From positions 620,001-684,000 of the forward strand of contig NZ_JAERQJ010000003.1 in the NCBI RefSeq assembly GCF_016735115.1: DNA of 64,000 bases, written 5' to 3'. The notes under the pieces were generated by a model that ran no database searches, was not told the DNA's origin, and saw nothing but the letters and a program-made list of their open reading frames with translations. Within the stretch, counting starts at the first letter, position 1; every line of letters begins with the position of its first letter. Made by a program: the position numbers and the translations under genes. Of the stretch, positions 1 to 64,000 are shown in pieces. Source of the stretch: Aquimarina mytili. GTDB taxonomy: Bacteria; Bacteroidota; Bacteroidia; Flavobacteriales; Flavobacteriaceae.

Positions 1-1097
1 CCTTCTCTATTATATCTCCAGTAGGTTCTTCTATTTTTGAGTCTTATTTCAAAAATGGGATGTGTAACTTTTTCGTCTAAAGCATCAATTCTGGTTTTAA
101 GATAATTTTTATTATCTAAGAGACTGTATGGAGAATCCAGTTCATCGAAACGAATATCTACGATTGCAAAATAATTTTTATCATAAATATCATTGTTCAA
201 ATAAATTTGATACACAATTTCTGGGCCTGCATTTGCTTTTACTTTTAGTGAATACTGCCCATCAGGGATATCATCAGAATTTGCGTTGTTTTCATCAACT
301 TTTGTGAAATTTAAATGTACACGATCAAGAGTATCTAGACCGCTCTTACTTATTGTTTTTAGTTCATTATTATTTTCGTCTTCTAATACAAACTCTACTT
401 GAGTAATGTTTTGTTCTTTTTTGAATGTATAACTAAAATTATGAGGTAACAGCGCTCTATCGGCATCACTTACAAAGCGCTTATCTGTTATATCCACCCA
501 ATGCGCTGGGTCATTACCATCTGTATATTGTACTGCTTCTCGAATTGTGCCTCCAAAATCTGCCAATGCACCCATTTCATACAATACTCCATCTTGATGA
601 ATATTTACTTCATTTGAAATCGGAAGAGATGTATACAGAAAAGGTGCTTCATCAAATACTTCTTTATCTTTATTGGTAAAGTAATAGATTGAAGGAAGAG
701 GTGGTCTCAAACTTATATTACTAATACTGTTAAAGAAAGAAGCTGAAGGTTTTATCGAAAATGTAAGGTGTGTATCGTTGCTAAATTCAAATCTGGGTTT
801 ATACAGCGTTACTCCAGCTTGATTTTCAACAACTACTTCGGTACCCACAATAAACCCTAAAGCTGTTTTTGCTACGATCAATTTGTAATTGTTTAAGATT
901 GATTTTGTAGTTCCTACTGCCTCAATTTCAAAGAGATCCCTTATATCATATAATCGATTTTGTAACTTTCTTAATATTAGACTCTCTTTATCCGCTTTAT
1001 TTTTATCAAAGAAGGATTCGCCATCAACTGTAGTAAGAAAATAGTCGTGTAGTATTTGAACTTCAAATAATCTTTTAAATATGATCGCCTCCCCCAT
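1..1097 (-). CDS. eCIS-associated protein paired with DUF4255 (partial, C-terminus off window)
   Basis: Open frame from an ATG at 1097 to the window edge, about 365 residues with no stop seen. It starts one base after the stop of the DUF4255 gene to its right, so the two are translationally coupled. The beginning has a F-x-x-L-F-E-V-x-I-L-H-D-Y-F pattern and later a 'LTFSIKP' stretch and an 'IYYFTN' stretch. The protein at 32062-32838, which also directly follows a DUF4255 gene, begins with the similar 'EFFHIEIIHPYF' and has matching 'FTFYIYP' and 'MISFTN' stretches. I infer the two are distant paralogues. The family is known to me only as an unnamed companion in Bacteroidota contractile-injection clusters. 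The role is unknown; a beta-rich structural or cap-associated protein is possible. Confidence 0.6.
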   Translation of the reverse strand, partial: MGEAIIFKRLFEVQILHDYFLTTVDGESFFDKNKADKESLILRKLQNRLYDIRDLFEIEAVGTTKSILNNYKLIVAKTALGFIVGTEVVVENQAGVTLYKPRFEFSNDTHLTFSIKPSASFFNSISNISLRPPLPSIYYFTNKDKEVFDEAPFLYTSLPISNEVNIHQDGVLYEMGALADFGGTIREAVQYTDGNDPAHWVDITDKRFVSDADRALLPHNFSYTFKKEQNITQVEFVLEDENNNELKTISKSGLDTLDRVHLNFTKVDENNANSDDIPDGQYSLKVKANAGPEIVYQIYLNNDIYDKNYFAIVDIRFDELDSPYSLLDNKNYLKTRIDALDEKVTHPIFEIRLKNRRTYWRYNRE

Positions 1098-1098
1098 A

Positions 1099-1734
1099 CT
1101 AATTCGCGTTTGTTACATTTTCATTATTAACCAATTCTTCTATTAATGGTACCTCTTGACCAGAGTTCTCTTTAATACTAACTAGTCTAACCTTATACAT
1201 TGCAAATGGTACTTGTTTCCCTCCTAAAGATCCCCACAGGTGATTGATTTGCTCAAATGTTAGTGTATAGAGTTCTACATTAAGTTTGAGTTCTTCTTTA
1301 TTTTCTTGAGAAATATTATTGTTTCCGGATATGGTTGTAAAGGGAGAATTTTTGACCGTAAAGCTTTTTTTAGCTTGAAAAAATTGAATCACCAGAGATA
1401 ATCTACCCAATGCAAACTCATATGCATCTTGAAGATCTTGTCCGAGCGTAGTAGATATGAGAATATAGAGATTTAAAAAAACAGGAGGTTCTACATATTT
1501 TACATTCTTAGGAGTTCTAAAAATATTGCTGCTGTTTTTGAGGGTACTTTCTTCTTCGGTATTAACTAGGGTAATAACAATTTTATTATTGAGATCGGCC
1601 TGGCTGTCGCTTTCCATTAAGGCAATATTGTGCAAAATAATATCATCCTCAGTGATAGAATCATCGGGTGTTTTATTTTGAAAAATATAATTACTTAATT
1701 CGTCTCTTAATAATTTTAGTGCTAGCCCAATCAT
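1099..1734 (-). CDS. DUF4255 / Pvc16_N family protein (eCIS cap-type), copy 2
   Basis: 211 residues. The opening 'MIGLALKLLRDELSNYI', the mid-region 'PPVFLNLYILISTTLG', and the later 'LTFEQINHLWGSLGGK' followed by 'MYKVRLVSI' are the usual layout of DUF4255 proteins (Afp16/Pvc16 N-terminal domain), which close the distal end of the eCIS tube and sheath. A second, diverged family member lies at 32918-33496 at the head of the main eCIS operon. This copy is 1 base upstream of its companion gene and separated from the main cluster by three regulator genes. It could be a second cap protein, as AlgoCIS is described as having two DUF4255-type proteins, or the first gene of another eCIS operon to the left. 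Confidence 0.8.
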   Translation of the reverse strand: MIGLALKLLRDELSNYIFQNKTPDDSITEDDIILHNIALMESDSQADLNNKIVITLVNTEEESTLKNSSNIFRTPKNVKYVEPPVFLNLYILISTTLGQDLQDAYEFALGRLSLVIQFFQAKKSFTVKNSPFTTISGNNNISQENKEELKLNVELYTLTFEQINHLWGSLGGKQVPFAMYKVRLVSIKENSGQEVPLIEELVNNENVTNAN

Positions 1735-1892
1735 AGATAAATATTAAATTCAAAACTTATGATTGATTTGTGGGGTAGCAAATCAAGTTGCTTCAGAGCA
1801 AAAGGAAACTCTGGAGTTATTAATGCTAATTATTAACTCTATATTATGTTTACATTCGACGAGTCTAAGGTCAAAAAAAAAATAGGTAAATG

Positions 1893-1912
1893 AATCCCCA
1901 AAAATGGGGATT
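1893..1912 (-). terminator. Small hairpin downstream of the PAS-LuxR gene
   Basis: AATCCCC and GGGGATT form a 7-bp stem around a 6-nt loop, 48 bp downstream of the stop of the minus-strand regulator at 1960. On the minus strand a run of nine T follows about 10 nt later (around 1873-1881). The gap before the T run makes termination likely but not certain. Confidence 0.45.
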
Positions 1913-1959
1913 TTACACCCAAATACTTAATTAACAATTAGTTAACAAAACATTATGAT

Positions 1960-2649
1960 TTATAGCTCAAGTACCTTTGATGCTTTCTTTATGAGCTGTG
2001 CAGTGTTTTTTACTCGAAACTTTTGTATGAGGTGTTTACGGTGTGAGATTGCAGTATGATTACTTATAAAAAGTTTTTCGGCAATTTCCTTAGACGAAAA
2101 TCCATCCGCAATTAGTTTGAGCACTTCTTCTTCTCTGGAAGAGATACACGCAAGTTGATTTTTTAAAAAATTTCTTCCTCTATGTCCTCCATTATTTTTA
2201 ACACATCGCTCTATTTCTTCCTTTTCCGAAATATCAAAAAAGTAATTAAGAGCGAACATTCTATTTTTCAATTTATAAATTAGAATCTCGTGTCTTATAT
2301 AAACCTGTTTCCCATTTATATTATTGATATGGTATTGAAGCGTAATTATATCTCTTACTAATGGAGTAGTAAAAAAACTAAATATTTTGTTTTTTATGTC
2401 TGAGACTTCATGAGGAACAATTAAAGAAAACCAAAATTGCCATCCATTTTTGACGAGATTATGAGCATCAAACCCTATTAACTTTTCGAATATTTTATTG
2501 CAATATAAAAACCTGTCATCTTCGATCAGATAAATGCCAATCATCAAATTTTTTGAATCATTACAAGTATTGAATATTTTAGAAATTTCTGTAGAAAAAA
2601 TAGGCTCATCTACACAATGAGCTACGTAAAAATTGTGGTCAGGATTCAT
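1960..2649 (-). CDS. PAS domain LuxR-family transcriptional regulator
   Basis: 229 residues. Residues about 30-145 look like a PAS fold ('LMIGIYLIEDDRFLYCN...LIGFD', then a PAC-like 'NYFFDISEKEEIE'). Residues about 165-225 are a LuxR/GerE helix-turn-helix: 'SSREEEVLKLIADGFSSKEI' followed by 'AEKLFISNHTAISHRKHLIQ'. No receiver domain or transmembrane segment is present, so it is a cytoplasmic one-component sensor-regulator. It lies alone between the second DUF4255 gene and a long gap, on the same strand as the eCIS genes, so control of one of the flanking injection loci is an attractive inference, but nothing in the sequence proves it. Confidence 0.85.
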   Translation of the reverse strand: MNPDHNFYVAHCVDEPIFSTEISKIFNTCNDSKNLMIGIYLIEDDRFLYCNKIFEKLIGFDAHNLVKNGWQFWFSLIVPHEVSDIKNKIFSFFTTPLVRDIITLQYHINNINGKQVYIRHEILIYKLKNRMFALNYFFDISEKEEIERCVKNNGGHRGRNFLKNQLACISSREEEVLKLIADGFSSKEIAEKLFISNHTAISHRKHLIQKFRVKNTAQLIKKASKVLEL

Positions 2650-3388
2650 AAGAGCATTGTTTGTTTTGTGTGAAAAAATTAAGTGGCTTTAATTACATAA
2701 AGTTGGAGATTTATTTTTTTAAACACAAATATCTTATGTACATATTCCCCTACTTTTTCTTACAATTTTTATTCAAGTAATGCTTTGTTTTACAAAAAGA
2801 TAGACAACTTAAAAAACCACATTTATTTTGTGTTAAATTCACAAAAACATAACGCTCTTTATAACTAAAATTTATTCTAAAAACATGTTCAACCATCCAA
2901 AGGCCTTATTAGGAAAAGGCTTAGAAGAGTAAGAGATAAAGCAAACATGAAATTTCATTATACAACCCATCAAAAAAAGGAAAATTCCTTTTGTGTAATA
3001 TCAGTAAATATCTGACCGCGCTAAAACTAAATTTCAATATCGAAATCAGACAGGAATTAAGTTTAAAAAAAGTCAAAATAAACGAATTACATATCAAAAA
3101 AGCAGAAAAAAACCCTGCCAAAAAGGGGGGATTACCCCTCAAAAATAAGGGGGATTTAATAGTAAAAGTTAAAGCTAACTCAGGACTACCATTATATGCG
3201 TGTTTTTAATCTAAAAGTATCTCAAACTGACCCTAAATGAAAATCTCGCCCAAAAAGAAAACTGTTTTTTCGTGAGCCTTCAAAGAAAAGAGATGATTAA
3301 CGAAGAATACATTAAAAACCTTCTACAATAGAAAACAAATATACCTTCAATGCTATTAAGTCAACAAATAAGTACTGATTCAAAAGTT
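2650..3388. other. 739-bp gap with no convincing gene
   Basis: Very AT-rich. Short open frames on both strands (for example 2991-3209 plus and 2921-3142 minus) overlap each other, are lysine/asparagine-biased and match nothing I recognise. A G-run/C-run segment at 3124-3155 (GGGGGG, CCCC, GGGGG) is the only compositional oddity. The promoter of the PAS-LuxR gene is probably in 2650-2760. Confidence 0.5.
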
Positions 3389-5053
3389 TTAGTTTACAAG
3401 ATCGGAAGGACTTATAGCGAATTCTTTTTTAAAGCATTTAGAGAAATATGAAGGACTCGAAAATCCCGTTTGAAAAGCAATTTCGGAAATTGTACTTTGA
3501 TTACTCATTATTAGCTCTTTTGCCTTATGTAAACGGATTGAAGAAATTAATTGATTTGGGGATTTATTAGTAATTGCTTTTAGTTTCCTTTGTAATTGTC
3601 GCTCACTCACTCCTATCTCTCTACAAAGCATAGTTACTCCATAATAATCATTGCTAAGATGGTTATTTATGTTTTGAATTACCTGCTGTAAAAAAGAGCC
3701 TTGATGGGGGTCTTTAATTTGGGATATATTAGGGACTGTAGTTTCTTGCTTCACTTTTTTAGTCGCAGTAAACAGAAGCATCGAGGTTCCTAATTCTGTT
3801 TTAAATACTGTTTTGTTAGGTGTAAAGTCAATATCTACACCAATTACTAAATTTTTTACTGTTTGTGTGAGTATAATTTGATTAGGAATGGATTGGTTTG
3901 TTACTAACGCTGCAAAATCTTCTGTTTCTTCACAAATACAATCTACTACAGAACATTCTTTGATATCAATACCAATCGAAATTTGGGCATTAAAACTTTG
4001 AACGACCTCTACAAGTTCTGTACTACAATATACTGCTTTACTTGGTCCTTCAAAAGTAATCGTAAAGGTGTTTCTTGTATCAATAACCAAAGTACCTTTA
4101 TACTTATTTGCAAATTTCTTTACTAAGTTTCGAATAGTATATTGGTATGCTTCTGCCGCTTTTAAATGTCCTATCATAAAAGTATAAAGCTTTCTTTCAT
4201 AAACAGGTTCAGAAGCGATTTCTATTGTATCTACAAATGATTTTATCTCTTCTAAAACTTCCTGAGTATCACCTGCCCAGAATAAATGATCATTCCCTTC
4301 AAGTTCTATTAATATCGAATCTGGTATACGATCTGCAATAAACCTCCCTTCTTCGATCTTTACATCGATATCATCCACTCTTTGTAACAGTAATGTAGGT
4401 ACTTTTATGGAACCTAAAATATTGATGATATCTACTTGTGTATTCATTTTGGTTAATATCATCGCCGCTCTTGGACTTGCTCCGGAGCGAAAGTAATTCG
4501 CCAACCATTCCATAAATACCTTATCCTGTGCTTTTGAGGGTGCTAAAGATTCCAGATTCATAGCTCCACTTCCCCAATCATTCGCTATCATATCATACAC
4601 TTCCTGGCGCTCTTCGTCTGTCGGAGCCCAAGGGTACTCTTTAGAATATCTTCGTTTTGCAAAGATTCCAAAAGCAATTAATGAAATCACTCGGTCGGGA
4701 TATGTAGCACTGAACAATGCAGAAACACTACCTCCTTCAGAGTGTCCAAATAGTATTGCTTTTTCAGATCCTGCAGCATCCATTACAGCAGTGATATCTT
4801 CCATACGTTCTTCGAGTGTGGCAAATTCTACCACTCTATCTGATAAACCAGTTCCTCTTTTGTCGAAAAGAATAACTCTGGCAAACTTTCCTAGCTCTTC
4901 AAAGAAATTGACCAGCTCTGGACATGACCACATCAAATCAATATTAGACACCCACCCTGGAATATACACCAAGTCTATAGGCCCTGAACCAAATACTTGA
5001 TAAGCTATATTAATATCTCCACTCTTTGCATATGTTGTCTTTGGTTTTGTCAT
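3389..5053 (-). CDS. Alpha/beta hydrolase - degenerate nucleotide cyclase - AraC HTH fusion regulator
   Basis: About 554 residues from the ATG at 5053; a longer reading starts at 5107, but family homology begins at 'TTYAKSGDINIAYQVFG', so the shorter start is preferred. Domain 1 (about 1-290) is an alpha/beta hydrolase: nucleophile elbow GHSEGG, an oxyanion-side 'FDKRGTGLSDR', a late 'RVDDIDV' aspartate and 'GNDHLFW' histidine complete a likely Ser-Asp-His triad. Domain 2 (about 295-430) resembles the class III cyclase domain that normally follows this hydrolase, but the metal-binding 'FTDIVGST' position reads 'FMIGHLKA' and the 'TGDG' position reads 'IDTRNT', so catalysis should be lost. Domain 3 (last 100 residues) is an AraC HTH ('MLCREIGVSERQLQRKLKAI', 'ISEIAFQTGFSSPSYFSKCF'). 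Likely a ligand-sensing transcription factor. Confidence 0.85.
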   Translation of the reverse strand: MTKPKTTYAKSGDINIAYQVFGSGPIDLVYIPGWVSNIDLMWSCPELVNFFEELGKFARVILFDKRGTGLSDRVVEFATLEERMEDITAVMDAAGSEKAILFGHSEGGSVSALFSATYPDRVISLIAFGIFAKRRYSKEYPWAPTDEERQEVYDMIANDWGSGAMNLESLAPSKAQDKVFMEWLANYFRSGASPRAAMILTKMNTQVDIINILGSIKVPTLLLQRVDDIDVKIEEGRFIADRIPDSILIELEGNDHLFWAGDTQEVLEEIKSFVDTIEIASEPVYERKLYTFMIGHLKAAEAYQYTIRNLVKKFANKYKGTLVIDTRNTFTITFEGPSKAVYCSTELVEVVQSFNAQISIGIDIKECSVVDCICEETEDFAALVTNQSIPNQIILTQTVKNLVIGVDIDFTPNKTVFKTELGTSMLLFTATKKVKQETTVPNISQIKDPHQGSFLQQVIQNINNHLSNDYYGVTMLCREIGVSERQLQRKLKAITNKSPNQLISSIRLHKAKELIMSNQSTISEIAFQTGFSSPSYFSKCFKKEFAISPSDLVN

Positions 5054-5250
5054 ATCGTAGGTTTTAAAAGCATTTATAAAACTAGAGAATAACAAATCCA
5101 AGACCATAAAAACGATGCCTACAAAGTGTATACCAGCTGTTGCAAAATGTTAAAATCCGATATACAATATGTAGACAAGTAATGCGCAAAATATTGATTA
5201 TCAATATTTTAAATTCTATCTGTTTTTGCCTTGTCAATAAATAATTATAG

Positions 5251-7047
5251 CTACTCTTTTGCTTGCTCCAGGTGAACCAAGTAGGAAAATATTTCTTGTT
5301 CCGGAGATAATTTTAGTTTTTTACGAAGACGATATCTAGCCGTTCTTGCACTATCGGGAGAGATCCCTAAAATTCCAGCCATTTCTTTAACATTAAGATT
5401 AAGTCGTATGAGTGAGCATATTTTTAGATCATTAGTACTAAGGTCTGGATGCTTTGATTTCAATTGGGCATAAAATCCCTGATGAGCATCTTCAAAAAAT
5501 CGCCTAAAATCTTCCCAGTCCCTATCAATACTTATATTTTTTCGTACAATTTTATTAAGATCAGCAATCAGTTTTGTTTTTTCTAAAGAAGGAGACTTTT
5601 TGATTTGCTGTATCGTATGTTCTATGTTTTGTACGATTTCATTTTTCTTTATAAAATTTAAAGTGTAGGAACTAAGTTCTTTATTTTTAAAGTCTAATTT
5701 TTGCTTTAATTCTTTTTGTTTTAACTCAGAGTTTTCCAATTCTTTTTGTGTCAGTGCGTGAGCCGATTCTAAAAGTTCTCTTGTTTTTATAGCTAATTGA
5801 TTACTTTTCTTAGCCTGTTCTCTGGAAATTATATAAATAAAACAACCACTAATAGATATGATAATTACGCTAAGAACCAAAATAAGTTGGATAATATCAT
5901 CTTTTTTCTCTTGTGCTTTAAAGGATACCAGTTCTTTATCTTTTTCTTCCAGTTCATTCGCAAATTCTATATAAGCGATTTGCTTGGATTTTTCTAAATT
6001 GAAAAGAGAGTCTCTGAGCACTATATATTTATCATAAAAATAATAAGCCTCTTCAGGTTTAGATTGTTGTTTTTTGAGCTCTTTTAATTCCTCATAAGCA
6101 AACAGTTCATATTTCTTAAGGTTATTTTCTTTGGCTAGCTTTAGGCCTTTACTAATCTCCTTTACTGCCCTTTCGAATTTGCCAGATAGCCTTAGAATTT
6201 TACCGTGAATAATAAGATTATTAGTTAACCCATCGATATCACTCACTTTGCTCCCCAATTCTTTGGATCTTTTTATATGGTAATAGGCTTGTTCTATTTC
6301 GTTTTTATTTAAATATAAAATTCCCAGTTTGTTATGTGCTTCAGCTATACCATAAGTAAAGTTGTTATCACTATGCATTTTTAGAGCATCAGTCAAATAC
6401 TTTAGTGCTTCCTCATTTTTATGTTGTTCTACCAACATTGTTCCTATTTTGGTAAAAGTAGTAGCTATTCTACTTTTTAAACCTAATGCAGTAAATCCAT
6501 TAATAGCTTGTTCATAATATTGTTGCGCTTTTTTATACTCTTTAAGATCCGCATATACCATTCCTATATTAAGCGTGGTATTGGCTATACCTTTTTTATC
6601 CTGTATACGATGATAGGCTTTGTAAGAATTATTTAAGAACAGTAATGCTTGTGTAAGATTACCTTGCGCCCAATAGGCTACACCTACTACTCGATTAGCT
6701 CTTGCTATTCCTTTTGGATATGATAATTTTTCAGATAACTGTAGCGCTTGTGAGCCAAAAAGTATGGATTTATTGGCATCTACTATCCAATATTCATATC
6801 CAATATTATTGAGAAGATTAACCTTTATAGTATCTTCAGAAGCATAGTTCTGTACCTTATTTCGTAAACTATCAATCTTTTCGGATTTCTGTGTAGCAAA
6901 TGAAATATTAGTGCAAAACGAGAATCCTAAAATAATAGAAACGATTAACTTTTTACCAATTAAATCATGTTTGGATACACGTAACAGAACCTCAAAAAAA
7001 CTCATTAAAATCAGGGTTACAGGAAAAAATAGTTTAGATTCTGGCAA
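5251..7047 (-). CDS. TPR membrane protein with C-terminal LuxR-like HTH
   Basis: 598 residues. An N-terminal hydrophobic stretch near residues 33-50 ending in 'NISFA' looks like a signal peptide; the ATG at residue 15 may be the true start. About seven TPR units cover residues 70-360 ('GIANTTLNIGMVYADLKEYKKAQQYYEQAI' type). A single transmembrane helix is at about 388-412 ('IIQLILVLSVIIISISGCFI'), followed by a coiled coil and a final HTH ('DLKICSLIRLNLNVKEMAGI', 'LGISPDSARTARYRLRKKL'). This layout, a periplasmic TPR sensor joined to a cytoplasmic DNA-binding helix-turn-helix, is common in Bacteroidota. The signal and target genes are unknown. It is 200 bp from the last gene of the eCIS cluster, on the same strand. 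Confidence 0.85.
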   Translation of the reverse strand: MPESKLFFPVTLILMSFFEVLLRVSKHDLIGKKLIVSIILGFSFCTNISFATQKSEKIDSLRNKVQNYASEDTIKVNLLNNIGYEYWIVDANKSILFGSQALQLSEKLSYPKGIARANRVVGVAYWAQGNLTQALLFLNNSYKAYHRIQDKKGIANTTLNIGMVYADLKEYKKAQQYYEQAINGFTALGLKSRIATTFTKIGTMLVEQHKNEEALKYLTDALKMHSDNNFTYGIAEAHNKLGILYLNKNEIEQAYYHIKRSKELGSKVSDIDGLTNNLIIHGKILRLSGKFERAVKEISKGLKLAKENNLKKYELFAYEELKELKKQQSKPEEAYYFYDKYIVLRDSLFNLEKSKQIAYIEFANELEEKDKELVSFKAQEKKDDIIQLILVLSVIIISISGCFIYIISREQAKKSNQLAIKTRELLESAHALTQKELENSELKQKELKQKLDFKNKELSSYTLNFIKKNEIVQNIEHTIQQIKKSPSLEKTKLIADLNKIVRKNISIDRDWEDFRRFFEDAHQGFYAQLKSKHPDLSTNDLKICSLIRLNLNVKEMAGILGISPDSARTARYRLRKKLKLSPEQEIFSYLVHLEQAKE

Positions 7048-7254
7048 AACTACTTATCATTTTTCTAATCTTAACTGTAAGAATTGTTAAAACCTCTATT
7101 AATGAAAAGGTTTTAAAAAGATGTTAATAAATCCACTATTAATTTATCAAAAATGTATATTTTTTTTACAAGCCATACAACTTCAACTCACAATTAAACA
7201 CCTTGTAATACCTCTATTTATAATACGATACTAATCTTTATTATTTTAATATAT

Positions 7255-7845
7255 CTAGTTATTTTTTTCTTCAACTTTTATTGTATATTTTTCTTTATAT
7301 AAAATCATAAGATTGCAAAAAGAAATGATAAAGCCCGCAGAAAACAAATAACATAAAAAGAGTAATACCATAAGCTGCACTCTATTAGTCATAATACTTT
7401 CTTTGGTCCAGGCTTTCTCTGGATCTCCTAATAAAATCATCATTTGTTCATTTCGCGCTGGCAAAAATCCGTGAGAAGCTTCGAAGGCTTCAAAAGGATT
7501 GGTGTCTATAAATTCATTCCCGATTACAATATCTTTTTCTAGATAGGGTAATGTTTTGGCTTCTCTAGTAAAATGATATGCTGCATAGGTTCCTACTAAA
7601 ATCAAAATAAAATTAACGGATAACCTCATCCATACTCGGATCATTTTATTTTTTAATGAGTATAAAATTAAAAAACCTGCCAGTGCTGTTGCTATAAATA
7701 CTCCAAATTTCATTAAAAAAGAGGTATTATCATCTGAGGCATGCCAGGACGGTAATGGGATAATAAAAGCTCCTGCTACAGAAGCAATCCAGGTGCTTAG
7801 CAATGTAATTTCTTTCCAGACTTCTTTTAGTTTTGATACTAACAT
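7255..7845 (-). CDS. Four-helix membrane protein at the end of the eCIS cluster
   Basis: 196 residues from the ATG at 7845; a longer frame starts at 7896, but it would overlap the upstream lipoprotein gene by 44 bp, whereas the ATG at 7845 leaves a 7-bp gap. I count about four hydrophobic helices ('IASVAGAFIIPL', 'GVFIATALAGFLILY', 'LSVNFILILVGTYAAY', 'VQLMVLLFLCYLFSAGFIIS') with an extracytoplasmic loop between helices 3 and 4. I do not recognise the family. It forms a tight pair with the lipoprotein gene and lies behind the amidase, so a role in envelope passage or cell lysis for particle release is conceivable, but it is larger than typical holins. Confidence 0.7.
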   Translation of the reverse strand: MLVSKLKEVWKEITLLSTWIASVAGAFIIPLPSWHASDDNTSFLMKFGVFIATALAGFLILYSLKNKMIRVWMRLSVNFILILVGTYAAYHFTREAKTLPYLEKDIVIGNEFIDTNPFEAFEASHGFLPARNEQMMILLGDPEKAWTKESIMTNRVQLMVLLFLCYLFSAGFIISFCNLMILYKEKYTIKVEEKNN

Positions 7846-7852
7846 GATACCG

Positions 7853-8518
7853 TTATTTTGGGGTTTGTAATACCAATGTCTTTTCTTCTTCGCCACTACT
7901 ACTCAAAATGAGATGTAATTCTGGTGATCCTACTCGGCCTTCTTTTTCTAACCAAAATAGATAATACCCAGGTACAAAATCTTGAACAGCATTCTGAGTA
8001 GGTTGGTTAAACCGAAATCTTTTAATATCCTGTCCTTGTTCGTAGGACAATTTTCCGAAAACAAAAAATCCTTCTTCTTCATTTGAATTTACGATTACTT
8101 TAATTTTTGTGGTTGCATCATTTTTTGAGGTATTATTAATGGTTTGCAATTTTGCATCATAATCCTGATGTATGGCCTGAAGCACATTGGTCTTATTAGT
8201 TATATCGGCATCATTTTTTGTTAAACGACGTAGCACATTCTCTGCTTCCTTTAGGGTAGACACATATTCTGGACTTAGTGCATATTTATCATTACATTTT
8301 TCTAAAACCGGGAACAGTTCGACACTTTTTTGATTCAGCTTAGTGTAGGCCTCTTTTAGTTTGACGTCATTGGTATTCTCAACTTTTTCCTGAAGTATGC
8401 TCAAGGTTTGTTGTGTATTGGATAAGACCAACGAGAGTTCATTAGTTTTAGGACCATAGCTAGCACAACTACAGAACAGCACTAATATAAACAACCGTGT
8501 TACTTGTATTTGTTTCAT
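7853..8518 (-). CDS. Putative lipoprotein with helical core
   Basis: 221 residues. N-terminal signal with lipobox region 'LVLFCSCASY', so anchored in the outer or inner membrane. Residues about 25-140 are helical and heptad-like ('SLVLSNTQQTLSILQEKVEN'), and the C-terminal about 80 residues are beta-like ('KIKVIVNSNEEEGFFVFGKL', 'GYYLFWLEKEGRVGS'), perhaps an Ig-like or jelly-roll domain. No family recognised. It precedes the four-helix membrane protein by 7 bp and follows the amidase gene by 122 bp. The trio is reminiscent of a phage lysis cassette (endolysin, spanin-like lipoprotein, membrane protein), which is an inference from order only. Confidence 0.7.
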   Translation of the reverse strand: MKQIQVTRLFILVLFCSCASYGPKTNELSLVLSNTQQTLSILQEKVENTNDVKLKEAYTKLNQKSVELFPVLEKCNDKYALSPEYVSTLKEAENVLRRLTKNDADITNKTNVLQAIHQDYDAKLQTINNTSKNDATTKIKVIVNSNEEEGFFVFGKLSYEQGQDIKRFRFNQPTQNAVQDFVPGYYLFWLEKEGRVGSPELHLILSSSGEEEKTLVLQTPK

Positions 8519-8640
8519 TTTTAGGGAGTTTTAATGAATTATATAGGGATTACTTTGATTCAAAAGTATGGAGAATCACTCTCTACATACTATTACAAAT
8601 ACGGCAAATTCAGGTAATTTTCCGACGATGATCGAGGATA

Positions 8641-9408
8641 CTACAAGGCATTACTAATACGATCCCAATCAAAGGCCGGACCAATATCCCATTTACCAGA
8701 AGATCGATAATTTACATGAGAAGTAATCCCTCTAAAATTAACCAGCTCCTCTTCTGCAACAACTCCATATCGTTTATCTTCTGGCAAAAATGTAGCTGGA
8801 ATATCATATTCAGTAGTTAAGTAACGAAGTAACAGTTGCAAACTATGATATTGTCGTCTTGTAAATTTGGCATAGTATACTTCTCCTCGATACGGCGACT
8901 CTAGTTTTGTATAAAACTGTTTTTCTCTTATATCACAATACACATCGGTATCACTATACACAGTAACCAATTTGTTATCTATTCGTTTTAAAAAACCAAT
9001 ATTAGAAAGCTCTATAGCAATGGTTCGTTTACTACCGCTGGTATTGCCACCTATAGCTCCAGATCCAAGATGATATGACCAAAAGGCAGAAGACCACAAG
9101 TTAAGTATATGACCATTTCTAGCGATGATAAACGGAGTTGATACATGATTGTTGGGTCTGGACAATGCAGCCACATCCCCTTTTATGTAACCAGCAGTAT
9201 AATGTAATACAATTTGTGTTTTTGAATTTTTCTCCTGATAATAAAAAGAAGCATCTCCGTTTTTGGGTCTACAATTTATATAGGGCATTACCTCATTAGT
9301 CCCTTTAATTGGCACAGTCATTTCTGTTAAATTAAATTCTTTTCCATCTGAGTCCCTTCCCGTTTCAAAAAAGGTTTTCTCGTGTTTGGCGATACTCGTG
9401 GCTTTCAT
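8641..9408 (-). CDS. N-acetylmuramoyl-L-alanine amidase (Amidase_2 fold), eCIS-associated
   Basis: 255 residues. Zinc-amidase signatures: 'IVLHYTAG' (first His ligand), 'SYHLGSG' (second), 'TIAIELSNIG' core strand, and near the C-terminus 'HVNYRSSGKWDIGPAFDW', which corresponds to the H-x-D / K-x-D-PGPAFDW tail of Amidase_2 enzymes. It would cut the amide bond between MurNAc and the peptide stem. No signal peptide is visible, as for phage endolysins or a cargo/particle component. Peptidoglycan amidases occur repeatedly in eCIS clusters. Possible jobs are release of particles by lysis or local wall cutting. It follows the second cargo gene after a hairpin at 9681-9703. Confidence 0.85.
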   Translation of the reverse strand: MKATSIAKHEKTFFETGRDSDGKEFNLTEMTVPIKGTNEVMPYINCRPKNGDASFYYQEKNSKTQIVLHYTAGYIKGDVAALSRPNNHVSTPFIIARNGHILNLWSSAFWSYHLGSGAIGGNTSGSKRTIAIELSNIGFLKRIDNKLVTVYSDTDVYCDIREKQFYTKLESPYRGEVYYAKFTRRQYHSLQLLLRYLTTEYDIPATFLPEDKRYGVVAEEELVNFRGITSHVNYRSSGKWDIGPAFDWDRISNAL

Positions 9409-9680
9409 AGGATTTTTATTAAATGTTCTTACTAAGTCAAAAGTATCTTGAAGTAGTTGTTTTGACTATCAGATATGCGCCAAATACAAGAAATTTTACG
9501 ACACTACCTTCTACATAAAGAAGTCATATTTAGCATCAACCGTTCGATATTTTAGGTGGTGCAAGGGTGCGACCTATGATTATCTCAAAACTTTGTCACA
9601 ATTTTGCATTCGATTTAAATAGTTATGCACTGTAGTTACAAATTACATCATGGAAATAGCACTAATCATCTTGAGAATAA
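9409..9680. other. Gap between cargo gene and amidase
   Basis: No open frame of note. It presumably holds the amidase promoter for leftward transcription; I see no clear -7 box match that I would place with confidence. Confidence 0.4.
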
Positions 9681-9703
9681 CTCCGAAGTTGCAAACTTCG
9701 GAG
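9681..9703 (-). terminator. Hairpin 14 bp after cargo gene 2
   Basis: CTCCGAAGTT and AACTTCGGAG form a perfect 10-bp stem with a 3-nt loop, placed 14 bp downstream of the stop of the 807-residue protein. On the minus strand it is followed by 'TTATTCTC', only a weak T tract. It could end or attenuate the long eCIS transcript and separate structural/cargo genes from the amidase module. Confidence 0.5.
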
Positions 9704-9717
9704 AGCTGGGCTGGAAC

Positions 9718-12141
9718 TCAACGTAATAAACGGTCAATTTCATCTCTTCTTGTACCATCCAAATGATCTTCAATAATATGTGATATTAACCTTGTAGTCA
9801 ATTGACCTTCATTTAAATCTTCCCTATTTTGAATTATTGAGTTGAAAACTGTATTAGGATCCTTCAATCTGGTCGCAGTATTACGTTGCGCTTTCTCCGC
9901 ACTTTCTCTAATATGATTATTAGTTGATTCTGTCACATCTCTATAACTATCGCGATGGTTATATTGTAGTGTTGGATTTTGATTTTGATGCGTTGGCATT
10001 CCATGGCTGGCAGTCATTACTTCATCATAGCTGTGATGGCGTTTGTCTCCAACCAATCCGGCAAGCATACACGCCCTTAAATCTTCCATCGAGGCCAGGT
10101 TGACATTGTTATCTAAGAAATATTGTATGCGATTAGTACCTCTTAATGCCGCTCCTAATGCCTCTTCATAAAGATTTAAGTAGCCAAGTGTATGACCACT
10201 AATTCCTCCAATGATAGGTTTTTTATTTTGTTTGGCATCATTAAACCAATTTTGATGTTTTTCTTGAAAGTTTTGCGTTAGACCATTCACATTAGTAAAG
10301 AAATAATTAGACCATGTGTTAGGAATTTCCGGGAAAGCTTTAGCGTAATCCGGGCTAGCTAAAAAAGCTGGGAGATTATTCTTTAAAAATAATGGAGCTT
10401 TACCTATTCTATTTCCCAACGCTTCCAAATCTCTTCGATAACGTGCCGCTGCTAGCTGGGGTGTTTCGAGAATATTTCCTCTAACCCCTACAACATTCTG
10501 TAATCCTGGTGTAGTCATACCAGGATGTTTTCTCATATAACCAGCGGTATCATTTTGAGTATTTCGATCTTGTTCGAAATGATGATGACCTCGCAAATTA
10601 GCATGTAAATGTGCTGTTGACCAAGGGATTTGTAACATATCTCCATAAAGAGACTTTTTTTGATCCTCGTTAAGCGCATTCCAAAACTGATCTATATTAT
10701 TATTATTAATATTATTAATATTAACATTATTAACATTAACATTAAGCAGTGCATTATACGCGACTCTCCTTGATCCAGTTGGGGGTAGATTTGCGATGAA
10801 TTGATTATATCGAACTAAAATTAGATTTTGTAAATTAGTTGGCAATTCATTCCAATCAGCTTCAGCCACCCCGGTACCTAGATTGCGCTCATTATGATAT
10901 GGCACAAGGCCTTCTGCTCCACCGTGGGTTCGATAATCTTTAAGGGGTTTTGGTAATTTTGCCCCTGTTTCTCCAACGGCATAAGAACGATCCGGATCCT
11001 TCGTAAGCGTACTCATGTGATAAATCCAATATTCTAAAGACTCTTTTCTATTTTCTTTATATTCAACAGATCCACCAAAATAAGGTAACTGAGTCGTTAG
11101 CATTTTAGCAAGCTTTACATAACCTCGTGCTTTTCGATTATTTTCTTCAGTGTTTGCTATTAAATTCCCCAAATTCGCATGATTCCAATTATTTGTCTCT
11201 AGCATAGGAATATCAATATCACTTCTACCGTACATAGCATTTAACCAACCTAAAACATATCCTATTCGATGTTCTCTAAAATCTGTTGTATCCTCTTCCT
11301 TGTCTTTTAGCCCACTTACAGAGCCTATATCCAACCTATGATGAATCAAATTCACCACCTTCTTGATTGCCTTCAAAAAGTGTGAATCATGTTCGATTTC
11401 TCTTTGTAGCTCTTCTTCATACATTAAGTTAATATCTAACAATAGATTATCTGTCAAATTATCATAAGTTGTATCGATCAAATTAGCATCCATATTGGCT
11501 CGCTGATTGCCGTTTAATATCTGCTCGGTGTCATCTAGCAAGTCTCTTTCATTTGCTAGTATTGGCCTTTCTCTTAATTGGGTCACAGCTGTTGGTGCAT
11601 TGCCATTGTTTCTAAGCCGAATATCAGAAGATCGAAAACTTTTCCTTTGTAACGCCATTTTCCCCATTACATCTGCTTCTTTTTCTAAACCTGCGTCATC
11701 ATTAATATTTATGTTGCTTTTAAATTGCCTAGTAGGCTCCACCCGTCCTTGCTTTTGCTGTACTACATGCCAGGCTTCATGGGGTAAATGTTTTTCTTGT
11801 CCTGGTGCCAGATGGATATCTGTACCTTGGGCATAAGCATGTGCTTGTAATTGGTTTGGTTTGTTAGAATTATAGTGCACTTTTACATCATCCATACTAT
11901 AACCGGAAAGGTTTTCGATGCCAGACTTTAAAGTATCTGGTAAACCAGTATTATGTCCCCTTCTTTGAATAGGGTTTCCCGCATCATTCGCACCACCTAT
12001 TACAGACCTCAGTTTACACTGTACTGCTGTCCGAGGGCGATAATCTGCAATAGCAGCTTCACCCCCTGTACTAGGTTCTTGCTGCACACGTTGTACAGTA
12101 TCTTTTTTTGTTTCCTGGATTTTTTCTACTGATGTTTTCAT
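9718..12141 (-). CDS. eCIS cargo candidate 2: leader + DUF4157 (HEAWH) + large unknown C-terminal region
   Basis: 807 residues. Residues 1-48 form a leader shared with the neighbouring 661-residue protein (about half the positions identical: IQE..K..VQRV.QE, GGEA.I.D.RP, Q.KL.S). Residues about 65-165 are a canonical DUF4157 'eCIS core' domain: 'LKSGIENLSGYSMDDVKVHY', 'AQGTDIHLAPGQEKHLPHE', 'HEAWHVVQQKQGRV', with the HExxH-like histidines near residue 120. The remaining about 630 residues are mostly helical with no family I recognise; there is a histidine cluster 'GHHHFEQD', a second 'DKRHHSYDEVM' and an Asn-rich patch. DUF4157 proteins are the best-known toxins or cargo of eCIS. The position right after the AAA+ gene and other cargo fits this. 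Toxic activity is not deducible. Confidence 0.8.
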   Translation of the reverse strand: MKTSVEKIQETKKDTVQRVQQEPSTGGEAAIADYRPRTAVQCKLRSVIGGANDAGNPIQRRGHNTGLPDTLKSGIENLSGYSMDDVKVHYNSNKPNQLQAHAYAQGTDIHLAPGQEKHLPHEAWHVVQQKQGRVEPTRQFKSNININDDAGLEKEADVMGKMALQRKSFRSSDIRLRNNGNAPTAVTQLRERPILANERDLLDDTEQILNGNQRANMDANLIDTTYDNLTDNLLLDINLMYEEELQREIEHDSHFLKAIKKVVNLIHHRLDIGSVSGLKDKEEDTTDFREHRIGYVLGWLNAMYGRSDIDIPMLETNNWNHANLGNLIANTEENNRKARGYVKLAKMLTTQLPYFGGSVEYKENRKESLEYWIYHMSTLTKDPDRSYAVGETGAKLPKPLKDYRTHGGAEGLVPYHNERNLGTGVAEADWNELPTNLQNLILVRYNQFIANLPPTGSRRVAYNALLNVNVNNVNINNINNNNIDQFWNALNEDQKKSLYGDMLQIPWSTAHLHANLRGHHHFEQDRNTQNDTAGYMRKHPGMTTPGLQNVVGVRGNILETPQLAAARYRRDLEALGNRIGKAPLFLKNNLPAFLASPDYAKAFPEIPNTWSNYFFTNVNGLTQNFQEKHQNWFNDAKQNKKPIIGGISGHTLGYLNLYEEALGAALRGTNRIQYFLDNNVNLASMEDLRACMLAGLVGDKRHHSYDEVMTASHGMPTHQNQNPTLQYNHRDSYRDVTESTNNHIRESAEKAQRNTATRLKDPNTVFNSIIQNREDLNEGQLTTRLISHIIEDHLDGTRRDEIDRLLR
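10697..10747 (-). repeat. AT-rich trinucleotide-like tract encoding an Asn/Val/Ile run
   Basis: ATT/AAT/AAC units repeat for about 50 bp inside cargo gene 2 and encode alternating N, V and I residues ('NVNVNNVNINNINNNNID'). The reading frame stays open. Such tracts can change length by slippage, which could alter the linker or frame of the cargo. Confidence 0.6.
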
Positions 12142-12302
12142 ATTTTCATTACATCTATAAATTAGTAATCGAGTATGTTCATATATGCTTCAAAAGCCAT
12201 TGAATTTCAATAATTTACTTCTAACTATTTCTTACTATCTTGTATCGAAGAAGGCATGTAAAGGTTTGTCATATTTTTCATTAAAGAAAGAAAACCACTG
12301 TC

Positions 12303-14288
12303 TTAACCTTTGTATTGTTTTATCTCTTCTTTAAAGTTATTCATGTCTTCCTTCTCGGATGTTTCTGTCAATATTTCCCAGTCATCTTGTAGCTCATCAG
12401 TATCGTCTTTCTTAACCATTTTTTTATATATATTACCTCGTTGAACATAATCGTTATACTCTTCAAAGTCATAATATTCTTCAATACTTTCTATGGTATG
12501 AGAAGCTAAATAATCCCTCCTGGGATACAATACTTGTACACGAACAACATTTTTAGTGAGGTATGCAATAAAATCTTCACCGTCTAATCCTAACAAATTC
12601 ACTATATCAGTTTCTATCTTATCTTTTTTTTCATAATCTGCGTCATTCCCTTTGTAATGTTCTAAGGATTGCCACCATTTTATCTTTATATGTTCTATCA
12701 AATCTTTTAGAATACCCTCTGCTCTTGTTAATTCCTTATATTCCTTCAATTTCGCACGATTTCTACCCTCCTGTGCTCCGACAATTTTTCCTGGGGTTGT
12801 ATTCTTTTTTATCCTGGCTTTATATTCAGTTTTATCCTCATCTAGTAAGTCCCCTGCTTGTAATAAAGTACCTGGTGCACTCATGTGGCTCATAAAGTCC
12901 CTTCGACGTCTGCGCCCCCCTTGCATAAGACTATAATCCACAGCTAAATCCGGATTGCCAGCAGCTGCTCCTGTAATAGTGCCACTTGCTACCATATTCA
13001 AAAAATCTTTTTTATCATAGTCATTGTGTCTTTTCCACCTATCTATCGCTGCTTGGTTTGGAAACATATAACGTTTTGGTGTCATTGGCGTATTTACATG
13101 AGCTAAATACCCAAAGACATAATCATGATTTTTTAGCTTCTTATCATTATCATGAGTCTTTCCTCCCTGTCCTAGTATCTTCCTTGATACTAAGGCATTT
13201 GCATTGTTTATTGCATTTTCTGCCTGCTCGTTGTAATAAAAGTCAACCCTCAGATCCTCTTTCATTCCCATCAACTTTTCTTCGATTGCTTTACCCGCTT
13301 CATCAAGCCACCCATATTCTTTTACATCCCTATTGTCATAATTCTCCTGATTTTTAAGCCTTTCATTTTTTCGATTGCCACTTTTAAAGTAGAATCCTTT
13401 TGAAAAAAAACTAAAGGCTTCTTTTGCTCCTTTTTTCTGAAGACTAATTTCATTCTTGATATCCTTCAATGTAATGTGATCGCTTGTTGACGCATTAAAT
13501 TTATCCCATAATGTAGCTGCTATATCACGACGCCAATGATCACTTACATTATCTAATTCAATATCCAACAAGTCAACTAATCTATCATAGCTTTCTATTC
13601 TTCTTTCATTTCTTTTAAAGAAGAAGGATTTTTTTTCATATACATGTAGTTGATACACACTATTGTTAGGAGATTCCAATGACTTTTTTACTGGATCATT
13701 TTTTTCCTTGTTTTGTGGTTTGCTTATTTCCTGTCGCTGAATACCTCCTCCAAACATATCCACTCTTTTTGTTAACCCAGCATTCTTTTTTGTTCCAAGT
13801 TGTGTCTTAGAACCTTTTGCCATCCGATCGACTACCTTTTCACGAGTGGTGTCTACTTTTTTTCCATTCACCACCCGATTTCCTTTGGGCGTGCCGTGTA
13901 TTGTATTATCAATTGCATGAGCCACTTCATGTCGCATATTGTAATCAGTATCCATACCAGGGGCAAAATGAATATTGTTTCCTTGTATGGTTGCTTCTGC
14001 ATTCAGTTTAGCTGGAAATGAAGAATTATGAGTTGCTTTTAAAGCAGAAGTATCTACACCATATTGGTTCCCCATTTGGAATGCTATTTTCTGAAATTTG
14101 GTAGCACCCGAAGGTTTTAGTTGTATCGGTTTTTTAGGTTCACTCATGGCAGATTTTAGCTTCTGTTGTATGACCCTAGTTGGTCGATTGTCGACTATCG
14201 TAGCTTCGCCCCCAGAACCAGTTTCTTGTCGTACACGCTGTACGATTTCTTTTTGTGATTCTTGGATTGTATCTGCTTGTGCCTTCAT
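12303..14288 (-). CDS. eCIS cargo candidate 1: leader + DUF4157-like (HEVAH) + unknown C-terminal region
   Basis: 661 residues. The first 48 residues match the leader of the 807-residue neighbour. Residues about 60-180 are a diverged DUF4157-type domain: 'IAFQMGNQYGVDTSALKATH', 'IQGNNIHFAPGMDTDYNMRH', 'HEVAHAIDNTIHG', with the HExxH motif near residue 119, the same place as in the neighbour. From about residue 190 on, the protein is Lys/Asp-rich and unrecognised; a 'GGRRRRRDF' patch near residue 460 is strongly basic. It starts 19 bp after the AAA+ gene stop and is in the same operon. I infer it is loaded into the tube lumen with the shared leader as the loading signal. Enzymatic activity is unknown. 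Confidence 0.75.
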   Translation of the reverse strand: MKAQADTIQESQKEIVQRVRQETGSGGEATIVDNRPTRVIQQKLKSAMSEPKKPIQLKPSGATKFQKIAFQMGNQYGVDTSALKATHNSSFPAKLNAEATIQGNNIHFAPGMDTDYNMRHEVAHAIDNTIHGTPKGNRVVNGKKVDTTREKVVDRMAKGSKTQLGTKKNAGLTKRVDMFGGGIQRQEISKPQNKEKNDPVKKSLESPNNSVYQLHVYEKKSFFFKRNERRIESYDRLVDLLDIELDNVSDHWRRDIAATLWDKFNASTSDHITLKDIKNEISLQKKGAKEAFSFFSKGFYFKSGNRKNERLKNQENYDNRDVKEYGWLDEAGKAIEEKLMGMKEDLRVDFYYNEQAENAINNANALVSRKILGQGGKTHDNDKKLKNHDYVFGYLAHVNTPMTPKRYMFPNQAAIDRWKRHNDYDKKDFLNMVASGTITGAAAGNPDLAVDYSLMQGGRRRRRDFMSHMSAPGTLLQAGDLLDEDKTEYKARIKKNTTPGKIVGAQEGRNRAKLKEYKELTRAEGILKDLIEHIKIKWWQSLEHYKGNDADYEKKDKIETDIVNLLGLDGEDFIAYLTKNVVRVQVLYPRRDYLASHTIESIEEYYDFEEYNDYVQRGNIYKKMVKKDDTDELQDDWEILTETSEKEDMNNFKEEIKQYKG

Positions 14289-14306
14289 TTAAACAATGCT
14301 TTTATA

Positions 14307-15704
14307 CTAATTCAACAATATGCCTTCCTTCTGCAACTCTTGCCTTATGGCAGTTTCCAGGCTGTTTTGAGTAATGGTCGCTTCTTCATTGGTTACTGCT
14401 TGCAACGTACATTTACGTATCACATTCATCATCAATCCTCCTGAGATCTCATAGTATTCGGCAATATGCCAGAGATCAGCTTTGGTATCCAGTGGTAATT
14501 TCTTAGCAAAAGATTGTTTCCAAAGTTGATGGCGTTCTTCTACGCCCGGCATTTTAAATTCGATCATCGATTGAAATCTACGCGTAAAGGCATCGTCTAT
14601 ATTATCTTTTAGATTAGAGGCAAGGATGACAACCCCAGGAAAATCTTCGATACGTTGTAATAGATATCCTATTTCCTGATTCCCATAGCGGTCATTGGCG
14701 CTGCTTACCTGGGTTCGTTGCCCAAACAAAGAGTCAGCTTCATCAAAAAACAAAATCCAATCGTGTTGCTGTGCCTGATCAAATACTTTGGCGAGATTTT
14801 TTTCGGTTTCACCAATGTATTTGGACACTGTCATACTTAAGTCAATCTTATACACCTGCTTACCAGTACTTTTGCCCAGTAAAGCTGCTGCCATGCTTTT
14901 ACCTGTACCTGGTGGACCATAAAACAAACTTTTATAGCCTGGTTTTAATCGTTTGCCCAGTTCTAACGTTTCTAAAACCGTTTGCCCATGGGTAACCCAA
15001 TCCCTGATTTCCTGCAAGCTACGTGCTGTAGACCTAGAGACGATGAGATCTTGCCACGATAGCTTAGTATGCAACTGCTGCGCAGGAAAATCAGGGCTAT
15101 ATACTGCTTGATAGGGTGTGCCTGTTAGTATGGAGGCTACATATTCATTAGCAATCATCCATATACTGCTTAATAAAGGACTGTTTCCTTTGGTTTGAGA
15201 TACGCTGATCATCCCTTTTCGGATGGCTATAAAGTTTTCGGTAAGTAACGTGTGATATTGTAAACGTTTATTAAGATTTTCTCCTGCTAATAAAAATATG
15301 GCTGTTTCTGCAGTAGGTACTAATCCTAAATGACCTTCTAGTAAAAGTCCACCAAACTCGCTGTAACGGCGATCGTAGTCCTTATTTTTGGTCAATAGGA
15401 TATCCAAAACTTCGGGCTTGATATGAGGAACCAGTGCCAGAATAAGGAGCAGTCGCTCTTCAAAGTTGAGTTTGTGTTGTTGTATAAAGCTGGCATAGCT
15501 ACCTTCTTTATCTGCAACTTCTGGTGGTGTTAACTCATAAATCGACTGATATGAGGTTTCTTGTTGGAAATAGAGCTCCAAACGTGTTTGAATGATCAAA
15601 CTTAGCCAAGAAAGTTCCGCCGTTAATACCTCAGCATTTTGTTGGGAGTGTATTACTTTTTCAATTTTAAGATCTTGCTTATTCTCTAATATCATAGTGT
15701 CCAT
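14307..15704 (-). CDS. eCIS AAA+ ATPase (Afp15/Pvc15 family)
   Basis: 465 residues. C-terminal AAA+ module: Walker A 'GPPGTGKS' near residue 258, Walker B 'ILFFDEADSLFG' near 318, sensor-1 region 'GVVILASNLKDNIDDAFTRR' with arginine finger 'FTRRFQ'. The N-terminal half is a helical domain of the kind found in eCIS ATPases. In Afp/PVC the orthologue is needed for assembly or cargo/sheath handling and is not a spike component. It lies between the tape-measure gene and the cargo genes, as in other eCIS loci. Length and order match the family. Confidence 0.9.
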   Translation of the reverse strand: MDTMILENKQDLKIEKVIHSQQNAEVLTAELSWLSLIIQTRLELYFQQETSYQSIYELTPPEVADKEGSYASFIQQHKLNFEERLLLILALVPHIKPEVLDILLTKNKDYDRRYSEFGGLLLEGHLGLVPTAETAIFLLAGENLNKRLQYHTLLTENFIAIRKGMISVSQTKGNSPLLSSIWMIANEYVASILTGTPYQAVYSPDFPAQQLHTKLSWQDLIVSRSTARSLQEIRDWVTHGQTVLETLELGKRLKPGYKSLFYGPPGTGKSMAAALLGKSTGKQVYKIDLSMTVSKYIGETEKNLAKVFDQAQQHDWILFFDEADSLFGQRTQVSSANDRYGNQEIGYLLQRIEDFPGVVILASNLKDNIDDAFTRRFQSMIEFKMPGVEERHQLWKQSFAKKLPLDTKADLWHIAEYYEISGGLMMNVIRKCTLQAVTNEEATITQNSLETAIRQELQKEGILLN

Positions 15705-15819
15705 ATATTTTTTTCATTTATTTGATCTTCATTATTATATATATTCTCAAATGAGATTTTTCTCTTGTATTTTTTCCTCACATCTAACAACTCATACCCC
15801 ACACCTAAGACCTAAACTT

Positions 15820-17451
15820 TTATAGCCACTCTACCATCAACGCCCGCTCCATCCATGGCAATTTTACTGCCTGAATACTCCACAGTAATTTTTGTAGGGT
15901 GATATCGTATGTTTCTTTTTGTACTTGCAACAACCAATGGTCATCACGTGAACGAAGGGAAGCCTGTCTACACAAATAAGATGTTCTGAAACCTAGTACA
16001 GATAGATTCTTCCAATGTGGTCCTTGTTGCATCACAGCTTGTAGTAAACCGTGTGCAATTTCTTTTTCTTCATCGGTTAACAAAATGATGGGCACGGGTT
16101 CTTCCAGAGGTACTCCACATAATAGTTTTGCTAAGGGTAATTGTCCTTCAAAAAGTTCGGATTCGTGAGGGTTACAAAGATACTGCAGGGCACAAACCGC
16201 TTTATGCATCGACGATTCATCTATAAAATCTTTATCTTCTAAAAGCTTTAGGTTTTTAAAAAACCTGGGCAAAAAGGGCCAAAGCAGTACCAATCCTGCA
16301 TTTTCTATGGTGATAAAATCAGTTTCGTCAAACTGTGATTGTAATCTCGTAATGTCCAAGGGTGTATCTTTAGGTTTGACTTGTTGTACTATTTTTTCAA
16401 TGGTGTTCAAGTTTGTGACTAACGAAGTGAACATTTCTGAAGTCACAAAATCCTTATTAAAATAGAATTCGGTAGCGCTTATCTCTAGTAGTACTTTTTC
16501 TAATAAAACGGTTAGCTGGGTAAGCAAATGAACTGGTACTTCATTGATGGCCGAAGTTTGTATCAATTTATTCAATTGTGTCGTAATACTTTTCAAGAAT
16601 CCATGCTTATTTGCTAGGTGCTTATACTTTATCAATAAAGATTGAATGTCTTTCGATACTTTATATTTTGGTACTTCGGTATTATTATGAGAAGCAATCC
16701 CTAAAATTTTTAGCGTCTCTTCAAGATAATATACTTCGGAGTTTGCTGTCTGTTCTCTCTTAGGACGAAACAAAACACGTAGAAAATCAGTTTTCCAAAA
16801 TGAGAGTATCTCTTTTTTGTTTCTTTTACGCACCTCATATTTTACCTTATTTCTAATCCTATAGAGTTCATTGTGTGATAAACCTGTGATCCATTCAGCA
16901 GATTTAAACACTTGCTCTTCAGAAAACGTATGCAGATATCGATCTAAATGTGTCTTATTGTGATGTAATTGCGACAGCAGTGTTTTAAACTCGTATGTTG
17001 GATGTTTCATAAGTAACTCCCATTGCTCAAAAAGGTAGGATTTTTTCTGAGCGTTGAACCACCATGGCAATCTTCCAGTAATCAAATAATACCCCAATAC
17101 TCTAAGCGGTGTTCTTTCTTCGATCACACCTTGTTCTGTTTCATTTGCATTAGATGTGATGGTCAACTGGTTTGTTGTTTGAGAGGACTTCAATACCACA
17201 TCTAATTCTTTGGCAAAAACTTCTGGTAAAGCATCCAATGTTACTAATCCCAAATCTATAGTTAAGGAATCCAGTTGATAATGCATATGATCATCATTGT
17301 CAAAATGTATATCCAACACATCATTCAGGATGGAGATTAACTGTTTGGAATACAATTGACCGATCCTTTGTTGTGATTCAAAAGCAGTGGTCCTATCAGA
17401 CAATACTACTTCTATGATCTGCTTATTGATGATATGTGCATTACTACCCAT
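15820..17451 (-). CDS. Contractile injection system tape measure protein (Afp14/Pvc14, CIS_TMP family)
   Basis: 543 residues. The start 'HIINKQIIEVVLSDRTTAFE' plus 'QQRIGQLYSKQLISILNDV', then 'YQLDSLTIDLGLV', is the typical opening of the CIS tape-measure family. The middle is helical; a conserved late segment reads 'ITIENAGLVLLWPFLPRFFK' followed by 'AVCALQYLCNPHESELFE' and 'PLAKLLCGVPLEEPVP'. In Afp, Afp14 sets the tube length. A 10-bp gap joins it to the 804-residue baseplate gene upstream. Compared with Afp14 it is short to medium, which would suggest a short or medium particle if length scaling holds. Confidence 0.85.
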   Translation of the reverse strand: MGSNAHIINKQIIEVVLSDRTTAFESQQRIGQLYSKQLISILNDVLDIHFDNDDHMHYQLDSLTIDLGLVTLDALPEVFAKELDVVLKSSQTTNQLTITSNANETEQGVIEERTPLRVLGYYLITGRLPWWFNAQKKSYLFEQWELLMKHPTYEFKTLLSQLHHNKTHLDRYLHTFSEEQVFKSAEWITGLSHNELYRIRNKVKYEVRKRNKKEILSFWKTDFLRVLFRPKREQTANSEVYYLEETLKILGIASHNNTEVPKYKVSKDIQSLLIKYKHLANKHGFLKSITTQLNKLIQTSAINEVPVHLLTQLTVLLEKVLLEISATEFYFNKDFVTSEMFTSLVTNLNTIEKIVQQVKPKDTPLDITRLQSQFDETDFITIENAGLVLLWPFLPRFFKNLKLLEDKDFIDESSMHKAVCALQYLCNPHESELFEGQLPLAKLLCGVPLEEPVPIILLTDEEKEIAHGLLQAVMQQGPHWKNLSVLGFRTSYLCRQASLRSRDDHWLLQVQKETYDITLQKLLWSIQAVKLPWMERALMVEWL

Positions 17452-17461
17452 TATGCTACAA

Positions 17462-19876
17462 TTACTGTTGTTGCTTACTTGCCATAAAATCTTTGTGCGC
17501 TATCGTAAAATCTTCCATTTCCTGATCATCAAACCAGTGTATATAAGGCATCAGGTGTACAGGTGTTTCTTCTCTTACGGTGTTTTCTACAAAATTTTGA
17601 AATACCGGATCCTTGTATCTCCCTTTTCCCTTGGGAAACACAAAACTCAGTTGCAACGAATACAGATCCTTCTCTTCTGATCGCATATATCGCCCGGATG
17701 TATATTCCTGATCAAAAGCTACGCCGATTTCGAACCCTGACGCTGTAGTATTGGTTACTGTATGGATTCCATCATATTCATGAGCTCCTACTATTGTTAT
17801 GGTATCGCCGGCTTGTAGTTCATGAACTGCTGTACATATTGTATGTCCTGTATTGGGTGATGCTTCAAACAAAGTAATAGGCTCTGAAAAAAGATGATGT
17901 CGTACATCTGGCTGTATACGTTGCCAATTGGCCGTATTATTTATTCCTTCTGTCCGAAATGGTGTATCAATTTCAAAGCTTTCTTCATTTACATGTTGAA
18001 CCGTATAAATTCCGGCATAAGTTTCATTTTGTACGATTCGTATTTGTTCTCCTACCACCAAATTATGTTGGGTCACCATGCACTTTGTATTCGTTTGCGT
18101 ATCCACAACTTCAAGACCGGTAATCTCCCCTTGTTGATAATAAGTTTCTAAACTATGTTTATCTTGAGATTGTGGTCGTAACAGCAAATGCTCTACCATC
18201 AAAAATTGTTCTGTATCTTCAATGCCAAGCTTTAGTGCAATTCTCTTTTCTAGTCCAGAGCAATTTTCATCTTTGGTATACGATTTACCATAATCAAATC
18301 CTTTACCTCTATATGCACTAATCTCTGGATATTGTTGTAAAAAACGTTTCTTATCCTCGATTAACTTTTGAGCATTGTTAGCTATCTGGTTTCCTTCCTG
18401 ATGTTCTCCCAGAGCAGCTGTACTAAAGGTCTCTCCGAAACGTGCTAATAAATGATTTAAAAACTTGTTTTTGCGTTGTAGATCCTCTTGCATTAAGCTA
18501 TTTGAGGTATTCAAATAAGTTTCATATTGTTCTTTGCTTACCAATATATCTTGCAGCCCCGGAACAATGTCTACTAAAGATTGCGTTGCATAAGTAGTAT
18601 TGTTATTATCGCCAAATGCCACCAACTTATGAAAGTTCGATACCTGCGCAAAATTATTGGCCAACAGTTGGTCAAATAAGGTAAGATAGGCAATCAATTG
18701 TTTGGTTTGAGCTTTTCTTAAATCATTTGTGGAATCTGGTAATCCCGATTCACCAATACCATAATTAACCGGAAATTGATTTTGTAAGCTGTAATATGTA
18801 GCAATATTTCTGTCTTTACCTATAGAGATCAATCTATCTTTTTCAGTTGGCCTAAGTACTCTTTTGGTGATCAGGCTTGTCAACTTATTATTATAGTGAT
18901 GAAGTACTTGCTCTGTATTGATCGTAATGGTTAGCCCTTGTATTCTAAATTGAAGATTTTGCAAGGTTGCTTTAACATCCAGGGTAGGTGTTTTGGTATT
19001 GTCCAGATAAAACACCCAGTTTTTCCCATCTGAAACTCCCGATTGAATCAATAATTCCTGAACGGTTACAACTCCTTTGACATCCATCATCTCCTTAATC
19101 AAATCTGAAGCATGGATCTCTAATTTTCTATCATGTTTTGCTAATTCATCATCATCGATAAAACCGTGTTCGAGTACTGGACCGTCAAAAATCTCGTCAA
19201 TACGTTTGTTCTTATGTAATAACTCTTGCAGGGTATAAAAACGAATTGCAGGAGAAAGGTAGCTTTGTATCTTAAACAAAAGATCGGCAACTAACCTAGA
19301 AATATCATCGCTTTGAGCCGAAACTTCTATCGTACCTCCAATTTGAATTTTTTGCTTATCAAACACATCGATTTCTTCAAAATCTTCACATAAACTTCGG
19401 CAGGCTAATAGACGTTGTTTCACTATTTGCCTCAAATTACTTGTTGCTTCTACCAAATCATCCTTTTCAACAATTACTTTATAGAGTCCTTTGGGAGTTA
19501 GCACAGTGTCATCTTCAGGTATCACTTTTTCTATCCAGGCATTTTTAACTCCTTTGATATCAATAACTACTTTTCTTAGATCTGACCAGGTAATGGCGCT
19601 ATTGGTTAGAATGGTCGCCGGACTATACATCTCGTTGTATGCCTCAAGATTATTCCCCAATAAATCCTGAATATCATAATCCAATCGGTATGCCAAATCG
19701 GTAATCGTATAGCACAATTGCTCCAGAATGGTGATCCCTGGATCATGTGTGTTATGATCGGTCCAGCTATCTCCCGCTAGCTGTTGGATAGTTTTGATCC
19801 CCTCTGATCGTAAAAAATCATAACTCAAAGCGGAGTTCTGAGGTACTTCTTTAGGTATGGTAACTGGTGTTGACAT
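17462..19876 (-). CDS. eCIS baseplate wedge protein, Afp12-like, with inserted tandem beta repeats
   Basis: 804 residues. The N-terminal 'GDSWTDHNTHDPGITILEQL' followed by 'CYTITDLAYRLDYDIQDLLG' is the conserved opening of the gp6/gp7-like wedge proteins of eCIS and large contractile tails. The C-terminus ('YSLQLSFVFPKGKGRYKDP', 'ETPVHLMPYIHWF') is also typical. Between about residues 592 and 733 two similar units of about 45 residues are inserted: '..VGEQIRIVQNETYAGIYTV' and '..AGDTITIVGAHEYDGIHTV', each followed by 'FEI' strands; they look like small beta-barrel (FCCH/KOW-like) modules. The protein would build the baseplate wedges together with the 1368-residue protein. It lies after the fibre gene, an order swap relative to Afp (11, 13, 12 here). 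Confidence 0.8.
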   Translation of the reverse strand: MSTPVTIPKEVPQNSALSYDFLRSEGIKTIQQLAGDSWTDHNTHDPGITILEQLCYTITDLAYRLDYDIQDLLGNNLEAYNEMYSPATILTNSAITWSDLRKVVIDIKGVKNAWIEKVIPEDDTVLTPKGLYKVIVEKDDLVEATSNLRQIVKQRLLACRSLCEDFEEIDVFDKQKIQIGGTIEVSAQSDDISRLVADLLFKIQSYLSPAIRFYTLQELLHKNKRIDEIFDGPVLEHGFIDDDELAKHDRKLEIHASDLIKEMMDVKGVVTVQELLIQSGVSDGKNWVFYLDNTKTPTLDVKATLQNLQFRIQGLTITINTEQVLHHYNNKLTSLITKRVLRPTEKDRLISIGKDRNIATYYSLQNQFPVNYGIGESGLPDSTNDLRKAQTKQLIAYLTLFDQLLANNFAQVSNFHKLVAFGDNNNTTYATQSLVDIVPGLQDILVSKEQYETYLNTSNSLMQEDLQRKNKFLNHLLARFGETFSTAALGEHQEGNQIANNAQKLIEDKKRFLQQYPEISAYRGKGFDYGKSYTKDENCSGLEKRIALKLGIEDTEQFLMVEHLLLRPQSQDKHSLETYYQQGEITGLEVVDTQTNTKCMVTQHNLVVGEQIRIVQNETYAGIYTVQHVNEESFEIDTPFRTEGINNTANWQRIQPDVRHHLFSEPITLFEASPNTGHTICTAVHELQAGDTITIVGAHEYDGIHTVTNTTASGFEIGVAFDQEYTSGRYMRSEEKDLYSLQLSFVFPKGKGRYKDPVFQNFVENTVREETPVHLMPYIHWFDDQEMEDFTIAHKDFMASKQQQ

Positions 19877-19928
19877 TGGTATGCTATTTTTTATTGCTGT
19901 TTTCTATATGATCTACATCAAAGGGATA

Positions 19929-21182
19929 TTATAGTTTCATGATATATGCGAGTACGAAATAAGGAGGACGGTTTTCATGAGATTGATTACCTCCGGTTTG
20001 ATTCGTGGTAAAAGAATGCTTGTGCTTACCAGCTGGTTTGGTCTTGGTATTTAAAGCTCCATGTGTCTCTCCATCCATCGTAATTGTTTTAAGACCATTA
20101 CCACTATCATTTCCTGAAGCTGGATGAGAAATATTATGTGTATGATCTGCAATTTCTGATGTATTTCCTGTGTGATTATGAGCTGGTATTTCCTGAACTT
20201 TTAATTGCACCTTTTCAGATCCTCCAGTATTTCCAATTTTGTTATAATCATTGTTATTTTCGTTTAATCCAACGATAAACCTTCCTCTCAGGTCGGGTGT
20301 TCCGTTTGTTCCATCACACAATGCCCATCCTGTGGGAATCTCATTTCCTGACCACATAGAAATCAGTCCTTGTGGCAATCGTGTATCCACATAGGTTTTT
20401 ACTGCTCTTTGTGAAGGGATTTTACGGTCACTCGCCTCTCCCCCGTCCTGTAAACTAGGGCTGGCCGACAAATTGTTCATTGCAATATTTCCTGTAACGG
20501 TCATTTCATCTGCTACAATTTCGAGGGTGCGTTGGGTAGCCTCCTTATCGGATGACTTTCCGTAAATTTTGAGCGTACCTTCTTCTGATGCAATTTTAGC
20601 AGATTTTATATTTGAACTATCTTTCGCGTCTTCAAAAGAAATAGTATCTCCTTTTATTTGTACGGATTCATTTGCTTTTCCATTACGAACAGCAACCAAA
20701 CCATTTCCCTCTTCTTGGGATACTTCAAAGATTTTGGCACGCTCCTGGGTAGCATCAATTACCGATACTAATGAGGTATCGTTATCTCCTTCAATAGTCA
20801 ATTTGGAATCAGGCTCTATTGTACCCACTCCTACATTTCCTTTATTGGATTGTATAAATAGTCGGCTTTTACCCGCTGCATCTTTGATATTTAATCCTGG
20901 AATTGCCGTAGTTGGTTCATCCGGGTTTATTCTTGGATGCATATTTACCGACCAATTGGGATTATCTTGTTTAAAGTCTGTATATAAATGCAATAATTCT
21001 TGTGAGCCAGCAGTATCGCCTTCGGCCATGATTGCTAACGGGTTTCCTGGCACTTTTGCAATCCCGTCTTCCATCTGATTGATGTTAGCATCGATCAATT
21101 CTCCAAACTGCTTTTCGGTAGGTTTGTCCCCTTCGTTAAAAAATTCTTTAAGTTCTGTTCTGTTTCGTTTATTAATGTCCAT
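19929..21182 (-). CDS. Tail fibre with phage collar domain (Afp13-like)
   Basis: 417 residues. Residues 1-35 ('RNRTELKEFFNEGDKPTEKQ', 'FGELIDANINQ') are a particle-attachment start seen on Bacteroidota tail proteins. A repetitive beta-rich shaft follows ('GNVGVGTIEPDSKLTIEGD' etc.). From about 270 there is a phage tail-collar domain ('LPQGLISMWSGNEIPTGWAL', 'CDGTNGTPDLRGRFIVG'). The tip region has several His-x-His motifs (AHNH, DHTH, KHKH), as in metal-binding fibre tips of the T4 gp37 kind, and ends in 'RPPYFVLAYIMKL'. It would bind the target cell surface. It is short compared with Afp13 and has no evident adenovirus-knob-like or other receptor domain. Confidence 0.85.
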   Translation of the reverse strand: MDINKRNRTELKEFFNEGDKPTEKQFGELIDANINQMEDGIAKVPGNPLAIMAEGDTAGSQELLHLYTDFKQDNPNWSVNMHPRINPDEPTTAIPGLNIKDAAGKSRLFIQSNKGNVGVGTIEPDSKLTIEGDNDTSLVSVIDATQERAKIFEVSQEEGNGLVAVRNGKANESVQIKGDTISFEDAKDSSNIKSAKIASEEGTLKIYGKSSDKEATQRTLEIVADEMTVTGNIAMNNLSASPSLQDGGEASDRKIPSQRAVKTYVDTRLPQGLISMWSGNEIPTGWALCDGTNGTPDLRGRFIVGLNENNNDYNKIGNTGGSEKVQLKVQEIPAHNHTGNTSEIADHTHNISHPASGNDSGNGLKTITMDGETHGALNTKTKPAGKHKHSFTTNQTGGNQSHENRPPYFVLAYIMKL

Positions 21183-21229
21183 ATTATTTCTTTTTTGGAA
21201 TGCCTTTCCCAGGCAATCTGTTCTTTTTA

Positions 21230-24200
21230 CTAAAAGTCTTTAGCTACTTCAAAATCTGTTTCTATGATCATATGATTAATTCCTTTTTCTGCATCTTCGT
21301 CATAGATATTCTCATCTACGATATCTATAAAATGATTGGCCGCAGAAACAATAATCATATTGGGCTCATCGGGTATCACAGCATTTTTTTGATGGGGCAA
21401 AGAAGTTACATCAGTAAAATCTTCTCCATCTGTACTCTGAAAGAGTTTGAGGTTTGCAACAAAATCAACGTACGGCCTTTCTGCGATAAAATTGACTAAT
21501 ACTCCAGCATCCAATGTACCTCCCAAATGAATATTATCAGTATCATCAAAGGCCCAGGGGGATAAAAAACGTTTAATCTCTTCAATTAATTTTTCTTTGT
21601 AAAAAACAGCGTCTACCCCCAGATTAAACTTAACAGTACAACGGGTAACCACTTGCAGATAGACTGGATTGTTTACTGATATCTCTGCCAAGTCTGGTGA
21701 GCGTTGGTCTAGAAACTCTCGTATACGTTCCAGGGTATTAGCAGCTACTTTTGGACCAAAAGGATGAAAAGGCACGCTTTTTCTGATATCTGGAACTACT
21801 GTAATTTCAATTTTACCCAACTCTTTGATGGCTGACAGGCATTTGACTTTATATACCTCTGGAAAAGCGTCGAGTACCAAATGTTCATAATCCCACATGG
21901 TCAACGCTCTGTTTTTATGTCGTAATCGCTGGCTGATACGTTGATTAAAACTGGATCCTTTTTCTGCCGGTCTTCCGTGAGAAGAAGTAAAAGGCTGGGA
22001 TATTGACTTTATTTGCGGAATAAATTGTTGTGTATCCCTAATACTTTCTTGTTGTAAAGGTCTACTAAAATGTGTTGTAGCTATCTCTTCATTAGAAAGC
22101 ACAGCCTGTACCGCCTGGGTTTTAATAGCAATGGTATCTGCAATACCTTTGGCATGTTGTGCTACACTAACTCTGAACCAATGAAACTGATCAGGAAACA
22201 AAGTACTTTCTGTGGTGGCATCTTCTGGCATACGGATACGAACAATTCCACTGTTTAAAAGTCCATTCGTAGTATCCGATATCAAATCTGATGGATTAAG
22301 TAATTTCCATCCCTCATTGGTAAGATAACTCCATTCTATAGTTGGTCTAGGAACATCAGGATCTGCAGTACCTTCAGCTAGTTGAAAAAGTACATTTATT
22401 GCTTGTGGAGGAGTACACTGAGAAATCCCAATATACAGCGCTCCGTTTTGTTGGTATTGTGGAAATAAACTAACATTAGTATCTCTTTGTTGTGCTTGAT
22501 ATCCAAATGGATGGATATGAAATAATCTCTGATCTTCAGCGATGGTTCCATCTTCAAGCAGGATATCAGTTTCGGCAGTATAGCTGAGTTGTAAGCTTTT
22601 TAGTTTAGGTTGATACGGAGAAGGAACATTTAGTTCTTTAATTCCTTCTGTAGTAGTCAGTGCCTGTTTGACAAATAGGTCATTATAAAGGGTATGCTGA
22701 AAATCGATTCCATTTAATTCTACCTTAAAATAACGTAGCCAATCGGTAACTTCACTTTGATCTGTATCGGTTATTGGCATGAACTTATAGTTATAGTCCG
22801 GGCGTGTTTGTTGAAGTAATGCCGGTATATTATGGACTTTTATGACCTCATCATCAGGAAATAATGGCAATTGATCTTTTACTGGAAGTTCATTAAAATT
22901 ATGATATACAAATACATCGGCAGTAAAATCAGTATTACTTTTTATCTTTTTGTCTTTATCATCAGGAGAAAGCGTATCCTGTTCAATTTTCCAATAATTC
23001 TCATAATGCGCCGCAAAATCTTCTGGTTGATTGATCCATTCAGGATGTAACTGCAAATCAGTGATTGCCTTCTGCGCAATTTCTTCATTGGTAAAATACA
23101 AGCCCTCTCTCAAGGTTGGCTCAGAACCAAAAGGGTCAAAAGGTTTTTTAGGATTAATTGTGGTTTGATCATTTTGTATAATGATATTCTGTAATCCTGT
23201 TACTTCTACACGCAATCCTACCTTTTTAATGGTTAGATCCATCAAACAATCAAATACCGATATCTCGCTCTGTTCATTTAATTGTTGAACAACCTTAGCA
23301 TTAACGATCATCGCTAATGATGGTATTTGTGCATCAATAAAGTTTGAAGTATTTGGTACTTCAATCCCAACCACGGCTTGCTCTTCTGGGGCTAATCGTA
23401 TTTCTGTCCTAATGGCATTTACAAACACCTGTGATGCTTCAAACAAGGTTATCGAATCAAGTCCTTCCTTTAGTTTACCAATCTTATCAAGTAGCAAGGA
23501 TTTATCAGCTATATCCGATACTATTCGATAGATTGTTCCATCTGTATCAATTACCATCTTGTCTTTCTTGAGGCTTTCAAAAAGATCATCAGAATTGCTA
23601 GTAATCGTCAACGTATTGTCTGCAATGGTAACTCCGGATAAGGGTTGCCCCACAGATGATTTTATATAATCTCCTAGTTCTATAGTAACTGTCTTCGGAG
23701 CAAACCATTGATCCTCACCACTTAGATATATGCTTAAAACATCTCTGGCAATTAGCTGTTTCAGTTTAGCAAGACTTTCATCATCGATTCCTAATTGTTG
23801 ATACAGTATTATCGTTCTCTGACCTTCCTTGAGTAAAAGTACAGGAGATGTGACCGCAAAGCCAAGTCTGGCAGATTGCATATCATGAGATGCATTACCA
23901 AACGTTTTAAATCGTGTGCTTTCTTCTTTGTTATTATACTCACTGAAGGCAAGTTTTTCTGCATCATCGGCAGCGTATATATTGAGTATTTTTTCTTGAG
24001 TAGGTGGATTTATTATTCTGCGACGTACTTGCCTTTCTGCATTTTCGAGCAAACTATATACTTCTTCCCAAGACTCATTGGTTACCTCTGTAGTGCTGAT
24101 TTCCATGATAAATGCAAAATCTGGTACTTTCAATTTTAAGGTTTCTTCGATGAATTCTGAGGCTCCTTGTTGTAAAATAAGGTCTGGATTTTTAAGATCT

Positions 24201-25336
24201 GCAAAAAGACGTTCGAAAGAAACTTGCTGTCCGCGATAATTTGGTAAGCGGTCTCCCGGATTGGGATCACCATATACTTCTTTTAGCAATAAAGTGAAAC
24301 CTTGTTCTTCTGATATTCTAGCCAATTGATCTTTTCGAATGAATCTTTTTTTGCGACGATATGCTTCTTCTAATAGTTGATAGATAGGCTTCCAATCTGC
24401 AGTTGTCCCATTTTGTTCTTGTGCTTGTTTCTGAAAAATAAGTCGAAACTCCTCTATACTAAGAAACAATTCCTCTGCAATATATTGTTGTACGGATTCA
24501 TTCTGATCCAACTCAATAAAGAGCTCTGAGATTTCCTGAAACCCTTCAGGGAACTTTGGTAAAGTATCCCCAGGATTGGGGGCCCCTAATGCCATTTGCA
24601 TCATTGCGGAAACCCCCTGGTCTGGGGTATCAAAATGGTGAAGATGTGTTTGCTCTATCGTAAACGTCTTTTTATCTACAAAAACATTTCTTAATTGAGC
24701 AACTTTTGCCTTGTTGATGATCGTATCTTCGGTAGTTGTGTATTGTAGTTCGTTACCTTCTTCATCCTCTCCGGCCAGAAAAACGGTTCCTTTTTTTAAC
24801 TCAAGTTCTGCATCTTCCTCTGTCAATTCAATCAACACATTAACCATATCCGGTACTGCCTGTTTTAGAGACAACCCTAATCGTTCCTGATAGTAAAAAT
24901 CCAAATGTTTTTGAGTCAATCCATTGATTTGGATTTTGATATGATGAAGCAACTTTAAAAAAGTTAGAAAAAGTACTGTATGTGGACTTGAGACTTTCTG
25001 TTTTGTACGCTGATCTTTTAGAAAACGATCCGGATTTTCAACATAAGCAGCTAATTGACTGGCCCATTGTTTTCGCAATGATGCTTTTCCGGTTTCTGAA
25101 GCCTGATAATAGGTTGTGGGATCTTCAATCAAAAAGGGCTCCCAGGTTCCTGTCGCTTGATTGTTTTTATCAAAAAATACCAGTTCTTTTGCCAGCTTTT
25201 GTGCTTCCTGAATCAACTCCTCCATACTTCGGTTCTCTATTTCAACATAGGAAGGATCCAACCGTTCTGTAGTATCATTCTGCTTACTTGCCCCATCTCT
25301 AAATATGAGCCAGTTTGTTTTTATTGTATTTCTCAT
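21230..25336 (-). CDS. eCIS baseplate J-like protein (Afp11-like), very long, with internal repeat
   Basis: 1368 residues. The C-terminal third carries baseplate J features: 'FNQRISQRLRHKNRALTMWD', 'YEHLVLDAFPEVYKVKCL', 'KIEITVVPDI', 'LERIREFLDQRSPD', 'AVFYKEKLIEEIKRFLSPW'. Two tandem, diverged units of about 105 residues occupy about 247-349 and 352-455, each starting G-x-PNPGD-x-LP and ending W-x-x-x-Y-x-LLE-x-A-x-R-x-x-R-R. Such an extra module inside the N-terminal half is beyond the plain Afp11 fold and may form an accessory layer around the baseplate. The neighbours are the PAAR-like tip (22 bp upstream) and the fibre gene downstream. Confidence 0.85.
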   Translation of the reverse strand: MRNTIKTNWLIFRDGASKQNDTTERLDPSYVEIENRSMEELIQEAQKLAKELVFFDKNNQATGTWEPFLIEDPTTYYQASETGKASLRKQWASQLAAYVENPDRFLKDQRTKQKVSSPHTVLFLTFLKLLHHIKIQINGLTQKHLDFYYQERLGLSLKQAVPDMVNVLIELTEEDAELELKKGTVFLAGEDEEGNELQYTTTEDTIINKAKVAQLRNVFVDKKTFTIEQTHLHHFDTPDQGVSAMMQMALGAPNPGDTLPKFPEGFQEISELFIELDQNESVQQYIAEELFLSIEEFRLIFQKQAQEQNGTTADWKPIYQLLEEAYRRKKRFIRKDQLARISEEQGFTLLLKEVYGDPNPGDRLPNYRGQQVSFERLFADLKNPDLILQQGASEFIEETLKLKVPDFAFIMEISTTEVTNESWEEVYSLLENAERQVRRRIINPPTQEKILNIYAADDAEKLAFSEYNNKEESTRFKTFGNASHDMQSARLGFAVTSPVLLLKEGQRTIILYQQLGIDDESLAKLKQLIARDVLSIYLSGEDQWFAPKTVTIELGDYIKSSVGQPLSGVTIADNTLTITSNSDDLFESLKKDKMVIDTDGTIYRIVSDIADKSLLLDKIGKLKEGLDSITLFEASQVFVNAIRTEIRLAPEEQAVVGIEVPNTSNFIDAQIPSLAMIVNAKVVQQLNEQSEISVFDCLMDLTIKKVGLRVEVTGLQNIIIQNDQTTINPKKPFDPFGSEPTLREGLYFTNEEIAQKAITDLQLHPEWINQPEDFAAHYENYWKIEQDTLSPDDKDKKIKSNTDFTADVFVYHNFNELPVKDQLPLFPDDEVIKVHNIPALLQQTRPDYNYKFMPITDTDQSEVTDWLRYFKVELNGIDFQHTLYNDLFVKQALTTTEGIKELNVPSPYQPKLKSLQLSYTAETDILLEDGTIAEDQRLFHIHPFGYQAQQRDTNVSLFPQYQQNGALYIGISQCTPPQAINVLFQLAEGTADPDVPRPTIEWSYLTNEGWKLLNPSDLISDTTNGLLNSGIVRIRMPEDATTESTLFPDQFHWFRVSVAQHAKGIADTIAIKTQAVQAVLSNEEIATTHFSRPLQQESIRDTQQFIPQIKSISQPFTSSHGRPAEKGSSFNQRISQRLRHKNRALTMWDYEHLVLDAFPEVYKVKCLSAIKELGKIEITVVPDIRKSVPFHPFGPKVAANTLERIREFLDQRSPDLAEISVNNPVYLQVVTRCTVKFNLGVDAVFYKEKLIEEIKRFLSPWAFDDTDNIHLGGTLDAGVLVNFIAERPYVDFVANLKLFQSTDGEDFTDVTSLPHQKNAVIPDEPNMIIVSAANHFIDIVDENIYDEDAEKGINHMIIETDFEVAKDF

Positions 25337-25357
25337 GTCTTTTGACAGCTTATTATG

Positions 25358-25792
25358 CTATGTAACTTTTACTTTATCATTACTTGGTATTAACTTTCCT
25401 GTTCCCATATAAAATGGTGTGGGGTCTGATACAGGAGCACTTCCTGGAGGAATTATTTTTGCTGGAGATTTCACTTCAAATCGTGCGATAAACACACTAC
25501 CTCTAATGAGTACAGGTTTATTACCGCTCTTAGTCTTTTTTGTAACCTGATCTGGTCCTAATGTTACTATTTTTAGATTCCCTGTTCCAGGTATTGGGAA
25601 AGCTGGACTGGTATAGGTACATCCTGAAACTTCTACGTTACCTTCATCTCCTTTTATCGCTACTTTTTTACTTTTTACAGTGGTTTTTCCTGTCGCTTTT
25701 ATTTTTCCTGGTTTAACTGCAACACTAGCAGGCCCATAAATAGGATCAAACAATACTTTATCACCATCCACGACAATTGTATCTAAAGCCAT
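25358..25792 (-). CDS. PAAR-like spike tip (Afp10-like)
   Basis: 144 residues. Glycine- and valine-rich short beta strands with conserved 'FDPIYGPASVAVKPGKIKA', 'GDEGNVEVSGCTYTSPAFPI', 'GTGNLKIVTL' fit the PAAR-like tip family of Bacteroidota injection systems. It would sharpen the end of the VgrG-like spike. It follows the gp25 gene by 19 bp, the same order as Afp9-Afp10. Metal-binding residues expected in classical PAAR are not obvious; Cys at about 58 is present. Confidence 0.75.
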   Translation of the reverse strand: MALDTIVVDGDKVLFDPIYGPASVAVKPGKIKATGKTTVKSKKVAIKGDEGNVEVSGCTYTSPAFPIPGTGNLKIVTLGPDQVTKKTKSGNKPVLIRGSVFIARFEVKSPAKIIPPGSAPVSDPTPFYMGTGKLIPSNDKVKVT

Positions 25793-25811
25793 TTGCTATT
25801 CTTTTAAAAGA

Positions 25812-26219
25812 TTAAATAAATGCTTCGTTTATATAAAAAGGATATACCAGATTAAATCTATTATTGGTCATTCGTATGGTATAGGCTACTTTGATATGGA
25901 TCAATCCCTTTTCAGGATCGGTATTATCTAACTCAATAACATCTACTGTTATTCTTGGTTCGTGATTTAAGATCGCATCAGAAATTGCATTTTTGATATC
26001 AGTAAGAAGCCGTTGATTCATATTTTCGAATACGTAATTTTTTAATGAACAACCGTAATTAGATTGCATCACCCGCTCATCCAAAGAAGTAGTCAATAAA
26101 ATAGCTAAGCTTTGTTCTATATCCTTTTCACCGGCGACCATTGCTATCTGATCACCTCCTTTATAAAATTGCGGTGGAAAAGACCAACCACTACCTAAAA
26201 ATTTATTATCATCAATCAT
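25812..26219 (-). CDS. gp25/GPW baseplate protein (Afp9-like)
   Basis: 135 residues. Typical gp25 features: 'LGSGWSFPP' start, 'DIEQSLAILLTTSLDERVMQ' (the IxxIL..R helix), 'GCSLKNYVFE', then 'NHEPRITVD' with the conserved E-P-R motif, and 'HIKVAYTI'. gp25 is the lysozyme-less wedge protein that starts sheath assembly at the baseplate. Usual length for the family. Compact spacing (24 bp to the spike gene, 19 bp to PAAR) indicates one transcript. Confidence 0.92.
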   Translation of the reverse strand: MIDDNKFLGSGWSFPPQFYKGGDQIAMVAGEKDIEQSLAILLTTSLDERVMQSNYGCSLKNYVFENMNQRLLTDIKNAISDAILNHEPRITVDVIELDNTDPEKGLIHIKVAYTIRMTNNRFNLVYPFYINEAFI

Positions 26220-26243
26220 AGTATCTACTTTTCTTTATTTCCT

Positions 26244-27893
26244 TTAAATGATATCTACTGTTTTCCCTTTTATAGCCACTGATCCGCTTGCTTCGATTTT
26301 CAAATCTCCTTTGGACATAATCTTACAATCTTTTGCACTCAGTATGTCAATTCCTTTTTTGTTTAATTCGACCTGGTTACCATGGCTATCTGACAGTTCT
26401 ATACGCTTTTGTTTTTCATCAATAGTAATTCGATTTTTATCAGAAGTAGCAATGGTGATACATTGTTTTTCTTCATCCAAAAACAGCTGAAAGTTTGATT
26501 GGGTAAAAATTCCTTTGGATTTGGGATGCTTATCCAATGGAAGGGGTGGTTTGTTAATAGGGTTATAGACAGATCCCATTATAATTGCGTGTCTTGGATC
26601 ATCGTTGAGAAACCCTACAATTACCTCATCATTTGGTTGCGGTATAAAAAAAGTACCTCGATTTGCTCCTGCGTCCAGCGTTGTTAAACGTGCCCATACC
26701 GTTTGTTTTTCTCCAAAAGCAGGTATAGTAACCTTAATGCGGTGCAAATTATCTGGATCTCTTTCTGTAGGTTGCACTACCCCTATTTGTAACCCATTTA
26801 CTCCTGGCAATAATCCTGCTGCCGGTGTATCCATAACTTTATTTGAAGCAGTAAACCAGCAAGCTTCCATTCCTATTTGAAGATACGTATCCCAACCATC
26901 AACGGTAACCTCTTGTCTAACTGCAGATATAACATTTTTACCAGAGAATGTCTTGCTAAAATCTTTAATTACCAGGGTATCACCAACCTTTATTTTACCA
27001 GTTCCCGGAATTTTAACCCATCCTTTTATAAGTGAAAGTCTAGATTTTAATACTTGTGCGCTAGACCATAATTTAAGCTCCATAGAGGTGGTAGGAACCC
27101 CCGTCATTAACATAGCTTTTTCTGTTCCCATAGTCTGAGCTATCTTTGGGATATCAATATGTTTTTGAGACAGTTTATAGCCTGAGCCCTGGGTAGGTTG
27201 GGTCAACTTATTTTTAGTAATGTCCCAGGCAAATGCCTGTACCGAATTGTATTGTTGATCTGCACTAATTTGCAACTCGAAATCATAAATTTCGCCCAAT
27301 CCAAGTTCTAAAGTACCTGATGCTTTTTGTAACCTAGGTTTAAAAATAGAGACCTTCCCGTTATATATACTAACAAGCTGAGCATTTGCTTCTGCCCTTG
27401 ACAGCATAAAATCCCAGTCTGTAGTATAATACTGTATCATTTGTTGGTGGGTCACCGGTGTATTTTCAATGATCCCTTTTTCTAATCCATTTTGTTTCAG
27501 CAAACTTTTGTAAATCTGCACATCCTCTACTTTAGCATGCACTTTATTTTTTCGATGACTATTCATCTTTATGGTTACATCACTGATTTCGACAGTAAGT
27601 GTGGGGTTGATTCCATTAAGTTCGAACACCTTATTCACTACTATACCACTAAATATCTTAGTTTCTTCTTCTGTCTTTTCTTCATACTTTAAAGCAATTG
27701 TTATTTGTTTACCGAGATCAAATGAAGTGTCATCCAAAATCTTAAACTCTTTTTTGGGTATATCTCCATCTATAAATCTAAGTTCGGCTGTTGGAATTTT
27801 GTTAAATTCGTTTGTCACGTCGATAGAAAGCAGCTCGTATGTACCGCTAATTTCTATACCCTCACTTTTTATAATTGCTGTAACTACTGACAT
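26244..27893 (-). CDS. VgrG-like spike / baseplate protein V (Afp8-like)
   Basis: 549 residues. N-terminal gp27-like half ('LSIDVTNEFNKIPTAELRF' to 'KHIDIPKIAQTMG'), an OB fold near 375-455 ('GLQIGVVQPTERDPDNLHRI', 'KVTIPAF', 'WARLTTLDAGANRGTFFIPQ', 'PNDEVIVGFLNDDPRHAIIM', 'GSVYNP'), and a short C-terminal beta-helix ('ITIDEKQKRIELSDSHGNQV', ending 'GSVAIKGKTVDII'). This is the trimeric spike that carries the PAAR-like tip and connects to the first tube ring. No C-terminal toxin extension is present. Confidence 0.92.
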   Translation of the reverse strand: MSVVTAIIKSEGIEISGTYELLSIDVTNEFNKIPTAELRFIDGDIPKKEFKILDDTSFDLGKQITIALKYEEKTEEETKIFSGIVVNKVFELNGINPTLTVEISDVTIKMNSHRKNKVHAKVEDVQIYKSLLKQNGLEKGIIENTPVTHQQMIQYYTTDWDFMLSRAEANAQLVSIYNGKVSIFKPRLQKASGTLELGLGEIYDFELQISADQQYNSVQAFAWDITKNKLTQPTQGSGYKLSQKHIDIPKIAQTMGTEKAMLMTGVPTTSMELKLWSSAQVLKSRLSLIKGWVKIPGTGKIKVGDTLVIKDFSKTFSGKNVISAVRQEVTVDGWDTYLQIGMEACWFTASNKVMDTPAAGLLPGVNGLQIGVVQPTERDPDNLHRIKVTIPAFGEKQTVWARLTTLDAGANRGTFFIPQPNDEVIVGFLNDDPRHAIIMGSVYNPINKPPLPLDKHPKSKGIFTQSNFQLFLDEEKQCITIATSDKNRITIDEKQKRIELSDSHGNQVELNKKGIDILSAKDCKIMSKGDLKIEASGSVAIKGKTVDII

Positions 27894-27897
27894 GTTC

Positions 27898-28593
27898 TTA
27901 CTTTTCTATTGGTGGAAAATAAATTCGCTGCCCGGGTTGTAGGTTTCTGAAATTATCCAGGTTATTTGCTTTTGCTACCCATGGATAATATTGGGCAGAT
28001 CCATAGATTTGTTTACACATTAATGGAAGTCGATCGTGTGCTCCCACAATTCGGTAATGTGTAAGATCCGGAGAATTCTTTCCTTCCTTTTTAAGTCTTT
28101 CGACTGTTTCTAAATCTCCAAAAAACTCGGTATCCAGCTCTGCTCTTAAAGGAATACCACTGCCTGTAAATTGGGTGTAATTAATATTTACAGAACTTAA
28201 TCTACATTTAAAATACAGGTCACCCCAAAGTAATATCAAATATGGAGGTTGATGAATATCCCCGTCCATCTTGCTGGTCAGCTCTAAAAACTTCTGAACT
28301 TTTTTTGAAACATCATTACGATCAAAAAGATTACGTATCCCAAAATGTGTATCTACTTTGTTCCCATCCAAAATAAGTTTAAGACTTAGTTTTTCCGGTT
28401 TAGAGAATCCATATTTAGCTTCACTACCTGTAGTATTTATCCCTTGTTTTCGGCTGTATGTATTTTGATAGGACAGCGAATAGGATTCAGGATTAAACAT
28501 CGCCTCAAACGAACCTAATTTTTTAACTCGCGTTGCATCTGTAAAACTGTATATAGTTAGTTTTTCTAATATGGTAAAAGAATCAAAAGTCAT
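27898..28593 (-). CDS. CIS tube-baseplate linker with C-terminal LysM (Afp7-like)
   Basis: 231 residues. The N-terminal part ('AMFNPESYSLSYQNTYSRKQ', 'GFSKPEKLSLKLILDG', 'PPYLILLWGDLYFKCRLSSV') is the CIS tube-protein-like domain found in Afp7/Pvc7 and in phage gp53-like factors. Residues about 180-231 are a LysM ('YRIVGAHDRLPLMCKQIYGS', 'NNLDNFRNLQPGQRIYFPP'). The LysM here glues baseplate parts, as in gp53, rather than binding peptidoglycan. The gene is 4 bp from the spike gene and 2 bp from the DUF5908 gene. Confidence 0.9.
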   Translation of the reverse strand: MTFDSFTILEKLTIYSFTDATRVKKLGSFEAMFNPESYSLSYQNTYSRKQGINTTGSEAKYGFSKPEKLSLKLILDGNKVDTHFGIRNLFDRNDVSKKVQKFLELTSKMDGDIHQPPYLILLWGDLYFKCRLSSVNINYTQFTGSGIPLRAELDTEFFGDLETVERLKKEGKNSPDLTHYRIVGAHDRLPLMCKQIYGSAQYYPWVAKANNLDNFRNLQPGQRIYFPPIEK

Positions 28594-28595
28594 AA

Positions 28596-28748
28596 TTATC
28601 TACGATTTTTCTTTTTTAATATTTTTAATACTTGTGTTACACATTCTTGTACTATATTATCCTTATTATGGTCATCATTCATGGAGGACTTTTTTTGGTC
28701 TTCTTGAAGTACGGCTCTAATTATTAATTCTTTAATCTCTACTGGCAT
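28596..28748 (-). CDS. DUF5908 family small protein (Afp6-position)
   Basis: 50 residues, starting 'MPVEIKELIIRAVLQEDQKK' and ending in a basic helix. The M-P-V/I-E-I-K/R-E-L-x-I-x-A opening is characteristic of the small DUF5908 proteins encoded between tube and LysM genes in Bacteroidota eCIS and T6SS-iii loci. It fits tightly between neighbours (2 bp on each side), so it is clearly translated in the operon. Function unknown; a small baseplate adaptor or chaperone is an inference. Confidence 0.85.
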   Translation of the reverse strand: MPVEIKELIIRAVLQEDQKKSSMNDDHNKDNIVQECVTQVLKILKKKNRR

Positions 28749-28750
28749 GA

Positions 28751-29248
28751 CTATAATCCTACGGTTTGAAATCTGGTATATGCTAACTCCATTGTATCGA
28801 TAAGAACAGTATTAGACTGCCCATCGAGATCTGAAACAGACCATTTCACAGGATATGCTTTAAAAAACATCCAAGCGCCTGCTGGAACCGAAATTCCGCC
28901 AATCTCATTAAATAATGTTATCAATACATTAGAAGGTGCAAACTTGAAACTCGAAAATGCAATATTAAATTCCGCGGTTAATGGCGATGGAACAAAGCTT
29001 GTGCTATACCCACGCTCTAAAACCAGATTGTTGTAGTTTACCTTACCTGGTAAACGATGTGCAAAAAGATTTTGCCCGCCTTCGTTTACAGTATCTGTTT
29101 GTATATCTGCACTAAGTCCACTTACTTTTTGAAATCGAAAATCGATTGGATTAGGAATTACTCCTCCTGCAAAGAAAAAGACACCAAATCGATGGGATAA
29201 TGCTGGACTTGGATCTACAATTTTCTTGAAATTTTCTAGTGCTCCCAT
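28751..29248 (-). CDS. Tube protein (gp19-like), Afp5-type
   Basis: 165 residues. T4 gp19-like inner-tube fold: 'HRFGVFFFAGGVIPNPIDF', 'FQKVSGLSADIQTDTVNEGG', 'KVNYNNLVLERGYS', 'KAYPVKWSVSDLDGQSNTVL', 'IDTMELAYTRFQTVGL'. It differs from the other two tube genes and is nearest to the baseplate genes, the position of Afp5, which initiates the tube above the spike. 9 bp separate it from the next tube gene. Confidence 0.88.
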   Translation of the reverse strand: MGALENFKKIVDPSPALSHRFGVFFFAGGVIPNPIDFRFQKVSGLSADIQTDTVNEGGQNLFAHRLPGKVNYNNLVLERGYSTSFVPSPLTAEFNIAFSSFKFAPSNVLITLFNEIGGISVPAGAWMFFKAYPVKWSVSDLDGQSNTVLIDTMELAYTRFQTVGL

Positions 29249-29256
29249 AGGTTCTA

Positions 29257-29706
29257 TTATTCGTGGTGTGTTAATTTTATATCGTGAGCAATTAAATCCA
29301 GACTTTCGATGGCAATATCATTTGTACTGGCATTAAAAGAAGGAGCATTCATTTTTATAGGTAATGCTCGATACACCTCCCAGGTTACGATTGGTGTGTT
29401 GGTTTCATCACATAATGCTATGTTGATGTTCTTCTTATCTTCAGTGCGTAGCCAGTCGTACAAAAACCTTCTATTTTTGACAACACCCCGTTTTAGACTT
29501 ACATTAATAGGTTTACGCTGAGCACGGATCAGGTGATCCCCCATTAACCAACTGAAACCGTGTCTGTATAATACATGCTCATAGTCCATTTCTAAACCTG
29601 AAATTTCAGAAAAATACATCCCTTCTTCTATACCATCAATGATTACTTGATAGTTATAAACTGGTAAAGGATACTGCTGAATAATTGTATGCTTGTCTGT
29701 TGCCAT
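29257..29706 (-). CDS. Tube protein (gp19-like), second paralogue
   Basis: 149 residues. gp19-like: 'YPLPVYNYQVIIDGIEEGMY', 'FSEISGLEMDYEHVLYRHG', 'INVSLKRGVVKNRRFLYDWL', 'VTWEVYRALPIKMNAPSFNA', 'STNDIAIESLDLIAHDI'. It is most similar to the 157-residue tube protein upstream (shared 'APSF[ND]AS[ST]N[DE][VI]A[IL]ES' region). It may form specific rings or a variant tube segment. Having three tube genes with one sheath gene is a feature of this locus. Confidence 0.88.
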   Translation of the reverse strand: MATDKHTIIQQYPLPVYNYQVIIDGIEEGMYFSEISGLEMDYEHVLYRHGFSWLMGDHLIRAQRKPINVSLKRGVVKNRRFLYDWLRTEDKKNINIALCDETNTPIVTWEVYRALPIKMNAPSFNASTNDIAIESLDLIAHDIKLTHHE

Positions 29707-29772
29707 AATGATAAATTTTACAATGAATTGCCGGTCAAATCAAAAGCCTGGATTAAACATTTCCATGAAGGA

Positions 29773-30246
29773 TTAAGCTTCTTCCATAGTTACACGAAAT
29801 GCCATAAGCTCCATGGATTCTAATGCCACTTCATTTGAACTTGCATCAAAAGAAGGAGCCGTTAACTTGGTTGGAAATGCATCAATGACTTTCCAGCTTA
29901 CAATCGTGCTTCCTGTTTCATCCAACAAATGCACTACAATATCTTTTTTATCAATACGGTTTAATTCGATATCATTAATCCATTCATAAAAAGCCGGAAT
30001 GCTTTTTCCTTTTACGAATCCTTTTTCAAGCGTGATATTAACCGGTTGAATCTGACCTGGCATATACATAATATTAGGCCCAACTTTACCACCTGCGGCA
30101 AAGCTTTCTTTATAGGTTATTGTTTCAAAAGATAGATCCAGACCTGTAACTTTGGAAAAGCTAAAAGATGCTCCATCGATGTCTACCCTATAGTTATACG
30201 TTACTAATGGGTAATCTGTTTTTATTTGTTCTTTTGTTAAAGCCAT
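29773..30246 (-). CDS. Main tube protein (gp19-like), Afp1-type
   Basis: 157 residues. gp19/Hcp-like fold: 'YPLVTYNYRVDIDGASFSF', 'SKVTGLDLSFETITYKESFA', 'VNITLEKGFVKGKSIPAFYE', 'VSWKVIDAFPTKLTAPSFDA', 'SSNEVALESMELMAFRVTME'. It follows the sheath gene, like Afp1 neighbours Afp2-4, and is the probable major tube subunit; hexameric rings would stack to make the lumen that holds cargo. The 95-bp gap to the sheath gene may hold an extra promoter or processing site. Confidence 0.9.
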   Translation of the reverse strand: MALTKEQIKTDYPLVTYNYRVDIDGASFSFSKVTGLDLSFETITYKESFAAGGKVGPNIMYMPGQIQPVNITLEKGFVKGKSIPAFYEWINDIELNRIDKKDIVVHLLDETGSTIVSWKVIDAFPTKLTAPSFDASSNEVALESMELMAFRVTMEEA

Positions 30247-30341
30247 TTTCTTTACTATTTAATTATGATTGAACATTAAGTGGCTTCGGTAAGGAAATTT
30301 TACAATTGAATTACCAAACCACCTTTAAAAACTACTCTGGT

Positions 30342-31988
30342 TTATACTTCCTGTAGTTTATGTGAGAATTTCAGTATGATAAATTCTGCAGGTCTTGCTG
30401 CTGCAATTCCTATTTCTACTACCATACGACCTTCAAGAATATCTTGTTGTGTCATTGTTTTCCCTAATCCCACATTGACGAAATAGGCTTGCTCTTCGGT
30501 TGAACCTACTAAACCACCTTGTTGCCAGATTCCATACAAGAAGCTTTCGATCATAGCTTTGACCTTTAACCAGGTGGTAGGGTCATTAGATTCGAATACG
30601 GCAAAATGCGAAGCTTTTTTTGTAGATTCTTCTATCATGTTAAATAATCTACGTACAGATACATATCGCCACTCATTATCATTTCCTGCCAGTGTTCTAG
30701 CTCCCCATACCAGAGTTCCTTTACCCACAAAGCTTCTAATAGCGTTTACTGATTTTCCTGCGGTGGCATCAACATTAAGACGTTCCTGATCTGCAGAACT
30801 TATTTTTACAACTGGTCCTATTACGGAGTTTATGCTTACATTGGCTGGAGCTTTCCACACTCCTCTTTCTCGATCTGTAGTAGCATACACTCCAGCAACG
30901 GCAGCACTAGGTGGTAATACGATTGTTTCTTTGGCTAATTCGCTTTTAATTTTACTATATAAAGCGGTACCTTCTTTACTTTCTAGGCTTACAGATCCTT
31001 CGCCTCCACTTTGTTTGATTAGTTCCTGACCACTAGCTCCGGGAGTTTGATTTACCAGTCCATTTTGATTCACTGCTTCTATATCAAAATTATCTTTATC
31101 TTCAAATGCTTCCCACGCAGCCAACAAATCATTAACGACGATCCCATCTGCAGGAACATTAGAAATCGTTAAAAGTTTGCTTGATGGAATAGAAAATTCT
31201 ATAGTGTCACCACTGCCTCCGTTGATTCTATATTTTGGTGTTTCAGAAATACTACCGGTATAGGTAATTTTAATGCTATCGTGTATTATTTCAAAAAATG
31301 CAGTATCTGAAGATGAAGATAGATTGATGATACTCACATCACTATCATCATAGATATGGTTAAGCGAGGTATGTATATATGGTGTATACGCCGCGCCATA
31401 TTTTAGATTGTTAGTACCTATTGCATTTCTAAATCCACTAGCATCTTCATCATCTCTCTTGATATCAAAAATGCAAAATCTATCCTTTAGGTCAGCACAT
31501 TGCGCTAGAGCCTGCTGACAGATGGCATAGTAATCATTTGCTGATAGTTTAGCTGCCTCACCTAGCATAATAAGAGTTGGTTCGTCTTCCTTACTTAAGA
31601 TTTCAAGTCCTCTTTCAAAAGCTTTTTTTGTGTAACTGTCTTCAAAAGAACCTACTGATACAATGTAACAATCGCCACCTCCATTTTTGAAATAAAGATC
31701 TAAAGCATAGTATAACGTACTTGCGGGTGGAGTAGCAGTAAGTTTTTGTAGTTGCTCGTCGTCATCAATAAGAACTTCAAATTCTGATTTTTGAGCACCT
31801 CCATATATTTCTTTAAATTCTAAAAAAGTAGAAACTCGTATCGCCTTATCAGATATACTTTTTCCTTCTTTTACTGCTTTTTCGGTAAACCCAATAAAAG
31901 CGGGTACTGCTGTTGACACACCTGCAATGGATTGTGGCAAAACGGGTACTTCTTCTGTGTACACATCAGGTGTTAAAAAACTAGACAT
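30342..31988 (-). CDS. Contractile sheath protein (Afp2-4 family)
   Basis: 548 residues from the ATG at 31988 ('SSFLTPDVYTEEVPVLPQSI' is the normal sheath start; a longer frame from 32036 adds 16 residues without homology). The C-terminal sheath core is clear: 'GVWKAPANVSINSVIGPVVK', 'GTLVWGARTLAGNDNEWRYV', 'SVRRLFNMIEESTKKASHFA', 'VFESNDPTTWLKVKAMIES', 'LYGIWQQGGL', 'MVVEIGIAAARPAEFIILKF'. A variable surface domain fills about 100-340. It is the only sheath gene in the window, whereas Afp has three. Confidence 0.93.
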   Translation of the reverse strand: MSSFLTPDVYTEEVPVLPQSIAGVSTAVPAFIGFTEKAVKEGKSISDKAIRVSTFLEFKEIYGGAQKSEFEVLIDDDEQLQKLTATPPASTLYYALDLYFKNGGGDCYIVSVGSFEDSYTKKAFERGLEILSKEDEPTLIMLGEAAKLSANDYYAICQQALAQCADLKDRFCIFDIKRDDEDASGFRNAIGTNNLKYGAAYTPYIHTSLNHIYDDSDVSIINLSSSSDTAFFEIIHDSIKITYTGSISETPKYRINGGSGDTIEFSIPSSKLLTISNVPADGIVVNDLLAAWEAFEDKDNFDIEAVNQNGLVNQTPGASGQELIKQSGGEGSVSLESKEGTALYSKIKSELAKETIVLPPSAAVAGVYATTDRERGVWKAPANVSINSVIGPVVKISSADQERLNVDATAGKSVNAIRSFVGKGTLVWGARTLAGNDNEWRYVSVRRLFNMIEESTKKASHFAVFESNDPTTWLKVKAMIESFLYGIWQQGGLVGSTEEQAYFVNVGLGKTMTQQDILEGRMVVEIGIAAARPAEFIILKFSHKLQEV

Positions 31989-32061
31989 ATTATTTGATTT
32001 TAAAATGTTTATACTTGGCATACCTAAAAATTCCATGTAAGTTTTTTGATCTGCCTTTTAC

Positions 32062-32838
32062 TTATTTAATTTTAATTATTTGAATACCTTGTTGTTGTGC
32101 GCGGGGATTTGGTAGATGGCTGATGAGCACATCTTCGTTTTGAAGCAGTTTGATATTTTTAATGGGTTTACTGCTGTAGGGGATTGCATCTCTAGATTCA
32201 AAGACTCTAATTTGACTATTCGGAAAATTTAATTGTAGAGAACTTATAATCTGATCCGATATATTTTGATCAATACTGATTTCATGAAAACGTATTTGTT
32301 CATCTCTGGATTCTAATCTTACATTAGTATCTTGAGAATTAGAAACGAAATAGTACTTCCATTTTATAGATTTTGCCCTGAATATTGCTTTAAACTTAGC
32401 TGATTCACCAATAGGCTCTGTATTGATTTTATTTCCTGCGATTATAATATTTGCTAATGCCGGGAAACCTTGAAAAGTACCTTTTTTCTCTATCTGGGTA
32501 CTTATTAATTCTGAACTATCTAAGGGTTGTTGCAAATTTGTGAAAGAAATCATGTTTCCTTTTTCTATGGCAGAAAAATCTGTGACCTCTTGAATACTCC
32601 CTGATGTTGGATATATGTAAAAAGTGAATGCATCATTTTCTCCTAAAACCGGGAAGGTAGTACCTTCTTCATCAAAAGGCGCTAAAACCTTTATTCTTCC
32701 AGATTCTTTTTTTAGTAGGCAACCCAAGCTAATTAAGCGTTTTTTGGTTTCATTATCCGCAACCAGTATTAAGTCCTTGGGTATCCCCGAAAAATAAGGA
32801 TGTATAATTTCAATATGAAAGAATTCACGATATTCCAT
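32062..32838 (-). CDS. eCIS-associated protein paired with DUF4255, copy 1
   Basis: 258 residues, no signal peptide. Beta-rich; starts 'YREFFHIEIIHPYFSG', with 'DAFTFYIYPTSG' and 'MISFTNLQQ' segments that line up with the protein at 1-1097. It sits between the DUF4255 gene and the sheath gene, so it is an integral member of the main operon. Function unknown. The pairing with DUF4255 in two places of the window suggests a joint structural role, for example at the distal end of the particle. Confidence 0.65.
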   Translation of the reverse strand: MEYREFFHIEIIHPYFSGIPKDLILVADNETKKRLISLGCLLKKESGRIKVLAPFDEEGTTFPVLGENDAFTFYIYPTSGSIQEVTDFSAIEKGNMISFTNLQQPLDSSELISTQIEKKGTFQGFPALANIIIAGNKINTEPIGESAKFKAIFRAKSIKWKYYFVSNSQDTNVRLESRDEQIRFHEISIDQNISDQIISSLQLNFPNSQIRVFESRDAIPYSSKPIKNIKLLQNEDVLISHLPNPRAQQQGIQIIKIK

Positions 32839-32917
32839 CTTTCTACTTATTATGTTTTTAATTCAATTTGTATCTTAATTATTGATATAATCTTTTCTGT
32901 TTCATAAGAACCTTTGC

Positions 32918-33496
32918 CTATTTTTGGCTAGTGTCCAGTGTTATATTTGATAATGGTTCTCCAACAAATTCTATACTTTGGTCATCGATAAATGATAATA
33001 GACGCACCCTATATAACACAGAGGGTAAATAGGAGGTGTTTAAAGAATGCCAAACTTGATTTTGTTCTTCTAAGGGTAGTGATATAAGTTCTACAATCAA
33101 CTTTTCAATATTCTCATCAGATAATTGTGGAGAGTTGAGAGGATCAAAAATTCTATTCACCTGAAAAAACTTGATCAAGTGAGATAAAAACTTAAGTGCT
33201 TGATCATATTTGTTAAACTTGGATACAAACAAAATCAAAAGCTCAATTCTTATTTCCGGATTAGTCTGCGTACGGATTCCGTTTCTTACAATACCCGAAT
33301 ATTGATCTGCATTTCTAAATTTTCTATCCTCAGAAATGTTGATAAGAAAAGGAGTGATTTTATCATTAGTAAAAGAAACAGGGTCATTATTATTGGTACT
33401 AATAAATTCAATAATATTTGACTCCGTAGTTCCTACTACTTTTTTAAAGTGCTCATTTAATTTATCCTTTAAAACATTTAACACAACATCTACCAT
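32918..33496 (-). CDS. DUF4255 / Pvc16_N family protein (eCIS cap-type), copy 1
   Basis: 192 residues. 'DVVLNVLKDKLNEHFKKV', 'IRIELLILFVSKFNKYDQAL', 'KFLSHLIKFFQ', 'EEQNQVWHSLNTSYLPSVLY', 'RVRLLSF' match the DUF4255 layout, with the W-x-x-L and Y-R-V-R-L-L anchor positions. Afp16 of this family caps the tube and stops elongation. It is the first gene of the leftward eCIS operon; its upstream -7 box is at 33528-33535. Confidence 0.85.
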   Translation of the reverse strand: MVDVVLNVLKDKLNEHFKKVVGTTESNIIEFISTNNNDPVSFTNDKITPFLINISEDRKFRNADQYSGIVRNGIRTQTNPEIRIELLILFVSKFNKYDQALKFLSHLIKFFQVNRIFDPLNSPQLSDENIEKLIVELISLPLEEQNQVWHSLNTSYLPSVLYRVRLLSFIDDQSIEFVGEPLSNITLDTSQK

Positions 33497-33527
33497 AATA
33501 TAGGCTTGGCTTACTAATTTGATGTTT

Positions 33528-33535
33528 CAAAAGTA
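33528..33535 (-). promoter_or_regulatory. Putative -7 box of the eCIS operon
   Basis: Minus-strand TACTTTTG fits the Bacteroidota -7 consensus TAnnTTTG and lies about 32 bp before the ATG of the first DUF4255 gene. No convincing -33 TTTG at the standard spacing is visible, so an activator may be needed. Confidence 0.5.
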
Positions 33536-33673
33536 ATTCGGGAAGAGGCATTAGTTATAGCACAAGTCCGGCAAATCCATACAGATTTCCGACATGAGCA
33601 AAGTATCAAATCGACGTACTATAACTTTTGCGACATTGATGAGAATAAATGATATGACTTATTAGATAGTTAC

Positions 33674-33707
33674 AAAAAAATAACCGATTAGAAAATCTAA
33701 TCGGTTA
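33674..33707 (-). terminator. Rho-independent terminator of the split host tRNA-Leu
   Basis: TAACCGATTAGA and TCTAATCGGTTA form a perfect 12-bp stem with a 3-nt loop, followed on the minus strand by TTTTTTT. It lies 8 bp beyond the 3' end of the tRNA-Leu 3' remnant, as expected for a tRNA terminator left behind after the gene was split. Confidence 0.85.
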
Positions 33708-33714
33708 TCATATG

Positions 33715-33771
33715 TACTCAAGGTGGGAATCGAACCCACACTCCCGAAAGAACTGGATTTTGAATCCAGCG
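33715..33771 (-). pseudogene. 3' part of host tRNA-Leu(CAA), cut by the element
   Basis: Minus strand: anticodon arm with CAA, long variable arm 'TTCTTTCGGGAGT', complete T arm 'GTGGGTTCGATTCCCAC' and 3' acceptor strand CTTGAGT-A. The D arm and 5' acceptor strand are missing here; the sequence changes to element DNA at 33772. The missing 5' part is at 61514-61552, and the acceptor strands GCTCAAG (right) and CTTGAGT (left) pair. No promoter remains for this fragment. Confidence 0.92.
33758..33771. repeat. Left attachment core (14-bp direct repeat)
   Basis: TTTTGAATCCAGCG occurs here and at 61514-61527 in the same orientation. It covers the 5' anticodon stem and loop of tRNA-Leu (on the minus strand CGCTGGATTCAAAA). 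It marks the left border of the integrated element. Confidence 0.9.
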
Positions 33772-33882
33772 AATTATAAACATTAATAACTACAAACAAA
33801 CCTAAACATCTATTAAAGCACCATATATAGTAATTTACAAAGATCATTAGAGTTCATTAAAGTTCGCTTGAAACTCATAATT

Positions 33883-33901
33883 GTTTAACCTATGTTTAAC
33901 C
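33883..33901. repeat. Left terminal repeat, possible integrase arm site
   Basis: GTTTAACCTATGTTTAACC contains two GTTTAACC units 11 bp apart. A copy with one mismatch is at 61409-61427, same orientation, 101 bp inside the right border; this one is 112 bp inside the left border. Placement near both ends suggests binding sites for the integrase N-terminal domain. It also overlaps the integrase promoter, so autoregulation is possible. Confidence 0.7.
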
Positions 33902-33910
33902 CAAATTGTG

Positions 33911-33918
33911 TATATTTG
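33911..33918 (+). promoter_or_regulatory. Putative -7 box of the integrase gene
   Basis: TATATTTG fits TAnnTTTG, 19 bp before the preferred ATG at 33938 and next to the GTTTAACC repeats. Confidence 0.55.
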
Positions 33919-33937
33919 TAAAAAATATAGGCAATTT

Positions 33938-35152
33938 ATGGCATCGGTTAAAGCAATCCTTTATCGCAGTAAAAAGAAAGCAGATGGAACACATCCCATA
34001 GCATTACGCATCATCAAAGACAGGAAACCTGCCTATCTTTATCTTGATTGGATAGGCAATAAGTATTGGGATGACACAAAATCTAAAGTAAAAAGTTCTC
34101 ATCTAAGCCATAAAAGACTCAATAATCTTATCTTAAAGAAACTTACCCAAGCTGATGATCTTATCTTAGAATTTGAATCTAATAATAGATTTTACACAGG
34201 AGCATCTATACTAAAGCTCGTTAAGGGGAATCGAAAAAACATTTCCTTTTTTAAGTATGCAGAAGAATATATTGAAGAACTAGAGAAAACCAATAAACAC
34301 AGTAGAGCAAGCTCTGACAAAGCCAGGATAAAAAGAACTAAGGAATTTACAAATAACAGAGATATTGCCTTTCAAGAAATTGATCAAGCATTTCTTAAAA
34401 AGTTAAGAGTATTTCTTATTGCAAAACATCAGTCCTCAGAACGATCTGTTTTAAATACGTATGTAGTAATTAGAACTATATTTAATAAAGCAATCAGCGA
34501 AGGTATTGTAGATCAAAAGTACTACCCTTTTGGTAAAGGTAAAATTCAAATAAAATTTCCCCAAACTTTAAAAATTGGTTTAAGTGAAGATGAAATCACT
34601 GCTATAGAAAACCTCGAACTCAAAACTGGAACAACTATATGGCATAGTAGAAACATATTTCTTTTTTCGTTCTATTTGGCAGGTATGAGAATTTCTGATG
34701 TCTTAAAAATAAAATGGGAAGCTATTCAAAATGATCGACTCTACTATAAAATGAATAAAAACAGTAAGGCTGATTCTGTTAAATTGACTTCAAAAATTTT
34801 AAGTTTGTTATCTCACTATCAAAAGGACAAGCGATCCAATACTGATTTTATATTTCCTGAGTTAAAAAAGGCAAATCTTAAAGATTCAAAGGATGTCTAT
34901 AATAAAACCAAAACAGCCACAAAGAAGTTTAACAAATACCTTAATGAACTTGCCCAATTAGCAGAAATTGATAAAAAAATTACATGTCACATTGCTCGAC
35001 ATTCTTTCGGTAATATTGCCGGAGATAAAATATCTCCACAAATGTTACAGAAATTGTACCGCCATTCTAACCTGAGCACTACAATTGGTTATCAAGGTAA
35101 TTTTATTCATAAAAATGCAGATGAGGCTTTGGATAGTGTATTGAATTTTTGA
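33938..35152 (+). CDS. Tyrosine recombinase / integrase
   Basis: 404 residues from the ATG at 33938 ('ASVKAILYRSKKKADGTHPI' is the family start; an upstream TTG would add 19 residues). The N-terminal arm-binding region is of the Bacteroidota phage-integrase type. SAM-like core-binding domain at about 90-185; catalytic domain at about 200-400 with first Arg in 'AGMRISDVLKIKW', the box-II motif 'HIARHSFGN' (H-x-x-R), later 'YRHSNLSTTIGY' with the conserved His and the nucleophile Tyr. All catalytic residues appear intact. It lies 167 bp from attL and reads away from it. It should recombine at the CAA anticodon arm of tRNA-Leu. Confidence 0.93.
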   Translation: MASVKAILYRSKKKADGTHPIALRIIKDRKPAYLYLDWIGNKYWDDTKSKVKSSHLSHKRLNNLILKKLTQADDLILEFESNNRFYTGASILKLVKGNRKNISFFKYAEEYIEELEKTNKHSRASSDKARIKRTKEFTNNRDIAFQEIDQAFLKKLRVFLIAKHQSSERSVLNTYVVIRTIFNKAISEGIVDQKYYPFGKGKIQIKFPQTLKIGLSEDEITAIENLELKTGTTIWHSRNIFLFSFYLAGMRISDVLKIKWEAIQNDRLYYKMNKNSKADSVKLTSKILSLLSHYQKDKRSNTDFIFPELKKANLKDSKDVYNKTKTATKKFNKYLNELAQLAEIDKKITCHIARHSFGNIAGDKISPQMLQKLYRHSNLSTTIGYQGNFIHKNADEALDSVLNF

Positions 35153-35419
35153 ATGAAATCATGATATTGATAAGTGATAATATTTACAATTCCTGTATCA
35201 AGTCTTTCGAGAAAGAATGACAATATGATTAAGGTTGCAAAAGATAATAAAACAACTAATGATTATTTAAGATATTATAAAATTGATGATTGGTTGGTTT
35301 GTTGAAATAAAAAAGTCATTTATAATGAAAAACTACTGCAAAATAATAATGTAGCTGTTCTATTTTAGTGAAAATGAAGTTAAATAACCTATCTCCATAC
35401 TTCCATATTTTTATTATAG

Positions 35420-35592
35420 TTATTCTTTAATCCAACCTTTATATCCTGATATAACTTTATTGGTGGACATCATAGTAATTCCAATGATTTATCCTTTATC
35501 ATGGCAATATACTATTGAAATCGAATTGTTTGATTCAAGAATTTCTGTAAGCTCAACTTGTTGCTTGTTTGCACTTAACTACTTCAATAACA
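35420..35592 (-). pseudogene. Remnant of a GNAT acetyltransferase
   Basis: The minus strand reads 'LSANKQQVELTEILESNNSI' then 'SIVYCHDKG*IIGITMMST' then 'NKVISGYKGWIKE*'. This lines up with residues about 27-75 of the intact GNAT at 46919-47353 ('LSPNKKQLKLVEIL', 'ITIVYCIEQDKIVGIASM', 'YKVISGNKGWVED'). Stops at two places and loss of both ends show decay. The rest of the 35153-35638 gap holds nothing I recognise. Confidence 0.75.
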
Positions 35593-35638
35593 TGAAAAAT
35601 GATTGAATTTATATGGACCGTATTTAAAATATCCATTT

Positions 35639-36541
35639 TCATATTTTTTTCTTTTTTGAGCCATAAAATATGCCAATCAAAACCAAAACAATACCAACAA
35701 TATGATACCAAACGATGGTTTCGTCTAGAAGTAAAAATGATAAAATCACTGCACTAACAGGCATAATTCCTGTAAATAACCCTGCAATACTTGCCGATAC
35801 TTTTGAAACTCCATTAAACCAAAGGAAAAACGATATAACCGAGCCAAAAATCCCATAATAAAAAATAGGTAAAAAATCATGCATAGTGTAGTTCGCTACA
35901 GCAGTAAAGTCCACATCAATAAATGCAAATGGAACTGAAAAAAGTAAACCAATCCAAATAATATGAAAAGAACCATGGATTGCCGGTATTTGTTGAGTTT
36001 TCTTCCTGAAAATTGTAAATAACGCTTCACTAATTACTGCAAAAATGATCAACAAATTACCATAAACTCTTTGCGATTCTAACTGATCATTATTATGCAT
36101 ATCAGAAAATACATTAATCATACTAATACCCAACATTGCAAATATAATTCCGATCCACATATTCTTTGAAATCCTTTCTTTTAAAAAGAATAGCGCTATT
36201 AATGCAATAAAGGCTGGAGTTGTACTAGTAATAATACCTGCGTCTATTGAAGAAGTCATTTTAAGCCCGTAAAAACTCAACATCCTAAATAATACAACCC
36301 CTGTTATTGCTTGTGCAAATAAATATTTCCACTCTGATTTAGTGGGAACAACCTTCTGGTATTTATTTTTGATTATATATGCTGGAGTTATTCCTATAAA
36401 TGCTACAATTAAAGTAAGTGTGGTACCAAAAAATGTTGGAAATTTACCTACTATTAATTTACTTATCACAATAGTACTTCCCGCTATAGCCATAGCAAAA
36501 AACAATTGCATGTAAATAGACATTATATTTTTCTTATTCAT
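35639..36541 (-). CDS. EamA-family (DMT superfamily) transporter
   Basis: 300 residues with about ten transmembrane helices in two repeats of five, the EamA pattern ('GITPAYIIKNKY', 'AITGVVLFRMLSFYGLKMTS' and 'SSIDAGIITSTTPAFIALIA' in repeat 1; 'FFLWFNGVSKVSASIAGLF', 'TGIMPVSAVILSFLLLDETI' in repeat 2), and a basic C-terminal tail. Inner-membrane exporter of small metabolites or amino acids; the substrate cannot be told. Its ATG overlaps the stop of the 114-residue gene upstream by 8 bp, so the two are co-translated. Confidence 0.9.
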   Translation of the reverse strand: MNKKNIMSIYMQLFFAMAIAGSTIVISKLIVGKFPTFFGTTLTLIVAFIGITPAYIIKNKYQKVVPTKSEWKYLFAQAITGVVLFRMLSFYGLKMTSSIDAGIITSTTPAFIALIALFFLKERISKNMWIGIIFAMLGISMINVFSDMHNNDQLESQRVYGNLLIIFAVISEALFTIFRKKTQQIPAIHGSFHIIWIGLLFSVPFAFIDVDFTAVANYTMHDFLPIFYYGIFGSVISFFLWFNGVSKVSASIAGLFTGIMPVSAVILSFLLLDETIVWYHIVGIVLVLIGIFYGSKKKKI

Positions 36542-36878
36542 CTATTAGTTCTATATATTCTGATGTCCCACCTGTTTGATCTCCATTTAACCAGGTCCAA
36601 ACAAACCGTAATTGTAATTTCCCTGAACTATCTTTTGTAATAGTCCCCTTCGACTCTCCAGATTTTAATTCACCATTATCAGTAATACATTGAAATAACA
36701 ATTCAATAGTATTAGAACCAGTTTGTTTCCCAACAATTGTACCTTTAAAAATGGCTCCTCCTTTATAACTTCCGGTAATTATTTTATCATTTTGATAATA
36801 CCGAAAAATAGTTTCGTTAGAAGACAAGCCTTTGTTGTTTTCTATAGCGATAAATTTTTTGCTATTTAAATTAAACAC
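36534..36878 (-). CDS. Small beta-barrel protein of the family often labelled n-acetylglutamate synthase
   Basis: 114 residues. 'SSNETIFRYYQNDKIITGSY', 'KGGAIFKGTIVGKQTGSNTI', 'GESKGTITKDSSGKLQLRF', 'WTWLNGDQTGGTSEY' match a small cytoplasmic Bacteroidota/Firmicutes family that databases often label n-acetylglutamate synthase, a name without evidence of that activity. Strand pairs ending in W-x-W-x-x-G-D suggest a lipocalin-like barrel. It is translationally coupled to the EamA transporter. Confidence 0.75.
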   Translation of the reverse strand: MFNLNSKKFIAIENNKGLSSNETIFRYYQNDKIITGSYKGGAIFKGTIVGKQTGSNTIELLFQCITDNGELKSGESKGTITKDSSGKLQLRFVWTWLNGDQTGGTSEYIELIDE

Positions 36879-36957
36879 ATTCTAAGTTTTTGAGTTTACA
36901 ATCTTGTAGAGAAAATTTTTCATTTTTTTTATTGATGATATACTGCGCAATAACTGA

Positions 36958-37554
36958 TTATTTCCTCTTTTTTTTCACAAATATTAAATCTTCTTTAGTG
37001 ACTGTTAACTCAGGAGATAGTACTAGTACCTCTAGATTTCTTTTTTCCATTTGACTATGTTTTTTTAATCCACGAGTAACTACATCAGTCATTTTTTCTT
37101 TCAATTCTTCCAATTCATTTTCATCAAATGATATTGGTTCTCTTTTAGATATAAGCTTTTGTATTCTTTTTAATCTATACTTATATTTTTTTCTATACTT
37201 ATTTATATCAACAGGAATTAATTTTACCGCAGCTTTAATACCTCCTATTTGAGGAATTACATCAATAAGATAAATTTTACCCGCCTCTAAATTGGCTTCA
37301 ACAAATGATTTATTTTCTGATCTAGCCCAAAATAGATGTTCTCCTGGACTACACTCATACTTCATATACTTGTAGCCATTAAACCTTCCGATTGGTTTTT
37401 CTCCATCAAAATAAGTGAAGTTAATTAAAGCTCCTAATGTACTTGCTCTAGTAAAGTATACAATAGTTTTCTCTTCGGAAGGAGAGTCAACACTCTGTGA
37501 AAATGTTAATAAGCTTTGAAAGAATATTATAATTAAGCAAAATTTTATTTTCAT
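36958..37554 (-). CDS. Exported DUF2846-like protein
   Basis: 198 residues with a signal peptide ('IKFCLIIIFFQSLLTFSQ'). 'IVYFTRASTLGALINFTYF', 'GEKPIGRFNGYKYMKYECSP', 'GEHLFWARSENKSFVEANLE', 'AGKIYLIDV' follow the DUF2846 layout (surface or periplasmic beta-sandwich, P/S-G-x-H/Y-x-F/L turn). A Lys-rich helical tail follows. 46 bp downstream of the beta-barrel gene at 37601-38284, hence probably under the same promoter. Function unknown. Confidence 0.7.
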   Translation of the reverse strand: MKIKFCLIIIFFQSLLTFSQSVDSPSEEKTIVYFTRASTLGALINFTYFDGEKPIGRFNGYKYMKYECSPGEHLFWARSENKSFVEANLEAGKIYLIDVIPQIGGIKAAVKLIPVDINKYRKKYKYRLKRIQKLISKREPISFDENELEELKEKMTDVVTRGLKKHSQMEKRNLEVLVLSPELTVTKEDLIFVKKKRK

Positions 37555-37600
37555 TTTTTAATGATTTTAGTTTTGAACGTTTTTATATATGAATTATTGG

Positions 37601-38284
37601 CTATCTAAAAGTGTAATTAAACCCAAGATACAAATCAATACCACTTCCCTTTAGGGTATCAAAATCAAAAGTTCCGATTATCTCTTTTATATCATAGCTA
37701 ATACCATAATATTTCAATCCCATTAATACCCCAAATCCTTTCGGTCCTATATATTCGTATTCTGTCAGAAGGTGAATTCCTGACGTATTATCATAATCTA
37801 AAGTTCCGTTTAGACCAACTTCGGCAGCATCGAACTTTAAGGTGCCACCAGTATAGGACCCATAGCCAATCCCAAGATTAAGAGTTTGATCTCTTTGCGG
37901 ATTGATTCCTATTAAATATTTGAAAGTAGGCTGAAAAATATATCGTTTAAATCTAACCGAAGCATTCTCCAGTGAAGGCCTTAAATGACTGGATTGATAT
38001 CCGAACCCCATTCCTATACTGTAGGTTTTATTAAAAATATATTCTCCTAAAAGAGCAACATGCCATCCGCCACCGCCACTTATACTAGATATTCCAGTAT
38101 CTACAAATTCATTGTTGTTATTAAATTGAACAAAATCAATAACATCAATATTTTTAAACCCTAAACCGAAGCCTGTTTGAAAACCTATTTTAAAATAATT
38201 TTCTTTTGAAGAGCTACTCTGATCTTGCTGACCATGAGCAATTGAGTAAAGAACCATTGCTAATAACCAAAGTGCATTTTTCAT
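37601..38284 (-). CDS. Outer-membrane beta-barrel-like protein
   Basis: 227 residues with a signal peptide ending 'AHGQQ'. Amphipathic strands with aromatic girdle residues and glycine turns: 'FKIGFQTGFGLGFKNIDV', 'WHVALLGEYIFNKTYSIGMG', 'QPTFKYLIGINPQRDQTLN', 'LGIGYGSYTGG', ending in 'GIDLYLGFNYTFR', a typical terminal strand with final aromatic-x-aromatic/Arg. About ten strands. Function unknown; small OmpA/OmpW-like barrels are the closest idea. The upstream region carries the TCAC-N8-GTGA dyad (38343-38358) and a perfect -7 box. Confidence 0.75.
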   Translation of the reverse strand: MKNALWLLAMVLYSIAHGQQDQSSSSKENYFKIGFQTGFGLGFKNIDVIDFVQFNNNNEFVDTGISSISGGGGWHVALLGEYIFNKTYSIGMGFGYQSSHLRPSLENASVRFKRYIFQPTFKYLIGINPQRDQTLNLGIGYGSYTGGTLKFDAAEVGLNGTLDYDNTSGIHLLTEYEYIGPKGFGVLMGLKYYGISYDIKEIIGTFDFDTLKGSGIDLYLGFNYTFR

Positions 38285-38312
38285 TATAATTCCTTAATTT
38301 TTTGTTTCGGAA

Positions 38313-38358
38313 CAAATGTATTTTTGAAAAGATAATTGAAGCTCACTGTTTTTGGTGA
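38313..38358 (-). promoter_or_regulatory. Promoter with 16-bp dyad, for 38284 leftward genes
   Basis: On the minus strand TCACCAAAAACAGTGA (38343-38358) is followed after exactly 22 nt by TACATTTG (38313-38320), a perfect TAnnTTTG. The ATG is 28 bp further. Identical dyads are at 45003-45018 and 47556-47571. A dyad centred about 42 bp before the expected start site fits a class II activator. Confidence 0.75.
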
Positions 38359-38459
38359 TTTTGGTTGAAGCCAAAGTTTTAATAGTAATGATTCAACTAT
38401 CCTATAGTATCATCACGCTACAAGATGGTAGAATTTAGCATAGATTTAAAAACTCAAAA

Positions 38460-41048
38460 TCAATGAAATAAGGCTATTTTTTTTGAATAGCTTTCTTTGT
38501 TTGCTGTGATTTTTAAAATATAAAAGCCATCGGTTAAACCAGTAATATCAATTGGAATTTCTTTCACTTCTTGATCTAAGTCTTTTTCAAATACCAGTTT
38601 TCCGGTAAAGGTGTACAACTTTAAATTCACTTTTTTGACAGTATTAATTTTGATAAACAAAGTACCATTTGTTGGAATAGGATATATCGTATTTGCTATT
38701 TCTTCGGGAACTGGTTTATCTTCTTCCAGTACTGTGTCATTATCATTACCAATTTCATCATCATTATCTACTTCATCGTCATCATTATCATCGTTATCAG
38801 GTATGGTATCATCTACTTTTCTTGGTAAAATAGCCCATTTTGGATTCCCTTCTGTAGAGGAAAGCACCTTACTTTGAATCCATGTCCAAGCATCTCCCCC
38901 ACCAGGTAAATCTGCTATCATAGCCATTGCTCCTAGGGCGTAATGTGGATAAGAATCAGACCCCCAGTTTATTGTTGTATTAAAACGATCTTCTATATTA
39001 AAATCACTTAGATATGCATCTTGTGCACTTAACCAATCCTGAAAAAATTCGCCATTCTGATTTTGTACAGGAGCACTATATGCGGCAATTAGGTGAGGAT
39101 TATACCCTGATGTGGTCATTTGTTCAATCATATAAGGAGCAAACCATTCACGAATTCCTTCAACGGCATACCCAATTTCTTGAGCTTGCCCGATAGCAAA
39201 TAAGAGAAATGCATGTTCCCAAGGCGCCGTTCCTGTAGAAACTTTAGCCACATCTAATGGCTCTCTTGCTCTAGCATTTGTTCCCTTATTCCAGTGTCTT
39301 AATAGTGATGGTTCATGAGGTTTCGCAACAGTATTACCCCAGTTCCACATGGGATCACTCTGATGAGAGCTCCCCGTTACATTGCGTTGTCCTTCCCACA
39401 ATGCAATTGCATCGTTTATCAAATCGGTATACAATTTTTTTTCAGGACTTTGATCAGGACTTAACAATGCTGTTCGGGTACGATTTCTAAAAACCCAGGC
39501 ATCGCCTCTTATCTGCCCCTGAATTCCTCCGTAAGCACCTGTAAGTCCCCTACCCCATGGTGCTATAGGAGCTTCATGCAAGGAGTGATAAGAAGCCCAA
39601 AAATATAATTCTTCTAAATAAAAGTAATCTCCACTTAGCATATATTGTACAGAGAAGGGATCAGGTGTATGTGCAGCATCTGGAACCCAAGGTTGATAAT
39701 CTGATGCATCAGGATCGTAAGCATCAGAAGCCCAGTCTCCAACAATATTTACAAAATCAATTGCTTTAGTTCCAACAGAGGTATTGTTTGTATAGTACGT
39801 GCCATTTAGCATTAATGTAGGCCTTCCAATGACAGATATTGGTTTCCCTACGGCTTTAGTAGTTTTATCTCTGTCAAAATAGCGCGTTACCGCCCCACGG
39901 CTTATACTTCCTTCACGAAAATGCACGGGCCATGCTGCAGCAAGATCAGCATGCCCATAAGCTACATCTGTTGCTTTTCTATTCCAGGTAAAAAACCAAT
40001 CTGACGTAATAGTTGGATATGGGCCTATCTCCATTCTACCTCCTGTTGTGGGCATAGCTCTTTGCCAAATAGCATGATCATAAATATCATTAGAAGATAA
40101 CCATGTATTGTAATTACTAGTAATTCGATTATTATCTATGGTTTTTGTCACATCGTAGTTCGGTAAATATTTAGTTTTAATTAAATATTCTAAATTATGA
40201 TTTATAATGATATCAGAAGGTTGGCCATTAATCCAATATTTTTTGGTCCAACGAGATCCTACATACATCTTTAAAGGTGACTTGGTTATGGGGAGATCAT
40301 ATTGAATGGTTGGGCTTGTTGCTCCCGTTTTCAATATAATATCACTAACTACTACATCCTGAAGCGATTCGGTATTAGACACTTCTCCTATAAAACGTAT
40401 CATAACCTTATGAATCCTTGGCCAGAATGTAGCCTGAAAAATTGGCCGAAAAGATCGATGCTCATCAAACCCAATATCATATTTACTTACAGCATGCCCT
40501 AATGAAGTTTCCTGATTCGAATGATCAGCTATTATAACCGTAGTAGCGATTGGCCCTTGAGTCCAATAAACATAATCATCATTTTGTAACATTTGCCTTG
40601 CAGAAGCATTGACAGTTGATCCATTAGTAAGCTCTATGATTGCATCAAAGTCATAAGAAGAGTCTAACATTTCCTGTTTAGCTAAAGAAGTATTGTTGCC
40701 AGAAGCCTGATTTTGAAATGCTACGAATACCGATGTATTCGCTTCAAGAACAGGGATCAAAAATGAGATAATAGCGAATTTGACACTACCGTCATTATAT
40801 CTGTTTTTAACGTCTGCTTGGGTTAATATTGTAACATCGCCAATAACTACCTGAGGGTAATCTACAATTTCTCCTTTTATAAAAGGCCTGCCTATTTGAA
40901 TTGGATAATTATTTGTGGTAACATTATTAATTTCGGTAATGATTAATTCATTATCCTGATTTTGGATTGAAATAGTGTTTTCTGAAGCTATAGCATCATA
41001 AAAAATAAATAATGAAAATGATAGGAGAACGAGATGAATAAGTTTCAT
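38460..41048 (-). CDS. T9SS-exported protein with exo-polysaccharide-lyase-like architecture
   Basis: 862 residues. Signal peptide ('LIHLVLLSFSLFIFYDAIA'). Residues about 40-260 are a beta-rich domain opening with 'PIQIGRPFIKGEI' and 'NRYNDGSVKFAIISF', similar to the first domain of PcRGLX/YetA-type rhamnogalacturonan lyase-like proteins (W/Y-x-DGS-V-K/R). About 280-740 are a helical toroid-like region ('YFWASYHSLHEAPIAPWGRG', 'RGDAWVFRNRTRTALLSP'). An Asp/Asn-rich linker (about 757-785) precedes a type A T9SS sorting domain ('IYPIPTNGTLFIKI', 'DGFYILKITANKESYSKKIA'). So it is secreted across the outer membrane and surface-attached or released. The substrate is not deducible. The acidic linker may bind calcium. 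Confidence 0.7.
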   Translation of the reverse strand: MKLIHLVLLSFSLFIFYDAIASENTISIQNQDNELIITEINNVTTNNYPIQIGRPFIKGEIVDYPQVVIGDVTILTQADVKNRYNDGSVKFAIISFLIPVLEANTSVFVAFQNQASGNNTSLAKQEMLDSSYDFDAIIELTNGSTVNASARQMLQNDDYVYWTQGPIATTVIIADHSNQETSLGHAVSKYDIGFDEHRSFRPIFQATFWPRIHKVMIRFIGEVSNTESLQDVVVSDIILKTGATSPTIQYDLPITKSPLKMYVGSRWTKKYWINGQPSDIIINHNLEYLIKTKYLPNYDVTKTIDNNRITSNYNTWLSSNDIYDHAIWQRAMPTTGGRMEIGPYPTITSDWFFTWNRKATDVAYGHADLAAAWPVHFREGSISRGAVTRYFDRDKTTKAVGKPISVIGRPTLMLNGTYYTNNTSVGTKAIDFVNIVGDWASDAYDPDASDYQPWVPDAAHTPDPFSVQYMLSGDYFYLEELYFWASYHSLHEAPIAPWGRGLTGAYGGIQGQIRGDAWVFRNRTRTALLSPDQSPEKKLYTDLINDAIALWEGQRNVTGSSHQSDPMWNWGNTVAKPHEPSLLRHWNKGTNARAREPLDVAKVSTGTAPWEHAFLLFAIGQAQEIGYAVEGIREWFAPYMIEQMTTSGYNPHLIAAYSAPVQNQNGEFFQDWLSAQDAYLSDFNIEDRFNTTINWGSDSYPHYALGAMAMIADLPGGGDAWTWIQSKVLSSTEGNPKWAILPRKVDDTIPDNDDNDDDEVDNDDEIGNDNDTVLEEDKPVPEEIANTIYPIPTNGTLFIKINTVKKVNLKLYTFTGKLVFEKDLDQEVKEIPIDITGLTDGFYILKITANKESYSKKIALFH

Positions 41049-41085
41049 AAGACAAGTTGGATTTATGATTAGCCTAATATGTGTT

Positions 41086-41102
41086 TTTCGAATCCTTCGA
41101 AA
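41086..41102. promoter_or_regulatory. Dyad between divergent genes
   Basis: TTTCGAATCCTTCGAAA is a 7-bp inverted repeat with a 3-nt centre, in the 189-bp region between the leftward T9SS gene (ATG 41048) and the rightward sensor kinase (ATG 41238). It is a candidate operator. Confidence 0.4.
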
Positions 41103-41237
41103 TTAACAACCACCACAAATCTTACCGTTTATGACAATATTATAGTAACGTTTATTAGTGAAATTGAATTATAACCCTTTTAAGTGATGTTTCTGGGGAA
41201 AAAAAATTGCTTTCTTTGTGAAAATACTAATAGACCC

Positions 41238-43142
41238 ATGCGAAGTACATTTTTATTTATACTATTAATTTTCATTAGTGGAAATCTTTTAGCACAGAAT
41301 CAAAAAGAATTCAATACAATCCATGATGAGATTCGTAGTGAAGTAAAAGAAAAAGATCTTAATTATGTATTGAAAAGAATCGATTCTTTATATGAGATCA
41401 GCAAAACGGTGGCCGATACTACTTCTATGTTTAAAGCAATTCGGTTAAAAGGATTTGCTTATGAGCAAAATGGAGATTACACTTCTGCTATACATGTGTA
41501 TAAAATGGAAAGTAAAAAAATAATGCCTTATTCTCAATCTTATCTAAAAGATTCTCTCTCGATGATTACTTTTTACAGTATTGGTAAGCTTAGTAGAGAC
41601 AAAGGAGATTTTGTTGAGGCATCAAAATATTATGTAAAATCTCTAGAACTAGCACAGAAACATAATGACACTTTATACCTTTATGGCAACTACAATGGCT
41701 TTTCCAGAGTTTTTATTTTGCAAAAAGATTTTAAGCAAGGTAAAGAATATCTACATAAAGCATTACAATATACAACATCAGACAAAGGCAAATATAGGGT
41801 TTACAATAATCTTAGTAATATTAGTTTTTATCAGAAAGAATATGAAGAAGCAAAAGAATTTCTTATTAAAGCACAGCAGTTATTAAAAGAGGATGATTAC
41901 CCCGAGTTACTGAACAACTATAACAATTTATCTGCCATTAATCATAATCTTGGTGATCATCAAAAGGGATTAGATTATATCATAAAATCCTATGAATTAG
42001 CTGTAAAAACCAATGCTAATGCAAAAAATTTAGCTAGAGCTTTATTGAACATTAGTACTTCGTATACAGAACTTAAAGATTTTAAGAAATCAGAATTATA
42101 CATGACAAAATGTGATTCTATGATGAAAAGCGTTCAATCTATAGACCTTAAAAGAGAAATGTATAAAAGTTTTAGGGATAATTATAAGGATATTGGTAAT
42201 TATAAAAAAGCATTACAATATTCAACACTTTTTATGAATTATAAAGACAGCATTCTAAATGAGCAAAACTTAAAAACAATTCAGGATCTTAAACTAAAGT
42301 ATGAAACCGACATTAAGGATAAAGAATTAATTAATCAGGCAAAGTTACTTTCTTCTAGAAAAAGACAAAGTAACTATTTGTGGGTAGGACTTTTATCAGT
42401 AATCATATTACTAGGTATCTCTACATACTTATATCGTCAAAAATTAAAAACTCAAAAATTACTATTAACCAACAAAGAAGCCTTAAACGAAGAGCAAATT
42501 GCCAAACTGTTAGAGGAACAGAAATTAGAAACAATAAAAGCACAACTCAATGGGCAAAACAAAGAACGCGAACGAATTTCAAAAGATCTTCATGATAGTG
42601 TGAGTGGAGATTTGGCTGCTATAAAACTACAATTATCTCAAGTTGCAGGACAAGCCAATGAAATACAGATATTAGCAAATCGTTTGGATCAGGTATATCA
42701 TGAAGTTCGTGCTATTTCTCATGATTTATTACCTAAGGAAATTAATGTCAACACTTTTACAGACTTAATACATCAATTGATTTCTTTTAAAACTACTGAA
42801 AGCACTAAAATTCATACAGAGTTTTTTCCTGAAAATAATTTGAATACATTATCTGAACGCTATCAAGTAGAAATATATCGTATTTTTCAGGAGCTTCTTA
42901 CAAATATTAATAAACATGCCAATGCCAAAGAAGTATTTATAAATATTATTCATCATGAAGAATATATTAACATTATGATGGAAGATAATGGACAAGGGTA
43001 TGATACTACTAATGCAAATAACAAGGGAATTGGCCTTAGAAACATAAAATCGCGATTAAAAGAACTTCATGGTCAACTAGAAATAACAAGTTCACCAGGA
43101 CAAGGAACCATTGTTAATATTAATATTCCTGTTATAACATAA
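41238..43142 (+). CDS. TPR sensor histidine kinase (HisKA_3), kinase 1
   Basis: 634 residues from the ATG at 41238, which gives a proper signal peptide ('RSTFLFILLIFISGNLLAQ'); a longer frame starts at 41184. Periplasmic TPR array over about 20-360, one transmembrane helix ('YLWVGLLSVIILLGISTYLY'), a coiled coil, then HisKA_3 'RERISKDLHDSVSGDLAAIK' with phospho-acceptor His at about 452, and an HATPase_c domain: N-box 'ELLTNINKHANAKE', G1 'EDNGQGYD', G2 'GIGLRNIKSRLKELHG'. This is the LytS/NarX-like kinase type typical for LuxR-family response regulators, and the regulator at 44283-44924 is the likely partner. The TPRs suggest sensing through a protein or peptide ligand. Confidence 0.9.
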   Translation: MRSTFLFILLIFISGNLLAQNQKEFNTIHDEIRSEVKEKDLNYVLKRIDSLYEISKTVADTTSMFKAIRLKGFAYEQNGDYTSAIHVYKMESKKIMPYSQSYLKDSLSMITFYSIGKLSRDKGDFVEASKYYVKSLELAQKHNDTLYLYGNYNGFSRVFILQKDFKQGKEYLHKALQYTTSDKGKYRVYNNLSNISFYQKEYEEAKEFLIKAQQLLKEDDYPELLNNYNNLSAINHNLGDHQKGLDYIIKSYELAVKTNANAKNLARALLNISTSYTELKDFKKSELYMTKCDSMMKSVQSIDLKREMYKSFRDNYKDIGNYKKALQYSTLFMNYKDSILNEQNLKTIQDLKLKYETDIKDKELINQAKLLSSRKRQSNYLWVGLLSVIILLGISTYLYRQKLKTQKLLLTNKEALNEEQIAKLLEEQKLETIKAQLNGQNKERERISKDLHDSVSGDLAAIKLQLSQVAGQANEIQILANRLDQVYHEVRAISHDLLPKEINVNTFTDLIHQLISFKTTESTKIHTEFFPENNLNTLSERYQVEIYRIFQELLTNINKHANAKEVFINIIHHEEYINIMMEDNGQGYDTTNANNKGIGLRNIKSRLKELHGQLEITSSPGQGTIVNINIPVIT

Positions 43143-43198
43143 AAGTAAATAAAAATCGCTCAATGACTTTTTTGTTTTTTCGGAAGGCCTTCTACATT

Positions 43199-44008
43199 CT
43201 AGAGTTGCGATATGGCCTTTGCCAATTCTTCTATTTTATGGATATCTTCAATGTTTGCATACCTCAGATTTTTAATAAATATATTTGTATTTATGAATTC
43301 AATTTCAAGGTTTTTGTACTGTTCTATCTTTTCCAGAATTCTCTTGACTTGAGCTGTGTTTTTTGTTTTTTCAAAAATAAAGGTTTCATAAATAGCTAAT
43401 TTAAAATCATTAGTATTCTTTACTTTGCTTATCAATTTTTCGATTGATGTTTTTTCTCTGAAATAATAATGCCCTAGATCAAAATTAACTGGCAACCAAA
43501 ACATTACTTGTCTTTCTGCGTAGTAAGACCCTACACTATAAGGTATATCACTACTCGATCCTAATTCTACATACACAATCAAAAAAACACCCTCTCCATT
43601 TTTTAGCTTAAAAGGATTTGAATATCTATAGATATTATATTGGTTCAGGATTTTAGTCTGTTCAAGTATGTTTCTCTGGTCATTATCAAATGTTAGCTTA
43701 GTGCAATTTCTTTTCAAATAATTAAAAGCTCTTTCAGTCTTTTTTTCTTCTTCGGTATATAATTTTTCTATTTCAGTTTCTGGAACAATTCCAAAATCAT
43801 TCTCTACACCTTCATGATAGCCCTTTTCCAATTGTTCTAAAGTAAGTCTCGTTCCTGTTTCTGGATCAATAATATATTCGTCTTTTAAATTTTCATCAAT
43901 CTTTTTGTAATATATATTGTTGTTTTTAATACTTCGAAAACCTAACCAAAGTATCGATCCAGAAATACAACAGAAAAATATGATCACAGCGATAACTTCA
44001 TAATCCAT
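43199..44008 (-). CDS. Membrane-anchored protein of unknown function
   Basis: 269 residues. One N-terminal transmembrane helix ('VIAVIIFFCCISGSILWLGF'), then a charged soluble domain. 'IIDPETGTRLTLEQLEKGYH' and 'VFLIVYVELGSSSDIPYSVG' are noticeable but I recognise no family. It lies on the opposite strand between kinase 1 and the response regulator, thus splitting the pair. It could be a later insertion or an accessory to the signalling system. Confidence 0.65.
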   Translation of the reverse strand: MDYEVIAVIIFFCCISGSILWLGFRSIKNNNIYYKKIDENLKDEYIIDPETGTRLTLEQLEKGYHEGVENDFGIVPETEIEKLYTEEEKKTERAFNYLKRNCTKLTFDNDQRNILEQTKILNQYNIYRYSNPFKLKNGEGVFLIVYVELGSSSDIPYSVGSYYAERQVMFWLPVNFDLGHYYFREKTSIEKLISKVKNTNDFKLAIYETFIFEKTKNTAQVKRILEKIEQYKNLEIEFINTNIFIKNLRYANIEDIHKIEELAKAISQL

Positions 44009-44169
44009 AAAGCGTTTTTTTTAATGTTAATAATATCTTTTTTTGATAGTTAATTAAAAGTCTTTATAAAACAATTTCATTTCAAAAAGGCTAGTAATAA
44101 TGTAATCGAATTCTTTATTAAGTATAGTTTACTTTTTTGTAAAGTTTCATCAATAGTTATAAAAAAAAC

Positions 44170-44241
44170 TCACTTTTTTTGGTTATTTGAGCCCCTCACG
44201 GTTTTGGGTGAAGTGTTTTATTCAAAATTGTATTTCCTTTG
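44170..44241 (+). promoter_or_regulatory. Promoter with two tandem TCAC-N8-GTGA-type dyads before the response regulator
   Basis: TCACTTTTTTTGGTTA (44170-44185) and TCACGGTTTTGGGTGA (44196-44211), each two mismatches from the consensus TCACTGTTTTTGGTGA. Exactly 22 nt after the second comes TTCCTTTG (44234-44241), a -7-like box lacking TA. The ATG follows 41 bp later. Two sites 26 bp apart in front of the regulator gene suggest autoregulation. Confidence 0.65.
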
Positions 44242-44282
44242 CATTAAGATTTCAATAACCGGCATTAAATTGCTTCATAGCT

Positions 44283-44924
44283 ATGGAGAAAAAAATAAAA
44301 CTGTTTTTAGTAGATGATCACAAAATGTTTTTACAAGGCATTTTTTCTATACTTGACGAAATACCGCATTTTACTATAGCTGGTATTGCTAATGATGGAA
44401 AAGAAGCATTAACCAAATTAAAAACATTAGATACCGACGTTTTAATTACGGATATAGAAATGCCCAAAATGGATGGGCTTGAACTCATCAAAGAAATAAA
44501 AAAGATTAATCCAGGTATTAAAGTAATCATTACGAGTTCTTACGGAAAAATATCTATGATTGAAAAAGCCAAAAATCTGGATGTCGAAGGATATCTATTT
44601 AAATGTGCCGGAAAAATAGAATTGCTTAATGCTATACATACAGTTTTTGAAGGAGAAAAATATTTTTCCGAAGAGGTCCAAAAAATTCATAATGAAAGTC
44701 TTTTTTCCTCAAAAAAAACAAAAGAAAACAAAGTAAGCTTAAGTCCACGAGAAATGGATGTTTTGAAGTGCATATCACAAGAAAAAAGCACTCAAGAAAT
44801 TTCAGAAACACTACACATTTCAATTAATACAGTAGATACGCATAGAAAAAATTTAATGCGAAAAATAGGAGCTAAAAATATGGTCGGTTTGGTTAAATAC
44901 GCGATACAGCAAGGTCTAATCTAA
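44283..44924 (+). CDS. NarL/LuxR-family response regulator
   Basis: 213 residues. Receiver domain with acidic pair D11-D12 ('LFLVDDHKMF'), phospho-acceptor D57 ('LITDIEMPKMDG'), Thr/Ser switch 'VIITSS', and Lys in 'GYLFKCAG'. LuxR HTH at about 148-210 ('LSPREMDVLKCISQEKSTQE', 'ISETLHISINTVDTHRKNL'). It would be phosphorylated by the HisKA_3 kinases at 41238 and/or 47654, the only two kinases in the element, and bind DNA as a dimer. It is the best candidate to bind the repeated 16-bp dyads, since its own promoter has two of them. Confidence 0.93.
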   Translation: MEKKIKLFLVDDHKMFLQGIFSILDEIPHFTIAGIANDGKEALTKLKTLDTDVLITDIEMPKMDGLELIKEIKKINPGIKVIITSSYGKISMIEKAKNLDVEGYLFKCAGKIELLNAIHTVFEGEKYFSEEVQKIHNESLFSSKKTKENKVSLSPREMDVLKCISQEKSTQEISETLHISINTVDTHRKNLMRKIGAKNMVGLVKYAIQQGLI

Positions 44925-45002
44925 CCCAACAATATTTTCTTCAAAATATCAACTGCTTTAGATATCTTTTTTTTAATCCCTGGAAGCAGTGAAGTCCTAA
45001 TT

Positions 45003-45048
45003 TCACCAAAAACAGTGAATATTATGTAGTGTTTAATTATCAAATTTG
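45003..45048 (+). promoter_or_regulatory. Promoter with 16-bp dyad, for the GG-leader peptide genes
   Basis: TCACCAAAAACAGTGA (45003-45018), the exact sequence found (in minus-strand sense) at 38343-38358, followed after exactly 22 nt by CAAATTTG (45041-45048), one base from TAnnTTTG. The first peptide ATG is 42 bp further. Confidence 0.75.
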
Positions 45049-45089
45049 ATGCATACAAACTTTGAATTATTAATTAAAACTCAAATATT

Positions 45090-45296
45090 ATGATTAAAAA
45101 TATTTTAAATCTAAATGGTACTCAAGAAATTAACAGAGCACAGCAAAAAACTATCAATGGAGGAATTGGCTTACCTTCTAATGATGATTGTGGATGTATC
45201 GTAATGGGACCACGTGGATATTTAGAAATTATCGCCGTTTCATGTAGCAGTACATGTCCTGATGGATCAACTCCAAAACCTGGCTTAGGTTCATAA
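45090..45296 (+). CDS. Double-glycine-leader Cys-rich peptide 1
   Basis: 68 residues. Leader 'MIKNILNLNGTQEINRAQQK' + TINGG with Gly-Gly at 24-25, as in bacteriocin/ComC-type precursors cut by C39 peptidase transporters. The 43-residue core has four Cys in C-x-C and C-x-x-x-C pairs ('DDCGCIVMG', 'SCSSTC') and a Pro/Gly-rich end. Two relatives follow directly. Likely secreted and matured into a small disulfide peptide (bacteriocin or signal). No peptidase-ABC transporter is seen in the window. Confidence 0.75.
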   Translation: MIKNILNLNGTQEINRAQQKTINGGIGLPSNDDCGCIVMGPRGYLEIIAVSCSSTCPDGSTPKPGLGS

Positions 45297-45308
45297 AACT
45301 AATTTGAA

Positions 45309-45509
45309 ATGAAAAATAAGCTATTAAACATAACTGGTATTGTAAAACTTACCAAAAGGGATCAAGCATCAATTCATGGAAGTGATTTTTCTGTTGGTGG
45401 CCTAAACAATTGCTTCAGGTTTTGCAGAAATGATAACGACTGTGGAGATTGCGGTGCTCTATACACCTGTAAAGAAGGAATGTATGGTGGTATTTGTGAA
45501 CTTCGATAA
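45309..45509 (+). CDS. Double-glycine-type leader Cys-rich peptide 2
   Basis: 66 residues, 12 bp after peptide 1. Leader 'MKNKLLNITGIVKLTKRDQA' + SIHGS; the usual Gly-Gly at 24-25 is Gly-Ser here. The core has six Cys ('NNCFRFCRNDNDCGDCG', 'YTCKEG', 'GGICELR'), a knottin-like spacing with a C-x-x-x-x-D-C motif shared with peptide 3. Whether the GS site is processed is uncertain. Confidence 0.72.
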   Translation: MKNKLLNITGIVKLTKRDQASIHGSDFSVGGLNNCFRFCRNDNDCGDCGALYTCKEGMYGGICELR

Positions 45510-45591
45510 GCCAAACCTTTTTTCACACATAAGACATATCCCCCGAATGTCTATAAAATTTCGGGTAATTCTAATTCTTAAAATTATAACT

Positions 45592-45768
45592 ATGCTAAAA
45601 AACATTCTAAACCTTAATGATGCTAAAAGTTTAACTAAAAACGAGCAAAAATCAATTCATGGTGGCTCACAAAGTGGGACAATTAGTTGTAGAACAAGAA
45701 GAGACTGTTTTGTTGCTACAGGAGAGTTTGATTGGGCCTGTAATCAAGGACAATGCATCCCTTTATAA
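45592..45768 (+). CDS. Double-glycine-leader Cys-rich peptide 3
   Basis: 58 residues from the ATG at 45592 (an upstream in-frame ATG at 45430 overlaps peptide 2 and gives no leader, so is rejected). Leader 'MLKNILNLNDAKSLTKNEQK' + SIHGG, Gly-Gly at 24-25, very similar to peptide 1. The core has four Cys ('ISCRTRRDCF', 'WACNQGQCIPL'). Probably the last gene of the peptide operon; a hairpin follows at 45796-45828. Confidence 0.75.
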   Translation: MLKNILNLNDAKSLTKNEQKSIHGGSQSGTISCRTRRDCFVATGEFDWACNQGQCIPL

Positions 45769-45795
45769 TAGAACAACAATTGAATGATGTTAAAT

Positions 45796-45828
45796 TGCCG
45801 ATTATCTACACAAAACAGGTAATCGGCA
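45796..45828 (+). terminator. Hairpin after the peptide genes
   Basis: TGCCGATTA and TAATCGGCA form a perfect 9-bp stem with a 15-nt loop, 28 bp after the stop of peptide 3. Only a weak T stretch follows ('TCAATCTTTA'). Confidence 0.5.
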
Positions 45829-45852
45829 TCAATCTTTAATAATCAAACAACA

Positions 45853-46727
45853 ATGAAAAAAACAATTTTCAAAACGATATCAGTTTTAATCCTTTCTATT
45901 CTTATTAGTAGTTGTGAAAAGAGTGATGACCAAGTTTTCGATATTACAAACTGAAGCGCCTTTAAAAGTTTATATGGGTGAAGAACTGGATAATATGGGG
46001 GAAGAATTGATCGGAGCTAATGCCCAAAATAGTCTTTTTAGGATAGTGGGTGGTGAAGGTCCTATTATATTTGATTTTTGAGGCAGGAAAAAGAATCCCA
46101 TTTGTTGGAAGTGTAGTCATAGTTGAAACAAACGAAAGCAATTTTACATGGTATACAGAAGGAAGTTTTAAAATTCTTGGAGATCCAAACGCAAGAAGAG
46201 TAAGAGTCCAAAGAAATAGCCTTGAGGAAGGTGCAATAGGACTTATTACATCCTCTTTAGATTATGCTCAAATAAACTTTTGCAAAGCACCTCCTTATGC
46301 CCAATGTCCTGATAATACAGACACCTTAATGCTAGCAGGTTCTAATAGAATTGTACAAGTCCGAAATTTCACAGAAGGGTTTACCTACGAGTGGAAAGTA
46401 ATCAATAGCGGCAATACCATTAACGCAACCGGAAGAAGAATTACATTACCCAAAGGTAGCTCAACGGTTACTCTAACCGTATTAAATAAGATTAATAATA
46501 CAATCCCAATAAGTATTTGCCTGAAGGTAACAAGAACTCAAAATTTCACATTTAATGATCCTCCTCCTTGTCCTTTAAAGAACAATTCGTTTATACGAAT
46601 AGACGAAGGTAGTAGAACTGATTATGCCCAGAATCATAATAATTCTTTTACATACACTTGGACCGTTGTTAAAGAAAATAATACATATCACGGTACTGGA
46701 AGAAGTATTAATGTTGGAGTGGGAAGT
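45853..46727 (+). pseudogene. Frameshifted, truncated lipoprotein with PKD-like repeats
   Basis: Begins with a good lipoprotein signal ('KTISVLILSILISSCEKSDD') at 45853, then stops in frame after 33 codons; the sequence continues in another frame ('EAPLKVYMGEELDNMGEELI', 'GANAQNSLFRIVGGEGPIIF') and, after a second shift near 46070, in a third ('AGKRIPFVGSVVIVETNESN'). The last frame encodes two similar beta domains ('GFTYEWKVINSGNTINATGR', 'SFTYTWTVVKENNTYHGTGR'). At about 46725 the homologous sequence ends abruptly against the tail of a GNAT fragment on the other strand; the last about 35 codons of the open frame are antisense to that fragment. So the gene has two frameshifts and a 3' deletion junction. 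Confidence 0.75.
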
Positions 46728-46912
46728 ATAAAATATTCGCCCCCGTCCTTTATTTGTTGTTCAATAGCTTCAACCGTTTGGTATTTTTCTATAAAATATT
46801 GTGTATGCTCTTTTGGAATGCTATCATCGTAAAACTCATGTAATATCTTTCTTGCTAATGATTCAATAATTTCTAAATCTTCATTATTATTGACTTTTCT
46901 AATTTCTAACAT
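46722..46912 (-). pseudogene. Truncated GNAT acetyltransferase (N-terminal part)
   Basis: Minus strand from an ATG at 46912: 'EIRKVNNNEDLEIIESLARK', 'ILHEFYDDSIPKEHTQYFIE', 'KYQTVEAIEQQIKDGGEYFI', the first about 63 residues of a GNAT enzyme of about 150. Then it joins the truncated lipoprotein gene. It starts 6 bp after the stop of the intact GNAT at 46919, so the two were once an operon of related acetyltransferases. Confidence 0.75.
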
Positions 46913-46918
46913 ACTATT

Positions 46919-47353
46919 TTAATATGGATTACTAATCTTCATGTAAATTCGACTATTCTTTTGTTTAAACTCAAGGCCTTTATAAAGATTAATTGCCGAT
47001 TTTCTTTCGTCTTCTGTAAAAAGTAAAATTTCAGACAACCCTTTTTCTTTCCCAACTTCTAATAGTTTTGCTACTAATTTTCTTCCAATCCCTTTTTCTC
47101 TAAAGTTCAAGTCAACTACCACATCTTCTACCCAACCTTTATTTCCCGATATTACTTTATAGGTGCACATAGAAGCTATTCCTACTATTTTGTCTTGCTC
47201 TATGCAGTATACAATAGTAATTGGATTTTCTTGAGTAAGAATTTCTACAAGTTTAAGCTGTTTTTTGTTTGGGCTTAATTGTTTAAATAATTCTGAAACT
47301 TGATCCTGAATGGTTGAAGTTATATCTGTTTTATAAAGTATTTCAATCCTCAT
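46919..47353 (-). CDS. GNAT-family N-acetyltransferase
   Basis: 144 residues. GNAT core: motif A 'WVEDVVVDLNFREKGIGRKL' with acetyl-CoA loop R-E-K-G-I-G-R, 'VAKLLEVGKEKGLSEILLFT' and motif B 'SAINLYKGLEFKQKN' ending in 'RIYMKI'. Transfers an acetyl group from acetyl-CoA to an amine of unknown identity. A decayed copy of its middle part is at 35420-35592 in the same element. Confidence 0.9.
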   Translation of the reverse strand: MRIEILYKTDITSTIQDQVSELFKQLSPNKKQLKLVEILTQENPITIVYCIEQDKIVGIASMCTYKVISGNKGWVEDVVVDLNFREKGIGRKLVAKLLEVGKEKGLSEILLFTEDERKSAINLYKGLEFKQKNSRIYMKISNPY

Positions 47354-47555
47354 CCTTTTCGTTTAATTAATATATTTTTCGCATAAACAATCTAAATATT
47401 CATCAGAACAATAAGTACTATAGTATTCATCAACCTAAAATCAAACTCAATTCGAATTTATGCTCAAAATAATCAGTAAAACTTATGTCTTTTTATTATT
47501 TCTATTGAGATATACCTTTTGAAACCAAAAATATTTTTAGCAAAGACAAAATCCA

Positions 47556-47571
47556 TCACTGTTTTTGGTGA
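47556..47571 (+). promoter_or_regulatory. 16-bp dyad before sensor kinase 2
   Basis: TCACTGTTTTTGGTGA, the reverse complement of the 45003 site. The -7 candidate downstream is weaker (AACCCTTTTG, with TTTG two bases later than in the other promoters). The stretch ATAACCCTTTT also occurs before kinase 1 (41171-41181). The kinase 2 ATG is at 47654. Confidence 0.6.
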
Positions 47572-47653
47572 TTTTTGTGCTTAATTAAAGTATAACCCTT
47601 TTGCAAGTACAAACAGGCGATGAACGAATAAGTTAAAATTAATACATTTGCCT

Positions 47654-49765
47654 ATGCTTAAATTACCATTACGAGCTTTTCTCTTTCTCCTTTTACCTAT
47701 ATCATTAACTACTTTTGCACAAGATAATGATACTAAATTGTCCTATGAAGAAAATATCTACAATAGAGAAAAGAAGCATATCGATAAAACAAATGAACTC
47801 CTAAATAGAGGAGATGAAAAAGTATACAAAAAAGCACATGAGCTACTTACAATATTAAAAGCAAAAAGATCTCTAGTAAATGTTAATATAATATTGGCGC
47901 AATATTTTAAAAATAAAGCTTTCATAGATTCTTCTATTTTTTATGTTAATGAAGCTTTAAAATTTAATATATCTAATGACACTCTTCAGGCAAAAATACA
48001 ATCTTCAGCATATAATACACTAGCTACTAATTACACTATTAAAGGTTTATTTGAGGAAAGTAAAAAATGGCATCTTAAAGGAATTGAGGCAGCTGAAAAA
48101 TTTAATGAAGAGTATTTTTATTATGCTAATACACATGGTTTAGCAAGAGCATATATGGAAATAGGGGATTTTGAAAAATCATTGAAGCTTTTCAAAAAAT
48201 GTTTGGAATACAAAGAAGAGAAACAAATAATTTATGGTAGTTATATCAACATAGGTAGTGTTTATGCAATGCTAGAGGATTTTGAACTTTCTGAGAAATA
48301 TCTGCAAAAAGGATTAATATTAGCTAAAAAAGACAGTAGCCACTATGCGCACGCGGTAATTACAGAAAATCTTGCTTCTAATGCTCAAGATCAAGGTAAA
48401 TATGACGAGGCGATTTCTCTATATAACAAAACAATCAAACTATCAGAACAATATGGTTTTTATCAATTAGCTCTAATATCTCGAATGGATATAGGAAATA
48501 TTTTACTTAATCAAAAAAAATATCAGGAAGCAGAAACTTTATATCTAAAAGCTTTAGATCAAGCTATAAAACTGGGGTATTTAGAACAGCAGTTTATTGT
48601 TTATGACAACCTAAAGCAGATAGCATTAAATCAATTGGATTATAAAAATGCTTTTAATTACACCTCAAAATATTATCATTTAAAAGATTCCGTCAATATT
48701 TTACAAAAAGATAAAGAGATTAATGAGCTCGAGGTGAAATATCAAACTACGCAAAAAGAAAAAGAAATTCTACTCCTACAAGTAGAAAACAAAAATCGTA
48801 AACTTGAGCTAGAGATTGAAAAAAAAGAAAATGAAAATCAAATTTTATCTCTACAATGTAGTGCAGAACAAATAGAGGTTGAGAACGTTTTACTAAAAAA
48901 AGACCAGGAAATTAAACAAGCTGATTTAAAAATAAAAGAAGCTAACCTGGCAAGACAAAAAACCATTAGAAACATAATTTTGTATTCTTTTTTGGTTATC
49001 TTAATACCAATCATTGGTTTGTTGTCGGTTTATTATCAAAAACATAGAACACAAAGGCAATTAAATAAAAAGCAAGAAGAAGTAAACCAACAAAAAATCT
49101 CAACCTTACTCAATGAGCAAGAACTAAAAATGATCAAAGCCTCTATTGATGGACAAGACAAAGAAAGAAAACGAATTGCCCAAGAGTTACATGACAGTAT
49201 TTGTGGCAATATTGCTGCTATAAAACTACAACTAAGTAATGTTGTAAATGATGTGCAAGGGAGTTCTTTACAAACTATTAATGTGCAATTAAACGACACT
49301 TATGATCAAGTCCGTAATCTTTCTCACAACTTACTTCCCAAAAAATTTATTCATAATAATTTCTGTGACGTCCTTGAAGAATATTTTACCAGTATAGGAG
49401 ATGCTAGTAAACTTATTACCACTTTTACTGTTTACCCAAGAGAAGAAATAAATCTTCTTGAAGAGTTGATACAGATAGAAACTTTTAAAATCACCCAAGA
49501 GTTGATAACCAATACGATTAAACACGCCAATGCTTCATCTGTAGAATTACAATTAACTTTATCAGAAAGTATATTAAATGTTTTATTTGAAGACAACGGT
49601 GTTGGCTTTGATACAAAACACTTTAAGTCTGGTATCGGATTAGAAAACATTAAAAACCGGTTACAAAACATGTCGGGGATATTATCTATAGATTCCAGAA
49701 TTCACAGAGGTACAATAATAAATATAGAAATTCCAACCTTAGTCAAAAATATTGAAGAAGTGTAA
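47654..49765 (+). CDS. TPR sensor histidine kinase (HisKA_3), kinase 2
   Basis: 703 residues from the ATG at 47654 (an in-frame TTG lies two codons earlier). Signal peptide 'LPLRAFLFLLLPISLTTFAQ', TPR array over about 60-350 ('GLARAYMEIGDFEKSLKLFK', 'NIGSVYAMLEDFELSEKYLQ'), coiled coil, transmembrane helix ('IRNIILYSFLVILIPIIGLL'), HisKA_3 'RKRIAQELHDSICGNIAAIK' with His at about 513, HATPase_c with 'ELITNTIKHANASSVEL', 'EDNGVGFD', 'GIGLENIKNRLQNMSG'. Same architecture as kinase 1 but without an adjacent response regulator, so both may feed the single regulator at 44283, giving two sensors and one output. Confidence 0.9.
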   Translation: MLKLPLRAFLFLLLPISLTTFAQDNDTKLSYEENIYNREKKHIDKTNELLNRGDEKVYKKAHELLTILKAKRSLVNVNIILAQYFKNKAFIDSSIFYVNEALKFNISNDTLQAKIQSSAYNTLATNYTIKGLFEESKKWHLKGIEAAEKFNEEYFYYANTHGLARAYMEIGDFEKSLKLFKKCLEYKEEKQIIYGSYINIGSVYAMLEDFELSEKYLQKGLILAKKDSSHYAHAVITENLASNAQDQGKYDEAISLYNKTIKLSEQYGFYQLALISRMDIGNILLNQKKYQEAETLYLKALDQAIKLGYLEQQFIVYDNLKQIALNQLDYKNAFNYTSKYYHLKDSVNILQKDKEINELEVKYQTTQKEKEILLLQVENKNRKLELEIEKKENENQILSLQCSAEQIEVENVLLKKDQEIKQADLKIKEANLARQKTIRNIILYSFLVILIPIIGLLSVYYQKHRTQRQLNKKQEEVNQQKISTLLNEQELKMIKASIDGQDKERKRIAQELHDSICGNIAAIKLQLSNVVNDVQGSSLQTINVQLNDTYDQVRNLSHNLLPKKFIHNNFCDVLEEYFTSIGDASKLITTFTVYPREEINLLEELIQIETFKITQELITNTIKHANASSVELQLTLSESILNVLFEDNGVGFDTKHFKSGIGLENIKNRLQNMSGILSIDSRIHRGTIINIEIPTLVKNIEEV

Positions 49766-49995
49766 AATGTAATTTTATTGTATTTCTTTTGAAAACTAAT
49801 AAATAGCAATAATTAAAAATTAAAAGACTACAACATTACTATAGATAAAATAAATCATATATTAGTTACAAATGAATTAAAAAAAGCCATATCAAAAAAC
49901 TAGCAAATCGGCTTATATTTATCCAAAAATAGAAACGAAGTTTATAGATAAACTGGATTTTACTACAATTTGAGCACCATTAATTTCTATAAAGA

Positions 49996-51099
49996 TTGAA
50001 TACAACAATATTAGATTTTACAATTATCGCCAGTAGTCTTATAGGATGTTTTATAAGCATCTCATTAGTCACTACTTCTTTTTATAAAAGCCGTGCAAAT
50101 AACTATCTCTCATTATCATTGTTTTTACTAATAAGTTTAACCTTTTTAGGATGGTATAATTCAGAAAATGAGGTTTTGATATTCTTAAATAGTATCATGT
50201 TGGATTTTCTGGTTGCCGTCACTTTATTTACCTATTTTCTAATTCAAATTCGGCACGAGTATCTTAAAAAAGGTTGGTATAAATGGTTGTACCTTCCTTT
50301 CTTTAGTTCTTTAATTATTGAAACTTTTCTTTCTTTAGATGCTAATTTTAACCTTTTTAATTTTTCATTTAAAGAAGATTCTGATGTTTTGATATACTAT
50401 ATTAAAGATAACATGTCATTTGCCTACAATGTATTTTTAATTTTTTGGGCGAGGTATTTAATACAATGGACCAATACTATTTCAGAAGACAAAAGGCGTT
50501 GGTTGTTAAGATTTAACCTTTTTATTATATGCATTATTATCAGTTGGCTATTGTCTAGAATAGAACTTCATTTTTTATATTCAGAATATGCTACCAATTT
50601 TTTATGGATAATGCTTTCTTTTTTATCGTGGTGGATATTGTATTACGGAGTGTTCAAACTACAGATAGTAGTTCAAAAAGATGAAATACATCAGTATTTA
50701 GTTTCAAAGAAAACAAACAAAACTGAAGTAAAAAAGAAAATAAGCAAGACAACTATTTCCAAAATTATTAATGAGTTATATGCATTAATGGATGATGAGG
50801 AGTTATACAAAAACCCGCTTTTAAGTAGGTTAGATCTGGCCACTCGATTAGGAACAAGTGAAGGGTATTTGTCACAGATAATAAATCAGGAAATCAACAA
50901 AAGTGTTATTCAATTTGTAAATGAATATCGAATCGAAGCTGCTAAAAATCTATTGCACGATCCGGTATTTAATAAGTATTCTATTGAAGCCATTGGTATG
51001 GAAGCTGGCTTCAAATCTAAAAGCGCTTTTTATAACGCCTTTAACACCAGTTTAGACATGTCCCCAGGTGCCTTCAGAAAGCTTCAAAAAAAGTCCTGA
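49996..51099 (+). CDS. Membrane AraC-family regulator
   Basis: 367 residues if started at the TTG at 49996; no upstream ATG in frame is available, and the first helix would be lost with the later ATG, so TTG is preferred. Six to seven transmembrane helices in residues 5-225 ('TIIASSLIGCFISISLVTTS', 'YLSLSLFLLISLTFLGWY', 'WLLRFNLFIICIIISWLLSR', 'LWIMLSFLSWWILYYGVFKL'), then a cytoplasmic AraC HTH at about 270-367 ('RLDLATRLGTSEGYLSQIIN', 'SIEAIGMEAGFKSKSAFYNA', 'FNTSLDMSPGAFRKL'). Such 7TM-AraC proteins are common in Flavobacteriia; ligand and targets unknown. Confidence 0.87.
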   Translation: MNTTILDFTIIASSLIGCFISISLVTTSFYKSRANNYLSLSLFLLISLTFLGWYNSENEVLIFLNSIMLDFLVAVTLFTYFLIQIRHEYLKKGWYKWLYLPFFSSLIIETFLSLDANFNLFNFSFKEDSDVLIYYIKDNMSFAYNVFLIFWARYLIQWTNTISEDKRRWLLRFNLFIICIIISWLLSRIELHFLYSEYATNFLWIMLSFLSWWILYYGVFKLQIVVQKDEIHQYLVSKKTNKTEVKKKISKTTISKIINELYALMDDEELYKNPLLSRLDLATRLGTSEGYLSQIINQEINKSVIQFVNEYRIEAAKNLLHDPVFNKYSIEAIGMEAGFKSKSAFYNAFNTSLDMSPGAFRKLQKKS

Positions 51100-51320
51100 T
51101 TCGTGTAATTCCCTTGTTTTAGTACGTCTTCGATTCTAAAATTGTTTTTTGCCTTTATGAAAAATATACTTTTACGAATAGATTGCAAATGCATTAGTTG
51201 TGTCGACTATAAACAAAATATATTATATAGAACAATTACTAAATGTAATTTTTCAGACATAGGAAATCATATTTGTAAATCAGTTTTTCAATGAATTATT
51301 AATAAAAAAACAAAAACTTT

Positions 51321-51863
51321 ATGTTGCTAAAAACCAAATCTAAGACCGTTTCGAAGTTAAAATACTTATCATTAGCCCTAGTAATGGTAGGAACGTTTGC
51401 CTATACTTCTTGTCAATCACTGAGTACCAATTCAAAAACAAAATACGCTGTAGAAAGCACAATAGAATCAGCTTGTATAAATCAAAACTCAACCTATGAT
51501 TATAAATTAGATAATTTTGTAAAAATAAAGGTTGGTAAGAACACCGAAGTTATTGTTGATCTGGTTAATATCGAGACAGAAAAAACTGTTCGGACGGCCC
51601 ATATCAAAAGAAAGCAGGAGCATTATATAAGACATATTCCTGAGGGAAAATATAGATTGCACGTCATTTATGGCGAGGAGTATACAGAAGAAACATCGAA
51701 TGAGATCTGTAAAGGTTTCTTTAAAAAGCAAACTTCAACAGATGTTGATGAAAATATTCTTGACACCTATATCCAGAAAACATCTGGTGGAATAAATGTA
51801 CCGTCATACTCAATATCTTTTGATTTACCGGATTCTGAAACATCGGATAAATTATCAAAATAA
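51321..51863 (+). CDS. Putative lipoprotein
   Basis: 180 residues. Basic N-region and hydrophobic stretch ending in 'FAYTSC', a lipobox. The body has beta strands ('FVKIKVGKNTEVIVDLVNI', 'HIPEGKYRLHVIYGEEYTEE'), resembling a small carboxypeptidase-regulatory/Ig-like fold with the common 'P-E/S-G-K-Y-x-L' turn. Function not recognised. It precedes the C11 protease by 78 bp, same strand. Confidence 0.65.
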   Translation: MLLKTKSKTVSKLKYLSLALVMVGTFAYTSCQSLSTNSKTKYAVESTIESACINQNSTYDYKLDNFVKIKVGKNTEVIVDLVNIETEKTVRTAHIKRKQEHYIRHIPEGKYRLHVIYGEEYTEETSNEICKGFFKKQTSTDVDENILDTYIQKTSGGINVPSYSISFDLPDSETSDKLSK

Positions 51864-51941
51864 AAAGGTAAAGTATTTATACCATTCTAATTCGAGAAAT
51901 GGATGTCTTTAACCTTATTTAGATTATTAAACAACTTCTTA

Positions 51942-53327
51942 ATGAAAAACATATACAAATTACTACTTGCTGTCCTTATTATTTTACTTACAACAACAAT
52001 GCATAGCCAAACTGATAATGGCTGGACGATTATGTATTATGGTGCCGGATCAAATTCTTCAGAACTAGATCTTTTTAATGATATCAATGGAATGATTAAA
52101 GGAAAACAATCAAAAGGGTATGAAGCAATTACCTTAATAGATAGGATTGAAGGATTTTCTAATGATGCAAAAACGTTAGGTGAAAATTTCACAGATACCA
52201 AGCTTTATAAATTTGATACTGGTAGTTATAAAGAATTATCAGGAAGAGACATCCTTCCAGAGTTCAAAAAAGAAACATCCTATGAGGCTAATATGGGGGA
52301 TGCTTATCTATTAAAGCGGTTTATCAAATATTGTAAGACCTATTATCCTGCTAAACACTATATGTTAATTCTGCGATCACATGGAGATGGATGGAGTATG
52401 TGTCCAGATGATGAATCAGGAACTGAAGATTTTCTATATTCTACAGAACTTAGTGATGTATTATCTGTAGACGAATCGGTAGATATATTAGGATTAGATG
52501 TATGCTCGATGGCAGGATTAGAGAATTTTTATGAATGGAGACCCAACAAGACTTCCTTTTCTGTAGATTATATCCTAGCGTCGGCCCCTGTTTCAGAGGC
52601 TTGGGATTATAACAATATATTTACTCGCTTACAAACAGATGAAAAAATCAGTAAAGAGAAAAGTTATTTTGAAGAAGGGAAAGAAAAAAACCTTGACCCA
52701 TTCAAAATGACTCCAAATCAATTTTCTAAACTGCTTATAGAAGAAATATATGATAGTCAAAAATGGTCTTCCTGGGGGTTGTTTGATAACTCTAAAATTG
52801 CAGATGTTAAACTAAAAATAGATGAATTAGCAAGATTGCTTTCCGAAGAAAAGAAGGTTAATATATACTCTATTATAGAAAAGACTACTGGATATTACCA
52901 TGAAAAAAAGGAAGGAAAAGTAATACAAGAAATAGCTTTTCCATATATAGATGCTTATGATTTTTCACAAAAAATTAGTAATCATCAAGAATTGGATCAA
53001 AAAACCAGAACAAAAGCCAAAGAAGTTTGTGAAATCATAGGTCAATTGATCGTGTACTCATACTTTGGAGGCAAAGGCCCTTTGCCCAAAAAGGATAATT
53101 TTGAAGAAGGTAAAAATGGTGTGTATTTAATTGCTCCTCTAGGTAATAAAACAGACGCTTTAATCGAAGGAACTTTTTGGGAATATGCAAAAGCATGGTA
53201 TAGTCCATACGATCGAAAGGATAATCAAGCTCATGGTCTTTATGATTGGTGTAGCGATGGCTTGGATACAGAAAATGAAAACGTAGATAATTTTTATGAA
53301 TATTTAGACTTTCTTTTTACAAAATAA
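51942..53327 (+). CDS. Clostripain-family (C11) cysteine peptidase, exported
   Basis: 461 residues from the ATG at 51942, which gives a signal peptide ('NIYKLLLAVLIILLTTTMHS'); an upstream ATG at 51903 buries it. C11 features: 'GWTIMYYGAGSNSSELDLFN' start, 'LILRSHGDGWSM' with catalytic His, 'ILGLDVCSMAGLENFYEW' with catalytic Cys, 'ILASAPVSEAWDYN'. C11 enzymes cut after Arg/Lys and often self-activate. It acts in the periplasm or outside. A sorting domain for T9SS is absent. It may be linked to the adjacent lipoprotein gene. Confidence 0.88.
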   Translation: MKNIYKLLLAVLIILLTTTMHSQTDNGWTIMYYGAGSNSSELDLFNDINGMIKGKQSKGYEAITLIDRIEGFSNDAKTLGENFTDTKLYKFDTGSYKELSGRDILPEFKKETSYEANMGDAYLLKRFIKYCKTYYPAKHYMLILRSHGDGWSMCPDDESGTEDFLYSTELSDVLSVDESVDILGLDVCSMAGLENFYEWRPNKTSFSVDYILASAPVSEAWDYNNIFTRLQTDEKISKEKSYFEEGKEKNLDPFKMTPNQFSKLLIEEIYDSQKWSSWGLFDNSKIADVKLKIDELARLLSEEKKVNIYSIIEKTTGYYHEKKEGKVIQEIAFPYIDAYDFSQKISNHQELDQKTRTKAKEVCEIIGQLIVYSYFGGKGPLPKKDNFEEGKNGVYLIAPLGNKTDALIEGTFWEYAKAWYSPYDRKDNQAHGLYDWCSDGLDTENENVDNFYEYLDFLFTK

Positions 53328-53435
53328 GGATAACATTATTTTCATTGATCAAAACGGAAAGTAGAGGCAGTATACTTCAATAATCATAAAGTCTTGCTCT
53401 AAAAACACCTAATAACCTGTATCTAATATAATAAT

Positions 53436-53481
53436 ATCACCGAAAACCATGAATTATTTGTAATCAGTATCGGTTATTTTT
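53436..53481 (+). promoter_or_regulatory. Promoter with TCAC-type dyad, for the LRR lipoprotein
   Basis: TCACCGAAAACCATGA (53436-53451; 3 mismatches from TCACCAAAAACAGTGA), then exactly 22 nt, then TATTTTTG (53474-53481), a perfect TAnnTTTG. ATG 48 bp further. Confidence 0.6.
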
Positions 53482-53528
53482 GCGTCCAAACACATTGGAA
53501 TTCATTAAACCCCAAAAAACAAAAAAAG

Positions 53529-54659
53529 ATGAAAATTGTACATTATAGTATTGTAACATACATAGTAATTTTATGTTTATCTTGCTCAAGCGATGATGAT
53601 ACGCCTGTAACCACAACCTCGACGGATACCGAGCAAGAAACTCCTGTCATCACTACAATAACAACAAAAGATTTTGAAGTTACTATAGACGAAAACCCAG
53701 CACCTGGATTTGAGTTGGGTATGATTGAAGCTACGACCAATCAAGGTACGCTGGTATACAGCCTTAAAACCGAAGAGCCTACAGGTGCTTTTGCTATCGA
53801 TGCCAGCACAGGAAAACTTACTGTAAAAGATGCTACTTTATTTGACTATGAAACCAGAACACAACTTACTGCAACGGCAACTTTAAAAAATGGTGATGTT
53901 ACTAAAGAAGCTAAAGTTAATGTAACACTTAATGATATTGTTGCAGAAGTTGTAAATGGTAACATTCAATTTCCAGATGTTAATTTCAAAAATGCACTTT
54001 TGGCATTTGATTCTGATAATCCCTTAAGAATTGACACTAATAATGATAGAGAAGTATCTGTAGGTGAAGCTGAAGCAGTAAAAGAGATGAATATACGCCA
54101 CAATAATATCTCAGATCTTTCGGGTATTGAATATTTTACGGCTCTAGAAAAATTAAACTGTTCTAATAATGATTTAATCACTATTGATGTAAGTAGAAAT
54201 ATTGCATTAACCGAACTAACCTTTACTAAAAATGCAATCATTAATGTAGATATGAGCCACAATACTGCATTAACTACATTAACCTGCGGTTCTAATCCTA
54301 TTGAAAACCTTGATGTAAGTAAAAATACGGCTTTAAGATATCTAGATTGTAGCTTTGGAAGCTTAACTACTCTTGATATAAGTAATAATATAGCATTAAT
54401 CGAATTAAGATGTAACAACAACCAAATCAGTATTTTAAACATCACTCCAAACAAAAACCTCACTATATTTGAGTGTAATAATAACGTACTCAATGATTTA
54501 AACATGAAAAATGGAAATAATGTAGCCTTTACAGATGTTAAACTCGGTAATAATGCTCCATTGCAATGCATACAAGTAGATGATCCATCCGCTGGATATC
54601 TATCAAGCTGGATCAGGGATAAAGGAACTAATTTTTCTAGTGATTGCTCAATACGATAA
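53529..54659 (+). CDS. Lipoprotein with cadherin-like and leucine-rich-repeat domains
   Basis: 376 residues. Lipoprotein signal 'IVTYIVILCLSCSSDDDTP' with Ser-Asp-Asp after the Cys, as common in Bacteroidota surface lipoproteins. Thr-rich linker, then a cadherin-like domain at about 45-140 ('FELGMIEATTNQGTLVYSL', 'AFAIDASTGKLTVKDATLFD', 'YETRTQLTATATL'), then five to six LRRs ('LNCSNNDLITIDVSRNIAL', 'LTCGSNPIENLDVSKNTAL', 'LRCNNNQISILNI'). Likely surface-exposed adhesion or recognition protein. Preceded by the dyad promoter and followed by a strong terminator. Confidence 0.85.
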   Translation: MKIVHYSIVTYIVILCLSCSSDDDTPVTTTSTDTEQETPVITTITTKDFEVTIDENPAPGFELGMIEATTNQGTLVYSLKTEEPTGAFAIDASTGKLTVKDATLFDYETRTQLTATATLKNGDVTKEAKVNVTLNDIVAEVVNGNIQFPDVNFKNALLAFDSDNPLRIDTNNDREVSVGEAEAVKEMNIRHNNISDLSGIEYFTALEKLNCSNNDLITIDVSRNIALTELTFTKNAIINVDMSHNTALTTLTCGSNPIENLDVSKNTALRYLDCSFGSLTTLDISNNIALIELRCNNNQISILNITPNKNLTIFECNNNVLNDLNMKNGNNVAFTDVKLGNNAPLQCIQVDDPSAGYLSSWIRDKGTNFSSDCSIR

Positions 54660-54661
54660 AT

Positions 54662-54707
54662 TATAAACCCCTCTTAGGTGTATTGATACACCTAAGAGGG
54701 GTTTATA
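54662..54707. terminator. Strong rho-independent terminator
   Basis: A perfect 21-bp stem (54662-54682 with 54687-54707) around the 4-nt loop TTGA, starting 3 bp after the LRR lipoprotein stop. Followed by AAAAAA on the plus strand and with A/T-rich ends on both sides; the best hairpin in the window. Confidence 0.85.
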
Positions 54708-54806
54708 AAAAATAACATTCATTATTTCTACCATATTTTATAAAAAAACAATTAACTTTTCATTCTCATCAGATCTTTTACACATATAGTACATAACTAA
54801 CCTGCA

Positions 54807-55697
54807 ATGAAAAGTACATTTTGGATAATCGGCATTGTTATTTCTATTTTTCTAATTCTTATCGTAATAATAATCATAAGTATCGTTAGACCATTGATTA
54901 ACACTTCAGAAATCTCTCAAGAGAAAATCAAGTCAATGACAACATACAAGCTTCTTTCAGATGGGGTACAAATTGAGGAGGTTCCTAATGAAATGGAAAT
55001 ATTACCTCTTGATTTTCGTCCTGAAAAAGCAGATTTAAATGCTGGGGCACGTTTGTTGGTGCAAGAAGATGGAAGTTTAGAAAAATTTGAGTTATACACG
55101 AATAACGATCCTGGTAAAGAAATTGACGCCCTTATCGATGATACTCTTGAGTATAACCTTGCTTTTAAGAATAGTAAAGTGTATCAAATTACTCAAGATA
55201 AAATAGACACTCTAGTCCATAAATTTGAAGCCCCCACTTTTGAGCCATTTAGATACTTTGCAATTATTACTAAAGATTATTTTTTAATGAATGCAGATCT
55301 TAAAGAAGTAAACTATGCAAAACCAATATTATGGCAGGTACATAAAACAACATTTGAAACCTTAAAGATTTCAGAAGAACCATATTATACTTCAGAAAGG
55401 CCTCCTTTGATTATAAAACCAGAGAGATATACAGGTACAATAGTTGTATATTATGTAGGGGATATTTCTTTTGGTTATGGTGGAGATTCATCTCGACCAG
55501 AACAGAGTATTATACGTATTTATGATCAAAAAAATCCGCAAGGAAAAGACTTAATCCAACTATCATTTGCTGCTGGTACTATCGTCGATATCGAAATGGA
55601 CAATGCCGATTTTTTGGTGTATACCGATTCTAGTTTACCTTCTAGTGTTGGTAAGCCGAGAGTTGCACCAAAAACCTGGCGAATTTCTATAAATTAA
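54807..55697 (+). CDS. Membrane-anchored protein of unknown function
   Basis: 296 residues. One N-terminal transmembrane helix ('TFWIIGIVISIFLILIVIII'), the rest is extracytoplasmic: 'TGTIVVYYVGDISFGYGGDS', 'IVDIEMDNADFLVYTDSSLP'. No family recognised. The following lipoprotein gene starts about 6 bp after the stop, so they form a pair. Confidence 0.65.
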   Translation: MKSTFWIIGIVISIFLILIVIIIISIVRPLINTSEISQEKIKSMTTYKLLSDGVQIEEVPNEMEILPLDFRPEKADLNAGARLLVQEDGSLEKFELYTNNDPGKEIDALIDDTLEYNLAFKNSKVYQITQDKIDTLVHKFEAPTFEPFRYFAIITKDYFLMNADLKEVNYAKPILWQVHKTTFETLKISEEPYYTSERPPLIIKPERYTGTIVVYYVGDISFGYGGDSSRPEQSIIRIYDQKNPQGKDLIQLSFAAGTIVDIEMDNADFLVYTDSSLPSSVGKPRVAPKTWRISIN

Positions 55698-55702
55698 TAT
55701 GA

Positions 55703-56320
55703 ATGAAGCCTAGAAGTTTTTATATCTCTATACTAACCATATGCATTGTAGCGGTTTTTTCGGGTTGCTATTCACCTAAAAATAGATCGAATTCTAAACT
55801 ATCAAAAAGTTTTACTAGAGATACGATTCAAGTTGGTTATACCTACTGGTGGCCACATTCTGGACCCTTTATCGGAATATGTGGAGATCGATATGCTTTA
55901 GTATTTACTGGGGAAATAAATAAGATTAATAAGCCCAAAAAAGAGTCTCACTTATTAGTCTCATCTCACAAAATGATTATTGAAATTGAAGAAATATTAA
56001 CCGTTCGAAATTTAGAAAAAAATAAATACCAACAACAACAATTACTCTCTTCTAATTGTTGTGAAAACTTAGACCTGGAAGAAGGTGATAACGTGATTGT
56101 TTTTTGCTACGAATATAGTGGAGGATATAGTATTCCTGGTCAAAACTCTATATTGAAGATTGAAGATTCTAATACTGCCATTGTTAAATCTATAAAAAAA
56201 TACATCAAAGCCGATCAGAACCCTTTGGTCTTAAAAGATGATATCGTATTATGGAAACAATACGGATTTGAAAAAGATCTCACTAGGATCATTGCATGCA
56301 AACAAGAAATAAAGAAATAG
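55703..56320 (+). CDS. Putative lipoprotein of unknown function
   Basis: 205 residues. Signal with lipobox 'AVFSGCYSP'. The body starts with 'TYWWPHSGPFIGICGDRYAL' and has a 'SSNCCENLDLEEGDNVIVF' segment with adjacent Cys-Cys, which could form a disulfide in the periplasm. The fold may be a small beta barrel of NfeD/OB type, but I cannot assign it. Paired with the upstream membrane protein. Confidence 0.65.
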   Translation: MKPRSFYISILTICIVAVFSGCYSPKNRSNSKLSKSFTRDTIQVGYTYWWPHSGPFIGICGDRYALVFTGEINKINKPKKESHLLVSSHKMIIEIEEILTVRNLEKNKYQQQQLLSSNCCENLDLEEGDNVIVFCYEYSGGYSIPGQNSILKIEDSNTAIVKSIKKYIKADQNPLVLKDDIVLWKQYGFEKDLTRIIACKQEIKK

Positions 56321-56333
56321 CTTTAAAAAGTTA

Positions 56334-56789
56334 TTACTCTAACCAATAATCAACATAAATTTTAGGCATTAAGTTATCTGGTAACTCTGCATCTGGATCC
56401 AACCCAATGATTTTGCCAGTAATTCGAATAAGTTCTTCAAAAGTTTTACGATAATCCGTAATAGCCTGTTTGTCCTCAATCGCCCCCGAAGTTGAGGCTC
56501 TATACCTTTTGGCACAAGAGGCAAGATGCATCTCCAAATCTTCGATGACCTTATATCGAAGACTAAGATATTTTTCTGGAAGAAGATTTTCATCTATTTC
56601 ATTGTCTTTTCCTAATGCATAACACCATCCATTAAGCATTAAATCGTTTAACTTCTGTAGGTATTCTTTAATTAATTTCCGTTTTTCAGGATCTCCGGTT
56701 CTTTCAACTAGTTTTGATAAAACTACCAATTCTCTTATGCTGTCGTCATAATTATTTACCATCGTATTATTCTCCATGAATCCTCGCAT
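56334..56789 (-). CDS. Small helical cytoplasmic protein, unknown
   Basis: 151 residues, no signal. Mostly helices: 'DSIRELVVLSKLVERTGDPE', 'KRKLIKEYLQKLNDLMLNGW', 'LSLRYKVIEDLEMHLASCAK', 'DYRKTFEELIRITGKIIGLD'. Not recognised. The start may be at the second or third Met (residue 5 or 10). Convergent with the lipoprotein gene at 55703, 13 bp between stops. Confidence 0.55.
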   Translation of the reverse strand: MRGFMENNTMVNNYDDSIRELVVLSKLVERTGDPEKRKLIKEYLQKLNDLMLNGWCYALGKDNEIDENLLPEKYLSLRYKVIEDLEMHLASCAKRYRASTSGAIEDKQAITDYRKTFEELIRITGKIIGLDPDAELPDNLMPKIYVDYWLE

Positions 56790-56830
56790 GACTCACTTGA
56801 TATTTTTAACTACTGTGTTATTACATTTTA

Positions 56831-57436
56831 TTAAAATTCAATGATTCCATCCAAAAGATCATACCCTTCTTTTGGCGTATCATTTTCTATACTTTCCCAA
56901 TTGAATTTAGGATATCTTCCTTTGAGTTTCTCAATATCTTTTGAATAATTGTCTGTCCATTTAAGAGTAAACCCATTTGTATTTCCTTTGGGATAAAATG
57001 TCAAATCTCCAATATAAGTTATGGTTCCTTCTTTAAGAGTAAATGGAACAGAAAAATGATTTTTCGGACTATAATACTCTTGATAAAATCCATAATTCGA
57101 AAACAGGCTATAGCTCCAAAATTCATAATCTCCTGGGATATGTTCTAAAGCAAATTGGAATACCATTCTACTTCCAATTTGGTAGTCTGGTTTTAAAACT
57201 CTTAAAAGCCCTCCTTGATTAGGTTTAATATTAATCCTATGTCCTTTTTGGACATTTTTCTTACGGTAAAAAAAATTGTATGAGTTATATACTGGGCTCT
57301 CATCTATAATTGTTATTGTTCCCACCATCAGTCCATTTTTACTGTTTGAGCTAAAAGAGTCTGGCGCAAGTCTCGAGGGGTTTGCAGCGCACCCTATTAG
57401 TATCACACAATTAATTAGAATTAAAATCTTTCTCAT
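56831..57436 (-). CDS. Putative lipoprotein of unknown function
   Basis: 201 residues. Lipobox 'CVILIGCAANP'. Beta-rich body ('LMVGTITIIDESPVYNSYNF', 'IPGDYEFWSYSLFSNYGF', 'EGTITYIGDLTFYPKGNTN') with the 'PGDYEFW' turn also seen in DUF2846-like proteins, so it may be a distant relative of the protein at 36958-37554. A TCAC-N8-GTGA dyad lies upstream (57554-57569). Confidence 0.65.
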   Translation of the reverse strand: MRKILILINCVILIGCAANPSRLAPDSFSSNSKNGLMVGTITIIDESPVYNSYNFFYRKKNVQKGHRINIKPNQGGLLRVLKPDYQIGSRMVFQFALEHIPGDYEFWSYSLFSNYGFYQEYYSPKNHFSVPFTLKEGTITYIGDLTFYPKGNTNGFTLKWTDNYSKDIEKLKGRYPKFNWESIENDTPKEGYDLLDGIIEF

Positions 57437-57523
57437 TGTTTATTATTATTTCAAATGTTTTATAATGTTATAAATATGTGTTAAAACAAGGAGAGTTATT
57501 ACTAAACCATATTTTATTAATCG

Positions 57524-57569
57524 TAAAGGTAAAAAGTTACTTTTAGGCATTTATCACCCTTTTCTGTGA
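57524..57569 (-). promoter_or_regulatory. Candidate dyad promoter for the 57436 lipoprotein
   Basis: On the minus strand TCACAGAAAAGGGTGA (57554-57569; both TCAC/GTGA ends kept, four mismatches in the middle) is followed after exactly 22 nt by TACCTTTA (57524-57531), one base from TAnnTTTG. The ATG is about 87 bp further. It is the weakest member of the series. Confidence 0.45.
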
Positions 57570-58254
57570 ATCTTTGTGTTCGTAACAATTATATAATGTT
57601 GCTAGTATTAAATATGTGGTAAATAATTGTAAGCATATGTAGTAGTAAACCTTAAAAGTTAGAATAAATTCGGTTCTTTCTCCAACCGTAGACAATTTAG
57701 GAACTATTTTACAACTTTTAATTTCTGACCACTCTTTATATCCAGTAAAATTTGTGATGTTCTATTTTTATAATTTCTTCTTGTAGAGCCCTAAATTAAG
57801 TAAGAAAGGTGTCTATACCCTTATCAACTAATATTTTTTACAGTATTATATATTATTGAATTAACACAAAAAAACATATTGTATATTTAGTTAAGTTTGG
57901 TGGATTCCTTAATATGATTATACTAGCTTTATACTACAATTGTAATATATCAGCTTCATTTTTGAATATCTAACTTTTTTTATCATGTATTCACTCTTTT
58001 TTACACAAAAAAAGTAGTTTTTGTTTGTTTTTAGGGAACTGAAACATACTGTATTAAACCCTAATAAACAGTGACTTAGTTAAAGTTTGGTTAAACTTTT
58101 TAGTACTAAAACTTAAATCAATCTTAATGAGCATTAATGAACACTTGCCAGAAACACCCCATTTTTCCACATTGATTTTCCAATTACATTTAGACAGAGT
58201 TAATACCATTTAAAAACTCTAAAGAAACAATCCAATAATTTAAATGTAAAAGGA
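57570..58254. other. AT-rich gap before the replication genes
   Basis: No gene seen. It contains a small dyad AAAGTTTGGTTAAACTTT (58082-58099) and a tandem 'TTAATGA' pair around 58125-58140, possible operators for the small HTH protein downstream. It marks the border between cargo and replication module. Confidence 0.45.
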
Positions 58255-58488
58255 ATGAATACTACAAAAGAAATTCGATTTAAAACAATTAACAAAACTA
58301 CACTAGCCAAAGCCTATGGCGTACCACCAAGGACCATCAAATTATGGTTACAGCCTATAGAAAAACAAATAGGGGAATACTTAGGTAAAAACTTTAATCC
58401 AAAACAGGTAGAACTTATCGTGAGTATACTTGGACAGCCAGAAGATCTGGATCTGATCACCTCTGCTCATACTTCTAAATTGATATAG
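58255..58488 (+). CDS. Small HTH protein upstream of primase-helicase
   Basis: 77 residues. 'INKTTLAKAYGVPPRTIKLW' followed by 'LQPIEKQIGEYLGKNFNPKQ' resembles the short helix-turn-helix proteins that precede primase/helicase genes in Bacteroidota integrative elements. Stop and next start are almost contiguous (1 bp). Possible roles are excisionase, replication initiator helper or repressor. Confidence 0.7.
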   Translation: MNTTKEIRFKTINKTTLAKAYGVPPRTIKLWLQPIEKQIGEYLGKNFNPKQVELIVSILGQPEDLDLITSAHTSKLI

Positions 58489-58489
58489 C

Positions 58490-59956
58490 ATGCATACTAC
58501 AGAAACAATTGGAGTAGATGATTTTCTGGAAGAAACAGAAAAACTTCTTGAAGTAGCTCATAATAACAAGGAAATCCAAAGGGACAGTCAAGCAAAATTA
58601 GTGTTAGAAAAGTTGTTAGAATTTATCGATGAAATTGACTTTAGAGCGTACACCAAAATTCAGGGAGATGCTAAATTAAAAAAGAACCACTTTTTGGTTT
58701 CCATTATCGAAATTCTAATCCAAACTGCTCATGATAATGGTTTTAGTTTATGTCGTAAGTACGACCTGGTATATGTATACAATAGCCAATACTGGCAAGT
58801 TATAGAACGAAATGAATTTGAATATTTTCTTGGTCAAGTAGCTCAAAAAATGCAAATGGATCGTTTTACGGCAAAATTTCACGCATTTAAAAGCGAATTG
58901 TATAAACAATTTTTGGCAGATGCTAGGTTAGAAGAAATCACATCGTATCATAAAACTACTTTGATTAATTTAGCTAATGGAACCTTTGAAATTTCACCCT
59001 TCCTGCAAGCTTTACGACCGTATCAAAAAGAAGACTTCTTAACCTATTATTTACCCTTTACTTTTGATGAAAAAGCTATTGCTCCTCAATTTCAAAAATA
59101 CATCGATCGGGTACTCCCTGAGGACGAATTGCAAGATGTTTTAGCAGAATACCTAGGGTATATTTTTATCAAAAATAATGTTTTGAAACTCGAGAAGGTA
59201 TTACTTGCTTATGGAACTGGTGCTAATGGTAAAAGTGTTTTATTCGAAATCATTATGGCTTTATTAGGTCGGGAAAACATTACTAATTATTCACTACAAT
59301 CACTTACCTCCGAAAATGGCTACTACAGGGCAATGCTTTCCAACAAGCTACTAAATTATGCCAGTGAGATCAATGGAAAACTTGAAACCAATATTTTTAA
59401 ACTATTAACTTCTGGAGAACCTGTAGAGGCAAGATTACCCTTTGGGCAGCCACATCTTATCTCTAATTATGCTCGATTTATGTTTAACTGTAATGAGCTT
59501 CCTGAAAAAGTAGAGAACAACAATGCCTTCTTCAGGCGGTTTTTGATTATTCCTTTTCGGGTAACCATCCCTAGAGCAGAACAAGATCCGGATTTAGCAA
59601 AACGAATTATTAGAAGTGAATTGTCAGGAGTCTTTAATTGGATGTTAATGGGCTTGAATAGATTATTGAAAAATCGTGATTTCACCTCTAGTAAGATCAT
59701 ACAAAATGAAGTATTGCAATATCAAAGAGAAAGTGATACGGTATTATTGTTTCTGGACGATGTAGGATACCAAACCTCAATTACTATGGATACTCCGTTT
59801 TCTAATGTATTTAGTGAGTATAGAATCTTTTGTATCGAAAGTAATTACAAGTTAGAATCTAAAAAAGCATTTTCACAACGGCTAAAAAAATTAGGCTACC
59901 TGATTAAACGTAAAAGTTATGGCCAAGCCATTTTTATAGAAAAAAAAGTATTTTAA
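58490..59956 (+). CDS. P4/D5-type primase-helicase (SF3 helicase)
   Basis: 488 residues. C-terminal half is an SF3 helicase as in phage P4 alpha and poxvirus D5 families: D5_N-like 'YIDRVLPEDELQDVLAEYLG', Walker A 'GTGANGKS' near 243, 'LLNYASEING' as Walker B, 'ARFMFNCNELPE' as motif C, 'FFRRFLIIPF' with the arginine finger. The N-terminal half has no recognisable catalytic AEP primase motif. It should unwind the excised circular element for replication. Translationally close to the HTH gene; the downstream primase-like protein may supply primer synthesis. Confidence 0.9.
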   Translation: MHTTETIGVDDFLEETEKLLEVAHNNKEIQRDSQAKLVLEKLLEFIDEIDFRAYTKIQGDAKLKKNHFLVSIIEILIQTAHDNGFSLCRKYDLVYVYNSQYWQVIERNEFEYFLGQVAQKMQMDRFTAKFHAFKSELYKQFLADARLEEITSYHKTTLINLANGTFEISPFLQALRPYQKEDFLTYYLPFTFDEKAIAPQFQKYIDRVLPEDELQDVLAEYLGYIFIKNNVLKLEKVLLAYGTGANGKSVLFEIIMALLGRENITNYSLQSLTSENGYYRAMLSNKLLNYASEINGKLETNIFKLLTSGEPVEARLPFGQPHLISNYARFMFNCNELPEKVENNNAFFRRFLIIPFRVTIPRAEQDPDLAKRIIRSELSGVFNWMLMGLNRLLKNRDFTSSKIIQNEVLQYQRESDTVLLFLDDVGYQTSITMDTPFSNVFSEYRIFCIESNYKLESKKAFSQRLKKLGYLIKRKSYGQAIFIEKKVF

Positions 59957-59958
59957 AA

Positions 59959-60017
59959 AACCTACATATCGTGCATAACCTACATTTTTTGACAAAAGTG
60001 TGTAGGTTATGTAGGTT
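59959..60017. repeat. Four-copy AACCTACA iteron-like dyad, candidate origin
   Basis: Copies of AACCTACA lie at 59959-59966 and 59977-59984 (direct) and as TGTAGGTT at 60001-60008 and 60010-60017 (inverted). The two inner copies with their flanks (TAACCTACA / TGTAGGTTA) form a hairpin with a 16-nt loop. It is in the 90-bp gap between helicase and primase genes, a normal place for an origin of replication of integrative elements. It could also be an operator or terminator. Confidence 0.6.
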
Positions 60018-60046
60018 GTGTACCCCAAAAAACAATCTTTTTAATT

Positions 60047-60973
60047 TTGAACTATAGATATACACTACAATCATATTCAGGTATAAAATCTCGATTTCGA
60101 TGTCCTAACTGTCATAAAACAAACAAGTTTTCTCGTTACATAGACACCGAAACCAATGAATATATACATGAAATCGTAGGTAGGTGTAATCGAGAAATCA
60201 AATGCGGATATCACTATACGCCTAAACAGTATTTTGGAGATCATCACTTTGAGGTAATCCCAAAAAGAACCAAAATCATTGTATCCAATATAAAAGAAAA
60301 TCCCACAAGCACTATTCAAAAAGCTATTCTCACCCAAAGCTTAAAAAAAGATGCTCCTAATAACTTTCTTGAATATCTAGGTGCAATTTTCGATACTGAA
60401 ACTGTAAACAAATTGAAAACAAAATATCATATAGGAACTTCTAAGAAATGGAAAGGAGCCACAGTATTCTGGCAAATGGATTGTGAAGGAAAAATACGAA
60501 GTGGTAAGGTTATGCTATACAATGTAAACACTGGTAAACGTATCAAAAAACCATACCATCATATCACTTGGGTGCATCGTATTATGAAAATTTCTAATTA
60601 TACTCTAAAGCAGTGCTTTTTTGGAGAGCATTTATTGAAGGCAACAACTAATCCCATTGCTATAGTAGAAAGTGAGAAAACAGCAATTATCGCTAGTGTT
60701 TTTTTACCAGAATTTACCTGGATAGCTTCAGGCAGTCTATCAAATCTGAATCATGAAAAAACTAAAATACTCAAAGATCGTCAAGTGATATTATTCCCTG
60801 ATTTGGGCGGTTATGATAAGTGGAAAGAAAAGATTCTTAAACTATGTCCTGATGCAGATTATCAAATTTCTGATTTATTAGAACGAAAAGCTAGTGATAA
60901 GCAGCGCGAGTTAGGTTTGGATGTCGCTGATTATTTGTTAGCTCTGGAGCTAGAGAAATATGTAAACAATTAG
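60047..60973 (+). CDS. Zn-ribbon/Toprim primase-like protein (DUF6371-type)
   Basis: 308 residues if started from the TTG at 60047. N-terminal zinc beta-ribbon: 'FRCPNCHKTNKFSRYID' and 'GRCNREIKCGYHYTPKQYFG' (four Cys). The middle 'FWQMDCEGKIRSGKVMLYN' and the C-terminal 'PIAIVESEKTAIIAS' (Toprim Glu) and 'VILFPDLGGYDKWKEK' (Toprim acidic residues) complete a DnaG-like layout known from Bacteroidota elements (PG0870/DUF6371 group). Would make primers or assist the D5 helicase. Ends just before inverted ATGTAAAC repeats. Confidence 0.82.
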   Translation: MNYRYTLQSYSGIKSRFRCPNCHKTNKFSRYIDTETNEYIHEIVGRCNREIKCGYHYTPKQYFGDHHFEVIPKRTKIIVSNIKENPTSTIQKAILTQSLKKDAPNNFLEYLGAIFDTETVNKLKTKYHIGTSKKWKGATVFWQMDCEGKIRSGKVMLYNVNTGKRIKKPYHHITWVHRIMKISNYTLKQCFFGEHLLKATTNPIAIVESEKTAIIASVFLPEFTWIASGSLSNLNHEKTKILKDRQVILFPDLGGYDKWKEKILKLCPDADYQISDLLERKASDKQRELGLDVADYLLALELEKYVNN

Positions 60974-61079
60974 TGTTTACATGCATCCTATTTTTAATAA
61001 TTTTTACGTTTACCTATGGAATAATTGCGGTGATTACCACTGTCAAACGGTTTTAAGTGTTTACATTAAATATGTAAAC
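60960..61079. repeat. Two ATGTAAAC / GTTTACAT dyads
   Basis: ATGTAAAC-N7-GTTTACAT at 60960-60982 (overlapping the primase stop) and GTTTACAT-N5-ATGTAAAC at 61059-61079. Opposite arm order, 98 bp apart. Possible operator or replication terminator pair in the 342-bp gap to the tRNA. Confidence 0.55.
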
Positions 61080-61267
61080 ATTATTCAGTCTATTTTCTAC
61101 TTTATTTTGTTTGTAGCAGTCAATATTTGAAGGCGTAGAAAGGTTTGTTCCGAGATTTATTCAAACAAAACTCTTAGTGCTTTAACATATCTTATAAATA
61201 TATTTTTGACTTATAACTTTGTCAAATTCTAAATCAGGATATGCTCCTTTTCATTTAAATAAAATTA

Positions 61268-61309
61268 AACAAAAAACCTCAATCCAATAACTAAAAGGAT
61301 TGAGGTTTT
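61268..61309 (-). terminator. Terminator of the element's tRNA-Leu
   Basis: AAAACCTCAATCC (plus strand 61273-61285) pairs perfectly with GGATTGAGGTTTT (61297-61309), 11-nt loop; on the minus strand it is followed by TTTTTTG. 7 bp after the tRNA 3' end. Confidence 0.85.
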
Positions 61310-61315
61310 TATCTG

Positions 61316-61397
61316 TACTCGAGGTGGGAATCGAACCCACACTCCCGAAAGAACCGGATTTTGAATCCGGCGCGTCTACCAATTCCGCCACTCGAGC
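61316..61397 (-). tRNA. tRNA-Leu (CAA), carried by the element
   Basis: 82 nt, minus strand. Acceptor GCTCGAG with CTCGAGT (one G-U at the end) and A73; D arm 'GGCGGAATTGGTAGACGC'; anticodon stem CCGGA/TCCGG with loop TTCAAAA (anticodon CAA); variable arm 'TTCTTTCGGGAGT'; T arm 'GTGGGTTCGATTCCCAC'. CCA not encoded. Compared with the split host gene it has two compensated base-pair changes (acceptor C-G for T-A type, anticodon-stem C-G for T-A type), which supports function of both versions. It lies inside the element and can be transcribed from the former host tRNA promoter 180 bp upstream. Confidence 0.95.
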
Positions 61398-61408
61398 ATG
61401 TGCTGTAT

Positions 61409-61427
61409 GTTTAACCTATATTTAACC
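61409..61427. repeat. Right terminal repeat, possible integrase arm site
   Basis: GTTTAACCTATATTTAACC, one mismatch from the left copy at 33883-33901; a further partial unit GTGTTTAACTT follows at 61433-61443. Confidence 0.68.
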
Positions 61428-61513
61428 TCGAAGTGTTTAACTTCTTCTTTTGAAAATACAACTATTTTATTATCAGCTAACTAAAATAGATTTTTAATTC
61501 TAAACGCGTAAAC

Positions 61514-61527
61514 TTTTGAATCCAGCG
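61514..61527. repeat. Right attachment core (14-bp direct repeat)
   Basis: TTTTGAATCCAGCG, identical to 33758-33771. The carried tRNA has a one-base variant (TTTTGAATCCGGCG) at the same place. Confidence 0.9.
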
Positions 61528-61552
61528 CGTCTACCAATTCCGCCACTTGAGC
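61514..61552 (-). pseudogene. 5' part of host tRNA-Leu(CAA), cut by the element
   Basis: Minus strand: 5' acceptor strand GCTCAAG, D arm 'GGCGGAATTGGTAGACGC', 5' anticodon stem CTGGA and loop TTCAAAA; then element DNA. Joined with 33715-33757 it gives an 82-nt tRNA with perfect stems (GCTCAAG/CTTGAGT; CTGGA/TCCAG). It still has the original promoter. Confidence 0.92.
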
Positions 61553-61573
61553 ATTTTTTAATGAATTGGATGG

Positions 61574-61581
61574 CAAAATTA
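61574..61581 (-). promoter_or_regulatory. -7 box of the host tRNA-Leu, now driving the element's tRNA
   Basis: Minus-strand TAATTTTG fits TAnnTTTG, 22 nt before G1 of the split tRNA. The transcript would run through the 5' fragment and then the intact element tRNA to its terminator at 61309. Confidence 0.6.
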
Positions 61582-61646
61582 GTAAAATATTCGTTTTACA
61601 CCATTAAATAAGTGATAAAATAAGAGTAAGAGTTAAAATAAATTTT

Positions 61647-61654
61647 TAAATTTG
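61647..61654 (+). promoter_or_regulatory. -7 box of prs
   Basis: TAAATTTG fits TAnnTTTG, 54 bp before the prs ATG. Confidence 0.55.
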
Positions 61655-61708
61655 CACCTTATTTTTAGAAAATAAGTTTTAACTCGTTACAAAACAACAT
61701 TTTACCCT

Positions 61709-62650
61709 ATGCCAACAGGAGTTACAGAAGCAAAGTTTTTTGCATGCAACCAAAGTACTGAACTTGCAGAAAAAATAGTAGCTGCCTATGGCGCTAAATT
61801 AGGCAATGTGATCACATCAACATATAGTGATGGTGAGTTTCAACCTTCTTTTGAAGAGTCGGTTAGGGGATCAAGAGTATTTATTATTGGTTCGACACAC
61901 CCAAGTTCTGATCATTTAATGGAAATGCTTTTAATGTTAGATGCTGCAAAAAGAGCATCTGCAAGACATATTACAGCAGTATTGCCGTATTATGGATGGG
62001 CACGTCAGGATAGAAAAGACAAACCAAGAGTACCTATTGCGGCAAAATTAATTGCCAAAATGCTTGAAACTGCCGGAGCAACAAGAATTATTACTATGGA
62101 TCTTCATGCAGATCAGATCCAGGGGTTCTTTGAAAAACCAGTAGATCATTTATATGCTTCAACCATATTTTTGCCGTATTTGCAATCATTAAATCTAGAA
62201 GATTTAACTATCGCTTCTCCAGATATGGGAGGATCTAAAAGAGCATATGCATATTCAAAGGCTTTAAAAAGTGATGTGGTAATTTGCTACAAACAAAGAG
62301 CAAAAGCTAATGTAATATCACATATGGAACTAATCGGTGATGTTACAGGTAAAAATGTAGTATTGGTAGATGATATGGTAGATACTGCAGGAACTTTAAC
62401 TAAGGCTGCAGATTTGATGATGGAGCGAGGAGCCAAAAGTGTACGTGCAATCTGTACACATCCAATTCTTTCTGGAAGTGCTTATGAAAGATTGGAAGAT
62501 TCAAAATTAGAAGAATTAATCGTTACCGATTCTATTCCTCTAAAACAAAAAAGTGATAAAATTAGAGTGGTAAGCTGTGCAAATTTATTTGCAGATGTAA
62601 TGCATAGAGTGCATCACAATGAGTCTATTAGCTCTAAATTTATAATGTAA
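61709..62650 (+). CDS. prs: Ribose-phosphate pyrophosphokinase
   Basis: 313 residues, standard length. Makes PRPP from ribose 5-phosphate and ATP for purine, pyrimidine, His, Trp and NAD synthesis. Signatures: 'SDGEFQPSFEESVRG', 'LPYYGWARQDRKDKPRVPIA' (ATP loop), 'ITMDLHADQIQGFF' with the catalytic H-A/D-x-Q, 'VLVDDMVDTAGTLTKAADLM' (PRPP-binding loop). The typical neighbour rplY follows 23 bp later, a conserved pair in Bacteroidota. Host chromosome, outside the element. Confidence 0.97.
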   Translation: MPTGVTEAKFFACNQSTELAEKIVAAYGAKLGNVITSTYSDGEFQPSFEESVRGSRVFIIGSTHPSSDHLMEMLLMLDAAKRASARHITAVLPYYGWARQDRKDKPRVPIAAKLIAKMLETAGATRIITMDLHADQIQGFFEKPVDHLYASTIFLPYLQSLNLEDLTIASPDMGGSKRAYAYSKALKSDVVICYKQRAKANVISHMELIGDVTGKNVVLVDDMVDTAGTLTKAADLMMERGAKSVRAICTHPILSGSAYERLEDSKLEELIVTDSIPLKQKSDKIRVVSCANLFADVMHRVHHNESISSKFIM

Positions 62651-62673
62651 ATTAATAATTAATAAATTTTAAA

Positions 62674-63306
62674 ATGAAATCATTAACAATCAATGCATCT
62701 CAAAGAGAAAGCGTAGGCAAGAAAGCAACAAAAGCCTTACGTAATGCTGGACAGGTACCTTGTGTTATTTATGGTGGAGACACTATTGTACACTTTGCAG
62801 CGCCAGAAATTGCTTTCAAAAATTTAGTGTACACTCCAGACGTTCATACCGTGGTAATAGCGTTGGATAATGGTACAAAAATAAATGCCATCTTACAGGA
62901 TATCCAATTTCATCCTGTAACCGATAGAATTTTACATATTGATTTTGTTGAAATTTTTGACGACAAACCAATCACAGTAGAACTTCCGTTCAGAACAGTA
63001 GGTATCTCTCGTGGTGTACGTAATGGTGGTGTGTTACGTTTCAACTTAAGACGTATCAAAGTAAAAGGTCTTTCTTCAGATTTGCCTGATCTAATCGAAG
63101 GAGATATTACAAAACTTAAGATCGGAAACAAATTATATGTTACTGATGTAGCAAGTGATAAGTTTACAATTCTTCACCCAGATAACACTGTAATTTGCCA
63201 GGTTAAAACTTCTCGTACTGCTGTTGCGGATGACGAGGAAGAAGAAGAAACTGAAGGAGCTGCTGAAGGAGCGGCACCAGCTGCCGAAGCACCAGCTGAA
63301 GGATAA
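62674..63306 (+). CDS. rplY: 50S ribosomal protein L25 / CTC family
   Basis: 210 residues. N-terminal L25 domain binds 5S rRNA ('[20 protein letters not shown]', '[20 protein letters not shown]', '[15 protein letters not shown]'), C-terminal CTC/TL5 beta domain ('[19 protein letters not shown]', '[20 protein letters not shown]'), and an acidic Ala/Glu-rich tail (from about 185). Long CTC form, normal in this phylum. Co-transcribed with prs. Confidence 0.96.
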
Positions 63307-63329
63307 TCCTAAAGTTTTAGCACAATATA

Positions 63330-63365
63330 AAAGCATTCTGATCCAATTCAGGATGCTTTTTTTAT
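63330..63365 (+). terminator. Terminator after rplY
   Basis: AAAGCATTCTGA pairs (one G-U) with TCAGGATGCTTT around a 4-6 nt loop, followed by TTTTTATTTTT. Between rplY and pth. Confidence 0.85.
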
Positions 63366-63411
63366 TTTTACACAGATTTTTGAGGAGACACCCTTACATA
63401 AAACACAAAAT

Positions 63412-64000
63412 ATGCTTTCTGTATTTAGAACATTATTTTCTAAACAAAAAGAAGAAACTCAAGAAGAGCTCATGAAAAAATTTCTTATTGTAGGGCTGGG
63501 CAATATAGGTCCTAAATACCACAATACACGTCATAATATAGGTTTTAGAATACTTGATGCTTTAGCAAAAGCGGAAGATCTCAAATTCGAAACTCAAAAA
63601 TTAGGCGATCTTACTACCTACAAGTACAAGGGAAGAACTCTTATACTTCTTAAACCTAATACATACATGAATCTAAGCGGAAAAGCTGTTCGTTACTGGT
63701 TAGGAAAAGAGAAAATCCCCTTAGAAAACCTGCTAGTTATTACAGATGATATCAATCTTCCGTTTGGTACAATTCGAGTAAAGGCAAAAGGAAGTGCTGG
63801 AGGACATAATGGCTTAAAAGATATCGAAGCCCAATTAAACACCTCAAAATATTGCCGATTTAGATTTGGTGTAGGTGCCGAATTTAACAAAGGAAGACAA
63901 GTCGATTATGTCTTAGGAGAATGGGACAACGATGAAGAATCTGCTATGCCAGAACGAATAGAAAAAGGAATTGCCCTAATTAAATCCTTTGCCACTGCCG
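63412..64000 (+). CDS. pth: Peptidyl-tRNA hydrolase (partial, C-terminus off window)
   Basis: About 196 residues in the window. Releases tRNA from peptidyl-tRNAs that drop off ribosomes. 'FLIVGLGNIGPKYHNTRHNI' contains the conserved N-T-R-H catalytic His; 'LLKPNTYMNLSGKAV', 'VITDDINLPFGTIRVKAKGS' and 'AGGHNGLKDIEAQLN' are the other family motifs. Start: ATG at 63412 adds a 20-residue charged leader before the usual 'MKKFLIVGLGN' (ATG 63472). The shorter start is the standard E. coli-like length; the longer one is frequent in Flavobacteriia. Confidence 0.93.
   Translation, partial: MLSVFRTLFSKQKEETQEELMKKFLIVGLGNIGPKYHNTRHNIGFRILDALAKAEDLKFETQKLGDLTTYKYKGRTLILLKPNTYMNLSGKAVRYWLGKEKIPLENLLVITDDINLPFGTIRVKAKGSAGGHNGLKDIEAQLNTSKYCRFRFGVGAEFNKGRQVDYVLGEWDNDEESAMPERIEKGIALIKSFATA

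What the first reader, a model, noticed from the sequence alone, without database searches (positions are those of the whole stretch)
33715..61552. A mobile element splits tRNA-Leu(CAA) in the anticodon arm and brings its own replacement tRNA
Seen directly: the 3' part of a tRNA-Leu at 33715-33771 and the 5' part at 61514-61552 share a 14-bp repeat, and joined at it give an 82-nt tRNA with perfect acceptor and anticodon stems. Between them lie an integrase and replication genes, and, 119 bp inside the right border, an intact tRNA-Leu(CAA) with two compensated base-pair differences. Most tRNA-targeting elements restore the 3' end of the gene on integration; this one destroys it and supplies a whole foreign copy, placed so the former host tRNA promoter can read it. 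The carried copy differs by one base in the 14-bp core, which may protect it from its own integrase. If CAA is otherwise unique in the genome, the element would be addictive.
Basis: partly seen in the sequence, partly recalled or inferred. Interest (0 to 1): 0.85.

Follow-up and report, generated by a model that had tools for sequence, protein, structure and literature searches.

The report
Mobile elements that replace split tRNAs
A mobile DNA element in a marine flavobacterium cuts a leucine tRNA gene in two where it inserts and supplies a complete substitute tRNA beside the old promoter; the same arrangement recurs in many related bacteria and resembles a trick previously described in phages.

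Summary
A 27.8-kb tyrosine-integrase element splits the only tRNA-Leu(CAA) gene found in an Aquimarina-group genome at its anticodon arm and carries an intact tRNA-Leu(CAA) 116 bp from the prs-side core. The joined halves equal a congener's intact gene (85 of 85 nt); in the 30 best congener loci one CAA gene lies beside prs. It recurs: a pattern scan of 84,980 species gave 45 stretches, 30 genuine by eye, mostly Flavobacteriaceae; related integrases do the same at tRNA-Leu(UAG). Host halves pair in 34 of 34 elements tested, and one carried sequence follows host halves with three different acceptor stems. Carried tRNAs have a rewritten anticodon stem (0 of 19 distinct sequences core-like, against 33 of 37 natural ones). 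Spacers of 18-35 bp in 40 of 43 elements leave little room for a promoter, so the host tRNA promoter probably drives the substitute. The principle is known as tRNA-dependent lysogeny (actinophages, 2024). New here: apparently non-phage elements, Bacteroidota, the tRNA built into the attachment region, the recoded stem, wide spread. 'Addiction' is weaker than proposed (excision should rejoin the host gene), and single-pair 'immunity' is doubtful. Nothing was tested at the bench.

The parts
33713..33771 (-). 3' part of the split host tRNA-Leu(CAA), including the 14-bp core
61514..61552 (-). 5' part of the split host tRNA-Leu(CAA), beside prs, including the 14-bp core
33758..33771 (-). core repeat, left junction
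61514..61527 (-). core repeat, right junction
61315..61397 (-). carried intact tRNA-Leu(CAA)
61271..61305 (-). terminator-like hairpin and T-run after the carried tRNA
   Evidence: read by eye
33882..33901 (-). paired repeat GGTTAAACATAGGTTAAACA on the integrase side, probably arm-type integrase sites (role inferred)
61408..61427 (-). paired repeat GGTTAAATATAGGTTAAACA between core and carried tRNA, probably arm-type sites (role inferred); a further half-site starts at 61434
33938..35152 (+). tyrosine integrase, 404 aa
58255..58488 (+). 77-aa ORF with a weak DUF4248 match, below the Pfam cut-off
58490..59956 (+). D5_N/DUF5906 primase-helicase
60047..60973 (+). DUF6371 protein with zinc ribbon
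35639..57436 (.). cargo: EamA transporter, TPR-histidine kinase, LuxR-type regulator, AraC-type regulator, C11 peptidase, GNAT acetyltransferase and others
61574..61581 (-). TAATTTTG, a TAnnTTTG promoter-like element of the host tRNA gene (consensus recalled)
61709..62650 (+). gene read as prs (name by recall), conserved neighbour that marks the native tRNA locus

Best explanation
[quoted passage not shown] The core is too short to rebuild the gene, so integration splits it (shown by comparison with empty sites). The attP region also carries a complete tRNA-Leu of the same anticodon with its own terminator-like hairpin, and integration puts this copy directly downstream of the host tRNA promoter and 5' remnant (shown as anatomy). 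The host promoter is then read through the dead 5' half into the substitute, and RNase P frees it (inferred). Excision would rejoin the host gene, so one working tRNA exists in either state (inferred). Carrying a whole tRNA instead of a 3' half lets one element use hosts whose acceptor stems differ (supported by comparison, with one result against). The rewritten anticodon stem probably keeps the carried copy from recombining with, or being confused with, the core beside it (inferred).
For: Sites without this layout: the 30 best congener loci each have one CAA gene beside prs; 28 have no arm-type repeat within 500 bp after the tRNA, two (G028, G002) do and hold conventional relatives. Recurrence: 30 of 45 pattern hits are genuine split-plus-carried borders, classified by eye. 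Linkage: in 27 of 30 fetched integrase loci a tRNA 3' part lies beside the integrase, the core 157-173 bp from it for CAA, UAA and fMet and 240-251 bp for replaced UAG (166 bp in the window); integrases of six genomes are identical over the aligned part. Halves: acceptor strands pair 7 of 7 in 34 of 34 elements, against a mean of 14.8 and maximum of 25 in 20,000 shuffles. Second isoacceptor: eight UAG borders. Host range: a 3'-half-only element would give at least one mispair in 36 of 41 cases, while in the 8 conventional relatives of which I read both sequences the displaced and restored acceptor strands agree in 8. Promoter: TAnnTTTG within 60 bp upstream of the 5' half in 38 of 46 loci (2.8 expected), in the spacer in 2 of 46. 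Stem recoding; in G094 the carried UAG tRNA differs from the joined host gene at four bases, all in the anticodon stem.
Against: No expression, excision or circular-form data. The host-range argument predicts variable acceptors at replaced targets and fixed ones at conventional targets: fMet fits (chance that two genomes differ 0.29, against 0.73 for CAA and 0.74 for UAG), but Leu(UAA) is equally variable (0.73) while the two UAA elements seen look conventional. Conventional CAA and UAG elements also exist, in acceptor-matched hosts. In the window clade (window, G006, G239) the carried tRNA lies beyond the arm-type repeats with a 116-119-bp gap where a promoter could hide, and G239 has a TAnnTTTG in its spacer. 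Eight of 46 loci lack TAnnTTTG upstream (G239, G066, G071, G076, G090, one fossil, G098 and G070 at UAG).
Confidence: 0.87

Rival explanations
1. The intact tRNA is a host paralogue (tandem gene) and a conventional element merely broke its neighbour.
For: Tandem tRNA-Leu genes exist in some congeners (G042 and G054, CAA plus UAA).
Against: The intact copy lies between the halves, inside the element; each of the 30 best congener loci has a single CAA gene; one carried sequence is identical in ten genomes, nine of them with a host half, of three acceptor types.
Confidence: 0.03
2. It is an addiction device: the element persists because losing it costs the cell a needed tRNA.
For: The carried CAA copy is the only one found here. 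In seven of the eight tabulated UAG genomes the carried copy is the only hit over at least 70 query positions (G066 has a second). In G070/L112 the 5' half has a 22-nt insert, so excision could not restore a normal gene.
Against: Both junctions in the window keep complete cores and flanking repeats, so excision should rebuild the host gene; UUG may be read by tRNA-Leu(UAA) wobble (recalled).
Confidence: 0.2
3. The recoded anticodon stem blocks the element's own integrase from attacking the carried tRNA.
For: 0 of 19 distinct carried sequences are core-like, against 33 of 37 distinct natural ones; Fisher p 1.5e-6 (CAA) and 1.4e-4 (UAG), with no correction for relatedness. G094 differs from its host gene in the stem alone.
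Against: Host tRNAs with CCGGA (G052, G057) or TCGGA (G239) stems were integrated into. Copies that do recombine would collapse into a conventional-looking gene and escape this survey, so the contrast may be survivorship.
Confidence: 0.45
4. The stem is recoded so that the transcript of the dead 5' half does not pair with the carried tRNA's 3' half and misfold it.
For: Both would lie on one transcript, 18-35 or 116-119 nt apart.
Against: Not tested; D-arm and often acceptor sequences stay similar.
Confidence: 0.25

Closest known systems
tRNA-dependent lysogeny of actinophages (Fionnbharth, Gaia and others; Guerrero-Bustamante and Hatfull, mBio 2024, PMC10865867)
   Same: Tyrosine integrase; attB overlapping a host tRNA gene; short core (8-17 bp in the rows of their table that lack reconstruction) that does not rebuild the gene; element-borne tRNA of the same isotype; related integrases that do rebuild (Omega against Gaia, both at tRNA-Leu-CAA).
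   Different: Theirs are temperate phages; the Fionnbharth tRNA overlaps gene 37 elsewhere in the phage genome and has a demonstrated promoter. Here no phage structural genes were seen among the proteins scanned, the tRNA sits 18-119 bp from the core and mostly lacks an evident promoter, the stem is recoded throughout, and hosts are Bacteroidota.
Conventional tRNA-targeting islands (Islander database, PMC4383910)
   Same: Tyrosine integrase, anticodon-loop crossover, displaced 3' fragment.
   Different: There attP holds the tRNA fragment that restores the gene; here it does not. Relatives in this integrase family do restore (G028, G002, G049, own UAA element).
Prophage-related sequences of Sinorhizobium meliloti (PMC11476347)
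   Same: Authors report an inactivated tRNA gene replaced by an element-borne isoacceptor gene of foreign origin (one discussion passage read).
   Different: Phage-related sequences in Alphaproteobacteria; layout not compared here.
NBU1 of Bacteroides (one passage in PMC10865867; primary paper not read)
   Same: Bacteroidota mobile element using a leucine tRNA gene.
   Different: Core at the 3' end of the tRNA, not the anticodon loop.

Membership tests
tRNA-dependent lysogeny | tyrosine integrase acting at an attB that overlaps a tRNA gene | tested here: met
   Pfam; split gene and intact genes at the same locus in congeners
tRNA-dependent lysogeny | short common core, tRNA not rebuilt at either junction | tested here: met
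   14 bp, no intact tRNA at either junction
[quoted passage not shown]
   tRNA-Leu(CAA)
tRNA-dependent lysogeny | disrupted tRNA is single-copy | tested here: met
   (draft genome)
tRNA-dependent lysogeny | disrupted tRNA is essential and the carried one is required to establish integration | not testable with these tools
   needs genetics
tRNA-dependent lysogeny | the element is a temperate phage | tested here: not met
   Among 8 element proteins only integrase and primase matched PHROGs; no phage structural family in Pfam among the element proteins scanned (two in 69); no relative of the integrase in 50,697 phage records at E 1e-30, none by a close-relative scan of viral contigs. Not every ORF was scanned, so the negative is not complete; filed as 'works like', not member.
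Conventional tRNA-restoring genomic island | attP holds the tRNA part that restores the target | tested here: not met
   The two junctions share only 14 bp
Phage_integrase (PF00589) with Arm-DNA-bind_5 and Phage_int_SAM_5 | profile match above curated cut-off | tested here: met
   65.0, 50.5 and 71.7 bits
ICE or IME | relaxase or conjugation genes | tested here: inconclusive
   None among the element proteins scanned with Pfam (two in 69); not all ORFs were scanned

The most novel reading that the evidence does not exclude
A widespread class of apparently non-phage integrative elements in Flavobacteriaceae uses a promoter-trapping attachment cassette: core, whole recoded tRNA-Leu, terminator and arm sites. 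It swaps the host's tRNA for a portable one, freeing the element from host tRNA sequence, and sometimes leaves the portable tRNA behind for good, so that core tRNA genes are replaced by mobile ones (five fossil-like loci beside prs with no related integrase found in their genomes).
Probability: 0.55. Interest if true: 0.72.

Novelty: new variant of a known kind. Interest (0 to 1): 0.62.

Why it matters
The 2024 paper on tRNA-dependent lysogeny asks how common the phenomenon is outside actinophages. It gives natural replicates for asking why an element carries a whole tRNA: the same carried sequence in hosts with different acceptor stems, and sister elements that rebuild instead. Island-mapping methods that rely on a rebuilt tRNA plus a fragment could misread such elements, and tRNA genes used as stable markers may themselves be mobile.

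Tried and rejected
Phage or plasmid origin: no relative of the integrase in viral contigs (a scan that reaches close relatives only), plasmids at E 1e-60 or phages at E 1e-30; the short-spacer border pattern was absent from viral contigs. So attP could not be read from a free circle.

Acceptor-variability test: only partly met; Leu(UAA) goes against it.

Pattern hits set aside by eye (15 of 45): L110, L114, L121, L149 and L120 (first motif not a tRNA half), L131 (only part of a 5' half, other phylum), L139 (contig ends inside the second tRNA), L134, L137, L147 (core not preceded by a tRNA half), and five fossil-like loci L109, L118, L124, L140, L141 counted apart. The table had 50 inputs: one gave no tRNA (G091), one was a duplicate (G096b), 43 are elements and 5 fossils. 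The pairing test used 34 of the 43; left out were CAA elements of G032, G050, G071, G077, G080, G086, G088, G096 and L144, for which I had no clean 3' half. In draft genomes some pairs lie on different contigs and were matched as the halves of one genome; in G067, with two CAA elements, one pair shares a contig and the other is the remainder. One search used 46 loci, fossils included (one too short, one without a 5' half).

The fossil loci have core-type (four) or near-core (one) stems, which the recoding rule would not predict for fresh carried copies; left unexplained.

RNA folding of the two alleles gave similar non-cloverleaf minima and says nothing useful.

Papers: PMC10865867 abstract and sections 6, 10, 11 read, plus found passages; PMC4383910, PMC8371274, PMC10872708, PMC5495485, PMC11389934, PMC6764341, PMC11476347, PMC12429752 passages only; Williams 2002 not held. 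In the listings of ten literature searches (two of them showed only part of the papers found) I saw no title or abstract start reporting this in Bacteroidota; that is not proof that none exists.
Full report
WHAT IS THERE. Beside prs, on the other strand, is the 5' part of a tRNA-Leu(CAA) (61552-61514). The gene breaks off in the anticodon arm, and its 3' part appears 27.8 kb away (33771-33713) beside a tyrosine integrase. The halves share a 14-bp core. Inside the right border, 116 bp from the core, is an intact tRNA-Leu(CAA) with its own terminator-like hairpin. Paired repeats (GGTTAAACATAGGTTAAACA-like), probably arm-type integrase sites, flank the core on both sides.

SITES WITHOUT IT. The joined halves match an intact congener gene at 85 of 85. 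In the 30 best-scoring congener loci, each with up to 1.5 kb of flank, there is exactly one CAA gene and prs lies beside it in 30 of 30. In 28 of them no arm-type repeat follows within 500 bp; the other two (G028, G002) hold conventional relatives. The carried copy is the only intact CAA gene found in the window's own genome: 45 tRNA matches over the cut-off, typed or read.

IT RECURS. A scan of named genomes for the layout with a short spacer gave 45 stretches; by eye 30 are genuine, five of them the same genomes as in the genus search, the rest in Galbibacter, Maribacter, Leeuwenhoekiella, Tenacibaculum, Salinimicrobium, Gillisia, Gramella, Winogradskyella, Tamlana, Cellulophaga and others; two are labelled Cytophagaceae. 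This scan could only find CAA or UAA anticodon loops, one D-arm sequence and spacers of 20-50 bases. A search of 36 of those genomes, set-aside loci included, found a related integrase (E at most 1e-70) in 26. Of the 30 integrase loci taken from it, 27 have a tRNA 3' part beside the integrase; in L166 the core and in L167 part of it is followed by non-tRNA sequence, and in L172 a rearranged copy follows. The core lies 157-173 bp from the integrase start for CAA, UAA and fMet targets and 240-251 bp for replaced UAG targets. G239, of another genus, has the window's own type of element: integrase 66% identical, gap 118 bp.

A SECOND TARGET. Related integrases that use tRNA-Leu(UAG) also split the host gene and carry a complete tRNA-Leu(UAG): eight 5' borders, and four more among 30 extracted loci of a family sample drawn without regard to this feature. 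Others in the family rebuild conventionally: CAA in G028, G002 and G049; UAG in G157, G325, G389 and G084; UAA in this same genome (C23:278576-322447) and probably G101; fMet in this genome and probably in four others, whose intact genes I did not fetch. In the integrase tree (49 rows; midpoint root, for drawing only) the window's clade mixes replacing and rebuilding elements, so the mode has changed at least once. G057 is ambiguous.

TESTS. Host halves: acceptor strands of the halves pair at 7 of 7 positions (G-U allowed) in 34 of 34 elements; shuffling partners within an isoacceptor gives a mean of 14.8 and never more than 25 in 20,000. The 3' strands were copied by hand, and some halves lie on different contigs of one draft genome. 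Element against host: one carried sequence is identical in ten genomes, whose host halves have GCTCGAG, GCCTTGG or GCCTCGG stems (nine; the tenth has no host half). Had the element supplied only a 3' half, 36 of 41 cases would have at least one acceptor mispair; in the 8 conventional relatives of which I read both sequences, displaced and restored acceptor strands agree in 8. Variability of targets in a family sample: chance that two genomes differ is 0.73 (CAA), 0.74 (UAG), 0.73 (UAA), 0.29 (fMet); UAA goes against the idea that variability alone decides the mode. Promoter: TAnnTTTG (recalled Bacteroidota consensus) lies within 60 bp upstream of the 5' half in 38 of 46 loci, 2.8 expected from mononucleotide shuffles, and in the spacer in 2 of 46, G239 and G077. 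Spacers measure 18-35 bp in 40 of 43 elements and 116-119 bp in three (window, G006, G239). Stems: none of 19 distinct carried sequences has the core's anticodon stem; 33 of 37 distinct parsed natural sequences do (two natural CAA loci could not be parsed; relatedness not corrected for). In G094 the carried UAG tRNA differs from its joined host gene at four bases, all in the anticodon stem, making two exchanged pairs.

HOW IT LIKELY WORKS. Shown: splitting, carriage, recurrence, linkage to one integrase family. Inferred: transcription from the host promoter through the dead 5' half, release of the substitute, and rejoining of the host gene on excision. The recoded stem may prevent recombination with the core next door, or RNA mispairing with the dead half, or may be survivorship (copies able to recombine would collapse into a conventional-looking gene). 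Against strict immunity, host genes with CCGGA (G052, G057) and TCGGA (G239) stems were used as targets.

FOSSIL-LIKE LOCI. Beside prs in five genomes (L109, L118, L124, L140, L141) a decayed 5' half precedes an intact tRNA-Leu, and no related integrase was found in those genomes at E 1e-70. They may be places where the portable tRNA stayed and the element left, but their stems are core-type or near it, which I cannot explain. In L112 the element is present and the 5' half is already disrupted by a 22-nt palindromic insert.

COMPARED WITH WHAT IS KNOWN. The principle is tRNA-dependent lysogeny (PMC10865867). Its authors write that further work is needed to learn its prevalence outside actinophages and name a Lactobacillus prophage; Sinorhizobium prophage-related sequences are another case. 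The present elements share the principle, but the phage feature was tested and not met as far as the scans reach, so I file them as a variant that works like it. Tycheposons were considered from passages in PMC10872708 only; their tRNA layout could not be compared.

Noticed in passing
window 9718-33496: Extracellular contractile injection system cluster left of the element: sheath, tube, CIS_tube, baseplate OB domain, AAA ATPase, Pvc16_N and an eCIS_core protein. The Pvc16_N gene was not found in the fetched flanks of congener tRNA loci.
   Followed up: partly
own genome C1:456550-552413: tRNA-fMet followed by arm-type repeats, and four displaced fMet 3' fragments downstream, suggesting stacked elements.
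   Followed up: no
own genome C23:278576-322447: A second element with a 61% identical integrase at tRNA-Leu(UAA), apparently rebuilding the gene conventionally.
   Followed up: partly
L109, L112, L118, L124, L140, L141: Palindromic inserts (CTGCCTGCCGGCAGGCAG-like) at the same D-loop position, after GGTAGAC, of dead tRNA-Leu 5' halves in six genomes; several have further palindromes elsewhere in the half.
   Followed up: no
L131 (Bacteriovoracaceae): A partial tRNA-Leu 5' piece with core just upstream of an intact tRNA-Leu(CAA), outside Bacteroidota.
   Followed up: no
own genome C12:89382-91018: Array of low-scoring, unusual tRNAs, including an odd tRNA-Leu(UAG).
   Followed up: no
window 45430-45768: Small protein with a GG-type leader-like stretch among sensor kinase and regulator genes; no Pfam match; a bacteriocin-like reading is recalled only.
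   Followed up: no
L123, L126: Possibly a third cassette type, with a paired CCTAAAACA-like repeat in L123 and a single one in L126; no related integrase at E 1e-70 in either genome.
   Followed up: no
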